DNA of 60,000 nt from Bolinopsis microptera (Eukaryota; Ctenophora; Tentaculata; Lobata; Bolinopsidae): positions 436,001 through 496,000 of the forward strand of contig NC_087074.1 in the NCBI RefSeq assembly GCF_026151205.1. Reading direction: 5' to 3'. Position 1 is the stretch's first letter; every line of letters starts with the position of its first letter. The notes under the pieces were generated by a model. The model was not told the DNA's origin. It ran no database searches and saw only the letters and a list, made by a program, of their open reading frames with translations. Position numbers and translations under genes: made by a program. Shown piece after piece: positions 1-60,000 of this stretch.

Positions 1-964
1 CCACAATATCACACTGTAAATTTTTCTGAGATTACTCTAAATGTCCTATACTTACAGATAGCGTAAATTATGGATGCTCATCAAAGTGAATTTGTCACTT
101 ATTTTTGTAATTTGTTCAAAAATATGGCAAAAAACGGCAAAAAAATGTAATTTTACACCAAAAATCAGGTTAAATCAATATATGAGGTCAAAAATCCTTC
201 TAATCATCTTGAAAACCCCTTTAAACGATTTCTCATGCAATTTTAGGTTGGATAGGGTAGTTTTAAATTGAAAATAGGCTGGTTGAAGAAAAATACTGAC
301 TTTTTGCAGAAAATCGGGCTCGCGGGCACACTGTGCAATGGACATCAAGACTACTGTCACAGCCTGGTGACCTAGAGCTAAATGAGCTACTGTTTCCTGT
401 GTAGACCTCCCAGATGCTGGACAGGCTAGGATGTTCCTCGCCTTGTGAGTAACTTCAAGATCAGGTGTTATGGATTTAATGAAATAAGGCCAGAGGGGGG
501 CGGGGGGGGGGGAAGGATCGAAATTTTCGACCTAAATTTTATTCTCTAAACAAATTCACATTCATTATTCAATTGGTGTCTTAATTATGGATATACTGGA
601 CCTGATAATGTGATGTAAGATGACGTGATAATACAGAATAACATGAAAGCCTTCATTCAATTAACCTCATTTTCACGATAGGAGCATATAAACTTCCAAA
701 ATTAGGGGATGGGCAGGTCAAATCATAGTCCTAACTTCAGGATATATATAGGCATTCAATAACTATGATATATTGACTTGAAATTGAATATTATCACAGG
801 GAAAATATAATGACAATTCTTGTTGACACTGAGCACTAAACTAATGACAGCTAAGTAAAGATTCAGTTCAAGCCATCTAAAGCGACTCATGAATATGTAC
901 ATTAGAGCTTATTTTTATGAAGTTTGGGTTTTATGAGAAAGTTATTATATGCTACTTATATGAA
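1..964. other. AT-rich DNA without a recognisable gene
   Basis: No open frame here resembles a known protein and no convincing splice-bounded exon was seen. A G-rich run lies at about 496-512. The rest is ordinary AT-rich intergenic or intronic sequence. Confidence 0.5.
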
Positions 965-1290
965 TGCTTTTTCAAAGAGATGCGTATTTATTCTCTTTTT
1001 AAACAAGACGATATCGGTTAATGTTCTCAATTGCTAAGGAAGCTGATTCCAAACAAAGGGTCCACAGTAACTAAAGCTTCTCTCAGTTTTACTATAATTT
1101 GAAACAGTAGGAACATTTAGGAGGAAATAGTCTTGTTCAGTCCGTAGTACACGTACAGGTTGACTCTTAATGTTGGTGCATTTGGTGATATAATTTGGAG
1201 CTACGTTGTTGACACATTTGAACACGGTTAGAGCAATCATATACTCTATTTGTTGTCTTATTGGAAGAAAATGGGCTTTTTTCAGGAATG
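965..1290 (-). pseudogene. Non-LTR retrotransposon reverse-transcriptase C-terminal fragment
   Basis: On the minus strand the translation reads through features typical of the region after the reverse-transcriptase domain of LINE pol proteins: a 'HFLPIRQQIEYMIALTVFKC' stretch, then 'NNVAPNYI', then 'RSFSYCGPFVWNQLP'. After one in-frame TAG at about 1034 it continues with 'QLRTLTDIVLFKKRINTHLF', which matches the usual 'WN-LP..LR....FK..L..HLF' ending of these families. The stop inside a conserved block and the absence of the upstream catalytic domain mean this is a dead, 5'-truncated copy. The family resembles the CR1/Jockey-like group, recalled by pattern only. No target-site duplication was found. 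Confidence 0.75.
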
Positions 1291-2744
1291 TAGTGACACT
1301 GTGAGCACAATGTTATGTTATGATTACCCTTGTCAGTTTTAGTTTACAATGATATTTCAATTCCTTGTTTCTGTTGTAAAAGAAAGCACACAAATGACCT
1401 TACTTGAATATTCCAGCTGACACTGTTCTTAACGTATATAATAATCAGTTCTGCTAGGATATAATTTTAGACGGCCCCAACGTTAATGTGGCTCTTGCTA
1501 TGTGTTGGTTCAGCCGAATTAATTATTATATATTCAAGTTTATTTTTCTCGTTAGTTGTCATCCGGCCAAACATTAAGCAACTTATATTGCAGTACCATT
1601 TATCATTTAGTATATCAAAATATGTCATTGTAATTTTGCATGGCTGAAATGTAACGCTTGATTTATATATATAATGATTAATTGAATTTTCAAATAAAAA
1701 AAAACAACCAGATTAGTTTTCCTATTTTAAAAAATCATATAGTTAATCCATAGAGTTGTGTCAAATGATATTGAATCTCCGAAAAAGAGTGACAGAGGTT
1801 AAGCTCGTTAGGTTTTGCTCATTAAATGTTTAGGCAGTAATTTTTGATTAATTGTTCTAATTCTCGTTGCAGTGCCCTCGAATCATTGATAAACAACGTA
1901 AACTCAATTTACATAAACCAATATTTTCTGGTGTTACTATATCCGCCGAAATTCCCTTTCCTCAGGAACGAAAAATCTATTATACCATAAATTAAGTCAA
2001 ACAATTGCCTAAAATTGTTGTAAACTAAATTTCATGGGAGGACTTATTTTAAAGGAGACTAAAATTTCAGCAGAGCATATACATGATATATGATTTAACG
2101 AATTTAAGTATCGTTAAATTTATACAAGTCGCTACTGCGTGTTATAGGTAAATGTATGTGATGCTATGTAATTGATGTATGTAATGTTGACTCGTCTTTA
2201 AATAATTTCCCAGATCGAAAATATTTTAGTCAAAAAAGCTAGCTGAATAAATTTAAAAAAATTAAATGATATGGAAAAATGGTCTTAAAAATACGACTGA
2301 TATTGTTGTTGACTTGAAATTAACAAAATTTGTGACTTATATTATGGTAACCATAATATTTATGGGAACCAAAGTTATTGTGAACCAAATTTTTTCAGGC
2401 ATGGTGGGCTGAACATGGAGCTACCGAAAGCTGCGAATCATTTAGAAATAAACTCAAATGCAGCAGACAGACAGAAGCATTAGTTTGAGTTAAGTTGTAA
2501 AGCTTCTTTAAACTTTTTCATCACAAAGAGAAATTTGTGTTAAATAGTAGTGGTAAATTTAAAGGGCGTGTTGGTAGACCTAATACAAACTTATATCAAA
2601 TATGCTTGTTGATGACCTTTTTTTATCTCAACTCTTATTTTACTTCGGACATTCCAACAGCCACATTGTTACACAAGTGTGTAACCAGCCAATTACAGGA
2701 AGCCGAAGGATTCAATTATACATTAGGCCAGTGACGGTTAAGGT
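1291..2744. other. AT-rich DNA without a recognisable gene
   Basis: AT-rich non-coding DNA between a LINE relic and a SINE. Short open frames at 2537-2900 run into the SINE and show no family features. Confidence 0.5.
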
Positions 2745-2985
2745 AGTGTGTACCATACTTTCTTCGCCCGAGACTTTGCTGCAATGGGCAGCTCCTCATT
2801 TAACCCTCACACCCGATTTCTCGAGTATTTGGCTGAGTGGACCGGGGGGCTGCATAGACCACTCAGGATCCTTAGCTGAGCGTCGACGACGCTCACCCCA
2901 CGGCTAGTGACAGAGTCGGGAATCGAACCTGGTACCTCAAGCAATACCAGGCCCGGATTAACCAACTGAGCCACTAAGCCGTTAA
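2745..2985 (-). mobile_element. tRNA-derived SINE
   Basis: Read on the minus strand, the right end (about 2985 down to 2910) has a tRNA-like head with an A-box-like segment 'TGGCTCAGTTGG' and a B box 'GGTTCGATTCC', the internal RNA polymerase III promoter of tRNA-derived SINEs. Downstream is a non-tRNA body containing 'AGCTAAGGATCC', 'CACTCAGCC' and 'GAGGGTTAAATGAGGAG'. The same body motifs recur in the same order in the SINE at 58939-59105, so the two belong to one family with different tRNA heads or strong divergence. The head is too diverged to be a functional tRNA gene. The 3' boundary is approximate and no clear target-site duplication was seen. Confidence 0.75.
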
Positions 2986-3196
2986 ATACCTTAAATATAG
3001 AAACTTAGAACTTAGAAATTTGAGTGATTTAAATGAAATAAGGGATATTGCTAGCTGTAGGAAGTGTTGGAAACTGTTGTACTAGGCACAGATTACGTAG
3101 TTAAGATGTTTTCTTAATGGAGTTCTATTAACTATGTATGATCCTGTTTTATAATAAGATTATTTGTATAGAGTCGTATATAATGTTTCTTCTTAG

Positions 3197-3284
3197 ACTG
3201 CCAGAGAGCACAGAAGATGGCTACTAGACAGCTAAAATCGATACTTTACGAGCCACCAGGGGATGCCTTTTTTCGATGGATAAA
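3197..3284 (+). CDS. Candidate first coding exon, unknown gene
   Basis: The segment is bounded by a T-rich acceptor (TTTCTTCTTAG ending at 3196) and a consensus donor (AAA|GTAAGT at 3285). It holds an ATG at 3217 followed by 'MATRQLKSILYEPPGDAFFR' and two more codons, ending in phase 2. It could be the first coding exon of the plus-strand gene whose last exon is at 11551, but no intermediate exon with matching phase was found. The family is not recognised and the call rests on splice signals alone. Confidence 0.25.
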
Positions 3285-3459
3285 GTAAGTGCACCGACTT
3301 TTGACGCTTAAAAAAGTAAAAAGGACTTTTCACAGAGATATTTTGGTACCATCTTATGATGGCCTCTCATATGTATCTTTCGCCTTTCGGATCAATTTAT
3401 TCCGGTCAACAAAGTTTCCTACTCCAGGCCATTAAATTGCTCCGTCAAAAACGCTATTA

Positions 3460-4722
3460 CGGGTATTTGCCTCACAGAATGGCCAAAAAAAGGAAGGTCT
3501 CTCAAAATCACAAAACACACTTTATTCCAGTTTTTATCTCATAAGAAGCTAAGTTGACACTCATATTTTTCTTCCCGGGGGTTGATTTAATCTCATAACC
3601 ATTTTTTCTTTGAGAAAAATTGGCCGGAAAATCTTCCTCCAAAAAAACATGCCTCACAGAATGGCCAAATCTGAATTTCTATAATTTTTTGATGGAGATA
3701 CTTTTTAAATTTCTATCACCAAACGTTGTTAGAAAACCTATTAAGGAATGGGGTAATAACCTAAAACTCACGAAAAAACTGAGCTGTGAAAAATTATTTC
3801 ACAAAAAAGAAAAAATGCCTGACAAAATGGCCAAAAAAAAAAGAAAACGAGAAAATTTTATTTTTCTAAAACCTTTGGCTCTTGTTTCAGGCATGCTGCT
3901 GGTATTAATATGCCTTGTTAACACCCCCATATAGGTTAAATTTCTTAGAACTGAATAAAAAGGGCATAATTTCCTACACCAAAAATGGCCATTTTGTGTG
4001 GCGTTGTTCATATTCCCTGATTTCATGATTTATAACCTTCATTCGGCTGTAAAAACACTCCATCTGGGGTGTTATTGTATGATAAATAGCTTGTGAATAC
4101 TTTAGACTTATTGTTTCATTGAATAAAAGGAGTTTTAAATTTTGGCCATTTTGTGAGGCATATTTTGGCCATTTTGTGAGGCGTATAGCCATTTTAGCAT
4201 TTTGTTTCTTCCTATATTGAACAATGTTCGTTTTGTTTGATGAATACTATTCTTTAAACATCTTCTGTCATACTGGTGCCAGAAGTTCTCACCAAAATGC
4301 AAACTTAGTTCAAAAATTTGAAAACAAATTTTGTGAGGCATATTTTGGCCATTTTGTGAGGCGTGTAGCCATTTTAGCATTTTTTTTCTTCCTATATTGA
4401 ACAATGTTCGTTTTGTTTGATGAATTCTATTCTTTGAACATCTTCTGTCATACTGGTGCCAGAAGTTCTCACCAAAATGTAAACTTAGTTCAAAAATTTG
4501 AAAACAAATTTTTCAGTGCTCAAAATTTCTACATAAACAGTCATATTTATGCCAGAAAATGTGGTCCTAGTTAATGATTTCACCACAGGAAGTGTTGCCA
4601 GAAGACTTTTGTTTCATATGGTATCCACAAAACCTACCAGTCTTATATAAAAAATTAGTTACAAAAACATTTACAAATTTGGCCATTCTGTGAGGCTAGC
4701 CATTCTGTGAGGCATTTACCCG
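3460..4722. mobile_element. Non-autonomous DNA transposon with terminal and subterminal inverted repeats, TA-flanked
   Basis: The left end starts 'CGGGTATTTGCCTCACAGAA' and the right end is its near-perfect inverse (4697-4722, reading 'CGGGTAAATGCCTCACAGAA' on the minus strand). Both ends are directly flanked by TA (3458-3459 and 4723-4724), as expected for a Tc1/mariner-type TA target duplication. The motif 'GCCTCACAGAATGGCC' recurs inside: forward near 3653 and, as GCCTGACAAAATGGCC, near 3815; inverted near 4142, 4166, 4346 and twice at 4680-4715. No transposase-like frame exists inside, so the element would depend on an enzyme supplied elsewhere. Superfamily assignment is inferred from the TA flank only. 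Confidence 0.7.
4152..4511. repeat. Two tandem 180-bp copies inside the inverted-repeat element
   Basis: The segment starting 'TGTGAGGCATATTTTGGCC' at 4152 is repeated from 4332 with only a few substitutions (for example GTATAGCC versus GTGTAGCC). Each copy begins with the inverted form of the element's subterminal motif, so the duplication probably arose between two subterminal repeats. Confidence 0.85.
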
Positions 4723-4724
4723 TA

Positions 4725-6280
4725 TACCGGAGTTTTATTATAGTCCGGAGTTGGACGTTTTTCTGTACGCTTAGCTTGTCAATCTATAGTGTAGTTACCG
4801 TATAATATAAATGCTGTGAACACATTTTTCACTTGCTCGTTGACGAGGGTCACGTGATGGTAGGCGAATTTGTCAAGTTTATACGACTATTGTAATTGTA
4901 CAATAAAATTTTTATATTTTTGTATCCTTGTATCCGTGACCTCTGACAGGACACCGGTCATCTCGCCCAATTTTCCCGGGAGAATCAGATCTCATGTCAA
5001 CTAGCGCGTGATCATCCCGGCCTGGGTGGTCCACTTGTAATGTTGTCAAACGGGAACCTCGGCCTCGCACATCTGGTAGTGAAGTACTGATTACAGCTGC
5101 AGGTCCTCCAAATTCACGAAGTCCAACAAGTCCTTGTATGAGCCATCAGTGTAAATCACGGTACTTTTCTAATCATAATCGCTTAGCTTGGCATCATTCA
5201 ATGGACATTTGTTGTTCAAAAGAAGAAAAGTCAAAAATGAGAGTGAACGGTGACTGCTTATTGCATAAGCTCTTAAATCTGCTAACCGTACATAGCTCAC
5301 GCAGCTGTCTACAGTTGCTGGGCTCGTTCCGGGTCAGAAATTTAAAGTTTACTGCGGCGTGGGGCTACATCGTCGTTCTGCTGTCGTGTACATTTAAGAA
5401 TGTGGTGTGGAAAGAGTTCTGACTTTTCCTGGAGTAAAGATATATGTCGGCCGTCTTTGTCACGGAGAAGTCTTTAAAGCTTTAAAGCTCTGAGCTTGAC
5501 CTATTAAAAGACAAAAGATACATTTGCACGTCACGAGTAATGTGACCTACTGAAAAAAAATCGGGCAATTTGAAAATTTAGTCAAGTTCACACATGCACA
5601 ATCAACCCCTCATTGGTGTGATCCTCTGATCCGGGAAATCGAGATGTCCTGAGGACATTGTCCTCTCACAAACAACAGTTATTAGTAACAAGCATAACAC
5701 GATTTTCCAATCTATTAACGAAGTTTGAGCATTTAGGGTCAAAGCAGAGACTTGGGTCGATGTGAATCGGCTTAAAAATAACAAATTTGGGGTATCTTTA
5801 TTTTACATCTTGGTCGAGACCTGTCACCAGCAATATGATTTCATGTTGCCTTATTCAGGCGGGCGAAACTCACGTTACATGCGATCTGATCATCTGACTC
5901 TCACGATCGAGATCGGTAGCTTTAACTCACCAGCTCCAACACGGTTTTTTAGACTTTTTTCGGTTTTTCGAGCTGCCCTTCTCCCCTGAGGCCACGATGA
6001 AAAACATACAATATATTATATCTTTATTCTTTATATGTTACATGCATTCCCCTGCAGTAGTGAAAAGTAAATTGTTTGTTTTATTTCAGTGTCGACAGCT
6101 CAAACTATGGTGGTATCTTATCGCTACAATGCTGCTAACTAGACTCTTGGATGAAGTTAAGTTGTTTTAGTCAGATGATCTACTTTTTGGCGTTTCCTAC
6201 TGCCCTAGTTATAGTAGTTCAAGGTTTAACTGTAAATATAGTGTTAAGTAAGTTTCAATACTTCCCTGCCACCTTTTCAG
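4725..6280. other. No recognisable gene
   Basis: Open frames up to 94 codons occur (5138-5422) but have no family features or supporting splice pattern. Acceptor-like TTTATTTCAG precedes 6090, but the following frame closes quickly. Confidence 0.4.
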
Positions 6281-6356
6281 ACATTGCAGAGATGTGTGAC
6301 CGCACAATTCTCAAACCGAAGAATCAAAAGGAGTTATTGATTTATCGGTATATAAA
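6281..6356 (+). CDS. Candidate short internal exon, unknown gene
   Basis: A good acceptor (CTTCCCTGCCACCTTTTCAG ending at 6280) precedes an open segment reading 'IAEMCDRTILKPKNQKELLI' and a few more residues, ending at a donor-like AAA|GTATGT at 6357 (or CG|GTATAT at 6348). The phase needed on entry (one nucleotide carried in) does not fit the candidate exon at 3197-3284. The protein family is not recognised and this could be chance. Confidence 0.2.
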
Positions 6357-6665
6357 GTATGTATGCTTTATCAAACAAAGCCACTAGGTAAGCAAATTCA
6401 AATATTTTGACAGTTCATACTGCGGTTATACATTGCAGCCAATGCGCAGCAAACAAGAGCTTGCCACGAGCTTGCCACTGCTATAAGCATTCGTATTCGT
6501 AGCTTGTTTGAATCTCAAATTTATTCGAATTATCATAAGTAGCCGGAAGCCCGTCCTGCGGACGGAGTTCTTCAGCACAAAATCGATTCTCAAACATTTT
6601 AAATCTACCCTTTCTCATTTCTACTTCTTTTCCTTTCACAATTTTCATGTTTTTTAAAAACTTCT

Positions 6666-6947
6666 ATAAATTCTGATATTTTTATGGAAGGGAGACGGGG
6701 TAGACCATGTTTAAACTTATTAGATGTTATTAGAAAAGACTTGACTAGTAGAAATCTTGATATTAGACTTAAGAATTTGACTGATTTCGAAGACCTTAGA
6801 TTTTTGGCTTTAGATAGGGAGGAATGGAAGAAGTTAGAAGATGGTTGATGTTTTTGTTTTCTTTTTTATGCGTTTTAATATCTATAAGGTGCCTAGGATG
6901 CTCTTTTAAAGAGATATTTCGTACTTTGAAAGATTTACTACTACTAC
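6666..6947 (+). mobile_element. 5'-truncated non-LTR retrotransposon 3' end with 13-bp target-site duplication
   Basis: A 54-codon open frame at 6684-6848 is the extreme C-terminus of a reverse-transcriptase ORF: 'MEGRRGRPCLNLL', then a run ending 'LALDREEWKKLEDG' and stop. The 'GRP...LD..KDL...A.DR..W' layout is the usual ending of many invertebrate non-LTR pol proteins. About 100 bp of 3' UTR follows and ends in a short TACTACTACT tail. The insert is flanked by the direct repeat TTTAAAAACTTCT (6653-6665 and 6948-6960), a 13-bp duplication typical of target-primed reverse transcription. A nearly identical copy sits in opposite orientation at 16403-16727. Confidence 0.85.
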
Positions 6948-6960
6948 TTTAAAAACTTCT

Positions 6961-7753
6961 TACCCCTATCCATATCACCTATGATTCATGCATTTCTAGC
7001 TTCTCGGACAGTGCTGTCTTTTCCCTCATTGGCAAATCCTGAAAGTTTTATGAAAAATATAGATCAGAGTTATGTTTGTTCTTGATGCACGTCTGCATTT
7101 CAGGTATTCGTGACACAGTTTACGTGTGATGACGTGGGCATCTCTCAACACACTTTGCAGCATGAGCGACGGTGCCCTGGCGGGATATCTGGAAATGTAG
7201 CCTTGAGCTCAGTTTATTTTTCTCCGTCACCTCACCCGGGGGAGGGGGGGGGGAGCCAATGACTTTGGGTACTTTGGGGACAAGTGCAGAATTTCGCCAG
7301 CAATTTAACCTCAAGTCTCCAAGATTTATAGCCCCCATTGGTACCCAAAAGTCTCCTTTAGAAGTCATTTAATAAAAGATAATATCAAAACTACATAAAA
7401 CTCGCCAAAACTTTGGGTACTTATGGGGACAAATGGAAAATTTCACCAGCGATTTGACCTTCAGTCCCTATGATTTTCGTCCCCATTGGTGCTCAAAAGT
7501 CTCCATCAGTAGTCATTGCCCCCCCCCCCCCTCATCCTGTGTCGGCTGTATGCAATTCTGATTGTACCACGGTTAAAAAATGCCAGTTAAATGTACCAAC
7601 TCTCGTTTTATTTATTGTACCGACTCTCGCTCTTCGACCACGCTTTTCGTCTACTTGGCGTAGGGCGCGGTAAGATTTCATGTAATCACGCACTCACGTA
7701 TCGCGCGCGATGTAGAAATAAGTGCACATGGTCTTGTGGGTTCAAATGACCCC
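6961..7753. other. No recognisable gene
   Basis: Contains two diverged versions of a short segment ('CTTTGGGTACTT..GGGGACAA' with 'CCCCATTGGT...AAAAGTCTCC' at about 7262-7365 and 7411-7510), so an old local duplication, plus a C run at 7520-7530. No exon is supported. Confidence 0.45.
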
Positions 7754-7970
7754 CGTAATCCATGTGGTGGGGCAGGAGGGTCAAGCACTGTTTTTTCTGA
7801 AATGAACCTCCTGATCCATGTGGTGGGGCAGGAGGGTCAAGCACTGTTTTTTCTGAAATGAACCTCCTGATCCATGTGGTGGGGCAGGAGGGTCAAGCAC
7901 TGTTTCTGAAATGAACCTCCTGATCCATGCGGTGGGGCAGGAGGGTCAAGCAATGTTCTTTTCAGGTTGA
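7754..7970. repeat. Four-copy ~56-bp minisatellite
   Basis: A unit containing 'CCATGTGGTGGGGCAGGAGG' followed by GTCAAGCACTG and a T-rich stretch recurs with spacings of about 56, 56 and 53 bp. The last unit ends in TTCTTTTCAGGTTGACCCTCCTG; GTTGACCCTCCTG is the inverse of the unit's CAGGAGGGTCAA core, so the array end can fold back. Confidence 0.9.
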
Positions 7971-7985
7971 CCCTCCTGCGCCATT

Positions 7986-10284
7986 ATAGTTACATTACAT
8001 ATCCTGAGGTGGGTACTGGGTAGTTACATTACATATCCTGAGGTGGGTACTGGGTAGTTACATTACATATCCTGAGGTGGGTACTGGGTAGTTACATTAC
8101 ATATCCTGAGGTGGGTACTGGGTAGTTACATTACATATCCTGAGGTGGGTACTGGGTAGTTACATTACATATCCTGAGGTGGGTACTGGGTAGTTACATT
8201 ACATATCCTGAGGTGGGTACTGGGTAGTTACATTACATATCCTGAGGTGGGTACTGGGTAGTTACATTACATATCCTGAGGTGGGTACTGGGTAGTTACA
8301 TTACATATCCTGAGGTGGGTACTGGGTAGTTACATTACATATCCTGAGGTGGGTACTGGGTAGTTACATTACATATCCTGAGGTGGGTACTGGGTAGTTA
8401 CATTACATATCCTGAGGTGGGTACTGGGTAGTTACATTACATATCCTGAGGTGGGTACTGGGTAGTTACATTACATATCCTGAGGTGGGTACTGGGTAGT
8501 TACATTACATATCCTGAGGTGGGTACTGGGTAGTTACATTACATATCCTGAGGTGGGTACTGGGTAGTTACATTACATATCCTGAGGTGGGTACTGGGTA
8601 GTTACATTACATATCCTGAGGTGGGTACTGGGTAGTTACATTACATATCCTGAGGTGGGTACTGGGTAGTTACATTACATATCCTGAGGTGGGTACTGGG
8701 TAGTTACATTACATATCCTGAGGTGGGTACTGGGTAGTTACATTACATATCCTGAGGTGGGTACTGGGTAGTTACATTACATATCCTGAGGTGGGTACTG
8801 GGTAGTTACATTACATATCCTGAGGTGGGTACTGGGTAGTTACATTACATATCCTGAGGTGGGTACTGGGTAGTTACATTACATATCCTGAGGTGGGTAC
8901 TGGGTAGTTACATTACATATCCTGAGGTGGGTACTGGGTAGTTACATTACATATCCTGAGGTGGGTACTGGGTAGTTACATTACATATCCTGAGGTGGGT
9001 ACTGGGTAGTTACATTACATATCCTGAGGTGGGTACTGGGTAGTTACATTACATATCCTGAGGTGGGTACTGGGTAGTTACATTACATATCCTGAGGTGG
9101 GTACTGGGTAGTTACATTACATATCCTGAGGTGGGTACTGGGTAGTTACATTACATATCCTGAGGTGGGTACTGGGTAGTTACATTACATATCCTGAGGT
9201 GGGTACTGGGTAGTTACATTACATATCCTGAGGTGGGTACTGGGTAGTTACATTACATATCCTGAGGTGGGTACTGGGTAGTTACATTACATATCCTGAG
9301 GTGGGTACTGGGTAGTTACATTACATATCCTGAGGTGGGTACTGGGTAGTTACATTACATATCCTGAGGTGGGTACTGGGTAGTTACATTACATATCCTG
9401 AGGTGGGTACTGGGTAGTTACATTACATATCCTGAGGTAGGTACTGGGTAGTTACATTACATATCCTGAGGTGGGTACTGGGTAGTTACATTACATATCC
9501 TGAGGTGGGTACTGGGTAGTTACATTACATATCCTGAGGTGGGTACTGGGTAGTTACATTACATATCCTGAGGTGGGTACTGGGTAGTTACATTACATAT
9601 CCTGAGGTGGGTACTGGGTAGTTACATTACATATCCTGAGGTGGGTACTGGGTAGTTACATTACATATCCTGAGGTGGGTACTGGGTAGTTACATTACAT
9701 AACCTGAGGTGGGTACTGGGTAGTTACATTACATATCCTGAGGTGGGTATTGGGTAGTTACATTACATATCCTGAGGTGGGTACTGGGTAGTTACATTAC
9801 ATATCCTGAGGTGGGTACTGGGTAGTTACATTACATATCCTGAGGTGGGTACTGGGTAGTTACATTACATATCCTGAGGTGGGTACTGGGTAGTTACATT
9901 ACATATCCTGAGGTGGGTACTGGGTAGTTACATTACATATCCTGAGGTGGGTACTGGGTAGTTACATTACATATCCTGAGGTGGGTACTGGGTAGTTACA
10001 TTACATATCCTGAGGTGGGTACTGGGTAGTTACATTACATATCCTGAGGTGGGTACTGGGTAGTTACATTACATATCCTGAGGTGGGTACTGGGTAGTTA
10101 CATTACATATCCTGAGGTGGGTACTGGGTAGTTACATTACATATCCTGAGGTGGGTACTGGGTAGTTACATTACATATCCTGAGGTGGGTACTGGGTAGT
10201 TACATTACATATCCTGAGGTGGGTACTGGGTAGTTACATTACATATCCTGAGGTGGGTACTGGGTAGTTACATTACATATCCTG
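7986..10284. repeat. 34-bp minisatellite, about 67 copies, nearly homogeneous
   Basis: The unit is 34 bp ('TAGTTACATTACATATCCTG' plus AGGTGGGTACTGGG). Only a handful of single-base variants were seen across about 2.3 kb (for example near 9439, 9702 and 9749), so the array is young or actively homogenised. Its last unit runs directly into the 53-bp array through the shared core TTACATTACATATCCTG, which resembles the TTACATTTCAGATCCTG acceptor of the exon at 11551. It lies in the presumed last intron of the COMMD-like gene. Confidence 0.97.
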
Positions 10285-11602
10285 GTTAACTTGAAGCTAG
10301 AAGGTGATGATGACGTATTGTTAAATTTCAGATCCTGGTTAACTTGAAGCTAGAGGGTGATGATGACGTATTGTTACATTTCAGATCCTGGTTAACTTGA
10401 AGCTAGAAGGTGATGATGACGTATTGTTACATTTCAGATCCTGGTTAACTTGAAGCTAGAGTGTGATGATGACGTATTGTTACATTTCAGATCCTGGTTA
10501 ACTTGAAGCTAGAGTGTGATGATGACGTATTGTTAAATTTCAGATCCTGGTTAACTTGAAGCTAGAGTGTGATGATGACGTATTGTTAAATTTCAGATCC
10601 TGGTTAACTTGAAGCTAGAGTGTGATGATGACGTATTGTTAAATTTCAGATCCTGGTTAACTTGAAGCTAGAGGGTGATGATGACGTACTGTTACATTTC
10701 AGATCCTGGTTAACTTGAAGCTAGAGGGTGATGATGACGTATTGTTACATTTCAGATCCTGGTTAACTTGAAGCTAGAGGGTGATGATGACGTATTGTTA
10801 CATTTCAGATCCTGGTTAACTTGAAGCTAGAGGGTGATGATGACATATTGTTACATTACAGATCCTGGTTAACTTGAAGCTAGAGGGTGATGATGACGTA
10901 TTGTTAAATTTCAGATCCTGGTTAACTTGAAGCTAGAGGGTGATGATGACATATTGTTAAATTTCAGATCCTGGTTAACTTGAAGCTAGAGTGTGATGAT
11001 GACGTATTGTTACATTTCAGATCCTGGTTAACTTGAAGCTAGAGGGTGATGATGACGTATTGTTACATTTCAGATCCTGGTTAACTTGAAGCTAGAAGGT
11101 GATGATGACGTATTGTTACATTTCAGATCCTGGTTAACTTGAAGCTAGAAGGTGATGATGACGTATTGTTACATTTCAGATCCTGGTTAACTTGAAGCTG
11201 GAAGGTGATGATGACGTATTGTTACATTTCAGATCCTGGTTAACTTGAAGCTAGAGGGTGATGATGACGTATTGTTACATTTCAGATCCTGGTTAACTTG
11301 AAGCTAGAAGGTGATGATGACATACTGTTACATTTCAGATCCTAGTTAACTTGAAGCTAGAGGGTGATGATGACGTATTGTTACATTTCAGATCCTGGTT
11401 AACTTGAAGCTAGAGTGTGATGATGACATACTGTTACATTTCAGATCCTAGTTAACTTGAAGCTAGAGGGTGATGATGACATATTGTTAAATTTCAGATC
11501 CTGGTTAACTTGAAGCTAGAGTGTGATGATGACATACTGTTACATTTCAGATCCTAGTTAACTTGAAGCTAGAGGGTGATGATGACGTATTGTTACATTT
11601 AT
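10281..11602 (+). repeat. 53-bp minisatellite, about 25 copies, built from a splice acceptor plus the start of an exon
   Basis: Each unit holds TTACATTTCAG followed by 'ATCCTGGTTAACTTGAAGCT', AGAGGGTGATGATGACGTATTG. The last unit is the real 5' end of the terminal COMMD-like exon (11551 onward), so the array is a tandem duplication of the intron end plus the first 40-odd bases of coding sequence. The unit joint lies in TTACATTT, which occurs both before the acceptor and inside the exon, suggesting duplication through that short homology. Variants (AAGG/AGGG/GTGTG; GTATTG/ATACTG) are scattered among copies. Confidence 0.95.
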
Positions 11603-11697
11603 CACAACACGAGTTCCACTCTCTGCGACAATCCACTGCAAAGCTTTTGCACGACATGTGTCAATTAAGGGAGAAAAAGTTTATGAACGCCAGCTGA
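11551..11697 (+). CDS. COMMD-family protein, C-terminal exon (partial gene)
   Basis: After the acceptor TTACATTTCAG (ending 11550) an in-frame 48-residue segment runs to a TGA at 11695-11697. It reads ILVNLKLEGDDDVLLHLSQH, EFHSLRQSTAKLLHDMCQL, REKKFMNAS. The pattern of a beta-strand with acidic turn, then F-x2-LR and a helix with hydrophobic spacing and a basic tail, resembles the end of the COMM domain, best the COMMD5-type C-terminus as I recall it. COMMD proteins pair through this domain in the Commander complex, which acts in endosomal recycling. Upstream exons were not identified; the candidates at 3197 and 6281 are not phase-compatible. The whole 5' end of this exon has been copied about 25 times upstream. 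Confidence 0.5.
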   Translation: MLVNLKLEGDDDVLLHLSQHEFHSLRQSTAKLLHDMCQLREKKFMNAS

Positions 11698-12351
11698 GGT
11701 ATAGAAATGTCACATTAGTACATACTGGACACTCTTTTTGCTAAAAACTGATTTTTTGTTTCACAGCTGGAATTTTTTTACCATTGTAACTATATGTTAC
11801 CATGGTAACTGGAATGTCGCCACCATTTTTAATTCGGATTTCTTCTTTGTGTTACTGAATGTTTATTACGTATTCTTATTTCATATTTACAGGTTTTCAG
11901 TAAGGGGTCGTTCAGATATTACGTAATCAGCCAAGGGTAGGGGAGTTTCCAAATGATAACGATAGTGTAATTTTTACAAAAAGCTATGTGTAAAACTGAT
12001 TACAGAGGGGGGAGGGGAGATAACAAATTATCCAAAAAGTGATTACGTAACATGTGAACGACCCCTAACGCTTGTATTGTGTTTTTTGTTATTGATATTT
12101 TTTGTTATTGATTATTGATTCAAAATTATGTACTCAGACTTATTCTGAGGTATTCAGTCGACTGTTTATTTTGCTTTATAATTATGATCGAAAGATAAAA
12201 GGGACCCTACAAACTAGGACCGGTGACCGAACTTTTGAGGGGGTCCCGGACCTCAACCGCCAAACGGTGCCCGCGGGGGAGCCACGCCCATATTTGGTCC
12301 AAATTAGGCCCAATTTAGCCAAATACCCTGAACATACCAAAAACCTAGATT
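11698..12351. other. No recognisable gene
   Basis: Presumed 3' flank of the COMMD-like gene. A partly inverted pair is visible: 'GGGGTCGTTCAGATATTACGTAATCAG' type sequence at about 11905-11932 and 'GTGATTACGTAACATGTGAACGACCCC' type at about 12040-12066, suggesting a small inverted-repeat element of roughly 160 bp. Confidence 0.4.
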
Positions 12352-12579
12352 TCAGGTGCTCACAGCAGAAATCTTAAGAAAACGAATAGTTGTATTTTCA
12401 AAACTCTGTCCCATTTTCAGATGTGAAAAATTCTGAACGCACATTTGACAGATTGGATGAAATTTTTAACCACAAACCAATTAGTTAGTTAATTGATGAT
12501 GGTATGAAACCAAATTGGGGTACTGAGGTCAAAATCTCGAAAAAATATTGGGAAAATCATACTGTTTCCCCTACCTGTC
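12352..12579 (+). repeat. Diverged copy of the 366-bp satellite, cut by an assembly gap
   Basis: This stretch carries the landmarks of the 31-39.7 kb satellite in order: CAGCAGAAATCTTAAGAAAACG, CTGTCCCATTTTCAGATGTG, ACGCACATTTGACAGATTGG and ATGATGGTATGAAACC, with scattered substitutions. It ends at the gap, so more satellite may be hidden there. Confidence 0.9.
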
Positions 12580-12679
12580 NNNNNNNNNNNNNNNNNNNNN
12601 NNNNNNNNNNNNNNNNNNNNNNNNNNNNNNNNNNNNNNNNNNNNNNNNNNNNNNNNNNNNNNNNNNNNNNNNNNNNNNN
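12580..12679. other. Assembly gap (100 N)
   Basis: Exactly 100 N, the usual placeholder for unknown length. It begins inside a satellite unit, so a collapsed array is a plausible content. Confidence 0.99.
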
Positions 12680-12882
12680 TCCAGGGAAGCTGCCGTTCGA
12701 TTCATGGTTGCAACTCCCGCCGCGCTTTGAATATATTTTATCATATCAGATCATGTTAAGCGCGTGCAGCGAGTTTGACTAAGAGGCCTTTCTATCCACA
12801 TAACTTATTCGGTGGCGCGCCTTCCGTGAAATCAGTGAATCAGTCGCTCACAGATGTTCAAGACAACAATATTAGTATAGGG

Positions 12883-13179
12883 GAATGTCGCCCCAAGTTC
12901 TGGTGCAAAATAATGCAAAAGTTAGTTCCTTCCATTAAGGCGAATAAAAACAGAAATAATTATAGATACGTTTTACTGTCCGGAGAACTTCTCCGGACAG
13001 TAAAACGTATCTATAATTATTTCTGTTTGGAAATTGTAAGAATGGACGATCTTCTCCGGGAGAAGATCGTCCAGAGACCAGAGCAGGGCCTTGTTTACAT
13101 AGAAGGCAAGTCAAATGGTACAATTCTGAGAATAAACCGGGGCGACATTGGGCCTTGGGGTGACATTCTTACAATTTCC
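12883..13179. mobile_element. Foldback element with nested inverted repeats and an 81-bp palindrome
   Basis: Three nested symmetries are visible. GAATGTCGCCCCAAG (12883-12897) pairs with its inverse at 13154-13168 with one mismatch. A 40-nt arm at 12948-12987 is followed, after one base, by its exact inverse at 12989-13028. GGAAATTGTAAGAATG (13029-13044) is exactly inverted at 13164-13179. A second hairpin, GGACGATCTTCTCC and its inverse, lies at 13044-13072. The open frames here are only reflections of the palindrome. No transposase is present. Confidence 0.75.
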
Positions 13180-13430
13180 AAACAATTTTTCTAGAAACCT
13201 CCTTGTCCCTCATCCATTCGTATGTGATGGCATGTGCAACTAATAATTCTGATGACAGGCCATAATGCCTCTGCAACGAACTGGATACCACCTCTTAGCT
13301 AATATTAGATTCTTTCGAGTAATTTTACAAGGCCTTAGCATTTACTATATTCTTGTATGGGTTACGTGCGAAACTGCAAAATATTGTAACCCCGCTATTA
13401 TTATTAGCTACCACGTCACAACACTGCACA

Positions 13431-15340
13431 GAGCACCCTGCCCCCCTCCCCCCTCCCCCCCCCGCTTCCTACACCCCTGCACAATTCACAGAGCACCCCC
13501 CCCCCCCCCGCTTCCTACACCTCTGCACAATTCACAGAGCACCCCCCCCCCCCCCGCTTCCTACACCTCTGCACAATTCACAGAGCACCCCCCTCCCCGA
13601 TTCCTACACCCCTGCACAATTCACAGAGCACCCCCCTCCCCGATTCCTACACCCCTGCACAATTCACAGAGCACCCCCCTCCCCGCTTCCTACACCTCTG
13701 CACAATTCACAGAGCACCCCCCCCCCCCCGCTTCCTACACCCCTGCACAATTCACAGAGCACCCTGCCCCCCTCCCCCCCCCCGCTTCCTACACCCCTGC
13801 ACAATTCACAGAGCACCCCCCCCCCGCTTCCTACACCCCTGCACAATTCACAGAGCACCCTGCCCCCCTCCCCCCTCCCCCCTCCCCCCCCGCTTCCTAC
13901 ACCCCTGCACAATTCACAGAGCACCCTGCCCCCCTCCCCCCTCCCCCCCCGCTTCCTACACCCCTGCACAATTCACAGAGCACCCCCCCCCGCTTCCTAC
14001 ACCCCTGCACACTGCACAGAGCACCCTGCCCCCTTCCCCCCTCCCCCCCCCGCTTCCTACACCTCTGCACAATTCACAGAGCACCCCCCCCCGCTTCCTA
14101 CACCTCTGCACAATTCACAGAGCACCCCCCCCCCCGCTTCCTACACCCCTGCACAATTCACAGAGCACCCTGCCCCCCTCCCCCCTCCCCCCCCGCTTCC
14201 TACACCCCTGCACAATTCACAGAGCACCCCCCCCCCCCCGCTTCCTACACCCCTGCACAATTCACAGAGCACCCTGCCCCCCTCCCCCCTCCCCCCCGCT
14301 TCCTACACCTCTGCACAATTCACAGAGCACCCCCCCCCCGCTTCCTACACCTCTGCACAATTCACAGAGCACCCCCCCCCCGCTTCCTACACCCCTGCAC
14401 AATTCACAGAGCACCCTGCCCCCCTCCCCCCTCCCCCCCGCTTCCTACACCTCTGCACAATTCACAGAGCACCCCCCCCCCCCGCTTCCTACACCCCTGC
14501 ACAATTCACAGAGCACCCTGCCCCCCTCCCCCCTCCCCCCCCGCTTCCTACACCCCTGCACAATTCACAGAGCACCCCCCCCCCCCCGCTTCCTACACCT
14601 CTGCACAATTCACAGAGCACCCCCCCCCCGCTTCCTACACCCCTGCACACTGCACAGAGCACCCTGCCCGCCTCCCCCCCCGCTTCCTACACCCCTGCAC
14701 AATTCACAGAGCACCCTCCCCCCTCCCCCCCCCCGCTTCCTACACCCCTGCACAATTCACAGAGCACCCCCCCCCCGCTTCCTACACCCCTGCACAATTC
14801 ACAGAGCACCCTGCCCCCCTCCCCCCCCGCTTCCTACACCCCTGCACACTGCACAGAGCACCCTGCCCCCCTCCCCCCTCCCCCCTCCCCCCCCGCTTCC
14901 TACACCCCTGCACAATTCACAGAGCACCCCCCCCCCGCTTCCTACACCCCTGCACACTGCACAGAGCACCCTGCCCCCCTCCCCCCCCCGCTTCCTACAC
15001 CCCTGCACACTGCACAGAGCACCCTGCCCCCCTCCCCCCCCGCTTCCTACACCCCTGCACAATTCACAGAGCACCCTGCCCCCCTCCCCCCCCCCCCCCC
15101 CCCCGCTTCCTACACCCCTGCACAATTCACAGAGCACCCCCCCCCGCTTCCTACACCCCTGCACAATTCACAGAGCACCTTGCCCCCCACCCCCAAGGTA
15201 CCCCCCCCCCCCCCGCTTCCTACACCCCTGCACACTGCACAGAGCACCTTGCCCCCCACCCCCAAGGTACCCCCCCCCCCCCGCTTCCTACACCCCTGCA
15301 CACTGCACAGAGCACCTTGCCCCCCCCCCCCCCCCCGTGT
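13431..15340. repeat. C-rich minisatellite with variable C-tract, about 40 copies
   Basis: The constant part is 'GCTTCCTACACCCCTGCACA' followed by ATTCACAGAGCACC (variant ACTGCACAGAGCACC). Units are separated by C/CT tracts of roughly 6 to 30 bases, giving unit lengths of about 40 to 70 bp. Two long open frames cross it only because the repeat lacks stops. A single inverted copy of the constant core occurs at 27904-27938. Confidence 0.97.
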
Positions 15341-15432
15341 AGTATACTACAAACTGTGAGATGTATCAGATCGAAACCTAGCCATCAGTTCAAATAACGA
15401 ATTTTGAATGTTAAAATTTGTTTAATACTTAC

Positions 15433-15545
15433 CAAAGAAAGGAATAGCAATCGCACAGTGGGCCCGCTGTGCATCTATTACAGCAATAACACTTTTCATG
15501 GCCTTGAAGTTTCGGTAGACCTTTGGCCATAAAATCTAGAAGAAG
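15433..15545 (-). CDS. Candidate cysteine-rich exon, unknown gene
   Basis: On the minus strand an open segment is bounded by ATTAAACAG (acceptor-like, before 15545) and the consensus donor TTTG|GTAAGT at 15432. It reads LLLDFMAKGLPKLQGHEKC then YCCNRCTAGPLCDCYSF. The many cysteines and the strong donor suggest real coding sequence, perhaps a first exon starting at the internal ATG. It lies downstream of the taxilin stop codon on the same strand, so it would belong to a separate gene running left. The family is not recognised; the acceptor has a weak pyrimidine tract. Confidence 0.4.
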
Positions 15546-15976
15546 CTGTTTAATATTAGCAACTTGAATTGTAAATTACAGAAAATTCGTTTCGTACATT
15601 TTAAGAGAAACTATAATATTTTGGTAATTTCCATTTCAGGTTGACCACATGAATGAGACATAATAACAACCGTTTTAAATCAAAAATAGAGAATATAAGA
15701 TTGATCATTAAAGCGTTAAAAACAGTCAAAGAACCGAAAATCAAAAATCCACATAATCAACAGCTAAATATCCACCGAGAAAAGCCATTTATTTTTATCG
15801 TCCCCAACTCTTTACTGCTCGTTCTCTTTGTCTTGCTGAAATAATTGTTTAGCAGTGAGTGTTATGAGTGTAATCGGAGTACAATCCGCAAGAATTTATG
15901 TCTAAATTGGAAGCTAAAGTAGACACATTTAAAAATCCCCATAATAAAACTGATTGATCAAAAATGAAAATAACAC

Positions 15977-22892
<6,916 letters not shown>

Positions 22893-24975
22893 CTGATATG
22901 ACAAAAAGGTTTAAGATTGTTAATTAAAACAGCCAGTCATTGGACGGCAAACCACAGACTTTATGGATATTTAAAATGACAGAAGAAAAAAATCAAACTT
23001 TCTTGCAAAAATGGTAGTCTAACCTGTTTTAGAATTTCCAGATGATTTAACACATTCTTTAGTCATCATGGTCATGATAAAATGCTATAATGTAGTATAG
23101 GTTATGATTAAGAAAAAAGCCATCTAGAAATTAAAGTTGTAATTCAGGCCCTGAGAGGGGCCCAGTAACCAAATTTACTCTTTAAATCATAACCTTATCA
23201 TATAAGTTTCACATTAGTTGCAAAACTGGACTGTGTCATACCCGAATCAGTCACAAATATACAAACAGACAGAGAAATGGGGAGTAATGACCTGGTTACC
23301 CTTTTTAGTACAATCAGACACTTCTTGGAAGAGGTATAAAAGCATGTGATATACCTGTTATTCCTTCTTCCCAGGTCGTAAAGGGAATCCTTTAAACTTA
23401 GTAACTCATGAGTCACGATTTAAGATAGACCTCAAGAAGGCATGTATGTCAATTATTCTGAATAAGCTGGTGCAAATGGGAACTTGGGAAGCCAGTATAA
23501 GTAGTCACTTGAAGGAACTCTAAATCATAAGATTATTGGTTCGATACATGCAGTCAGGGCCATCATTCCAAACAACAACAAACAACAACACTGTAAATCA
23601 TAGTCTAACACTGATTTTAATGTTCACAAACTATTTAGTTAACAGCTGAGGTCTAAATTTCTAAGTAAATGGTAACAACCAATAAATAAAGAGAAATACA
23701 TGAAAATATCGATTACCCTGAGCCAGTTACAAGACAATGTAAATGTTAGTTGCCATCAATACTGCCTGTGGGGCGCCCACGGCCCACGTTTCAATCAACT
23801 GAACAATCCTGAACCAGGAAAGTGTGATTGGCGGTATAATAAGGCAGTGGCGTAACAAATGGCCCTGCTGACCCTGCCTGTGCGGGGGGGGGGGGGGGGG
23901 CGGGGGAGGTGTGCCAACTAAGGGGTGTGCCAACTTAGGGGGCGCCAAATTGTCGTTTGAATGTGAGACAATTTTGAAAAATGTAACTGTAGTACTAGCA
24001 AAACTACACGTTTTGGTCTAGAAACACATTTTAAAGATTTGTCTAATTTTGTCTAAAATATGAAAACAAGACTTCGCTTCTCTCTACTTCAGAGCGTCCT
24101 CGTGGTCGTTTGAGGGGTCAGGGAAAGCAATTTACAGGCAGCTGTACTAGGCGATAACGATTCAATAGACATTTACCTGGCACAGCAGTCCCTGTGCCAT
24201 GCCCTGCGCTCTTTTCAAGCTTTCTGAACGTGAGAGAAGCAAGCAATAGACTAGCAAGCTAGGTAAAATAGACATCAGCTAATTGGACACTAACTATACT
24301 ATGTATTTTATACTGCGACGGCCCTTATTCCAAAATACTAGCTAGGTATCGACCCAAAAGCAACCAAAGGGGTTTTTACAGCATGTGATTGGTGATGAGT
24401 TTTAATACTTTCAAAACTACTATATAAAAAATAATTTGAGTAAATGGCATTCAACATGGCTGCTGGATTACTGATGACGACTGCATAAAGACAGACGAAA
24501 CTAAAGTATGAAAGGCTGCGAGGAGTGTGAAGAATTGGAATTTATTTGTTGTTTTTTCTGAATCTGGTGTAGTATCATTGCTTCATTGGCTTTATTGAAA
24601 TGATGAATGGCCCAAACAATGTGAATGATGTAATAAATCAAAACTTATTTAAATTAGAATGAATGGGGAAAATCTCTTTGGGATAAGTAAGTAAGTAAGT
24701 AAGTAAAGATTATGACATAACATCATCACAAGTGTCTACAAAATATCATTGCACTAAATAGAAAAATACTTTAAATAAATATACCTTTCTATCAACATTA
24801 ATAATTTAATAAATTCAATTTTAACTAATAAAATCTAATACATTATCTATAAATAATTCATTAATACTTCCCAGTGGAATAAAGATTTATAAAACGCTTC
24901 TTTGCCACAAAAGGATGAAACCAAAGATATTCATTATGTCTCTCCTTATTGCTTAAATAACTCGGTCCTTCAATG
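22893..24975. other. Upstream taxilin intron or intergenic DNA, no gene recognised
   Basis: The missing taxilin 5' exon could lie here or further right but was not identified. Landmarks are G runs at about 22744-22770 and 23883-23907 and a short GTAA microsatellite near 24686-24704. Confidence 0.45.
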
Positions 24976-25633
24976 CTTTCGGGTCGATACCTAGTATTTC
25001 TCACCTGTTAGCTAGGGGCTACGTGATAATGACTCACAACAACATCAGAGACACAATGGCAAATCTCCTTTGTGAGGTATGCTATGTCATGATGTGAAAG
25101 TTGAACCACAGCTACAGAAGGTAAATGAGGGTGACTGCCTCAACCCCAAGACTGTAACAGGTGACCAAGCTCGGCTTGACGACTTGACGTATCTGCTAGA
25201 GGAGTTTGGACTCCATTTGATAAGATCTTTCTTGACATTTATAGTTTTACACCCCAATTGCATATCAAACAGGACAAAAACTATTCAAGAAGTATACGAA
25301 GAGAACGAGAATGAGAAGAAGGATGAGTACTTAGAGAGAGTGTTGAACGTGGAGAAGGCCACCTTCACCCCGGCTGTATTTCTCACAACTGGAGGCATGT
25401 CCAAGGAGTGTAAGCGGTTTGTAAACAGAGTAGCAGACCTCTTAGCCAGGAAAAGGAAAGATAGATATTGCGGTGTGGTAAGGCATGTGAGGACTAAAAT
25501 AAGATTCGCCATGTTAAGGACAACACTCATCGCTCTACGAGATTACAGATGCAAAAGAATGGACAAAAATATGAGACATCTTGTCAGAAGTCTTTTACAA
25601 CCTCATCCCTGCCCCTGTGACATGATGGACTAA
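24976..25633 (+). pseudogene. Frameshifted C-terminal remnant of a mobile-element ORF
   Basis: The frame reads HLLARGYVIMTHNNIRDTMA NLLCEVC up to about 25080, then continues one frame over as CHDVKVEPQLQK. A four-base TATG duplication (GTATGCTATGTCATG at 25076-25090) explains the switch. The 184-codon downstream frame (25079-25633) has 'FTPAVFLTTGGMSKECKRFV', 'LARKRKDRYCGVVRHVRTKI' and 'RFAMLRTTLIALRDYR'. This layout (HN-IRD, then V..EP.LQ, then FTP.VF...GGM, then a basic helix) matches a C-terminal domain I recall from reverse-transcriptase-bearing element proteins common in cnidarian and other invertebrate genomes. I cannot name the family. The catalytic domain is absent, so this is a relic. 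Confidence 0.6.
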
Positions 25634-26085
25634 ATGTGTAGCAACTGTGTCAGTCCAATGTAATCTAGTTGTATGATCGCACTTATTTTAATGAACAAGA
25701 GACCCATAAATAATACAATCAGATACTCAGCAGCAGTTTTCGTCCGTGTGATGTGTTGTCCTTCTCCTTTCTGTATCCCGTCGTTTTGTTTTGTAAATAT
25801 TTTGTTTTTTAACAACATGTAGTAGTGTTTTAAGCAGATATTTCAATCGAACCTAATAATAACAAGTACAAATACTAGACACTTAACTTTTTAACGTGCT
25901 TCGGATCAATTTTTATTTTGTTTTGAATTCATTGGTTTAGGCTCAGCGCCGTTATTATAATTAATGACTAGCACCGCGCTGATAGAAATTTATGATTGAA
26001 ATGAATTTTTGAATAGTATATAGTTAATAGTAAAAAGCGTATTTTACATAGCACTAGGCATATTCACCTAACAAGCGCTGCAGGC
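25634..26085. other. No recognisable gene
   Basis: AT-rich DNA between a mobile-element relic and a CG-rich repeat cluster. No exon signal seen. Confidence 0.5.
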
Positions 26086-26713
26086 GCGCTTGTTTACCGC
26101 AGTGAGGCGGGGGCGCGCGCAAGGGCTATGGATAGAGCAATTAATCAATTGACGATGTCAATTCATCGCAGCTCGGCGCGGCACAGTAGCGCATCTCGCC
26201 GATCTAGCGATGTCGCTGTGAGAAGCCTCATGGAGTGCGCGGCGCGGCACATTGACCATTGTTAATGATCAGGCGCTACTTCGAAGAAATTTAGACGAGT
26301 AACATCCGTCAACGCGGCACAGTAACGCATCGCGCTACAAAGCAATTGAGCATATCTAATTTTTATGAGTTTATTATCGGATGTTTAAGTTTAACTATGT
26401 TTATTGTGATCTGATCCATTGATGTTATTAGTTGACGGATGTTACTCGTCTAAATTTCTTCGAAGTTGCACGCGCCGCTGCCTTCTCGTAGCAAGTCACA
26501 AGTGCTACTAAATAGCGCGCGCCGGGCCAGTCCATTTCTTAACAATAGACAAAATTTCTTCGAAGTAACGCGCGCCGCTTTCTACTCTTGCCTGAGGTGG
26601 CAAGTGCTACGAAAAAGCACGCACCGTGTCCATTAACAATGGACAAAAAATTTTACAGATTGGACATGGATGAAATTTTTGACGGATGTTACTCGTCTAA
26701 ATTTCTTCGAAGT
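26086..26713. repeat. CG-rich foldback repeat cluster
   Basis: A 35-bp arm starting ACTTCGAAGAAATTTAGACG (26278-26312) is exactly inverted at 26432-26466 and appears again in the second orientation at 26679-26713. Around it are CGCGC-rich segments, including CAGTAGCGCATCTCGCCGAT, whose inverted relatives lie at 40.37-40.47, 41.44-41.54 and 41.72-41.83 kb. This looks like several foldback or MITE-like insertions nested in each other. Confidence 0.8.
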
Positions 26714-27430
26714 AGCGCGCGCCGGGCCAGACCATTAACAATGGTCAAATGAAATTTTTGCCCCGAAACCAATTGGTCAGTTAATTGATGATGGTATGAA
26801 ACCAGATTGTGGTACTGGAAGTCAAAATCCCGAAGAAAATGACAAAATCATATTTGTAGGTTTATGACCTACCATGCACCAGGAAGCGCGCCGAGTTGGA
26901 CTCATCCATCGTCGACGGTCCTGATATTTGGAACAACAATTTTACGAGTATCACCCGTTAAAATCATATTCAATATTGTCCCATTTTCAAGACGAAATTT
27001 TCAGGACCGAAATTTTGCAGTTTTTACTGAATTTCTCACCCTCAACCAAATTACCAAATTGTCAGTCACCTAAAGTGTAAAGATGGCACACGACACGATT
27101 GAGGTGCCAGAAGTTTGATTTCGGTCGGAGGAAGCTCACAACAGAAAGCTTAACAAAATGAATATTTGTGTTTTCCAACTTCTGTCCCATTTTCAATTTT
27201 GAAGAATTCTGAACACAAATTTGACAGATTTTATGAACTTTTTGCCCAGAAACCTTTGTTTTCGGTCGAAGGAAGCTCACATGTCACAGAAGAAAGCTTA
27301 ACACTGGAAGTCAAAATCCAGAAGAAAATTGCAAAATCATATTGTTCCATTTTCAGTTTTTGAAGATGAAATTTAAAGGACCGAAATTTTACAGTTTTTA
27401 CCGGATTCTTCTCAACCGACCAATCAGTCA
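26714..27430 (+). repeat. Diverged relics of the 366-bp satellite
   Basis: Landmarks of the satellite recur with mutations and indels: ATTGATGATGGTATGAAACC (about 26780), ATTGAGGTGCCAGAAGTTTG, GTCCCATTTTCA, AAATTTGACAGATT and GAAATTTTACAGTTTT. They cover roughly two broken units and are older than the homogeneous array at 31 kb. Confidence 0.85.
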
Positions 27431-27903
27431 GTAAACTATGGTATTAAACATTAAAACTAAATTTAGGCACTGGAAGTTAAATTCTAATAGTAAGCAGTAA
27501 AGCATATCTACTAAGATAAACATTAAACAATGAATACTATTACTCTATTGTATATAAATATTACATGTAAGTGTAACTGTAAGTCGGGTCAAATTATCAT
27601 TACATTTACTCCAATTGGGTCGGATTTAAAGCAACAAATTTTTATAAATAAATATCCATAATATATTTATTAAATGTTAAATAATTTATAACCAATGACC
27701 ATACTCCGACATTTTTTTGTATCAATATCATTATTACAAACAAAAGTAATATTACTAATAAAAGCGAATCATTATCGGATACACTTGCTCTTTTAAAAAA
27801 AGATCGATTCAAAAAATTGTCAATCTACTTTGTATTTCGAGTCTATACAACTACCAAAATTTTGTCCAAATCAATAATCGTCTCAGAAGTCTGTAGACTC
27901 AGG
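27431..27903. other. No recognisable gene
   Basis: Very AT-rich spacer, presumed 3' flank of the aminotransferase-like gene on the minus strand. Confidence 0.5.
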
Positions 27904-27938
27904 CAGGGGTGTAGGAAGCGGGGGGGGGGGGGGGGGGG
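27904..27938 (-). repeat. Single inverted unit of the 13-15 kb C-rich minisatellite
   Basis: CAGGGGTGTAGGAAGC followed by a long G run is the reverse complement of the constant core of the C-rich array at 13431-15340. It occurs here once, right after the stop codon of the aminotransferase-like exon. Confidence 0.85.
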
Positions 27939-27955
27939 TCAGTCTATCTATTAAT

Positions 27956-28110
27956 TTAAGCTCCATAGCGCGCGATTGAAGCAACATTAGTAGATTCTCT
28001 AATAGAGGAAGCCAGTCTCATCACTGCTTCTTCAAGTTGCTTCTCAGGCACCAAACTGAAAGCGAGTCTCAAGTAGGGGGATTTTACGTCTTCCGTCACA
28101 AACGCGCTCC
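27956..28110 (-). CDS. PLP-dependent aminotransferase (class I/II-like), C-terminal exon, rest not in view
   Basis: On the minus strand, after acceptor CTATTTCAG, the exon (entering in phase 1) reads SAFVTEDVKSPYLRLAFSLV then PEKQLEEAVMRLASSIRES, ending STNVASIARYGA and TAA at 27956-27958. The 'SAF....SPYLRLAFS..PE..EE...RLA..I' pattern is the conserved C-terminus of fold-type I aminotransferases of the kynurenine/aminoadipate (AADAT-like) and related groups. In that family the 'LRLAFS' arginine binds the substrate carboxylate; here it is R in YLRLAF. The exact substrate cannot be told from one exon. The remaining exons would lie to the right, but a gap and an LTR element follow within 300 bp. 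Confidence 0.7.
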
Positions 28111-28256
28111 CTGAAATAGATTTATCAGTTTATCTTAAATATGTTTTAACCTAAATAAACACTAAACAGGTTCTGATAATTTGTATGTATAAACTGACTT
28201 ACAAATATATTAATTTAGATAACAACATGCACACTCAATTATACTCAAAACAAAGA

Positions 28257-28356
28257 NNNNNNNNNNNNNNNNNNNNNNNNNNNNNNNNNNNNNNNNNNNN
28301 NNNNNNNNNNNNNNNNNNNNNNNNNNNNNNNNNNNNNNNNNNNNNNNNNNNNNNNN
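28257..28356. other. Assembly gap (100 N)
   Basis: Placeholder gap. The gag ORF of the LTR retrotransposon ends 26 bp to its right, so the pol region and 3' LTR have probably been lost here. Confidence 0.99.
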
Positions 28357-28381
28357 CTTTTGATAACAATTTCGGGCTATA

Positions 28382-30070
28382 TTAATTGTAACACCCACAT
28401 TCGTTACATCGGACACCACAAGGTCCTGATGCCATCTCGTTTGCCAATTCCGTGCGTAACCTCGAAATTTCAACCTCCTTTTTATTTAGTAATTGGAATG
28501 TACTCTCATCGCGTGTCGACTCGGAAAGTTCACCTTCTCGCTTGCTTCGATCATTCTCGTTAATCGTGAAAATTGGAATCTCTTCCATTGCGCGGGTACC
28601 GCCGGCTAAACTTTTGCACGCGTCGTTAACCATCGCGACGTTAACCGCGCACCGGACCGCGTCTTCGAATTGAGTTATAGGGGGGGTCTGTTTTAAAATC
28701 TCTTTACAACATTCCGCTGATCTTAATCCCAATAAGAAAGTCTGCATGCATTGCTGATTACGAATTGATTCATCGTCAAAGTGACATAATAAACTCTTAA
28801 TTCGGATTAGATCAGCGAATTTTGTAATCGAGCTATCTCCCTGTCGTAATCTTGCTAAAATAATTCGATTAGTCATATCACTACTCGGCCCATCCAACAC
28901 GGCCTCTAAACGTGGTAAACAGAGTTCAATGTTCGTCATCTCTTTCTTACTTAATTTTAACGCGAGTACCTTTTCAACCAAAGAAGGGTGGAGGTAGGAC
29001 AGGAGTACTGGAACCATCCTCTTCTTATCAAGTTCCACCGAGTCGATGTAGTTGCGAAAACTAGAGAAGAATTGTCGCCAAGAGTCACCAGGCTTCATGA
29101 GATCTGGTTTTCTGACGTAACCGAACTGCTTCATGTCTGTAAATACTCGTGACTGTTGCCGGTCCTCGTGACCACTGGATCTCCTTTCTCTACCAGGTAC
29201 TACCCCATCGTAGCTAGTGGAACCATCCCTTGCAGGTACGCTCCTCGTCCTCTCGTAGCTCGTGGAACCATCCCTTGCGGGTACGCTCCTCGTCCTCTCG
29301 TAGCTCGTGGAACCATCCCTTGCGGGTACGCTCCTCGTCCTCCTTCTTCCTGGTGTCGTGCCTCCTCGTAGGGCTGACCTTTCGGTCCTTACTACTTGAT
29401 CTCTCCGTTGGGATCTGTCTCCAGAACGTCTGTGATTGTCTCTACCTTGTGCAGGAAGATCGGTCGGCAAACGATGTAATTCTCGGACTGCTCGTTGAGT
29501 TTCCACTCCCAAATCGATCCACGGGCGTTCTGGTGGATTTCCCACTGATCTCTCGATAGTTGGAGCATTGCAGATCACTCGTCCCGTCTGCTGTCCACCT
29601 TCCTGGTTCTTGTCTAGCAGGGTTCTCTCCAATCGGGTCGGGTCCTCGACTCGAAACGTCGTCTCCGCCCTCTGACTTCCTCTTTCCCAATTTCTCCGTG
29701 TTACTGCGGCTGGAGTAAATGCCAGTAGCTGTGGACGGACAGCTGGTGTAGAAGTGGGCATTTGATGTCGCACTGGCTCAAACTCTCCACGCTCCGAGTC
29801 TGACGACGAATATGCGAATTCTGGAAACGGATCTAGGTCTTCAGGGGTTCCTTCTGAGTCCTCACTTTCCTCCCCCGACGTCGAAGACAGCTCCTCTTCA
29901 TCCTTATCCTCTTCGTTTATCATCTCCGGACGATGATCTGGGTGTCCACGTTGTCTTCTCTTCATAACCTCCCGTGTGACCACCACTGAATCCCTGGCTC
30001 GTGACAGATTTGTCACGTCGTGGAACCCTGTGTCCCCGAGGTTTCTTCTGTCTCCCTCCGCACTCTCCAT
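28382..30070 (-). CDS. LTR retrotransposon Gag-like protein (562 aa)
   Basis: The ATG at 30070 lies 47 bp inside the primer-binding site, the expected place for gag. Residues 1 to about 130 are acidic and low-complexity. Residues about 215-295 are basic, with three copies of a 15-residue repeat (core RTRSVPARDGSTSY) encoded at about 29205-29340. From about residue 310 a helical capsid-like region follows: GDSWRQFFSSFRNYIDSVEL, LSYLHPSLVEKVLALKL, RLRQGDSSITKFADLIRI, QQCMQTFLLGLRSAECCKEI. This is the usual layout of retrotransposon Gag. The end is VRCNECGCYN and stop, which looks like the first half of a CCHC zinc knuckle. The stop may be a gag-pol recoding point or a mutation; the gap prevents a decision. 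Ty3-like rather than Copia-like by pattern, unproven. Confidence 0.8.
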   Translation of the reverse strand: MESAEGDRRNLGDTGFHDVTNLSRARDSVVVTREVMKRRQRGHPDHRPEMINEEDKDEEELSSTSGEESEDSEGTPEDLDPFPEFAYSSSDSERGEFEPVRHQMPTSTPAVRPQLLAFTPAAVTRRNWERGSQRAETTFRVEDPTRLERTLLDKNQEGGQQTGRVICNAPTIERSVGNPPERPWIDLGVETQRAVRELHRLPTDLPAQGRDNHRRSGDRSQRRDQVVRTERSALRGGTTPGRRRTRSVPARDGSTSYERTRSVPARDGSTSYERTRSVPARDGSTSYDGVVPGRERRSSGHEDRQQSRVFTDMKQFGYVRKPDLMKPGDSWRQFFSSFRNYIDSVELDKKRMVPVLLSYLHPSLVEKVLALKLSKKEMTNIELCLPRLEAVLDGPSSDMTNRIILARLRQGDSSITKFADLIRIKSLLCHFDDESIRNQQCMQTFLLGLRSAECCKEILKQTPPITQFEDAVRCAVNVAMVNDACKSLAGGTRAMEEIPIFTINENDRSKREGELSESTRDESTFQLLNKKEVEISRLRTELANEMASGPCGVRCNECGCYN

Positions 30071-30100
30071 TGACCAGTTCTCGATGTCTCAAACCTTACT

Positions 30101-30117
30101 GCTTCCTGGTTGCGCCA
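30101..30117 (-). other. Primer-binding site of the LTR retrotransposon
   Basis: Two bases inside the 5' LTR the minus strand reads TGGCGCAACCAGGAAGC. It begins with TGG, the complement of a tRNA 3' CCA end. The matching tRNA was not identified. Confidence 0.7.
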
Positions 30118-30119
30118 TT

Positions 30120-30882
30120 TGTAGCCGATAGCTGGCTATTCAATCGCTACTTCTACCGTTCGTATTTCTCTCTCCAACGTAGGTTCGACAGTAATTTAGG
30201 TTGTAGACACGAGTGTAGGAAAACGCGTAACTTGTTGAAATATTCAAACAACTCAGTAACAAGACATACAGATAACAATATGCCCGGGAACGATATCCAA
30301 CGGTGGCTCTAAATCGGGCGAGTTTAGTGTGTCCGCGTCGTCATGTTTTACTCTTATATAATGCCCTCCTATTTCCGGGAGCAGAACGACACGACCTCCG
30401 TAATTCTTAACAAGACAAAGTGGATTAACTGGCCTGGTTAACCACTTTGTTGAACGCACGTCTTGTGTTCACTGTCACACGTTCTCGGGTGTCACGTGAT
30501 ACGTCTGATGCACCAGCAAGCTGCCAAGCTGGTCGACTCATGACCTGCTCCTACAAGCCGATTCTATTCTAGGTAAACTATTTCTTAACTGAATCAGCCG
30601 GTACGTGGCAGTGGTTATATATTAGAAACCATAGAAAACACCTGTTCAACACTGCGGCAGATGATAATATTATGTCCGACAGTGTGAATTAGACTTACGA
30701 ATGAATGCTTATTCCCAGAGAACTAATCACTACACGGGTCTAAGCCTGAACTAATCGACTCAGCTAATTATCCGAATAGGGAGGACTACCGTGAATTAAG
30801 TATGTATGTGTGGCATCCTAGGATCACTATAACTAATCTAAATCAAAGGGCAGCTAGGTAGACGGTCCACTGAACGGCTACA
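30120..30882 (-). repeat. 5' long terminal repeat (763 bp)
   Basis: On the minus strand it starts TGTAGCC and ends GGCTACA, a perfect 7-bp terminal inverted repeat with canonical TG...CA ends. A TATA-like TATATAACC lies at about 30616-30624, reading leftward, suitable for the element's promoter. The partner 3' LTR is not in view. Confidence 0.8.
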
Positions 30883-31052
30883 ACCTTTTTTTTTCATTTT
30901 CTTTTTTTATAAATTCATTAACTGCGTGCAAATTTGTGTTTCAGATTTGATCTATTTATGATATATATTTATGATTATGTAATAAAGTTATTAATATTAT
31001 ATTCGTAAACATTGGCTGGCTTACAAACCAGTCCCCAAACAAACAAACAAAC
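30883..31052. other. Spacer between LTR and satellite
   Basis: AT-rich spacer with a T run at 30886-30893 and a short CAAA microsatellite just before the satellite starts. Confidence 0.6.
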
Positions 31053-34000
31053 AACTTCCAGGGTCGAAATTTTACAGTTTTGGCCGAATTTCTGACACGC
31101 AACCAATTAGTCAGTCAACTATAGATGCCAAATGACACGATTGAGGTGCTGGAAGTTTGATTCGGGTCGGAGGAAGCTCTCAGCAGAAATCTTAAGAAAA
31201 CGAAAAGTTGTATTTTCAAAACTCTGTCCCATTTTCAGATGTGAAAATTTCTGAACGCACATTTGACAGATTGGATGAAATTTTTGCCCACAAACCAATT
31301 AGTCGGTAAATTGATGATGGTATGAAACCAAATTGGGGTACTGGAAGTCAAAATCTCGAAAAAAATTGGAAAATCATACTGTCCCATACTCTGTCCCATT
31401 TTCAGTTTTTGAAGTTATAACTTCCAGGGTCGAAATTTTACAGTTTGGGCCGAATTTCTGACCCGCAACCAATTAGTCAGTCAACTATAGATGCCAAATG
31501 ACACGATTGAGGTGCTGGAAGTTTGATTCGGGTCGGAGGAAGCTCTCAGCAGAAATCTTAAGAAAACGAAAAGTTGTATTTTCAAAACTCTGTCCCATTT
31601 TCAGATGTGAAAATTTCTGAACGCACATTTGACAGATTGGATGAAATTTTTGCCCACAAACCAATTAGTCGGTAAATTGATGATGGTATGAAACCAAATT
31701 GGGGTACTGGAAGTCAAAATCTCGAAAAAAATTGGAAAATCATACTGTCCCATACTCTGTCCCATTTTCAGTTTTTGAAGTTATAACTTCCAGGGTCGAA
31801 ATTTTACAGTTTTGGCCGAAATTCTGACCCGCAACCAATTAGTCAGTCAACTATAGATGCCAAATGACACGATTGAGGTGCTGGAAGTTTGATTCGGGTC
31901 GGAGGAAGCTCTCAGCAGAAATCTTAAGAAAACGAAAAGTTGTATTTTCAAAACTCTGTCCCATTTTCAGATGTGAAAATTTCTGAACGCACATTTGACA
32001 GATTGGATGAAATTTTTGCCCACAAACCAATTAGTCAGTTAATTGATGATGGTATGAAACCAAATTGGGGTACTGGAAGTCAAAATCTCGAAAAAAATTG
32101 GAAAATCATACTGTCCCATACTCTGTCCCATTTTCAGTTTTTGAAGTTGAAACTTCCAGGGTCGAAATTTTACAGTTTTGGCCGAATTTCTGACCCGCAA
32201 CCAATTAGTCAGTCAACTATAGATGCCAAATGACACGATTGAGGTGCTGGAAGTTTGATTCGGGTCGGAGGAAGCTCTCAGCAGAAATCTTAAGAAAACG
32301 AAAAGTTGTATTTTCAAAACTCTGTCCCATTTTCAGATGTGAAAATTTCTGAACGCACATTTGACAGATTGGATGAAATTTTTGCCCACAAACCAATTAG
32401 TCGGTTAATTGATGATGGTATGAAACCAAATTGGGGTACTGGAAGTCAAAATCTCGAAAAAAATTGGAAAATCATACTGTCCCATACTCTGTCCCATTTT
32501 CAGTTTTTGAAGTTAAACTTCCAGGGTCGAAATTTTACAGTTTTGGCCGAATTTCTGACCCGCAACCAATTAGTCAGTCAACTATAGATGCCAAATGACA
32601 CGATTGAGGTGCTGGAAGTTTGATTCGGGTCGGAGGAAGCTCTCAGCAGAAATCTTAAGAAAACGAAAAGTTGTATTTTCAAAACTCTGTCCCATTTTCA
32701 GATGTGAAAATTTCTGAACGCACATTTGACAGATTGGATGAAATTTTTGCCCACAAACCAATTAGTCGGTTAATTGATGATGGTATGAAACCAAATTGGG
32801 GTACTGGAAGTCAAAATCTCGAAAAAAATTGGAAAATCATACTGTCCCATACTCTGTCCCATTTTCAGTTTTTGAAGTTGAAACTTCCAGGGTCGAAATT
32901 TTACAGTTTTGGCCGAATTTCTGACCCGCAACCAATTAGTCAGTCAACTATAGATGCCAAATGACACGATTGAGGTGCTGGAAGTTTGATTCGGGTCGGA
33001 GGAAGCTCTCAGCAGAAATCTTAAGAAAACGAAAAGTTGTATTTTCAAAACTCTGTCCCATTTTCAGATGTGAAAATTTCTGAACGCACATTTGACAGAT
33101 TGGATGAAATTTTTGCCCACAAACCAATTAGTCAGTTAATTGATGATGGTATGAAACCAAATTGGGGTACTGGAAGTCAAAATCTCGAAAAAAATTGGAA
33201 AATCATACTGTCCCATACTCTGTCCCATTTTCAGTTTTTGAAGTTGAAACTTCCAGGGTCGAAATTTTACAGTTTTGGCCGAATTTCTGACCCGCAACCA
33301 ATTAGTCAGTCAACTATAGATGCCAAATGACACGATTGAGGTGCTGGAAGTTTGATTCGGGTCGGAGGAAGCTCTCAGCAGAAATCTTAAGAAAACGAAA
33401 AGTTGTATTTTCAAAACTCTGTCCCATTTTCAGATGTGAAAATTTCTGAACGCACATTTGACAGATTGGATGAAATTTTTGCCCACAAACCAATTAGTCG
33501 GTTAATTGATGATGGTATGAAACCAAATTGGGGTACTGGAAGTCAAAATCTCGAAAAAAATTGGAAAATCATACTGTCCCATACTCTGTCCCATTTTCAG
33601 TTTTTGAAGTTATAACTTCCAGGGTCGAAATTTTACAGTTTTGGCCGAATTTCTGACCCGCAACCAATTAGTCAGTCAACTATAGATGCCAAATGACACG
33701 ATTGAGGTGCTGGAAGTTTGATTCGGGTCGGAGGAAGCTCTCAGCAGAAATCTTAAGAAAACGAAAAGTTGTATTTTCAAAACTCTGTCCCATTTTCAGA
33801 TGTGAAAATTTCTGAACGCACATTTGACAGATTGGATGAAATTTTTGCCCACAAACCAATTAGTCAGTTAATTGATGATGGTATGAAACCAAATTGGGGT
33901 ACTGGAAGTCAAAATCTCGAAAAAAATTGGAAAATCATACTGTCCCATACTCTGTCCCATTTTCAGTTTTTGAAGCTGAAACTTCCAGGGCCGAAATTTT

Positions 34001-37000
34001 ACAGTTTTGGCCGAAATTCTGACCCGCAACCAATTAGTCAGTCAACTATAGATGCCAAATGACACGATTGAGGTGCTGGAAGTTTGATTCGGGTCGGAGG
34101 AAGCTCTCAGCAGAAATCTTAAGAAAACGAAAAGTTGTATTTTCAAAACTCTGTCCCATTTTCAGATGTGAAAATTTCTGAACGCACATTTGACAGATTG
34201 GATGAAATTTTTGCCCACAAACCAATTAGTCAGTTAATTGATGATGGTATGAAACCAAATTGGGGTACTGGAAGTCAAAATCTCGAAAAAAATTGGAAAA
34301 TCATACTGTCCCATACTCTGTCCCATTTTCAGTTTTTGAAGTTGAAACTTCCAGGGTCGAAATTTTACAGTTTTGGCCGAATTTCTGACCCGCAACCAAT
34401 TAGTCAGTCAACTATAGATGCCAAATGACACGATTGAGGTGCTGGAAGTTTGATTCGGGTCGGAGGAAGCTCTCAGCAGAAATCTTAAGAAAACGAAAAG
34501 TTGTATTTTCAAAACTCTGTCCCATTTTCAGATGTGAAAATTTCTGAACGCACATTTGACAGATTGGATGAAATTTTTGCCCACAAACCAATTAGTCGGT
34601 TAATTGATGATGGTATGAAACCAAATTGGGGTACTGGAAGTCAAAATCTCGAAAAAAATTGGAAAATCATACTGTCCCATACTCTGTCCCATTTTCAGTT
34701 TTTGAAGTTGAAACTTCCAGGGTCGAAATTTTACAGTTTTGGCCGAATTTCTGACCCGCAACCAATTAGTCAGTCAACTATAGATGCCAAATGACACGAT
34801 TGAGGTGCTGGAAGTTTGATTCGGGTCGGAGGAAGCTCTCAGCAGAAATCTTAAGAAAACGAAAAGTTGTATTTTCAAAACTCTGTCCCATTTTCAGATG
34901 TGAAAATTTCTGAACGCACATTTGACAGATTGGATGAAATTTTTGCCCACAAACCAATTAGTCAGTTAATTGATGATGGTATGAAACCAAATTGGGGTAC
35001 TGGAAGTCAAAATCTCGAAAAAAATTGGAAAATCATACTGTCCCATACTCTGTCCCATTTTCAGTTTTTGAAGTTATAACTTCCAGGGTCGAAATTTTAC
35101 AGTTTTGGCCGAATTTCTGACCCGCAACCAATTAGTCAGTCAACTATAGATGCCAAATGACACGATTGAGGTGCTGGAAGTTTGATTCGGGTCGGAGGAA
35201 GCTCTCAGCAGAAATCTTAAGAAAACGAAAAGTTGTATTTTCAAAACTCTGTCCCATTTTCAGATGTGAAAATTTCTGAACGCACATTTGACAGATTGGA
35301 TGAAATTTTTGCCCACAAACCAATTAGTCAGTTAATTGATGATGGTATGAAACCAAATTGGGGTACTGGAAGTCAAAATCTCGAAAAAAATTGGAAAATC
35401 ATACTGTCCCATACTCTGTCCCATTTTCAGTTTTTGAAGCTGAAACTTCCAGGGCCGAAATTTTACAGTTTTGGCCGAAATTCTGACCCGCAACCAATTA
35501 GTCAGTCAACTATAGATGCCAAATGACACGATTGAGTTGCTGGAAGTTTGATTCGGGTCGGAGGAAGCTCTCAGCAGAAATCTTAAGAAAACGAAAAGTT
35601 GTATTTTCAAAACTCTGTCCCATTTTCAGATGTGAAAATTTCTGAACGCACATTTGACAGATTGGATGAAATTTTTGCCCACAAACCAATTAGTCGGTAA
35701 ATTGATGATGGTATGAAACCAAATTGGGGTACTGGAAGTCAAAATCTCGAAAAAATATTGGAAAATCATACTGTCCCATACTCTGTCCCATTTTCAGTTT
35801 TTGAAGTTATAACTTCCAGGGTCGAAATTTTACAGTTTTGGCCGAATTTCTGACCCGCAACCAATTAGTCAGTCAACTATAGATGCCAAATGACACGATT
35901 GAGTTGCTGGAAGTTTGATTCGGGTCGGAAGAAGCTCTCAGCAGAAATCTTAAGAAAACGAAAAGTTGTATTTTCAAAACTCTGTCCCATTTTCAGATGT
36001 GAAAATTTCTGAACGCACATTTGACAGATTGGATGAAATTTTTGCCCACAAACCAATTAGTCAGTTAATTGATGATGGTATGAAACCAAATTGGGGTACT
36101 GGAAGTCAAAATCTCGAAAAAAATTGGAAAATCATACTGTCCCATACTCTGTCCCATTTTCAGTTTTTGAAGCTGAAACTTCCAGGGCCGAAATTTTACA
36201 GTTTTGGCCGAAATTCTGACCCGCAACCAATTAGTCAGTCAACTATAGATGCCAAATGACACGATTGAGTTGCTGGAAGTTTGATTCGGGTCGGAGGAAG
36301 CTCTCAGCAGAAATCTTAAGAAAACGAAAAGTTGTATTTTCAAAACTCTGTCCCATTTTCAGATGTGAAAATTTCTGAACGCACATTTGACAGATTGGAT
36401 GAAATTTTTGCCCACAAACCAATTAGTCAGTTAATTGATGATGGTATGAAACCAAATTGGGGTACTGGAAGTCAAAATCTCGAAAAAATATTGGAAAATC
36501 ATACTGTCCCATACTCTGTCCCATTTTCAGTTTTTGAAGTTATAACTTCCAGGGTCGAAATTTTACAGTTTTGGCCGAATTTCTGACCCGCAACCAATTA
36601 GTCAGTCAACTATAGATGCCAAATGACACGATTGAGGTGCTGGAAGTTTGATTCGGGTCGGAGGAAGCTCTCAGCAGAAATCTTAAGAAAACGAAAAGTT
36701 GTATTTTCAAAACTCTGTCCCATTTTCAGATGTGAAAATTTCTGAACGCACATTTGACAGATTGGATGAAATTTTTGCCCACAAACCAATTAGTCAGTTA
36801 ATTGATGATGGTATGAAACCAAATTGGGGTACTGGAAGTCAAAATCTCGAAAAAAATTGGAAAATCATACTGTCCCATACTCTGTCCCATTTTCAGTTTT
36901 TGAAGTTGAAACTTCCAGGGTCGAAATTTTACAGTTTTGGCCGAATTTCTGACCCGCAACCAATTAGTCAGTCAACTATAGATGCCAAATGACACGATTG

Positions 37001-39735
37001 AGGTGCTGGAAGTTTGATTCGGGTCGGAGGAAGCTCTCAGCAGAAATCTTAAGAAAACGAAAAGTTGTATTTTCAAAACTCTGTCCCATTTTCAGATGTG
37101 AAAATTTCTGAACGCACATTTGACAGATTGGATGAAATTTTTGCCCACAAACCAATTAGTCAGTTAATTGATGATGGTATGAAACCAAATTGGGGTACTG
37201 GAAGTCAAAATCTCGAAAAAAATTGGAAAATCATACTGTCCCATACTCTGTCCCATTTTCAGTTTTTGAAGTTGAAACTTCCAGGGTCGAAATTTTACAG
37301 TTTTGGCCGAATTTCTGACCCGCAACCAATTAGTCAGTCAACTATAGATGCCAAATGACACGATTGAGGTGCTGGAAGTTTGATTCGGGTCGGAGGAAGC
37401 TCTCAGCAGAAATCTTAAGAAAACGAAAAGTTGTATTTTCAAAACTCTGTCCCATTTTCAGATGTGAAAATTTCTGAACGCACATTTGACAGATTGGATG
37501 AAATTTTTGCCCACAAACCAATTAGTCGGTTAATTGATGATGGTATGAAACCAAATTGGGGTACTGGAAGTCAAAATCTCGAAAAAAATTGGAAAATCAT
37601 ACTGTCCCATACTCTGTCCCATTTTCAGTTTTTGAAGCTGAAACTTCCAGGGCCGAAATTTTACAGTTTTGGCCGAAATTCTGACCCGCTACCAATTAGT
37701 CAGTCAACTATAGATGCCAAATGACACGATTGAGGTGCTGGAAGTTTGATTCGGGTCGGAGGAAGCTCTCAGCAGAAATCTTAAGAAAACGAAAAGTTGT
37801 ATTTTCAAAACTCTGTCCCATTTTCAGATGTGAAAATTTCTGAACGCACATTTGACAGATTGGATGAAATTTTTGCCCACAAACCAATTAGTCGGTTAAT
37901 TGATGATGGTATGAAACCAAATTGGGGTACTGGAAGTCAAAATCTCGAAAAAAATTGGAAAATCATACTGTCCCATACTCTGTCCCATTTTCAGTTTTTG
38001 AAGTTATAACTTCCAGGGTCGAAATTTTACAGTTTTGGCCTAAATTCTGACCCGCAACCAATTAGTCAGTCAACTATAGATGCCAAATGACACGATTGAG
38101 GTGCTGGAAGTTTGATTCGGGTCGGAGGAAGCTCTCAGCAGAAATCTTAAGAAAACGAAAAGTTGTATTTTCAAAACTCTGTCCCATTTTCAGATGTGAA
38201 AATTTCTGAACGCACATTTGACAGATTGGATGAAATTTTTGCCCACAAACCAATTAGTCAGTTAATTGATGATGGTATGAAACCAAATTGGGGTACTGGA
38301 AGTCAAAATCTCGAAAAAAATTGGAAAATCATACTGTCCCATACTCTGTCCCATTTTCAGTTTTTGAAGCTGAAACTTCCAGGGCCGAAATTTTACAGTT
38401 TTGGCCGAAATTCTGACCCGCTACCAATTAGTCAGTCAACTATAGATGCCAAATGACACGATTGAGGTGCTGGAAGTTTGATTCGGGTCGGAGGAAGCTC
38501 TCAGCAGAAATCTTAAGAAAACGAAAAGTTGTATTTTCAAAACTCTGTCCCATTTTCAGATGTGAAAATTTCTGAACGCACATTTGACAGATTGGATGAA
38601 ATTTTTGCCCACAAACCAATTAGTCAGTTAATTGATGATGGTATGAAACCAAATTGGGGTACTGGAAGTCAAAATCTCGAAAAAAATTGGAAAATCATAC
38701 TGTCCCATACTCTGTCCCATTTTCAGTTTTTGAAGCTGAAACTTCCAGGGTCGAAATTTTACAGTTTTGGCCTAAATTCTGACCCGCAACCAATTAGTCA
38801 GTCAACTATAGATGCCAAATGACACGATTGAGGTGCTGGAAGTTTGATTCGGGTCGGAGGAAGCTCTCAGCAGAAATCTTAAGAAAACGAAAAGTTGTAT
38901 TTTCAAAACTCTGTCCCATTTTCAGATGTGAAAATTTCTGAACGCACATTTGACAGATTGGATGAAATTTTTGCCCACAAACCAATTAGTCAGTTAATTG
39001 ATGATGGTATGAAACCAAATTGGGGTACTGGAAGTCAAAATCTCGAAAAAAATTGGAAAATCATACTGTCCCATACTCTGTCCCATTTTCAGTTTTTGAA
39101 GTTGAAACTTCCAGGGTCGAAATTTTACAGTTTTGGCCGAATTTCTGACCCGCAACCAATTAGTCAGTCAACTATAGATGCCAAATGACACGATTGAGGT
39201 GCTGGAAGTTTGATTCGGGTCGGAGGAAGCTCTCAGCAGAAATCTTAAGAAAACGAAAAGTTGTATTTTCAAAACTCTGTCCCATTTTCAGATGTGAAAA
39301 TTTCTGAACGCACATTTGACAGATTGGATGAAATTTTTGCCCACAAACCAATTAGTCAGTTAATTGATGATGGTATGAAACCAAATTGGGGTACTGGAAG
39401 TCAAAATCTCGAAAAAAATTGGAAAATCATACTGTCCCATACTCTGTCCCATTTTCAGTTTTTGAAGCTGAAACTTCCAGGGCCGAAATTTTACAGTTTT
39501 GGCCGAAATTCTGACCCGCAACCAATTAGTCAGTCAACTATAGATGCCAAATGACACGATTGAGGTGCTGGAAGTTTGATTTGGATCGGAGGAAGCTCTT
39601 AGCAGAAATCTTAAGAAAAAGAAAAGTTGTATTTTCAAAACTTTGTCCCATTTTCAAATGTGAAAATTTCTGAACGCACATTTGACAGATTGGATGAAAT
39701 TTTTGCCCACAAACCAATCAGTCAGTTAATTGATG
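31053..39735 (+). repeat. 366-bp satellite array, about 23.7 copies
   Basis: The unit is 366 bp (some 365 or 367). Landmarks: AACTTCCAGGGTCGAAATTT, ATTAGTCAGTCAACTATAG, GCCAAATGACACGATTGAGG, ATTCGGGTCGGAGGAAGCTC, CTGTCCCATTTTCAGATGTG and TTGATGATGGTATGAAACC. Copies are nearly identical; diagnostic variants are GTTGAAAC/GTTATAAC/GCTGAAAC before the CTTCC motif, GGGTCG/GGGCCG, and GTCAGTTAATTG/GTCGGTTAATTG/GTCGGTAAATTG. The last unit (from about 39580) is more diverged and breaks off at 39735. Each unit holds a roughly 97-codon open frame, but indel variants and stops break it freely, so it is not treated as coding. Confidence 0.98.
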
Positions 39736-40122
39736 ATCCCAGCAAACCCTACTGACTGGTGTATACCTCCAAAAGTAAAATAAATAGAACCTTCCGGTTT
39801 TCAACAAAATTTCCGTCTCGTAAATTTAAAGTTAGCTCCCCAGGAGCCAAATTTGGATTTTGGGCTAAATAAACGATCACAGCTTTTAAACTTTGCAAAG
39901 TAATGTCGTTGTCATGAATACGAGGCTAAATACAGCGTGAGAAAGGTAAACTTGACGTGACGTGCGACGACAAACGTGCTGTTGAAAATCTATCACCTCT
40001 AGCGAGCCCAGCAGGCGGCAAGGTTTTCTGGGCTTGCGGGTGAATATTTTATGTCTCAAATCCCAACCTATTATACATCATTGGAAAGATCTAATTGGTT
40101 TTGGAGTAGTAGTAAGCGTTTC
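39736..40122. other. No recognisable gene
   Basis: Flank of the satellite array. An open frame at 40034-40312 overlaps the inverted-repeat element and has no family features. Confidence 0.5.
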
Positions 40123-40475
40123 TTTGATTCACGATGTCAATATTCCTTCCCAGCTCGTTGATGCCTTTACTGGGCCGCGCTCAGCCTGTCATTCCGCCGA
40201 ATCTCTATTCTATGTTTATGTACATGATAGCCTGAGATCCCCAGGTAATGCAATATGTATGTACTACGGCTTTAGCGTTTCCGAGCTGCTGTGTGATGGT
40301 ACCTGGCTGTGAATTTTTCTCTATACGTTTGAAATTCGGTCAACAACCGATGTCTTAATTGTAGCGCGATGCACTACTGGGTCGCGCGCGCGCATCCAAT
40401 AATGCTTCTCGGTAGATCGGCGAGATGCACCACTGTGCCTCACCGAGCTGCGAAGGATTGACATCGTGAATCAAA
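40123..40475. mobile_element. MITE-like inverted-repeat element (353 bp)
   Basis: TTTGATTCACGATGTCAAT at 40123 is inverted at 40457-40475. Together with the adjoining CCTTC..CAGCTCG and its inverse at 40444 onward, this forms arms of about 32 to 35 bp. Inside is a CG-rich core (TCGCGCGCGCATCCAATAAT region). An outer pair, CCTGAGATCCCCAGGTAA at about 40231 and its imperfect inverse at about 40537-40555, overlaps it, suggesting nested insertions. No coding capacity. Confidence 0.65.
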
Positions 40476-41840
40476 TGTCTTAACAATTACGGTGTTCTTC
40501 AATGTTTCAAGTTGTTCAGTTTTACAGTCCGAAAGCTTTACCTGGGGATCCCAGGCTATTATATTCACAATCATAAAGATTCGTCAGAATTATGACAGGT
40601 TGAGCGCCTTTTTTAATTAAATACTTTTCAAATTTTCTGATTCTTTATGAGATTGCTCTGCATTAAAATGTACTCGTTCCGCAATTTCTTGACAAGGTCT
40701 AAAAAAGTATCATCGATTTGAAACGAATCATTTAGATAACGGATTACATCAGGCTTGGTCAACTTGGGATAATGATTAATCAATATACACTCGACTGTCA
40801 CGTGATATGACTGTTTCAATCCGTTCTCTAGCTGGTTCTGAACGACTTTTCGAAACCCTAACCCTCTAATCTGATCCCAACTCTAACCCTAACCCAATAC
40901 TTAACAAAGAAATATGCTGAAACCCTGACGAGAAATTATACTAACTTCCTTATACGGTCATATCACGTGATCGAGACAGTTTTTCGCCAATATCTCGTCA
41001 GGGGAGCATTTTAACCCTATGTCGTGAAGGTGATTCGGAATCGGCTTCCGAAAATACATCGATTGAATTTGGTTACAACCGTCGGGGGCCTTTTAGAACA
41101 ATCTCGAAGATCGACTGTAAGTGTAGAGTGATTTAGCACGCTCAGTTAACCTAAGTTAAAGTCCCCACCATTAATCTCACTGATTTCGACAAAAGGTTTC
41201 TAAACTCTTATATTCTAAGATCTTTGCTCCATTCTAATAACGTGTCCATCAACACCACATCAATCTCATCAGGTAATTCATGAGTATTATTGATTCATGA
41301 GTATTATAGATTAAGTAACGCGATAGAAATATTTTAACCGGGTAATATCCTGTCCAAACCCAGGATATGGATACAATACATGAACTGTCACAAAGATGTA
41401 ATTAGATCGAAAGCAAAAATTAGATCGGACCGGTTTGTAGCGCGATGCACTACTGGGTCGCGCGCGCGCATCCAGTAATGCTTCTCGCAACCATACCTTA
41501 TGCAGATCGGCGAGATGCGAAGGATTGACATCGTGAATCAAGAACCGGTTTGATCTAGGAATTAGATCGAACGCTGGCGCGAGATACATATACAAATACA
41601 TTGAAAGCCGCGCCGCGCGTTCGATCCAATTCCTAGATCGAACCGGTTCAATCTAATTACATCTTGGTGACTTTATTGTATGAAAAGCATTAAATATTAA
41701 TATACTATGTAATAGTATTGTAGCGCGATGCGTTTCTGTGCCGCGCCGCGCACTCAATGAGGCTTCTCACTAGATCGGCGAGATGTGCTACTGTGCCACG
41801 CCGAGCTGAGATGAATTGACATCGTCAATTAAATAGTAGT
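40476..41840. repeat. CG-rich foldback repeat cluster
   Basis: Two further copies of the 'TAGCGCGATGC...CTTCTCG...GATCGGCGAGATG' module occur at 41437-41525 and 41720-41800. An inverted pair, GAACCGGTTTGATCTAGGAA at about 41541 and its imperfect inverse at about 41615-41650, surrounds one side, and a related GATGTAATTAGATCGA segment at 41395 is inverted at about 41645-41665. Two short CCCTAA-like runs at 40856-40893 are too few to call telomeric. No gene was recognised. Confidence 0.65.
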
Positions 41841-42537
41841 GGTTACTGATTATAAGTGCTGCCGGAAAATATAGTGGCTGAGAAATAAATACGCTACACT
41901 AGAGACGCGCGAGCTAGAGACGCGCGAGCTAAATGCTGACATAATGCAATTATCACTAACTTGTCATGTTTCGGTAGAACCTTTTGGAGCTTGTAATGGC
42001 AATATTATACACGCGATTCGAAACTCTACAAGTAATAGACCAATTTAGCAGAGATTATCGATAATAAGGAAATTCTGAACAAATTCAGTATTTCATTAAC
42101 CATAGCGATGTTAAAGCAGTATAAATAAAACATATGGCCCTGGTAAACGGTATGTTACCATTATTACCAACTCAACTAACAAACACCGATTACACTTGTT
42201 TAACTTGAATATATGAAGCTTCAATCAGTTGAAACGGATAGCTTAACTTTTGCTTCACATATTAAATACTCTGGCCGAAATCCATTCGATGTTCTTAAAC
42301 TGGACTAACGACAAAATAATTTAATGATATAATTAATTGATAATATAATTTGTAATTAAATAATTGTGCCATGCAGGCTAATAAGATACTCATACAACAG
42401 TAGTAAGTGCAGATCTGTACAATTCAAACTTCAAAACATAAGTAACTCTAATTATTAAGACAGTGAGCTAAACACATAATACAGATGAATCGATGTGACA
42501 ATTCTATCGAATATAATATGGGTGATAACCATTTGAC
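41841..42537. other. No recognisable gene
   Basis: AT-rich spacer leading into the G-tract minisatellite. Confidence 0.5.
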
Positions 42538-42982
42538 AGCACAGTATGTAAAATGGGGGGGGGGGGGGGGGGGGTGTCACTCCCCACACTACTACACATC
42601 ACAGTATGTAAAATGGGGGGGGGGGGGGTGTCACTCCCCTCACTACTACACATCACAGTATGTAAAATGGGGGGGGGGGGTGTGTCACTCCCCACACTAC
42701 TACACATCACAGTATGTAAAATGGGGGGGGGGGGTGTCACTCCCCACACTACTACACATCACAGTATGTAAAATGGGGGGGGGGGGGTGTCACTCCCCAC
42801 ACTACTACACATCACAGTATGTAAAATGGGGGGGGGGGGGGTGTCACTCCCCACACTACTACACATCACAGTATGTAAAATGGGGGGGGGGGTGTCACTC
42901 CCCACACTACTACACATCACAGTATGTAAAATGGGGGGGGGGGGGGGGTGTCACTCCCCTCACTACTACACATCACAGTATG
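42538..42982. repeat. G-tract minisatellite, eight to nine copies of about 55-61 bp
   Basis: The constant part is CACAGTATGTAAAATG, then 10-18 G, then TGTCACTCCCCACACTACTA and CACAT. Length variation is almost all in the G tract. The open frames across it are chance products of the repeat. Confidence 0.95.
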
Positions 42983-43089
42983 TAATAATACTAACACTGC
43001 TTTGTTGACTACTCTACTATGAGTTATTATTTCTCTTCTGGACACTTTGTTCACATAAAATTACCGAACATTACAAGTAACCACTGGAG

Positions 43090-44750
43090 TAGTGGTTAGT
43101 AATGTGACAAACTAATACTCTAGTTACTGCTAGTAGTGACACTACTCTAGTAATGTGACAAACTAATACTCTAGTTACTGCTAGTAGTGACACTACTCTA
43201 GTAATGTGACAAACTAATACTCTAGTTACTGCTAGTAGTGACACTACTCTAGTAATGTGACAAACTAATACTCTAGTTACTGCTAGTAGTGACACTACTC
43301 TAGTAATGTGACAAACTAATACTCTAGTTACTGCTAGTAGTGACACTACTCTAGTAATGTGACAAACTAATACTCTAGTTACTGCTAGTAGTGACACTAC
43401 TCTAGTAATGTGACAAACTAATACTCTAGTTACTGCTAGTAGTGACACTACTCTAGTAATGTGACAAACTAATACTCTAGTTACTGCTAGTAGTGACACT
43501 ACTCTAGTAATGTGACAAACTATAACTCTAGTTACTGCTAGTAGTGACACTACTCTAGTAATGTGACAAACTATTACTCTAGTTACTGCTAGTAGTGACA
43601 CTACTCTAGTAATGTGACAAACTAATACTCTAGTTACTGCTAGTAGTGACACTACTCTAGTAATGTGACAAACTAATACTCTAGTTACTGCTAGTAGTGA
43701 CACTACTCTAGTAATGTGACAAACTAGTATTACTCTAGTTACTGCTAGTAGTGACACTACTCTAGTAATGTGACAAACTAATACTCTAGTTACTGCTAGT
43801 AGTGACACTACTCTAGTAATGTGACAAACTATTACTCTAGTTACTGCTAGTAGTGACACTACTCTAGTAATGTGACAAACTAATACTCTAGTTACTGCTA
43901 GTAGTGACACTACTCTAGTAATGTGACAAACTAATACTCTAGTTACTGCTAGTAGTGACACTACTCTAGTAATGTGACAAACTATTACTCTAGTTACTGC
44001 TAGTAGTGACACTACTCTAGTAATGTGACAAACTAATACTCTAGTTACTGCTAGTAGTGACACTACTCTAGTAATGTGACAAACTAATACTCTAGTTACT
44101 GCTAGTAGTGACACTACTCTAGTAATGTGACAAACTAATACTCTAGTTACTGCTAGTAGTGACACTACTCTAGTAATGTGACAAACTATTACTCTAGTTA
44201 CTGCTAGTAGTGACACTACTCTAGTAATGTGACAAACTATTACTCTAGTTACTGCTAGTAGTGACACTACTCTAGTAATGTGACAAACTAATACTCTAGT
44301 TACTGCTAGTAGTGACACTACTCTAGTAATGTGACAAACTATTACTCTAGTTACTGCTAGTAGTGACACTACTCTAGTAATGTGACAAACTAATACTCTA
44401 GTTACTGCTAGTAGTGACACTACTCTAGTAATGTGACAAACTAATACTCTAGTTACTGCTAGTAGTGACACTACTCTAGTAATGTGACAAACTAATACTC
44501 TAGTTACTGCTAGTAGTGACACTACTCTAGTAATGTGACAAACTAATACTCTAGTTACTGCTAGTAGTGACACTACTCTAGTAATGTGACAAACTAATAC
44601 TCTAGTTACTGCTAGTAGTGACACTACTCTAGTAATGTGACTAACTAATACTCTAGTTACTGCTACTAGTGACACTACTCTAGTAATGTGACAAACTATA
44701 ACTCTAGTTACTGCTAGTAGTGACACTACTCCTCTAGTTTTCATGTGACA
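43090..44750. repeat. 51-bp minisatellite, about 32 copies, open in one minus frame throughout
   Basis: Unit: TAGTAATGTGACAAACTAAT ACTCTAGTTACTGCTAGTAG TGACACTACTC. Because 51 is a multiple of three, one minus-strand frame stays open for 567 codons (43071-44774) and reads VVSLLAVTRVLVCHITR again and again. Variation is mostly AATACT/ATTACT/ATAACT, with one 3-bp insertion near 43725. It lies downstream of the RSBN1-type stop codon on the same strand. I treat it as non-coding for lack of any non-repeat domain. Confidence 0.95.
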
Positions 44751-45058
44751 AATTGTATTCACACACTCAGACAACTTATAAATAAATTATTATTTTGAAT
44801 TATCACAAATGCTTGAATAAATAAAAATGTTTTAAAAATGGGAACACTCAATAGGTTGACTGTTAAAATGGTTGTACTACTAGTAGTAGTGTTACTAGTG
44901 GTACACTACTAGTACTGTTAAAATTACTGCAATATCACCGGCTAGACTATGCTATGGAATTCTCTGAAGGAAACTGACAATAAAAACGTGGTGACAATAT
45001 TACTGTACACACTTTCTTGTTAGAAACCAGGAAAAGAGAATAAAGTCACTATCATAAA

Positions 45059-48000
45059 TCAGGAATCATAATACTTTTTTAACCGCACGTGCCAGGCCAC
45101 GCTTAAACACGCCGCCACAGTCTTGAACTGGTGAATAACGTTCCTGGGTATGAAGTACATGTCATTTGCTCTGAGCCGTATTTTAGCATATTTAACGTTG
45201 CTTTCTCGTAGCTGATTGAGTTTAGCGTCCTCTATCCATATATCACACTGTGTCATGGGCGGCTCGTACAGGTCCAGTTGCAGCTCCTCTGCAAGCTGGT
45301 AAAAGTTGGCTGCATCAAACGCTATGACATCTTTAAGAGAATGAGATTGTTGAGCGTCCCTCGGGGCACCAGGAAACTGAACAGTCTGTAGGAAGGCGGC
45401 AGCAGCAGTGGTTGCAATGGTTTTACCGTCCTCCCAGGAATGGTCAGCATGTGGAGTGGTTCTGTCCGGCACAAGAGTCTCCCTGTTCTTCAGAAGCCTG
45501 TATCCCTTGTGGTTCCTGGAACCCGAGGTTGATTGCAGGAACTGCTCTCCTGGTCTCACCCAGAATATGGGACCATCATTGCTGATAGTAGGGTCCAGAC
45601 CATCGTACCTTGACAAGGAGCCCCAGGGTAGTGTAACTTCAAAGAAAGGGTTGAGTTCCATCAGCTGTATTAGCTCAGGGAACAGTGCACCACTCTCTTC
45701 ACTCTTAGTTCCTACTAAGGATACATGCTGTAGTCCGCCTTCGTGGTAAATACACTGCGAGTGATTGTCCTTTACTTTGTCGTAATACTCGCTGATAGTG
45801 CAGCTCAACACGTCCTTCTTGCCCAGTACCTGGTGTTTAACCTTGAGGCCGGGCTGATTGTCCACTAGGTACTTGAGAACGTTGGGCATGTCTTGGGAGC
45901 CGTTGCTAATAATGCCCATCACATGATCAGCTACTCCGTTAGTTTCTCCGAATGTAACTTCAAAGAAGTAGTCCACTATGAGGTGCTGCTGATGTGTAGT
46001 GAGAGTGTTGAACACGTCCATATTCAGTCTCACTACAGTAGCTCCCCCATCTGGACACGGCTCTACTGAGACACAACACTTAGGATCATCCAGTGTGGGC
46101 ATGACAGGAGTGGGGGTCCCTACTGTTTTAACTGGGCAGCCTGAACAGACTGTGGCATCCTCAGTAGCTTCAGTCTTCACATCCGGTGTCTCCTCAGTAG
46201 CTTCAGTCTTCACAGCCGGTGTCTCCTCAGTAGCTTCTGGTAGGGGGGAAGTTGTTTCCTTATCTTCTGTTGCTGGTTCTTCTTTAACTGCCGGGCAGGA
46301 TTGAGACCGCGAAACTTTTGTTTTTATTTGACCTTGTTGAGACAAAAGTTTGTTGTGAAGAGTCTTCTTAGTGGTGGACATGACAGAATGACCACTTATT
46401 TTCCTGGACTTGGCTGGATGAGAAAGTTTGGGACTTTGAGCAGTTTTTTTGTTTTGTACGGAACTCTCCACCTTAACAATCTCAGTGGGGGGATGAGTGG
46501 GAGAAGATGGGGAAAATGTGATCTGGTGAGGAGGAGACAGTATGCTGGTTTTAACCATTTTCTTTGTCTTGTCCGATTTGGGGGATTCTCCGCTGATCTT
46601 CCTTTTGCGAGATTGTACTTTAATGTAATCTGAGAAGGGTATAGGATAGCCGGGGTGTTGGGGCGGCTGATCGTTCGTAAACTTAAACACAGAGAGATCT
46701 TTATGACTGATCTGGGCGTGTGGGTTCATGTGATGCTTCTCAATCTTCACTACGTTAACTTTGTGGCCATTCATCACGAAAGGAATGGGGCTAGAGTTAA
46801 TGCTGTGGACCACTTTTTGAGGGGGCTTTTTAGCAGAGACAGGAGAGTAGCTATTTTTAGTAACAGGGGATTTGGTTTTCTGATTGTTGGTATTTTTCTG
46901 TGGTGCTTGAACAGGTAGAGGCCTTTTCACGACATTTCTCACTACATTGGTAGGCAAGTCCTTTGATAGAGGTACCCTTTCTTTAGCGGGAACTGGAGAC
47001 TTGGTGATATCTTTAACTTTGTTAGGTTTGTCAGTAGTAACACTATTAGTCATATTATCCAGCTTTGGAGACTTCAGAACTGGACCGGTCATGTGAACAG
47101 GAGATTTGATTTCAGCGACAGGAGATTTGATCCCAGCGACAGGAGATTTGATATTGGAGATGTGAACAGGAGATTTGATCCCAGCAACTGGAGATTTGAT
47201 CCCAGCGACAGGAGATTTGATATTGGAGATGTGAACAGGAGATTTGATCCCAGCAACTGGAGATTTGATCCCAGCGACAGGAGATTTGATCCCAGCGACA
47301 GGAGATTTGATACCAGCGACAGGAGATTTGATCCCAGCGACAGGAGATTTGATCCCAGCGACAGGAGATTTGATCCCAGCGACAGGAGATTTGATATCAG
47401 CAACAGGAGATCTGATCCCAGCAACAGAAGATCTGATAGCATTGGTACCAACAGGGACAGGGGACAGGGAGGCAGAATTTGTAACCGAAACTAAAGAAGG
47501 AGATTCAGGAGTCACTAGCTGAGGCATTACCACAGTAGCTACCGGTTCAGTCAACTCTAAAGTCGACTTATTTTCTACAGCTTCAGCCGTCAACTGAGCT
47601 AATGCTTTTTTCTCAGACAAGGTTGAAATCTCCTGAGAAATGGCTTGTTTGAAAAATGAGAGTTTTCCACGGTATAATTTGGAAGAGGGTGTTGCTATGG
47701 TAACTTGTTCTTCAGATGATTTAGGTGGTGAGTTGGGGATACCTCCATCAGTGTCCAGGATATTAGAGGAGGGACAGGGCACAGATAACGGCATGTCAGT
47801 AATAACATTAGTACTGATGTTACTGTGGCTACTACTAGTAGTTGGGCTGGATATAGGAGCTAATAGTCCAGGAGTGTCACTCATTGTACCAATTGGTGGA
47901 GAAAATACAATTGTAGGTTTAGGGCTGTCACTTATTTCAGCTCTTATTTCAGGAATCCATAAGTCAGATTTCTCAACCTTCATTGGCTCTGTTTTAACAT

Positions 48001-51000
48001 GACGAGAATCCAGTTTATCACGTGACCTATCACTAAATCCACTGCTCGATTCACTAAGCGAGAACTTAATCTCTCCGGAAAGTTTAGTGTCGGAGTGGCA
48101 TGAGGAATGTTCGGGAGAGTGATAAGCAAACTTGTCAAACTCAGGAGAGTGTCCGTTAGAGCAGTTACTAGCTGTAAACTTGAAGGGGTCGTTATCTGAA
48201 TCAAAGCCAGTCTCACTAATGTTATCACTGCGGTCCTTTGATCGGTGCTCTTGTTTACTCAACTGAAAAAAGGACATGTTATCACTACGATCAGGGGGGG
48301 GGGATCTGAATATCAGTTTATTACTACTAGGGCATGGTACTATTACTACTACTACTGTAGTTACTAAGCTAACAGTATCAACTAGCTTCAAAACACTAAA
48401 TAATTCCAACTAAACCTGACGCTGATAAAGGAGCTGAGCAGTAGTTGGTCGGAATGTAGCAGACACAGTTGTGGTAGTGGGTCTAGCACTGTAAACTCCT
48501 CCAGCACATGGCTTGTACTTCCCTTCTTTTGCTAGGTTCAACCCTTCTCTAGACCTGGGTAAAGAGCAGTAGTAGTACTTACCCTTCTCTGAACCTGGGT
48601 AAAGAGCAGTAGTAGTACTTACCCTTCTCTAGACCTGAGTAAAGAGCAGTAGTAGTACTTACCCTTCTCTAGACCTGGGTAAAGAGCAGTAGTAGTACTT
48701 ACCCTTCTCTAGACCTGAGTAAAGAGCAGTAGTAGTACTTACCCTTCTCTAGACCTGAGTAAAAAGCAGTAGTAGTACTTACCCTTCTCTAGACCTGGGT
48801 AAAGAGCAGTAGTAGTACTTACCCTTCTCTAGACCTGGGTAAAGAGCAGTAGTAGTACTTACCCTTCTCTAGACCTGAGTAAAGAGCAGTAGTAGTACTT
48901 ACCCTTCTCTAGACCTGAGTAAAGAGCAGTAGTAGTACTTACCCTTCTCTAGACCTGGGTAAAGAGCAGTAGTAGTACTTACCCTTCTCTAGACCTGAGT
49001 AAAGAGCAGTAGTAGTACTTACCCTTCTCTAGACCTGAGTAAAGAGCAGTAGTAGTACTTACCCTTCTCTAGACCTGGGTAAAGAGCAGTAGTAGTACTT
49101 ACCCTTCTCTAGACCTGGGTAAAGAGCAGTAGTAGTACTTACCCTTCTCTAGACCTGGGTAAAGAGCAGTAGTAGTACTTACCCTTCTCTAGACCTGAGT
49201 AAAAAGCAGTAGTAGTACTTACCCTTCTCTAGACCTGGGTAAAGAGCAGTAGTAGTACTTACCCTTCTCTAGACCTGAGTAAAGAGCAGTAGTAGTACTT
49301 ACCCTTCTCTAGACCTGAGTAAAGAGGAGTAATAGTACTTACCCTTCTCTAGACCTGAGTAAAGAGCAGTAGTAGTACTTACCCTTCTCTAGACCTGAGT
49401 AAAAAGCAGTAGTAGTACTTACCCTTCTCTAGACCTGGGTAAAGAGCAGTAGTAGTACTTACCCTTCTCTAGACCTGAGTAAAGAGCAGTAGTAGTACTT
49501 ACCCTTCTCTAGACCTGAGTAAAGAGGAGTAATAGTACTTACCCTTCTCTAGACCTGAGTAAAGAGCAGTAGTAGTACTTACCCTTCTCTAGACCTGAGT
49601 AAAAAGCAGTAGTAGTACTTACCCTTCTCTAGACCTGGGTAAAGAGCAGTAGTAGTACTTACCCTTCTCTAGACCTGGGTAAAGAGCAGTAGTAGTACTT
49701 ACCCTTCTCTAGACCTGAGTAAAGAGCAGTAGTAGTACTTACCCTTCTCTAGACCTGAGTAAAGAGCAGTAGTAGTACTTACCCTTCTCTAGACCTGGGT
49801 AAAGAGCAGTAGTAGTACTTACCCTTCTCTAGACCTGAGTAAAGAGCAGTAGTAGTACTTACCCTTCTCTAGACCTGAGTAAAGAGCAGTAGTAGTACTT
49901 ACCCTTCTCTAGACCTGGGTAAAGAGCAGTAGTAGTACTTACCCTTCTCTAGACCTGGGTAAAGAGCAGTAGTAGTACTTACCCTTCTCTAGACCTGGGT
50001 AAAGAGCAGTAGTAGTACTTACCCTTCTCTAGACCTGAGTAAAAAGCAGTAGTAGTACTTACCCTTCTCTAGACCTGAGTAAAGAGGAGTAATAGTACTT
50101 ACCCTTCTCTAGACCTGAGTAAAGAGCAGTAGTAGTACTTACCCTTCTCTAGACCTGAGTAAAGAGGAGTAATAGTACTTACCCTTCTCTAGACCTGAGT
50201 AAAGAGCAGTAGTAGTACTTACCCTTCTCTAGACCTGAGTAAAGAGCAGTAGTAGTACTTACCCTTCTCTAGACCTGGGTAAAGAGCAGTAGTAGTACTT
50301 ACCCTTCTCTAGACCTGGGTAAAGAGCAGTAGTAGTACTTACCCTTCTCTAGACCTGGGTAAAGAGCAGTAGTAGTACTTACCCTTCTCTAGACCTGAGT
50401 AAAGAGCAGTAGTAGTACTTACCCTTCTCTAGACCTGGGTAAAGAGCAGTAGTAGTACTTACCCTTCTCTAGACCTGGGTAAAGAGCAGTAGTAGTACTT
50501 ACCCTTCTCTAGACCTGAGTAAAGAGCAGTAGTAGTACTTACCCTTCTCTAGACCTGAGTAAAGAGCAGTAGTAGTACTTACCCTTCTCTAGACCTGAGT
50601 AAAGAGCAGTAGTAGTACTTACCCTTCTCTAGACCTGGGTAAAGAGCAGTAGTAGTACTTACCCTTCTCTAGACCTGAGTAAAGAGCAGTAGTAGTACTT
50701 ACCCTTCTCTAGACCTGGGTAAAGAGCAGTAGTAGTACTTACCCTTCTCTAGACCTGAGTAAAGAGCAGTAGTAGTACTTACCCTTCTCTAGACCTGGGT
50801 AAAGAGCAGTAGTAGTACTTACCCTTCTCTAGACCTGGGTAAAGAGCAGTAGTAGTACTTACCCTTCTCTAGACCTGAGTAAAGAGCAGTAGTAGTACTT
50901 ACCCTTCTCTAGACCTGAGTAAAGAGCAGTAGTAGTACTTACCCTTCTCTAGACCTGAGTAAAGAGCAGTAGTAGTACTTACCCTTCTCTAGACCTGGGT

Positions 51001-54000
51001 AAAGAGCAGTAGTAGTACTTACCCTTCTCTAGACCTGGGTAAAGAGCAGTAGTAGTACTTACCCTTCTCTAGACCTGGGTAAAGAGCAGTAGTAGTACTT
51101 ACCCTTCTCTAGACCTGGGTAAAGAACAGTAGTAGTACTTACCCTTCTCTAGACCTGAGTAAAGAGCAGTAGTAGTACTTACCCTTCTCTAAACCTAAGA
51201 ATATTAACATTGATTAAGAGAGTTAAAGTTACGTACCCAGAGCCAATAAAGCGATATCCTTCAATATTGGGGGGTGAGTAGAGCTTCTTAACCTGAGGGT
51301 GCGCTATTTAGTTACTATCTTAATAAGGGGGGGGGGGGGGGGGGGGGGGGGCTTACGAGACATAATACTTACAATAGAAATCGTATTCAATTTCAAGATT
51401 ATTCAGAGTACTTGCATACAAAATAATATGTATCAATAAGTTTTACAGTAAGTGTTACAGTAAGTGTTACAGTAAGTGTTACAGGAACAGAGTACAGAAA
51501 TCCAAATGAGTTAATAACAGGATTGATTTAAATCTGAAATAAATCTGAACCTCCAAAGGGGGCGGGGGTAACAGAAGGTTACAACTTACAAGGTTACAAA
51601 AAATGTTCAAAAACAGTCCAAGATTTTCAAAATGAATAATTTGTTCATCTAAAATTCTGCGGACCTGACTTTTAAATGATGCTTAGAGCATATCCTAGAA
51701 TGTTTCAGGGTGATTGTTCAAAACTGTCAGAAAGGTAAGAAATTTGACTGTATTTCGGTTAGCGCAATTAAAGTCGCTTGCGCAGTACAGTTACACATGA
51801 GCGCTGCTTTGACCTGCGATAACTTCGAGTAGGAACATATTTTCCATAGATAAAAGCAGCAACTAGATAAACTCCGCTTATAGTACATCATAAAATCAAT
51901 TTCAGAAGATGTAAAAAACCCTGTTAACCAGTAAGTTATACGTAGTGTTAAAGTGTTTTTAGCAGTATGTGTTAGTAAGTTTGACAGTTAATTTACAGAA
52001 AGTGTTACAGAAGTGTTACAGTAATTGTTTACGTATAGTGTTACAGAAATGCGTATACAGTAAGTGTTACAGGAACAGAGTACAGAAATCCAAATGAGTT
52101 AATAACAGGATTGATTTAAATCTGAAATAAATCTGAACCTCCAAAGAGGGCCGGTGGTAACAAGAAGGAGTTATAACTTTACAAGCGTTATAAAAAATTG
52201 ATTTTCAAAATCGAATAACAAATTTTTAAAGGCCTATCTCAAAATCCTATCCTGAAAGTTTCAGGGTGATCGTTCAAAAACTGTCGAAGAAGATAGGAAT
52301 TTATACTTGATTTTCGGTGTGCGCAATTGAAAATCGCTCGCACAATACAATTACACATTCAAGCGCTGACATTTGACAATATTTTTCCATAGGACTAAAA
52401 GCAGCAGATAGATATAACTCCGCTCTATTAGCAACACTCATAAAATCAATTTCGAGAGAGATGTCAAAAAAACCCCCTGCCCCTTAACCAGTAATCTATA
52501 CTAGGATAATCCCAAAATGTTTGTCTGTCTGTCAGTCTGTGTGTAATTTCCGAGCGGCTTAATTAAGAAAACGGTCAAAGTTATGGGACAGGGTTTTTCG
52601 GTATAGTTTACACAAAACTCGAAGCCGATATAAGCAAAGCTTTTCTAAATCGGCCGGCGGTAAGTGGTTTAAATAATGGTTTTGTACCCACTTTTTCTCA
52701 CACTCTCTCTCTCACCCCCTCTCTGACTCTCTCCCCATCACAGCTTTTGTTTATAATTAGGTAATTTGGCAGTAGTACCTAATTTATTTATACTGTTTAT
52801 TGCAATTCAACTGCGATAGTGAAGACCCGGCCATACTATGGCCAGGTTACACTAGTACTTTATATAATACAATATAATATAATACAATATAATATAATAC
52901 AATATAATATAATACAATATAATATAATACAATATATAATACAATATATAATACAATATATAATACAATATATAATACAATATATAATACTAGATATAAT
53001 ACTAGATATAATACTATATATTATAATACTATATATTATAATACTATATATTATAATACTATATATTATAATACTATAACCGCACAGAAAGTGTTGACAT
53101 TTAAAAATGTCTTGTGTTTTACCTCAGCAGTAAGCATATGCGGGCTCTTTATCTTGATCAGTTTCTCCGGTGAGTCGTTGAAGCTGAAGACGGTGTGAGC
53201 TTTCTTGTTCGTTATCTTGCAGTTAACATGAGGAGCTGGGGTCTTGTGGGGCCTATCTGGCTTACTTAGCAGACTGGGGGACAATAGTTCACATGAGGAG
53301 CTGGGGTCTTGTGGGGCCTATCTGGCTTACTTAGCAGACTGGGGGACAATAGTTCACATGAGGAGCTGGGGTCTTGTGGGGCCTATCTGGCTTACTTAGC
53401 AGACTGGGGGACAATAGTTCACATGAGGAGCTGGGGTCTTGTGGGGCCTATCTGGCTTATTTAGCAGACTGGGGGACAATAGTTCACATGAGGAGCTGGG
53501 GTCTTGTGGGGCCTATCTGTCTTACTTAGCAGACTGGGGGACAATAGTTCACATGAGGAGCTGGGGTCTTGTGGGGCCTATCTGGCTCACTTAGCAGACT
53601 GGGGGACAATAGTTCACATGAGGAGCTGGGGTCTTGTGGGGCCTATCTGGCTCACTTAGCAGACTGGGAGACAATAGTTCACATGAGGAGCTGGGGTCTT
53701 GTGGGGCCTATCTGGCTTACTTAGCAGACTGGGGGACAATAGTTCACATGAGGAGCTGGGGTCTTGTGGGGCCTATCTGGCTTACTTAGCAGACTGGGGG
53801 ACAATAGTTCACATGAGGAGCTGGGGTCTTGTGGGGCCTATCTGGCTTACTTAGCAGACTGGGGGACAATAGTTCACATGAGGAGCTGGGGTCTTGTGGG
53901 GCCTATCTGGCTTACTTAGCAGACTGGGGGACAATAGTTCACATGAGGAGCTGGGGTCTTGTGGGGCCTATCTGGCTTACTTAGCAGACTGGGGGACAAT

Positions 54001-55881
54001 AGTTCACATGAGGAGCTGGGGCCTTGTGGGGCCTATCTGGCTTACTTAGCAGACTGGGGGACAATAGTTCACATGAGGAGCTGGGGTCTTGTGGGGCCTA
54101 TCTGTCTTACTTAGCAGACTGGGGGACAATAGTTCACATGAGGAGCTGGGGTCTTGTGGGGCCTATCTGGCTTACTTAGCAGACTGGGGGACAATAGTTC
54201 ACATGAGGAGCTGGGGTCTTGTGGGGCCTATCTGGCTTACTTAGCAGACTGGGGGACAATAGTTCACATGAGGAGCTGGGGTCTTGTGGGGCCTATCTGG
54301 CTTACTTAGCAGACTGGGGGACAATAGTTCACATGAGGAGCTGGGGTCTTGTGGGGCCTATCTGGCTTACTTAGCAGACTGGGGGACAATAGTTCACATG
54401 AGGAGCTGGGGTCTTGTGGGGCCTATCTGTCTTACTTAGCAGACTGGGGGACAATAGTTCACATGAGGAGCTGGGGTCTTGTGGGGCCTATCTGGCTTAC
54501 TTAGCAGACTGGGGGACAATAGTTCACATGAGGAGCTGGGGTCTTGTGGGGCCTATCTGGCTTACTTAGCAGACTGGGGGACAATAGTTCACATGAGGAG
54601 CTGGGGTCTTGTGGGGCCTATCTGTCTTACTTAGCAGACTGGGGGACAATAGTTCACATGAGGAGCTGGGGTCTTGTGGGGCCTATCTGGCTTACTTAGC
54701 AGACTGGGGGACAATAGTTCACATGAGGAGCTGGGGTCTTGTGGGGCCTATCTGGCTTACTTAGCAGACTGGGGGACAATAGTTCACATGAGGAGCTGGG
54801 GCCTTGTGGGGCCTATCTGGCTTACTTAGCAGACTGGGGGACAATAGTTCACATGAGGAGCTGGGGTCTTGTGGGGCCTACCTGTCTTACTTAGCAGACT
54901 GGGGGACAATAGTTCACATGAGGAGCTGGGGTCTTGTGGGGCCTATCTGGCTTACTTAGCAGACTGGGGGACAATAGTTCACATGAGGAGCTGGGGTCTT
55001 GTGGGGCCTATCTGGCTTACTTAGCAGACTGGGGGACAATAGTTCACATGAGGAGCTGGGGTCTTGTGGGGCCTATCTGTCTTACTTAGCAGACTGGGGG
55101 ACAATAGTTCACATGAGGAGCTGGGGTCTTGTGGGGCCTATCTGGCTTACTTAGCAGACTGGGGGACAATAGTTCACATGAGGAGCTGGGGTCTTGTGGG
55201 GCCTATCTGGCTTACTTAGCAGACTGGGGGACAATAGTTCACATGAGGAGCTGGGGTCTTGTGGGGCCTATCTGGCTTACTTAGCAGACTGGGGGACAAT
55301 AGTTCACATGAGGAGCTGGGGTCTTGTGGGGCCTATCTGGCTTACTTAGCAGACTGGGGGACAATAGTTCACATGAGGAGCTGGGGTCTTACTTAGCATA
55401 CTGTGCGATTATTATTAATGAATAGTTGCAGATATTGTTTACAACTAGTACTATGCCAACTAGGTGGTAACTAGGTGCAGTTGTAACTAGGTACAGTGGT
55501 AACTAGATGGTAACTAGGTGCAGTGGTAACTAGGTGCAGTGGTAACTAGATGGTAACTAGGTGCAGTGGTAACTAGGTGCAGTGGTAACTAGGTGCAGTG
55601 GTAACTAGGTACAGTGGTAACTAGGTACAGTGGTAACTAGATGGTAACTAGGTGCAGTGGTAACTAGGTGCAGTGGTAACTAGGTGCAGTTGTAACTAGG
55701 TGCAGTGGTAACTGGTAACTAAATGGTCACTAGAGGGTAAATAGTATTATATTTACAACCCTAACCTGTTGATGGTGAACTTGCAAGTCTCCTTGTAAGA
55801 CTTCTTAGAAAGCTTAGTACCAGCGATACGTTTACAGGCGCCATCCCCGCTCCCGCTGCAGCTATATTCATCTGTTTCCAT
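45059..55881 (-). CDS. RSBN1: RSBN1-type JmjC-like lysine demethylase, five exons
   Basis: Exons in coding order: 55766-55881 (ATG at 55879-55881), 53123-53273, 51237-51292, 48416-48554 and 45059-48262 (stop). All introns are GT-AG and the phases agree, giving about 1221 residues. Exon 2 has 'KAHTVFSFNDSPEKLIKIKS', exon 3 'KKLYSPPNIEGYRFIGSG', exon 4 'REGLNLAKEGKYKP'. After a long disordered region, the C-terminal ~300 residues carry 'LTLPWGS'-like VTLPWGSLSRYDGLDPTISN, 'DGPIFWVRPGEQ', 'LQLDLYEPPMTQCDIWIEDA' and 'YFIPRNVIHQFKTVAACLS', the conserved block of RSBN1/DPY-21 proteins. These are nuclear Fe(II)/2-oxoglutarate oxygenases that remove H4K20 methylation. H1092-x-D1094 (HAD) and H1198 (IHQF) fit the metal triad. 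The start of exon 5 is a phase-based choice; an alternative frame extends to 48409. Confidence 0.9.
47090..47440 (-). repeat. In-frame 21-bp coding repeat (AGIKSPV) in the RSBN1-type gene
   Basis: About fifteen copies of a 21-bp unit encode AGIKSPV, interrupted by two HISNIKSPV variants, inside the disordered region of exon 5. Each carries a KSPV motif, a possible proline-directed kinase site. Unit length is a multiple of three, so the frame is kept. Confidence 0.93.
48556..51198 (-). repeat. 40-bp minisatellite, about 66 copies, built from the RSBN1 exon 4 acceptor and exon start
   Basis: On the coding strand each unit is CTCTTTACCCAG (or ACTCAG), then GTCTAGAGAAGG (12 nt, the start of exon 4), then GTAAGTACTACTACTG. 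Each unit thus has an acceptor, a 12-nt in-phase segment and a consensus donor. The real exon 4 (48554 down) begins with the same GTCTAGAGAAGG but continues with GTTGAAC. The far end (51195) has TTAATATTCTTAG before the exon-like piece, possibly the original acceptor, only 42 nt from the exon 3 donor. Confidence 0.96.
51293..53122. other. RSBN1 intron 2 with internal duplication
   Basis: Holds a 23-base G run near 51328, then two related segments (about 51465-51940 and 52055-52500) sharing AAGTGTTACAGGAACAGAGT and AATGAGTTAATAACAGGATT. The second copy has many single-base insertions. A TA-rich microsatellite follows. No extra exon was recognised. Confidence 0.7.
52855..53078. repeat. AT-rich microsatellite in RSBN1 intron 2
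   Basis: Runs of AATATAATATAATACAATAT shifting to ACAATATATAAT and then ACTATATATTATA-type units. Ends about 45 bp from the exon 2 donor. Confidence 0.95.
53226..55390 (-). repeat. 65-bp minisatellite, about 33 copies, built from the RSBN1 exon 2 acceptor and exon start
   Basis: On the coding strand each unit has TGTCCCCCAG (acceptor) followed by TCTGCTAAGTAAGCCAGATA GGCCCCACAAGACCCCAGCT CCTCATGT, the first 48 nt of exon 2, then GAACTAT. The copy nearest the gene (53273 down) is the real exon, which continues TTAACTGCAAG. Variants are few (GGCTTA/GTCTTA/GGCTCA; GTCTTG/GCCTTG). Confidence 0.96.
55448..55735. repeat. 15-16-bp repeat in RSBN1 intron 1
   Basis: Repeats of GTAACTAGGTGCAGTG with variants GTACAGTG and GTAACTAGATG, about 18 units. 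It sits 30 bp inside the exon 1 donor but, unlike the other RSBN1 arrays, does not include exon sequence. Confidence 0.93.
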
Positions 55882-56465
55882 TTAGTCCACTATCCATGAC
55901 TGGGTGGGTAAGTGTACTATTAGGGGGGGGGGGCACTATTATTAGTCACAAATCAAACCTTTAATAAATAAGTACATAAGGAAATGTATTGATTAATTAA
56001 CAAGAATTGCGCCCGTTTTTTGTTGTCGCGGACGCCGGATTTCCTCTCATCATAGTTCACTTCATAATATTATGGTTTTAACTGTTAAGATACGGAAAAC
56101 ACTTGTGATTCAATTTAATTGCCTTAAAAATTGCCGTGGAACTTAACTTTTTCTGTTAAATATATGAAATTTGAAGCAAAAAGTGAACTATACTCAATTC
56201 TTATACACATCATTACACTATACACTATACGTGTCACGTACAAATTGGGCTTTATTATCGCATAATATACAGGGTGGGCCAAAAGTCAGTACCCATACGT
56301 TGGCCTTAATAGCTCCGCCGTGTTTTATATTTGAGAGCTGTTGCTTTGCAGATGGCATACTGTACTTACTGGTTCGAGGATTCCGTCGTCAAAATTTGAA
56401 AATTCGAATATATTATTAAAATACATACGCACCGCGCATACACTGACTACAGAGTACAGGTTATA
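55882..56465. other. 5' flank of the RSBN1-type gene, no further gene
   Basis: Upstream of the start codon: a G run near 55923, then AT-rich DNA. CAGGGTGGGCCAAAAGTCAG at about 56270-56289 resembles the terminus of some invertebrate DNA transposons, but no inverted partner was found. No TATA or other promoter element can be assigned. Confidence 0.4.
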
Positions 56466-56700
56466 CATCACAGCGGCTAGGTGGCCTAGTGGTTAGAGGG
56501 GGGTGTCATGTCCGTCTATGTCCGCCTATGTCCTGTCCTTTTTGGATTCTATGAGACAACGGACGTGTTTTTTGGGACATTGGCGGACACGGACGGACAT
56601 TGGCGGACTCGGACGGACATTGGCGGACCCGGACGGACATTGGCGGACTTGGATGGACATTGGTGGACATTAGCAGACATTGGTGGACATTAGCGGACAA

Positions 56701-57586
56701 ACATTTTGAGGACTGAAGAGTACTGAAGAGTACTGAGGAGGATGGCTGAGAAGGATGGCTGAGGAGGATGGCTGAGGAGGATGACTGAGGAGGATGACTG
56801 AGGAGGATGACTGAGAGGGAGGAGAAGGATCAGGAAGACCCAGGAGGAGGAGGAGGAGGAGGACCCAGAAGGAAGACCTAGGAGGAGGAGGAGGAGAACT
56901 GAGGAGGATGACTGAGGAGGAGGAGGACTCAGGAGGAGGACTGAGAAGGAGGAGGACTGAGGAGGATGGCTGAGGAGGATGGCTGAGGAGGATGACTGAG
57001 AGGGAGGAGGAGGAGGAAGAGGAGGAAGAGGACTGAGGAGGAGGAGAAGGAGGACCCAGGAGGAGGAGGACCCAGGAGGAGGAGGACCCAGGAGGAGGAC
57101 CCAGGAAAAGGCCCCAGGAGGAGGATCAGGAGGAGGACTGGGGAGGAGGAGAACTGTTGAGGAGGACTGAGGACGAGGAGGAAGAGTAGGAGGAGGACTG
57201 AGGAGGGGAGGAGGAAGAGGACTGGGGAGGATCAGGAAGACCCAGGAGGAGGAGGACCCAGAAGGAGGAGGAGGACTGAGGAGGACTGAGGAGGAGGACT
57301 GACGATGACTGAGAAGGAGGAGGACTGAGGAGTACTGAGGAGGATGGCTGAGGAGGATGGCTGGGGAGGATGGCTGAGGAGGATGACTGAGAGGGAGGAG
57401 GAGGAGGACTCAGGAGGAGGACTCAGAAGGAAGAGGAGGAGGACTCAGGAGGAGGACTCAGGAGGAGGACTTAGGAGAAATAAGAAGGAGGACTGAGGAG
57501 AACTGAGGAGGAGGAGAAGGAGGGGGACTGGGAGAGGACTGGGGAGGAGGAGGACTGATGAGAAGGATGAGGAGGAGGACCCAGGA
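56701..57586 (+). repeat. Purine-rich GGAGGA-type low-complexity tract, left part
   Basis: Irregular units such as GAGGAGGACTGAGGAGGATG and CCCAGGAGGAGGA. The same material resumes at 58357-58645, so it was one tract before the inner element entered. Nearly all purine on the plus strand. Confidence 0.95.
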
Positions 57587-58356
57587 GGGGGGTGATGCAA
57601 CGTCAATTAATGTCAATTAATGTCAATTAATGTCAATTAATGTCAATTTTGCAAAATTTTGGAATACTGACATTAATTGACACGATATTTTTCGACCAGA
57701 GATTATGTAGTTCTACCATATTTTTAGCACTTTAGAACGTTTATATCATCAATTTATTCACTACTATCACATATGGAAATGGGAAATGTGAAAAAAATTC
57801 AGATCATTACGATAAAACTAAAATAATACGGTTTTCCGAAATTTAATTTTCTTAAATGGGCGTGGCCATCCAAGGGCGTGGTTCTCGACATTATCAGAAC
57901 TTAAAACCTACATTAAACGAAATGCCTTCATGACATTTATATTTGAATAACGAATCTTAAACAGCTAACATTACTCCTTCATACAAAAAAAGCCGATTCT
58001 AGATATTTTACCTGTATAAGAAACCAATAAAATATGGGCGTGGCCGGTAGGGACCGAAGATGGAAGAGTTGGAAGCTGACATTTTTTTGGTGGTCTTTGA
58101 ACCTAAGGATCAACAGATAAGAACATACTCATAATTATTCAAGGACATTTTGTTTTTTTGAACCGGTCTAACTTACCTAGACGTGAATATCTTGAATATT
58201 TATCGAATAATGATAATCTCAAATTTCAAGACAAATTAATGTCAATTAATGTCAATTAATGTCAATTAATGTCAATTAATGTCAATGTCAGTTTGGGGTT
58301 TTTATGGAATACTGACATTAATTGACGTTGCATCACCCCCCCCCCCCCCCCCCCCC
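57587..58356. mobile_element. Non-autonomous DNA transposon with 29-bp terminal inverted repeats, nested in the purine tract
   Basis: The left end, GGGGGGTGATGCAACGTCAA continuing TTAATGTCA (57587-57615), is exactly inverted at 58313-58341, followed by a C run to 58356. Both ends carry extra tandem copies of GTCAATTAAT (57602-57645 and 58235-58290). AGGA stands at both flanks but this is also the tract's own motif. The 700-bp centre has no coding frame of interest. Confidence 0.85.
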
Positions 58357-58645
58357 AGGAGGAGGAGGAGGACTGAGGACCGAGGAGGAAGAGGAGGAGG
58401 ATGAAGAGGAGGAGGAGGACCCAGGAGGAGGAGGACCCAGGAGGAGGACCCAGGAGGACTGAGGAGGACTGAGGAGGATGGCTGAGGAGGATGACTGAGA
58501 GGGTAGAGGAGGAGGAGGAGGAGGAGGAGGAGGACTGAGGAGGACGAGGAGGAGTAGGAGGACTGAGGAGGGGAGGAGGAAGAGGACTGAGGAAGATCAG
58601 GAAGACCCAGGGGGAGGAGCTGAGGAGGAAGAGTAGGAGGAGGAA
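58357..58645 (+). repeat. Purine-rich GGAGGA-type low-complexity tract, right part
   Basis: Continuation of the tract at 56701-57586 beyond the nested element, with the same GAGGAGGACTGAGGAGGATG-type units. Confidence 0.93.
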
Positions 58646-58799
58646 GCATCTAAATGTTATTTCCATTTTTGTCCATTTTTGTCCGTTTTTGTCCGATCTA
58701 TTTTTTGTCCGTTTTGAAAATATAGGGTACCGAACGGACAAAAAACATGATCCCCCTATAACAGCAAAAATTGAACATTTTATTTAGCAATTTAGGTGT

Positions 58800-58890
58800 C
58801 CATTAATGTCCGCCTATGTCCGTCTATGTCCGCCTATGTCCGCCTATGTCTGTCTATGTCCGCCTATGTCCGCCTATGTCCGCCTATGTC
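58800..58890. repeat. 12-bp GTCCGCCTATGT repeats
   Basis: About seven units of TCCGCCTATG/TCCGTCTATG, spaced 12 bp, at the right end of the insertion; two units of the same kind lie at the left end (56511-56530). Confidence 0.9.
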
Positions 58891-59105
58891 CTGTCCTTTT
58901 TGGATTCTATGAGACAAGCGGACATAGACGGACGAGACGTTAGAGCATCCGCCTTCTGCGCAGAAGGTTCAGGGTTCAAATCCCAGTGTCACCTAGTCTA
59001 GGGAGTAGCTAAGGATCCATTGGATCTATACGATCTCCTCGGTCGACTCAGCCGAATGATAGGAAACTTAATTGAGGGTTAAATGAGGAGGGGTACCTGT
59101 TAAAA

Positions 59106-59865
59106 GTTCAAGAAACTTCCTAGGATACCCTAGGAAACATAGTACTATTAACTATTAACTATCCTCGCAAGCAACCCTTGCCCGCTGCGTGCGTATTTCT
59201 TGTTGTCATGGTAACGGACGAAAGTAAGGAAGGACTGACGACATATCTAAACCGAACTATATTTCTCCAAAATCCCTCTTTTTCTGCAAAATCTTAACCT
59301 TCCATTTAACATTTTTGAAAAAATGATGAACGGAAAAAAACTAATTAATTCAATATTTTACCTACTTACTTTCAATATTTTACAATTAGATTGATTAATT
59401 GATTTGAAATGACGAGATCTTAGGGAAATGTTAACTCTCGTTCGTTCACAGTAAAGTATATAATAAATATTAGCTAGTCGTCTTGTACACAGGAGGTCTA
59501 GAGAAGTTGAGAGATAAAGGTAACCATAACAACCTAATATAAGTATCATGGTAATCAAATGTACAGCTGTCATAATAATATGGGCGCTGTATGGGTGAGA
59601 TTATAAGGGGGGTGTGAGAGAATGTGGGGGGGGGGGGGTACCCCTAATGTGGGTATAAGTGTCAATTTATAGGTTTATACAGGTTTGTCAAAATAACAAT
59701 CCTCTTGTCTTGCTGTGTTGTTTAGTTGGCAGAGTTGTTAACTTGTCTTACCTCCATTTATCTTAGAGGTAAATAAAAAATGACATTCCCAAACCGTTCG
59801 TGAGGTATGAACAATGATTATACTTAGTTACTACTAGTACTACTATGTACTATACTACTAGTTAC
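59106..59865. other. No recognisable gene
   Basis: AT-rich DNA with a G run at 59624-59637. No exon or RNA gene seen. Confidence 0.5.
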
Positions 59866-59867
59866 TA

Positions 59868-60000
59868 CAGGGTACTGTAATGCTGGTACTGTAATGCTGG
59901 TACTGTAATGCTGGTACTGTAATGCTGGTACTGTAATGCTGGTACTGTAATGCTGGTACTGTAATGCTGGTACTGTAATGCTGGTACTGTAATGCTGGTA
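59868..60000. repeat. 14-bp minisatellite running off the window
   Basis: Perfect units of GGTACTGTAATGCT, about nine copies, continuing past the right edge. Confidence 0.97.

Follow-up and report, generated by a model that had tools for sequence, protein, structure and literature searches.

Minisatellite arrays built from exon-intron borders in the genome of the ctenophore Bolinopsis microptera

Six minisatellite arrays in the window, the 60,000-nucleotide stretch of DNA analysed here, lie on exon-intron borders. Three are at donors and three at acceptors, and each unit consists of an exon end plus its splice site. In a blind sample of the same genome, large arrays straddle splice sites about three times as often as expected by chance. 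The border arrays are probably mirage-type minisatellites, which would arise by duplication between microhomologies, be tolerated, expand, and grow or persist better at borders.

The initial annotation had described five arrays that abut splice sites and carry the neighboring exon end in their units. All five are present, with TRF ends 0-25 bases from the earlier coordinates. Donors and acceptors are both affected, as it had claimed, and the three unrelated genes are COMMD5, taxilin, and an RSBN1/DPY-21-family gene. It had overlooked a sixth border array, the 34-bp one. The arrays, as delimited by TRF, are as follows.

7987..10284, + strand: 34-bp array, 67.6 copies (TRF), 65 donor-bearing; COMMD5 donor; fused on its right to the 53-bp array
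10267..11600, + strand: 53-bp array, 25.2 copies, 24 acceptor-bearing; acceptor of the last COMMD5 exon
18187..20244, - strand: 46-bp array, about 44 copies, 44 with the splice-site word; taxilin donor
22257..22465, - strand: 41-bp array, 5 copies, all 5 with the splice-site word; taxilin donor
48541..51196, - strand: 40-bp array, 66.4 copies, 65 with the splice-site word; RSBN1-like acceptor
53221..55390, - strand: 65-bp array, 33.4 copies, 33 with the splice-site word; RSBN1-like acceptor

None of these unit lengths (34, 53, 46, 41, 40, and 65 bp) is divisible by 3; those of the two in-frame coding arrays of the RSBN1-like open frame, 21 and 33 bp, both are. In the larger set, units are divisible by 3 in 4 of 19 arrays of at least 4 copies, which is not clearly below one third. 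Genome searches that skipped very common words found the 46-bp unit only at two taxilin copies and the 40-bp unit only in the window. Because they are absent elsewhere (save, for the 46-bp unit, at the second taxilin copy), both were born in place, and neither has the dispersed homologous copies at unrelated genes that characterize introners and mobile elements. The window gave no Rfam match, and four of its long frames gave no Pfam match.

The exons and coding features concerned are these.

11551..11697, + strand: COMMD5 last coding exon, running from ILVNLKLEGDDD to MNAS and a stop; PF07258 and human COMMD5 alignment
20220..20348, - strand: taxilin exon with the 46-bp array beginning at its 3' end; intron 20219-18107; PF09728 match of the joined exons
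22428..22598, - strand: taxilin exon at the 41-bp array (5' end, 22598, placed by eye); intron 22427-20602; PF09728
55881-55766, - strand: RSBN1-like exon 1; reading frame and GT/AG only
53123..53273, - strand: RSBN1-like exon 2; intron 1 is 55765-53274; reading frame and GT/AG only
51237..51292, - strand: RSBN1-like exon 3; intron 51236-48555 houses the 40-bp array, and exon 4 runs from 48554; reading frame and GT/AG only
45059..48409, - strand: open frame with the JmjC part of the RSBN1/DPY-21-family gene; 5uqd match
47097-47437 (21 bp) and 46158-46237 (33 bp), - strand: coding arrays inside that open frame; TRF, in frame

The acceptor border of the last COMMD5 exon falls between 11550 and 11551 (+). 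The 53-bp unit contains this acceptor, TTACATTTCAG, and the beginning of the exon. The donor of the preceding exon recurs in the 34-bp unit (CCTGAG, then across the border GTGGGTACTGGG...), and it is also where a second block of this array begins, at C3:about 420648-421556. In Pfam the last exon alone gives only a weak HEAT match; the joined exons match the COMM domain (PF07258, 2e-11) and give an ungapped 63-residue alignment with human COMMD5 that spans the junction (1.4e-7). The taxilin donor borders (-) lie between 22428 and 22427 and between 20220 and 20219. The 46-bp unit is 25 exon bases followed by GTTTGT..., and the 41-bp unit is 38 exon bases followed by GTT. The joined taxilin exons match PF09728 over 237 residues (5.1e-54); the query peptide included five residues, VTTIQ, that are probably intron, and the array junctions are unaffected by them.

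The RSBN1-like acceptor borders (-), between 48555 and 48554 and between 53274 and 53273, are placed only by reading frame and GT/AG signals. The gene is identified through its downstream ORF, whose match is 5uqd (8.9e-69), the C. elegans protein DPY-21, a member of the RSBN1 family. Exons 1-4 had no PDB match, and an NCBIfam search of the frame gave nothing useful. In the 40-bp unit GTCTAGAG is preceded by an acceptor, either CTCAG or CCCAG, and a donor-like AAGGGTAAGTA is present as well; the 65-bp unit is composed of 12 intron bases (ATTGTCCCCCAG) and 53 bases of exon 2. Both types of site are found in this 40-bp unit (W40), in the 34-bp COMMD5 unit (W34), which carries a donor and an acceptor-like site, and in a 21-bp unit at sample locus L042.

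Taxilin and COMMD5 match their families across the junctions, so that the authentic exon is intact in both; for the RSBN1-like gene this is read from the frame only. The exon part of the taxilin and COMMD5 units is conserved coding sequence and not exonized intron. Kinesin units in the sample spell VFTPDTR (L030) and FIDLAGSER (L047), which match known motifs.

A second taxilin copy, at C3:762300-767700 on the opposite strand, is without the 41-bp array. The two copies, which may be alleles or paralogs, differ at 72 of 2,893 aligned columns (2.5%) plus indels. The exon end, CTCAAG followed across the border by GTTTGTGG, is present once in the second copy and in 5 units in the window copy, so the copy number of this array differs between the two. 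Two TGTG words, one exonic and one intronic, stand 41 bp apart in the second copy. It shows the single-copy precursor of the 41-bp array, which formed by plain duplication between these 4-bp microhomologies.

The frequency of border arrays was estimated from 65 regions of this genome (293,112 bases in all) that were picked blind to repeats, by Pfam exon matches. There were 314 such matches from five families, 292 of them inside the regions; the other 22, from single-exon genes or from exons that are distant or isolated, were unused. A strict junction filter kept 167 of 179 adjacent exon pairs, and the null was uniform placement of arrays on array-collapsed genes. Several array-size thresholds were examined together and p values are uncorrected. 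The close-copy loci L011, L021, L024, and L027 were omitted only where stated.

The initial annotation had proposed a scan for tandem repeats against random placement, and in the 65 regions an excess is seen for large arrays: 10 of 30 straddle a splice site (3.34 expected, p=6.7e-4), as do 9 of the 23 with a TRF score of at least 500 (2.30 expected, p=1.1e-4). It is not significant for all detected arrays (16/151 against 11.86 expected, p=0.13). Border arrays with a TRF score of at least 100 number 15, 10 at donors and 5 at acceptors. They reach 52 copies, or 112 if an array with just 3 exon bases is counted; those in the window reach 66. Mean copy identity of large arrays is 94.8% at borders (n=10) and 92.4% in interiors (n=19), which does not show border arrays to be older. 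Unit GC is 0.441 at borders (n=15) and 0.379 in interiors (n=56), compared with 0.452 for exons and 0.367 for introns (L064 still counted for introns). A GC preference was rejected as the cause: since interior arrays barely exceed introns, arrays seemingly do not seek GC.

The excess of large border arrays rests mainly on four gene families. In the fifth, dynein, 0 of 3 large arrays straddle and, at score 100, 3 of 9 do (p=0.056, L064 excluded); the dynein set alone therefore does not replicate the excess. The 25-bp array at L064 would have made this 4 of 9 (p=0.0082), and was rejected as a straddler as the true acceptor lies beyond the array.

Introns might be so short that random 40-60-bp duplications often overlap exons, leaving no excess to explain. 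In the introns of the window the chance of straddling is 0.04 for the 41-bp unit, 0.59 for the 40-bp, 0.42 for the 65-bp, and roughly 0.31 for the 46-bp unit, where the collapsed length was taken from a 138-bp TRF row. The count for all arrays, the large dynein arrays, and the joint viewing of uncorrected thresholds also favor such an edge effect. However, the null already uses array-collapsed introns, and conditional on their own intervals 8 of 26 large arrays straddle (2.70 expected, p=0.0014, the four close-copy loci omitted). Intervals longer than 800 bp contain large straddlers too (3/19 against 0.89, p=0.054), and for the three large-array thresholds p stays between 2.4e-5 and 1.3e-3 at required exon overlaps of 1 to 12 bases (without L064 and the four close-copy loci). 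An edge effect alone is distinctly improbable. This persistence given intron length would also fit duplications started at splice sites by transcription or splicing, through a paused polymerase, an R-loop, or pre-mRNA-templated repair, as would the clustering of array edges on the intronic side of the border: 35 edges lie at 0-30 bp against about 14 expected, 17 at 0-15 bp and 18 at 15-30 bp against 7.2 each (151 arrays, L064 still counted). Against this, young duplications of 2-3 copies straddle at the chance rate (2/21, 1.64 expected), although so small a set still allows a twofold birth bias, and small arrays are not enriched in the 65 regions (7/109, 7.72 expected), large and small arrays differing at p=0.0013. 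The consistent initiation at the junction that had been proposed is not supported by these rates. An R-loop or RNA-templated origin likewise finds no support: the G-rich coding strand expected as an R-loop signature was rejected, GC skew being positive in 11 of 22 units (mean 0.02), the units include unspliced intron sequence, and the captured site shows a plain duplication between 4-bp words. Birth coupled to the junction is unlikely.

Selection for spare splice sites, with extra copies protecting or tuning splicing, had also been suggested, and there is a hint of it. In 19 arrays of at least 4 copies, mean variability is 0.0140 in the splice core and 0.0288 in rotated stretches of the unit (p=0.0135), a difference inflated by poly-C in L019 and by alignment gaps, which make unit ends variable; GT or AG is unchanged or almost unchanged in every array but one. 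Yet in the 40-bp array of the window the core is the more variable part (0.065 against 0.007 for the rest), many copies in L054 have lost AG, homogenization by itself keeps copies alike, and use of an inner site would shift the frame for most units. We give this account very little credence. A broader reading, that where a minisatellite lies with respect to splice sites governs its growth or retention, is possible but doubtful. Duplications would then arise everywhere, with selective amplification or protection of those bearing a splice site, and these would come to make up about one third of large genic arrays. Units with a donor and an acceptor-like site could in that case act as trains of mini-introns and keep supplying new splice sites and introns in a lineage close to the root of the animal tree.

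The mirage-type explanation would proceed in four steps. A short tandem duplication would arise between chance microhomologies, one exonic and one intronic, as at the 41-bp array and presumably at the others. It would be tolerated, because in the outermost copy the exon is complete and has its own splice site, and a correct message therefore remains possible at any unit length; the intact coding sequence is seen directly, and the outermost site would be the one used. Slippage or unequal exchange would then expand the array to dozens of copies. Finally, border arrays would grow larger or persist longer than those in intron interiors, probably because deletions cannot remove the border segment, and the seed is kept while the interior of the intron turns over. 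This last step fits an excess confined to large arrays. Against the explanation, a single birth has been captured, and the excess of edges 0-30 bp inside the intron cannot be put down to tolerance of straddling alone.

Border minisatellites in a ctenophore genome suggest that such arrays originate in distant animals. A gene that offers tens of identical donors or acceptors, yet needs one exact junction, lends itself to testing how the spliceosome picks among equivalent sites. Because the excess depends on array size, birth and persistence become separate questions that can each be tested genome-wide. RNA-seq and Iso-Seq data for Bolinopsis are reported in PMC10232365.

The initial annotation had considered the pattern unfamiliar. 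It is preceded by the mirages of lancelets (PMC3087553) and by the minisatellite of human IFI6 (PMC4526556). As described in the cited passages, mirages are minisatellite-like tandem duplications of exon-intron boundaries in Adh3 and the globins BflGb6 and BflGb9, and are reported alike in TnC and PGBD5; they affect 5' and 3' boundaries, have many copies with AG/GT, and differ in length between haplotypes (PMC3087553, PMC3902484). Their units are 10-72 bp (Adh3) or 150-160 bp (globins), BflGb6 having 3 or 6 units, and RT-PCR was used to check for normal splicing (PMC3087553, PMC3902484). They were described gene by gene and deemed possibly general, with an unclear mechanism (PMC3087553). The arrays reported here share the copying of boundaries at donors and acceptors and the differences in copy number. 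They differ in phylum, in reaching up to 66 copies at a window border, and in being known from DNA alone. Beyond the lancelet work, they come with an estimate of their frequency relative to chance and with one single-copy site that has been captured. In IFI6 (6-16), according to the account cited, repeat units at an exon border likewise carry multiple splice donors (PMC4526556, citing Turri 1995). There a single gene is affected on its donor side and downstream units are used as alternative donors, whereas here several genes are affected on both sides. In intron gain by tandem duplication (the Rogers model; potato RdRp), as outlined in PMC4974935, the duplication also crosses a boundary and the signals are inherited from the parent border, but a new intron is made, whereas the present arrays enlarge introns. 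The 34-bp COMMD5 and 40-bp RSBN1-like units come closest to that process because each has a donor and an acceptor-like site. The structure itself is already known; what is new is the ctenophore lineage (13 chromosomes), the blind estimate of frequency, and the captured single-copy site.

In the window (C3:436001-496000), TRF bore out all five arrays of the initial annotation, which were placed on stranded gene models. The observation that each unit holds an exon end and the adjoining splice site was right and larger than stated; a sixth array, with a 34-bp unit, could be added. The other units are composed as follows.

53-bp unit: TTACATTTCAG and the beginning of the final COMMD5 exon
46-bp and 41-bp units: GTTTGT preceded by the end of a taxilin exon, a different exon in each
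40-bp and 65-bp units: an intron end joined to the start of exon 4 (40 bp) or exon 2 (65 bp) of an RSBN1/DPY-21-family gene

The joined COMMD5 exons match the COMM domain (2e-11), and human COMMD5 is matched without gaps over 63 residues spanning the junction (1.4e-7). Taxilin is identified by a match to PF09728 (5.1e-54) and the RSBN1-like gene by a match to 5uqd (8.9e-69); the two array borders of the latter gene are based only on reading frame and splice signals.

At C3:420653, the end of the preceding COMMD5 exon, CAGCCTGAG on the exon side and GTAGGTACTGGG on the intron side continue directly into copies of the 34-bp unit. About 22.4 kb of other DNA splits this array into blocks, one at the COMMD5 donor (C3:420648-421556) and one at window positions 7987-10284. 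In the window, the 34-bp and 53-bp arrays are fused (7987-11600), so that a single COMMD5 intron carries both donor and acceptor arrays, and GTTACATTnCAnATCCTG is common to the two units. A complete, very short intron may be the source of the 34-bp unit, which by its letters consists of 6 bases of exon, 26 bases resembling an intron, and the 2 bases preceding the CCTG of the next exon.

Several other elements occupy the window.

About 11895-12060: MITE-like interspersed repeat (about 165 bp) whose ends, AGGGGTCGTTCA...TGAACGACCCCT, are complementary; a first look across the genome gave 1738 candidates
31053-39737: satellite with a 366-bp unit repeated 23.7 times at 98% identity
6603-6845 (+) and 16505-16726 (-): near-identical open frames on opposite strands; a dispersed element
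28382-30088 (-): 568-aa open frame with an in-frame 45-bp array at 29208-29342 and no Pfam match
56575-58644 and 59871-60000: fields of purine-rich GAG repeats, and an array with a 14-bp unit running past the window end

A genome search with the 46-bp array (264,652,675 bases in 232 contigs, of which C1-C13 make up 258.07 Mb, or 97.5%) revealed a second copy of taxilin on the opposite strand at a distance of 310 kb (C3:762300-767700), which was compared from two cut stretches. The two copies differ by 72 mismatches in 2,893 aligned columns and are either the product of a recent duplication or alleles that were placed twice. The 46-bp array is present in the second copy (about 2.15 kb, vs 2.06 kb in the window). 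The 41-bp array is absent there, and the exon ends once, with CTCAAG followed by GTTTGTGG. TGTG is the longest word that recurs at a spacing of exactly 41 bp in this single-copy site; one of its two occurrences is exonic and the other intronic. The comparison captures a border array being born, with ends as left by slippage or microhomology-mediated duplication; it is simpler to read the single-copy state as ancestral than as the outcome of a collapse. Genes also occur twice on one chromosome in the sampled region pairs L010/L011, L021/L022, L024/L025, and L027/L028 (40-310 kb, taxilin pair included). Such nearby pairs, in several cases inverted, are either alleles placed twice or recent segmental duplications.

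Border preference was assessed in a sample of conserved genes amounting to 0.11% of the genome, which was searched with five Pfam families (myosin head, adaptin, cullin, kinesin motor, and dynein DHC_N2). Regions were picked from exon matches alone; 65 were cut (293,112 bases), holding 292 of the 314 listed matches. GT/AG matrices were used to call junctions between profile-adjacent exons (179 pairs, of which 167 are strict); a clear consensus of metazoan type is seen in the first 134. Each TRF row counts as an array. Under the null, a single unit is placed with uniform probability on a gene in which every array is collapsed to one unit, and it may overlap part of an exon. One false border (L064) was corrected before straddling arrays were counted.

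Arrays straddling a border, observed vs expected (score thresholds chosen post hoc; p values nominal and uncorrected)
Score at least 500, at least 5 copies: 9/23 vs 2.30, p=1.1e-4
Units at least 20 bp, score at least 300, at least 4 copies (large arrays): 10/30 vs 3.34, p=6.7e-4
Score at least 200, at least 3 copies: 12/41 vs 4.64, p=9.7e-4
Score at least 100: 15/71 vs 8.02, p=0.0089
Score at least 50, all detected arrays: 16/151 vs 11.86, p=0.13

The excess over chance for which the initial annotation had proposed a scan is thus present in this sample for large arrays, with no clear excess when all detected arrays are counted. Conditional on their own interval and with four paralogue loci omitted, large arrays still straddle in 8 of 26 cases (2.70 expected, p=0.0014). 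For large arrays, the first four families give 10/27 (3.15 expected, p=3.6e-4) and the dynein loci 0/3 (0.18 expected); at a score of at least 100 the dynein loci give 3/9 (0.95 expected, p=0.056). A straddling array scoring at least 200 is present in seven of the 167 strict introns.

Large arrays are enriched at borders, whereas small ones are not (9/30 vs 7/109, Fisher p=0.0013, with L044 counted as small, its best TRF row consisting of two 207-bp copies). No excess is seen among young duplications (2-3 copies, at least 95% identity), with 2 of 21 straddling against 1.64 expected. Before the L064 correction, edges of the 151 arrays fell 0-15 bp inside introns 17 times and 15-30 bp inside 18 times (7.2 expected for each), some of these arrays coming from two close copies of one gene (L021 and L022), with a deficit at 60-100 bp (6 vs 14.6). 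For the excess of large border arrays, birth at the junction is the less likely cause. In regions L015, L021, L022, L034, and L040, arrays end 17-28 bp upstream of the acceptor, just before the polypyrimidine tract. In the kinesin gene of L034 (oriented), a 26-bp unit is repeated 112 times up to the acceptor TTGTAG/GTA (2405-5315), and a 33-bp donor unit is repeated 52 times at the end of the next exon (5785-7530).

GT or AG is kept in nearly all copies, with L054 as the exception. Among 19 arrays with at least 4 copies, the splice core is less variable than rotated stretches of its own unit (0.0140 vs 0.0288, p=0.0135, a contrast inflated by unit-end gaps), a hint of constraint; the trend is reversed in L054 and in the 40-bp array of the window. 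The GC skew of units shows no sign bias (11/22 positive). None of the six window border units is divisible by 3, in contrast to the units of the two arrays (21 and 33 bp) within the RSBN1-like open frame. This pattern fits frame filtering only where copies are translated, an argument that is weak because unit length is a multiple of 3 in 4 of the 19 arrays.

Searches of titles, abstracts, and passages, covering few subscription journals and the literature both on ctenophore repeats, introns, splicing, and minisatellites and on minisatellites at splice sites or exon-intron boundaries, found no report of border minisatellites for a ctenophore and no test of their frequency against chance. Border minisatellites, which the initial annotation did not recognize as a known pattern, have been described, judging from the accessible portions of the papers concerned, in lancelets (PMC3087553) and in human IFI6, where repeat units serve as extra donors (PMC4526556). 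The lancelet "mirages" of the globin genes BflGb6 and BflGb9 and of Adh3 are minisatellite-like duplications at intron-exon boundaries, on either side; the same portions report that they vary among haplotypes and leave regular splicing unaffected by RT-PCR, and propose that new introns can arise through them, their mechanism being called unclear (PMC3087553). Excerpts of further papers describe a similar case in lancelet PGBD5 and troponin C (PMC3902484), a potato gene in which an intron was gained via duplication across a border (PMC4974935), and novel introns linked to repeats at human exon-intron boundaries (PMC2812944). The ctenophore arrays are a known kind of pattern in a new lineage.
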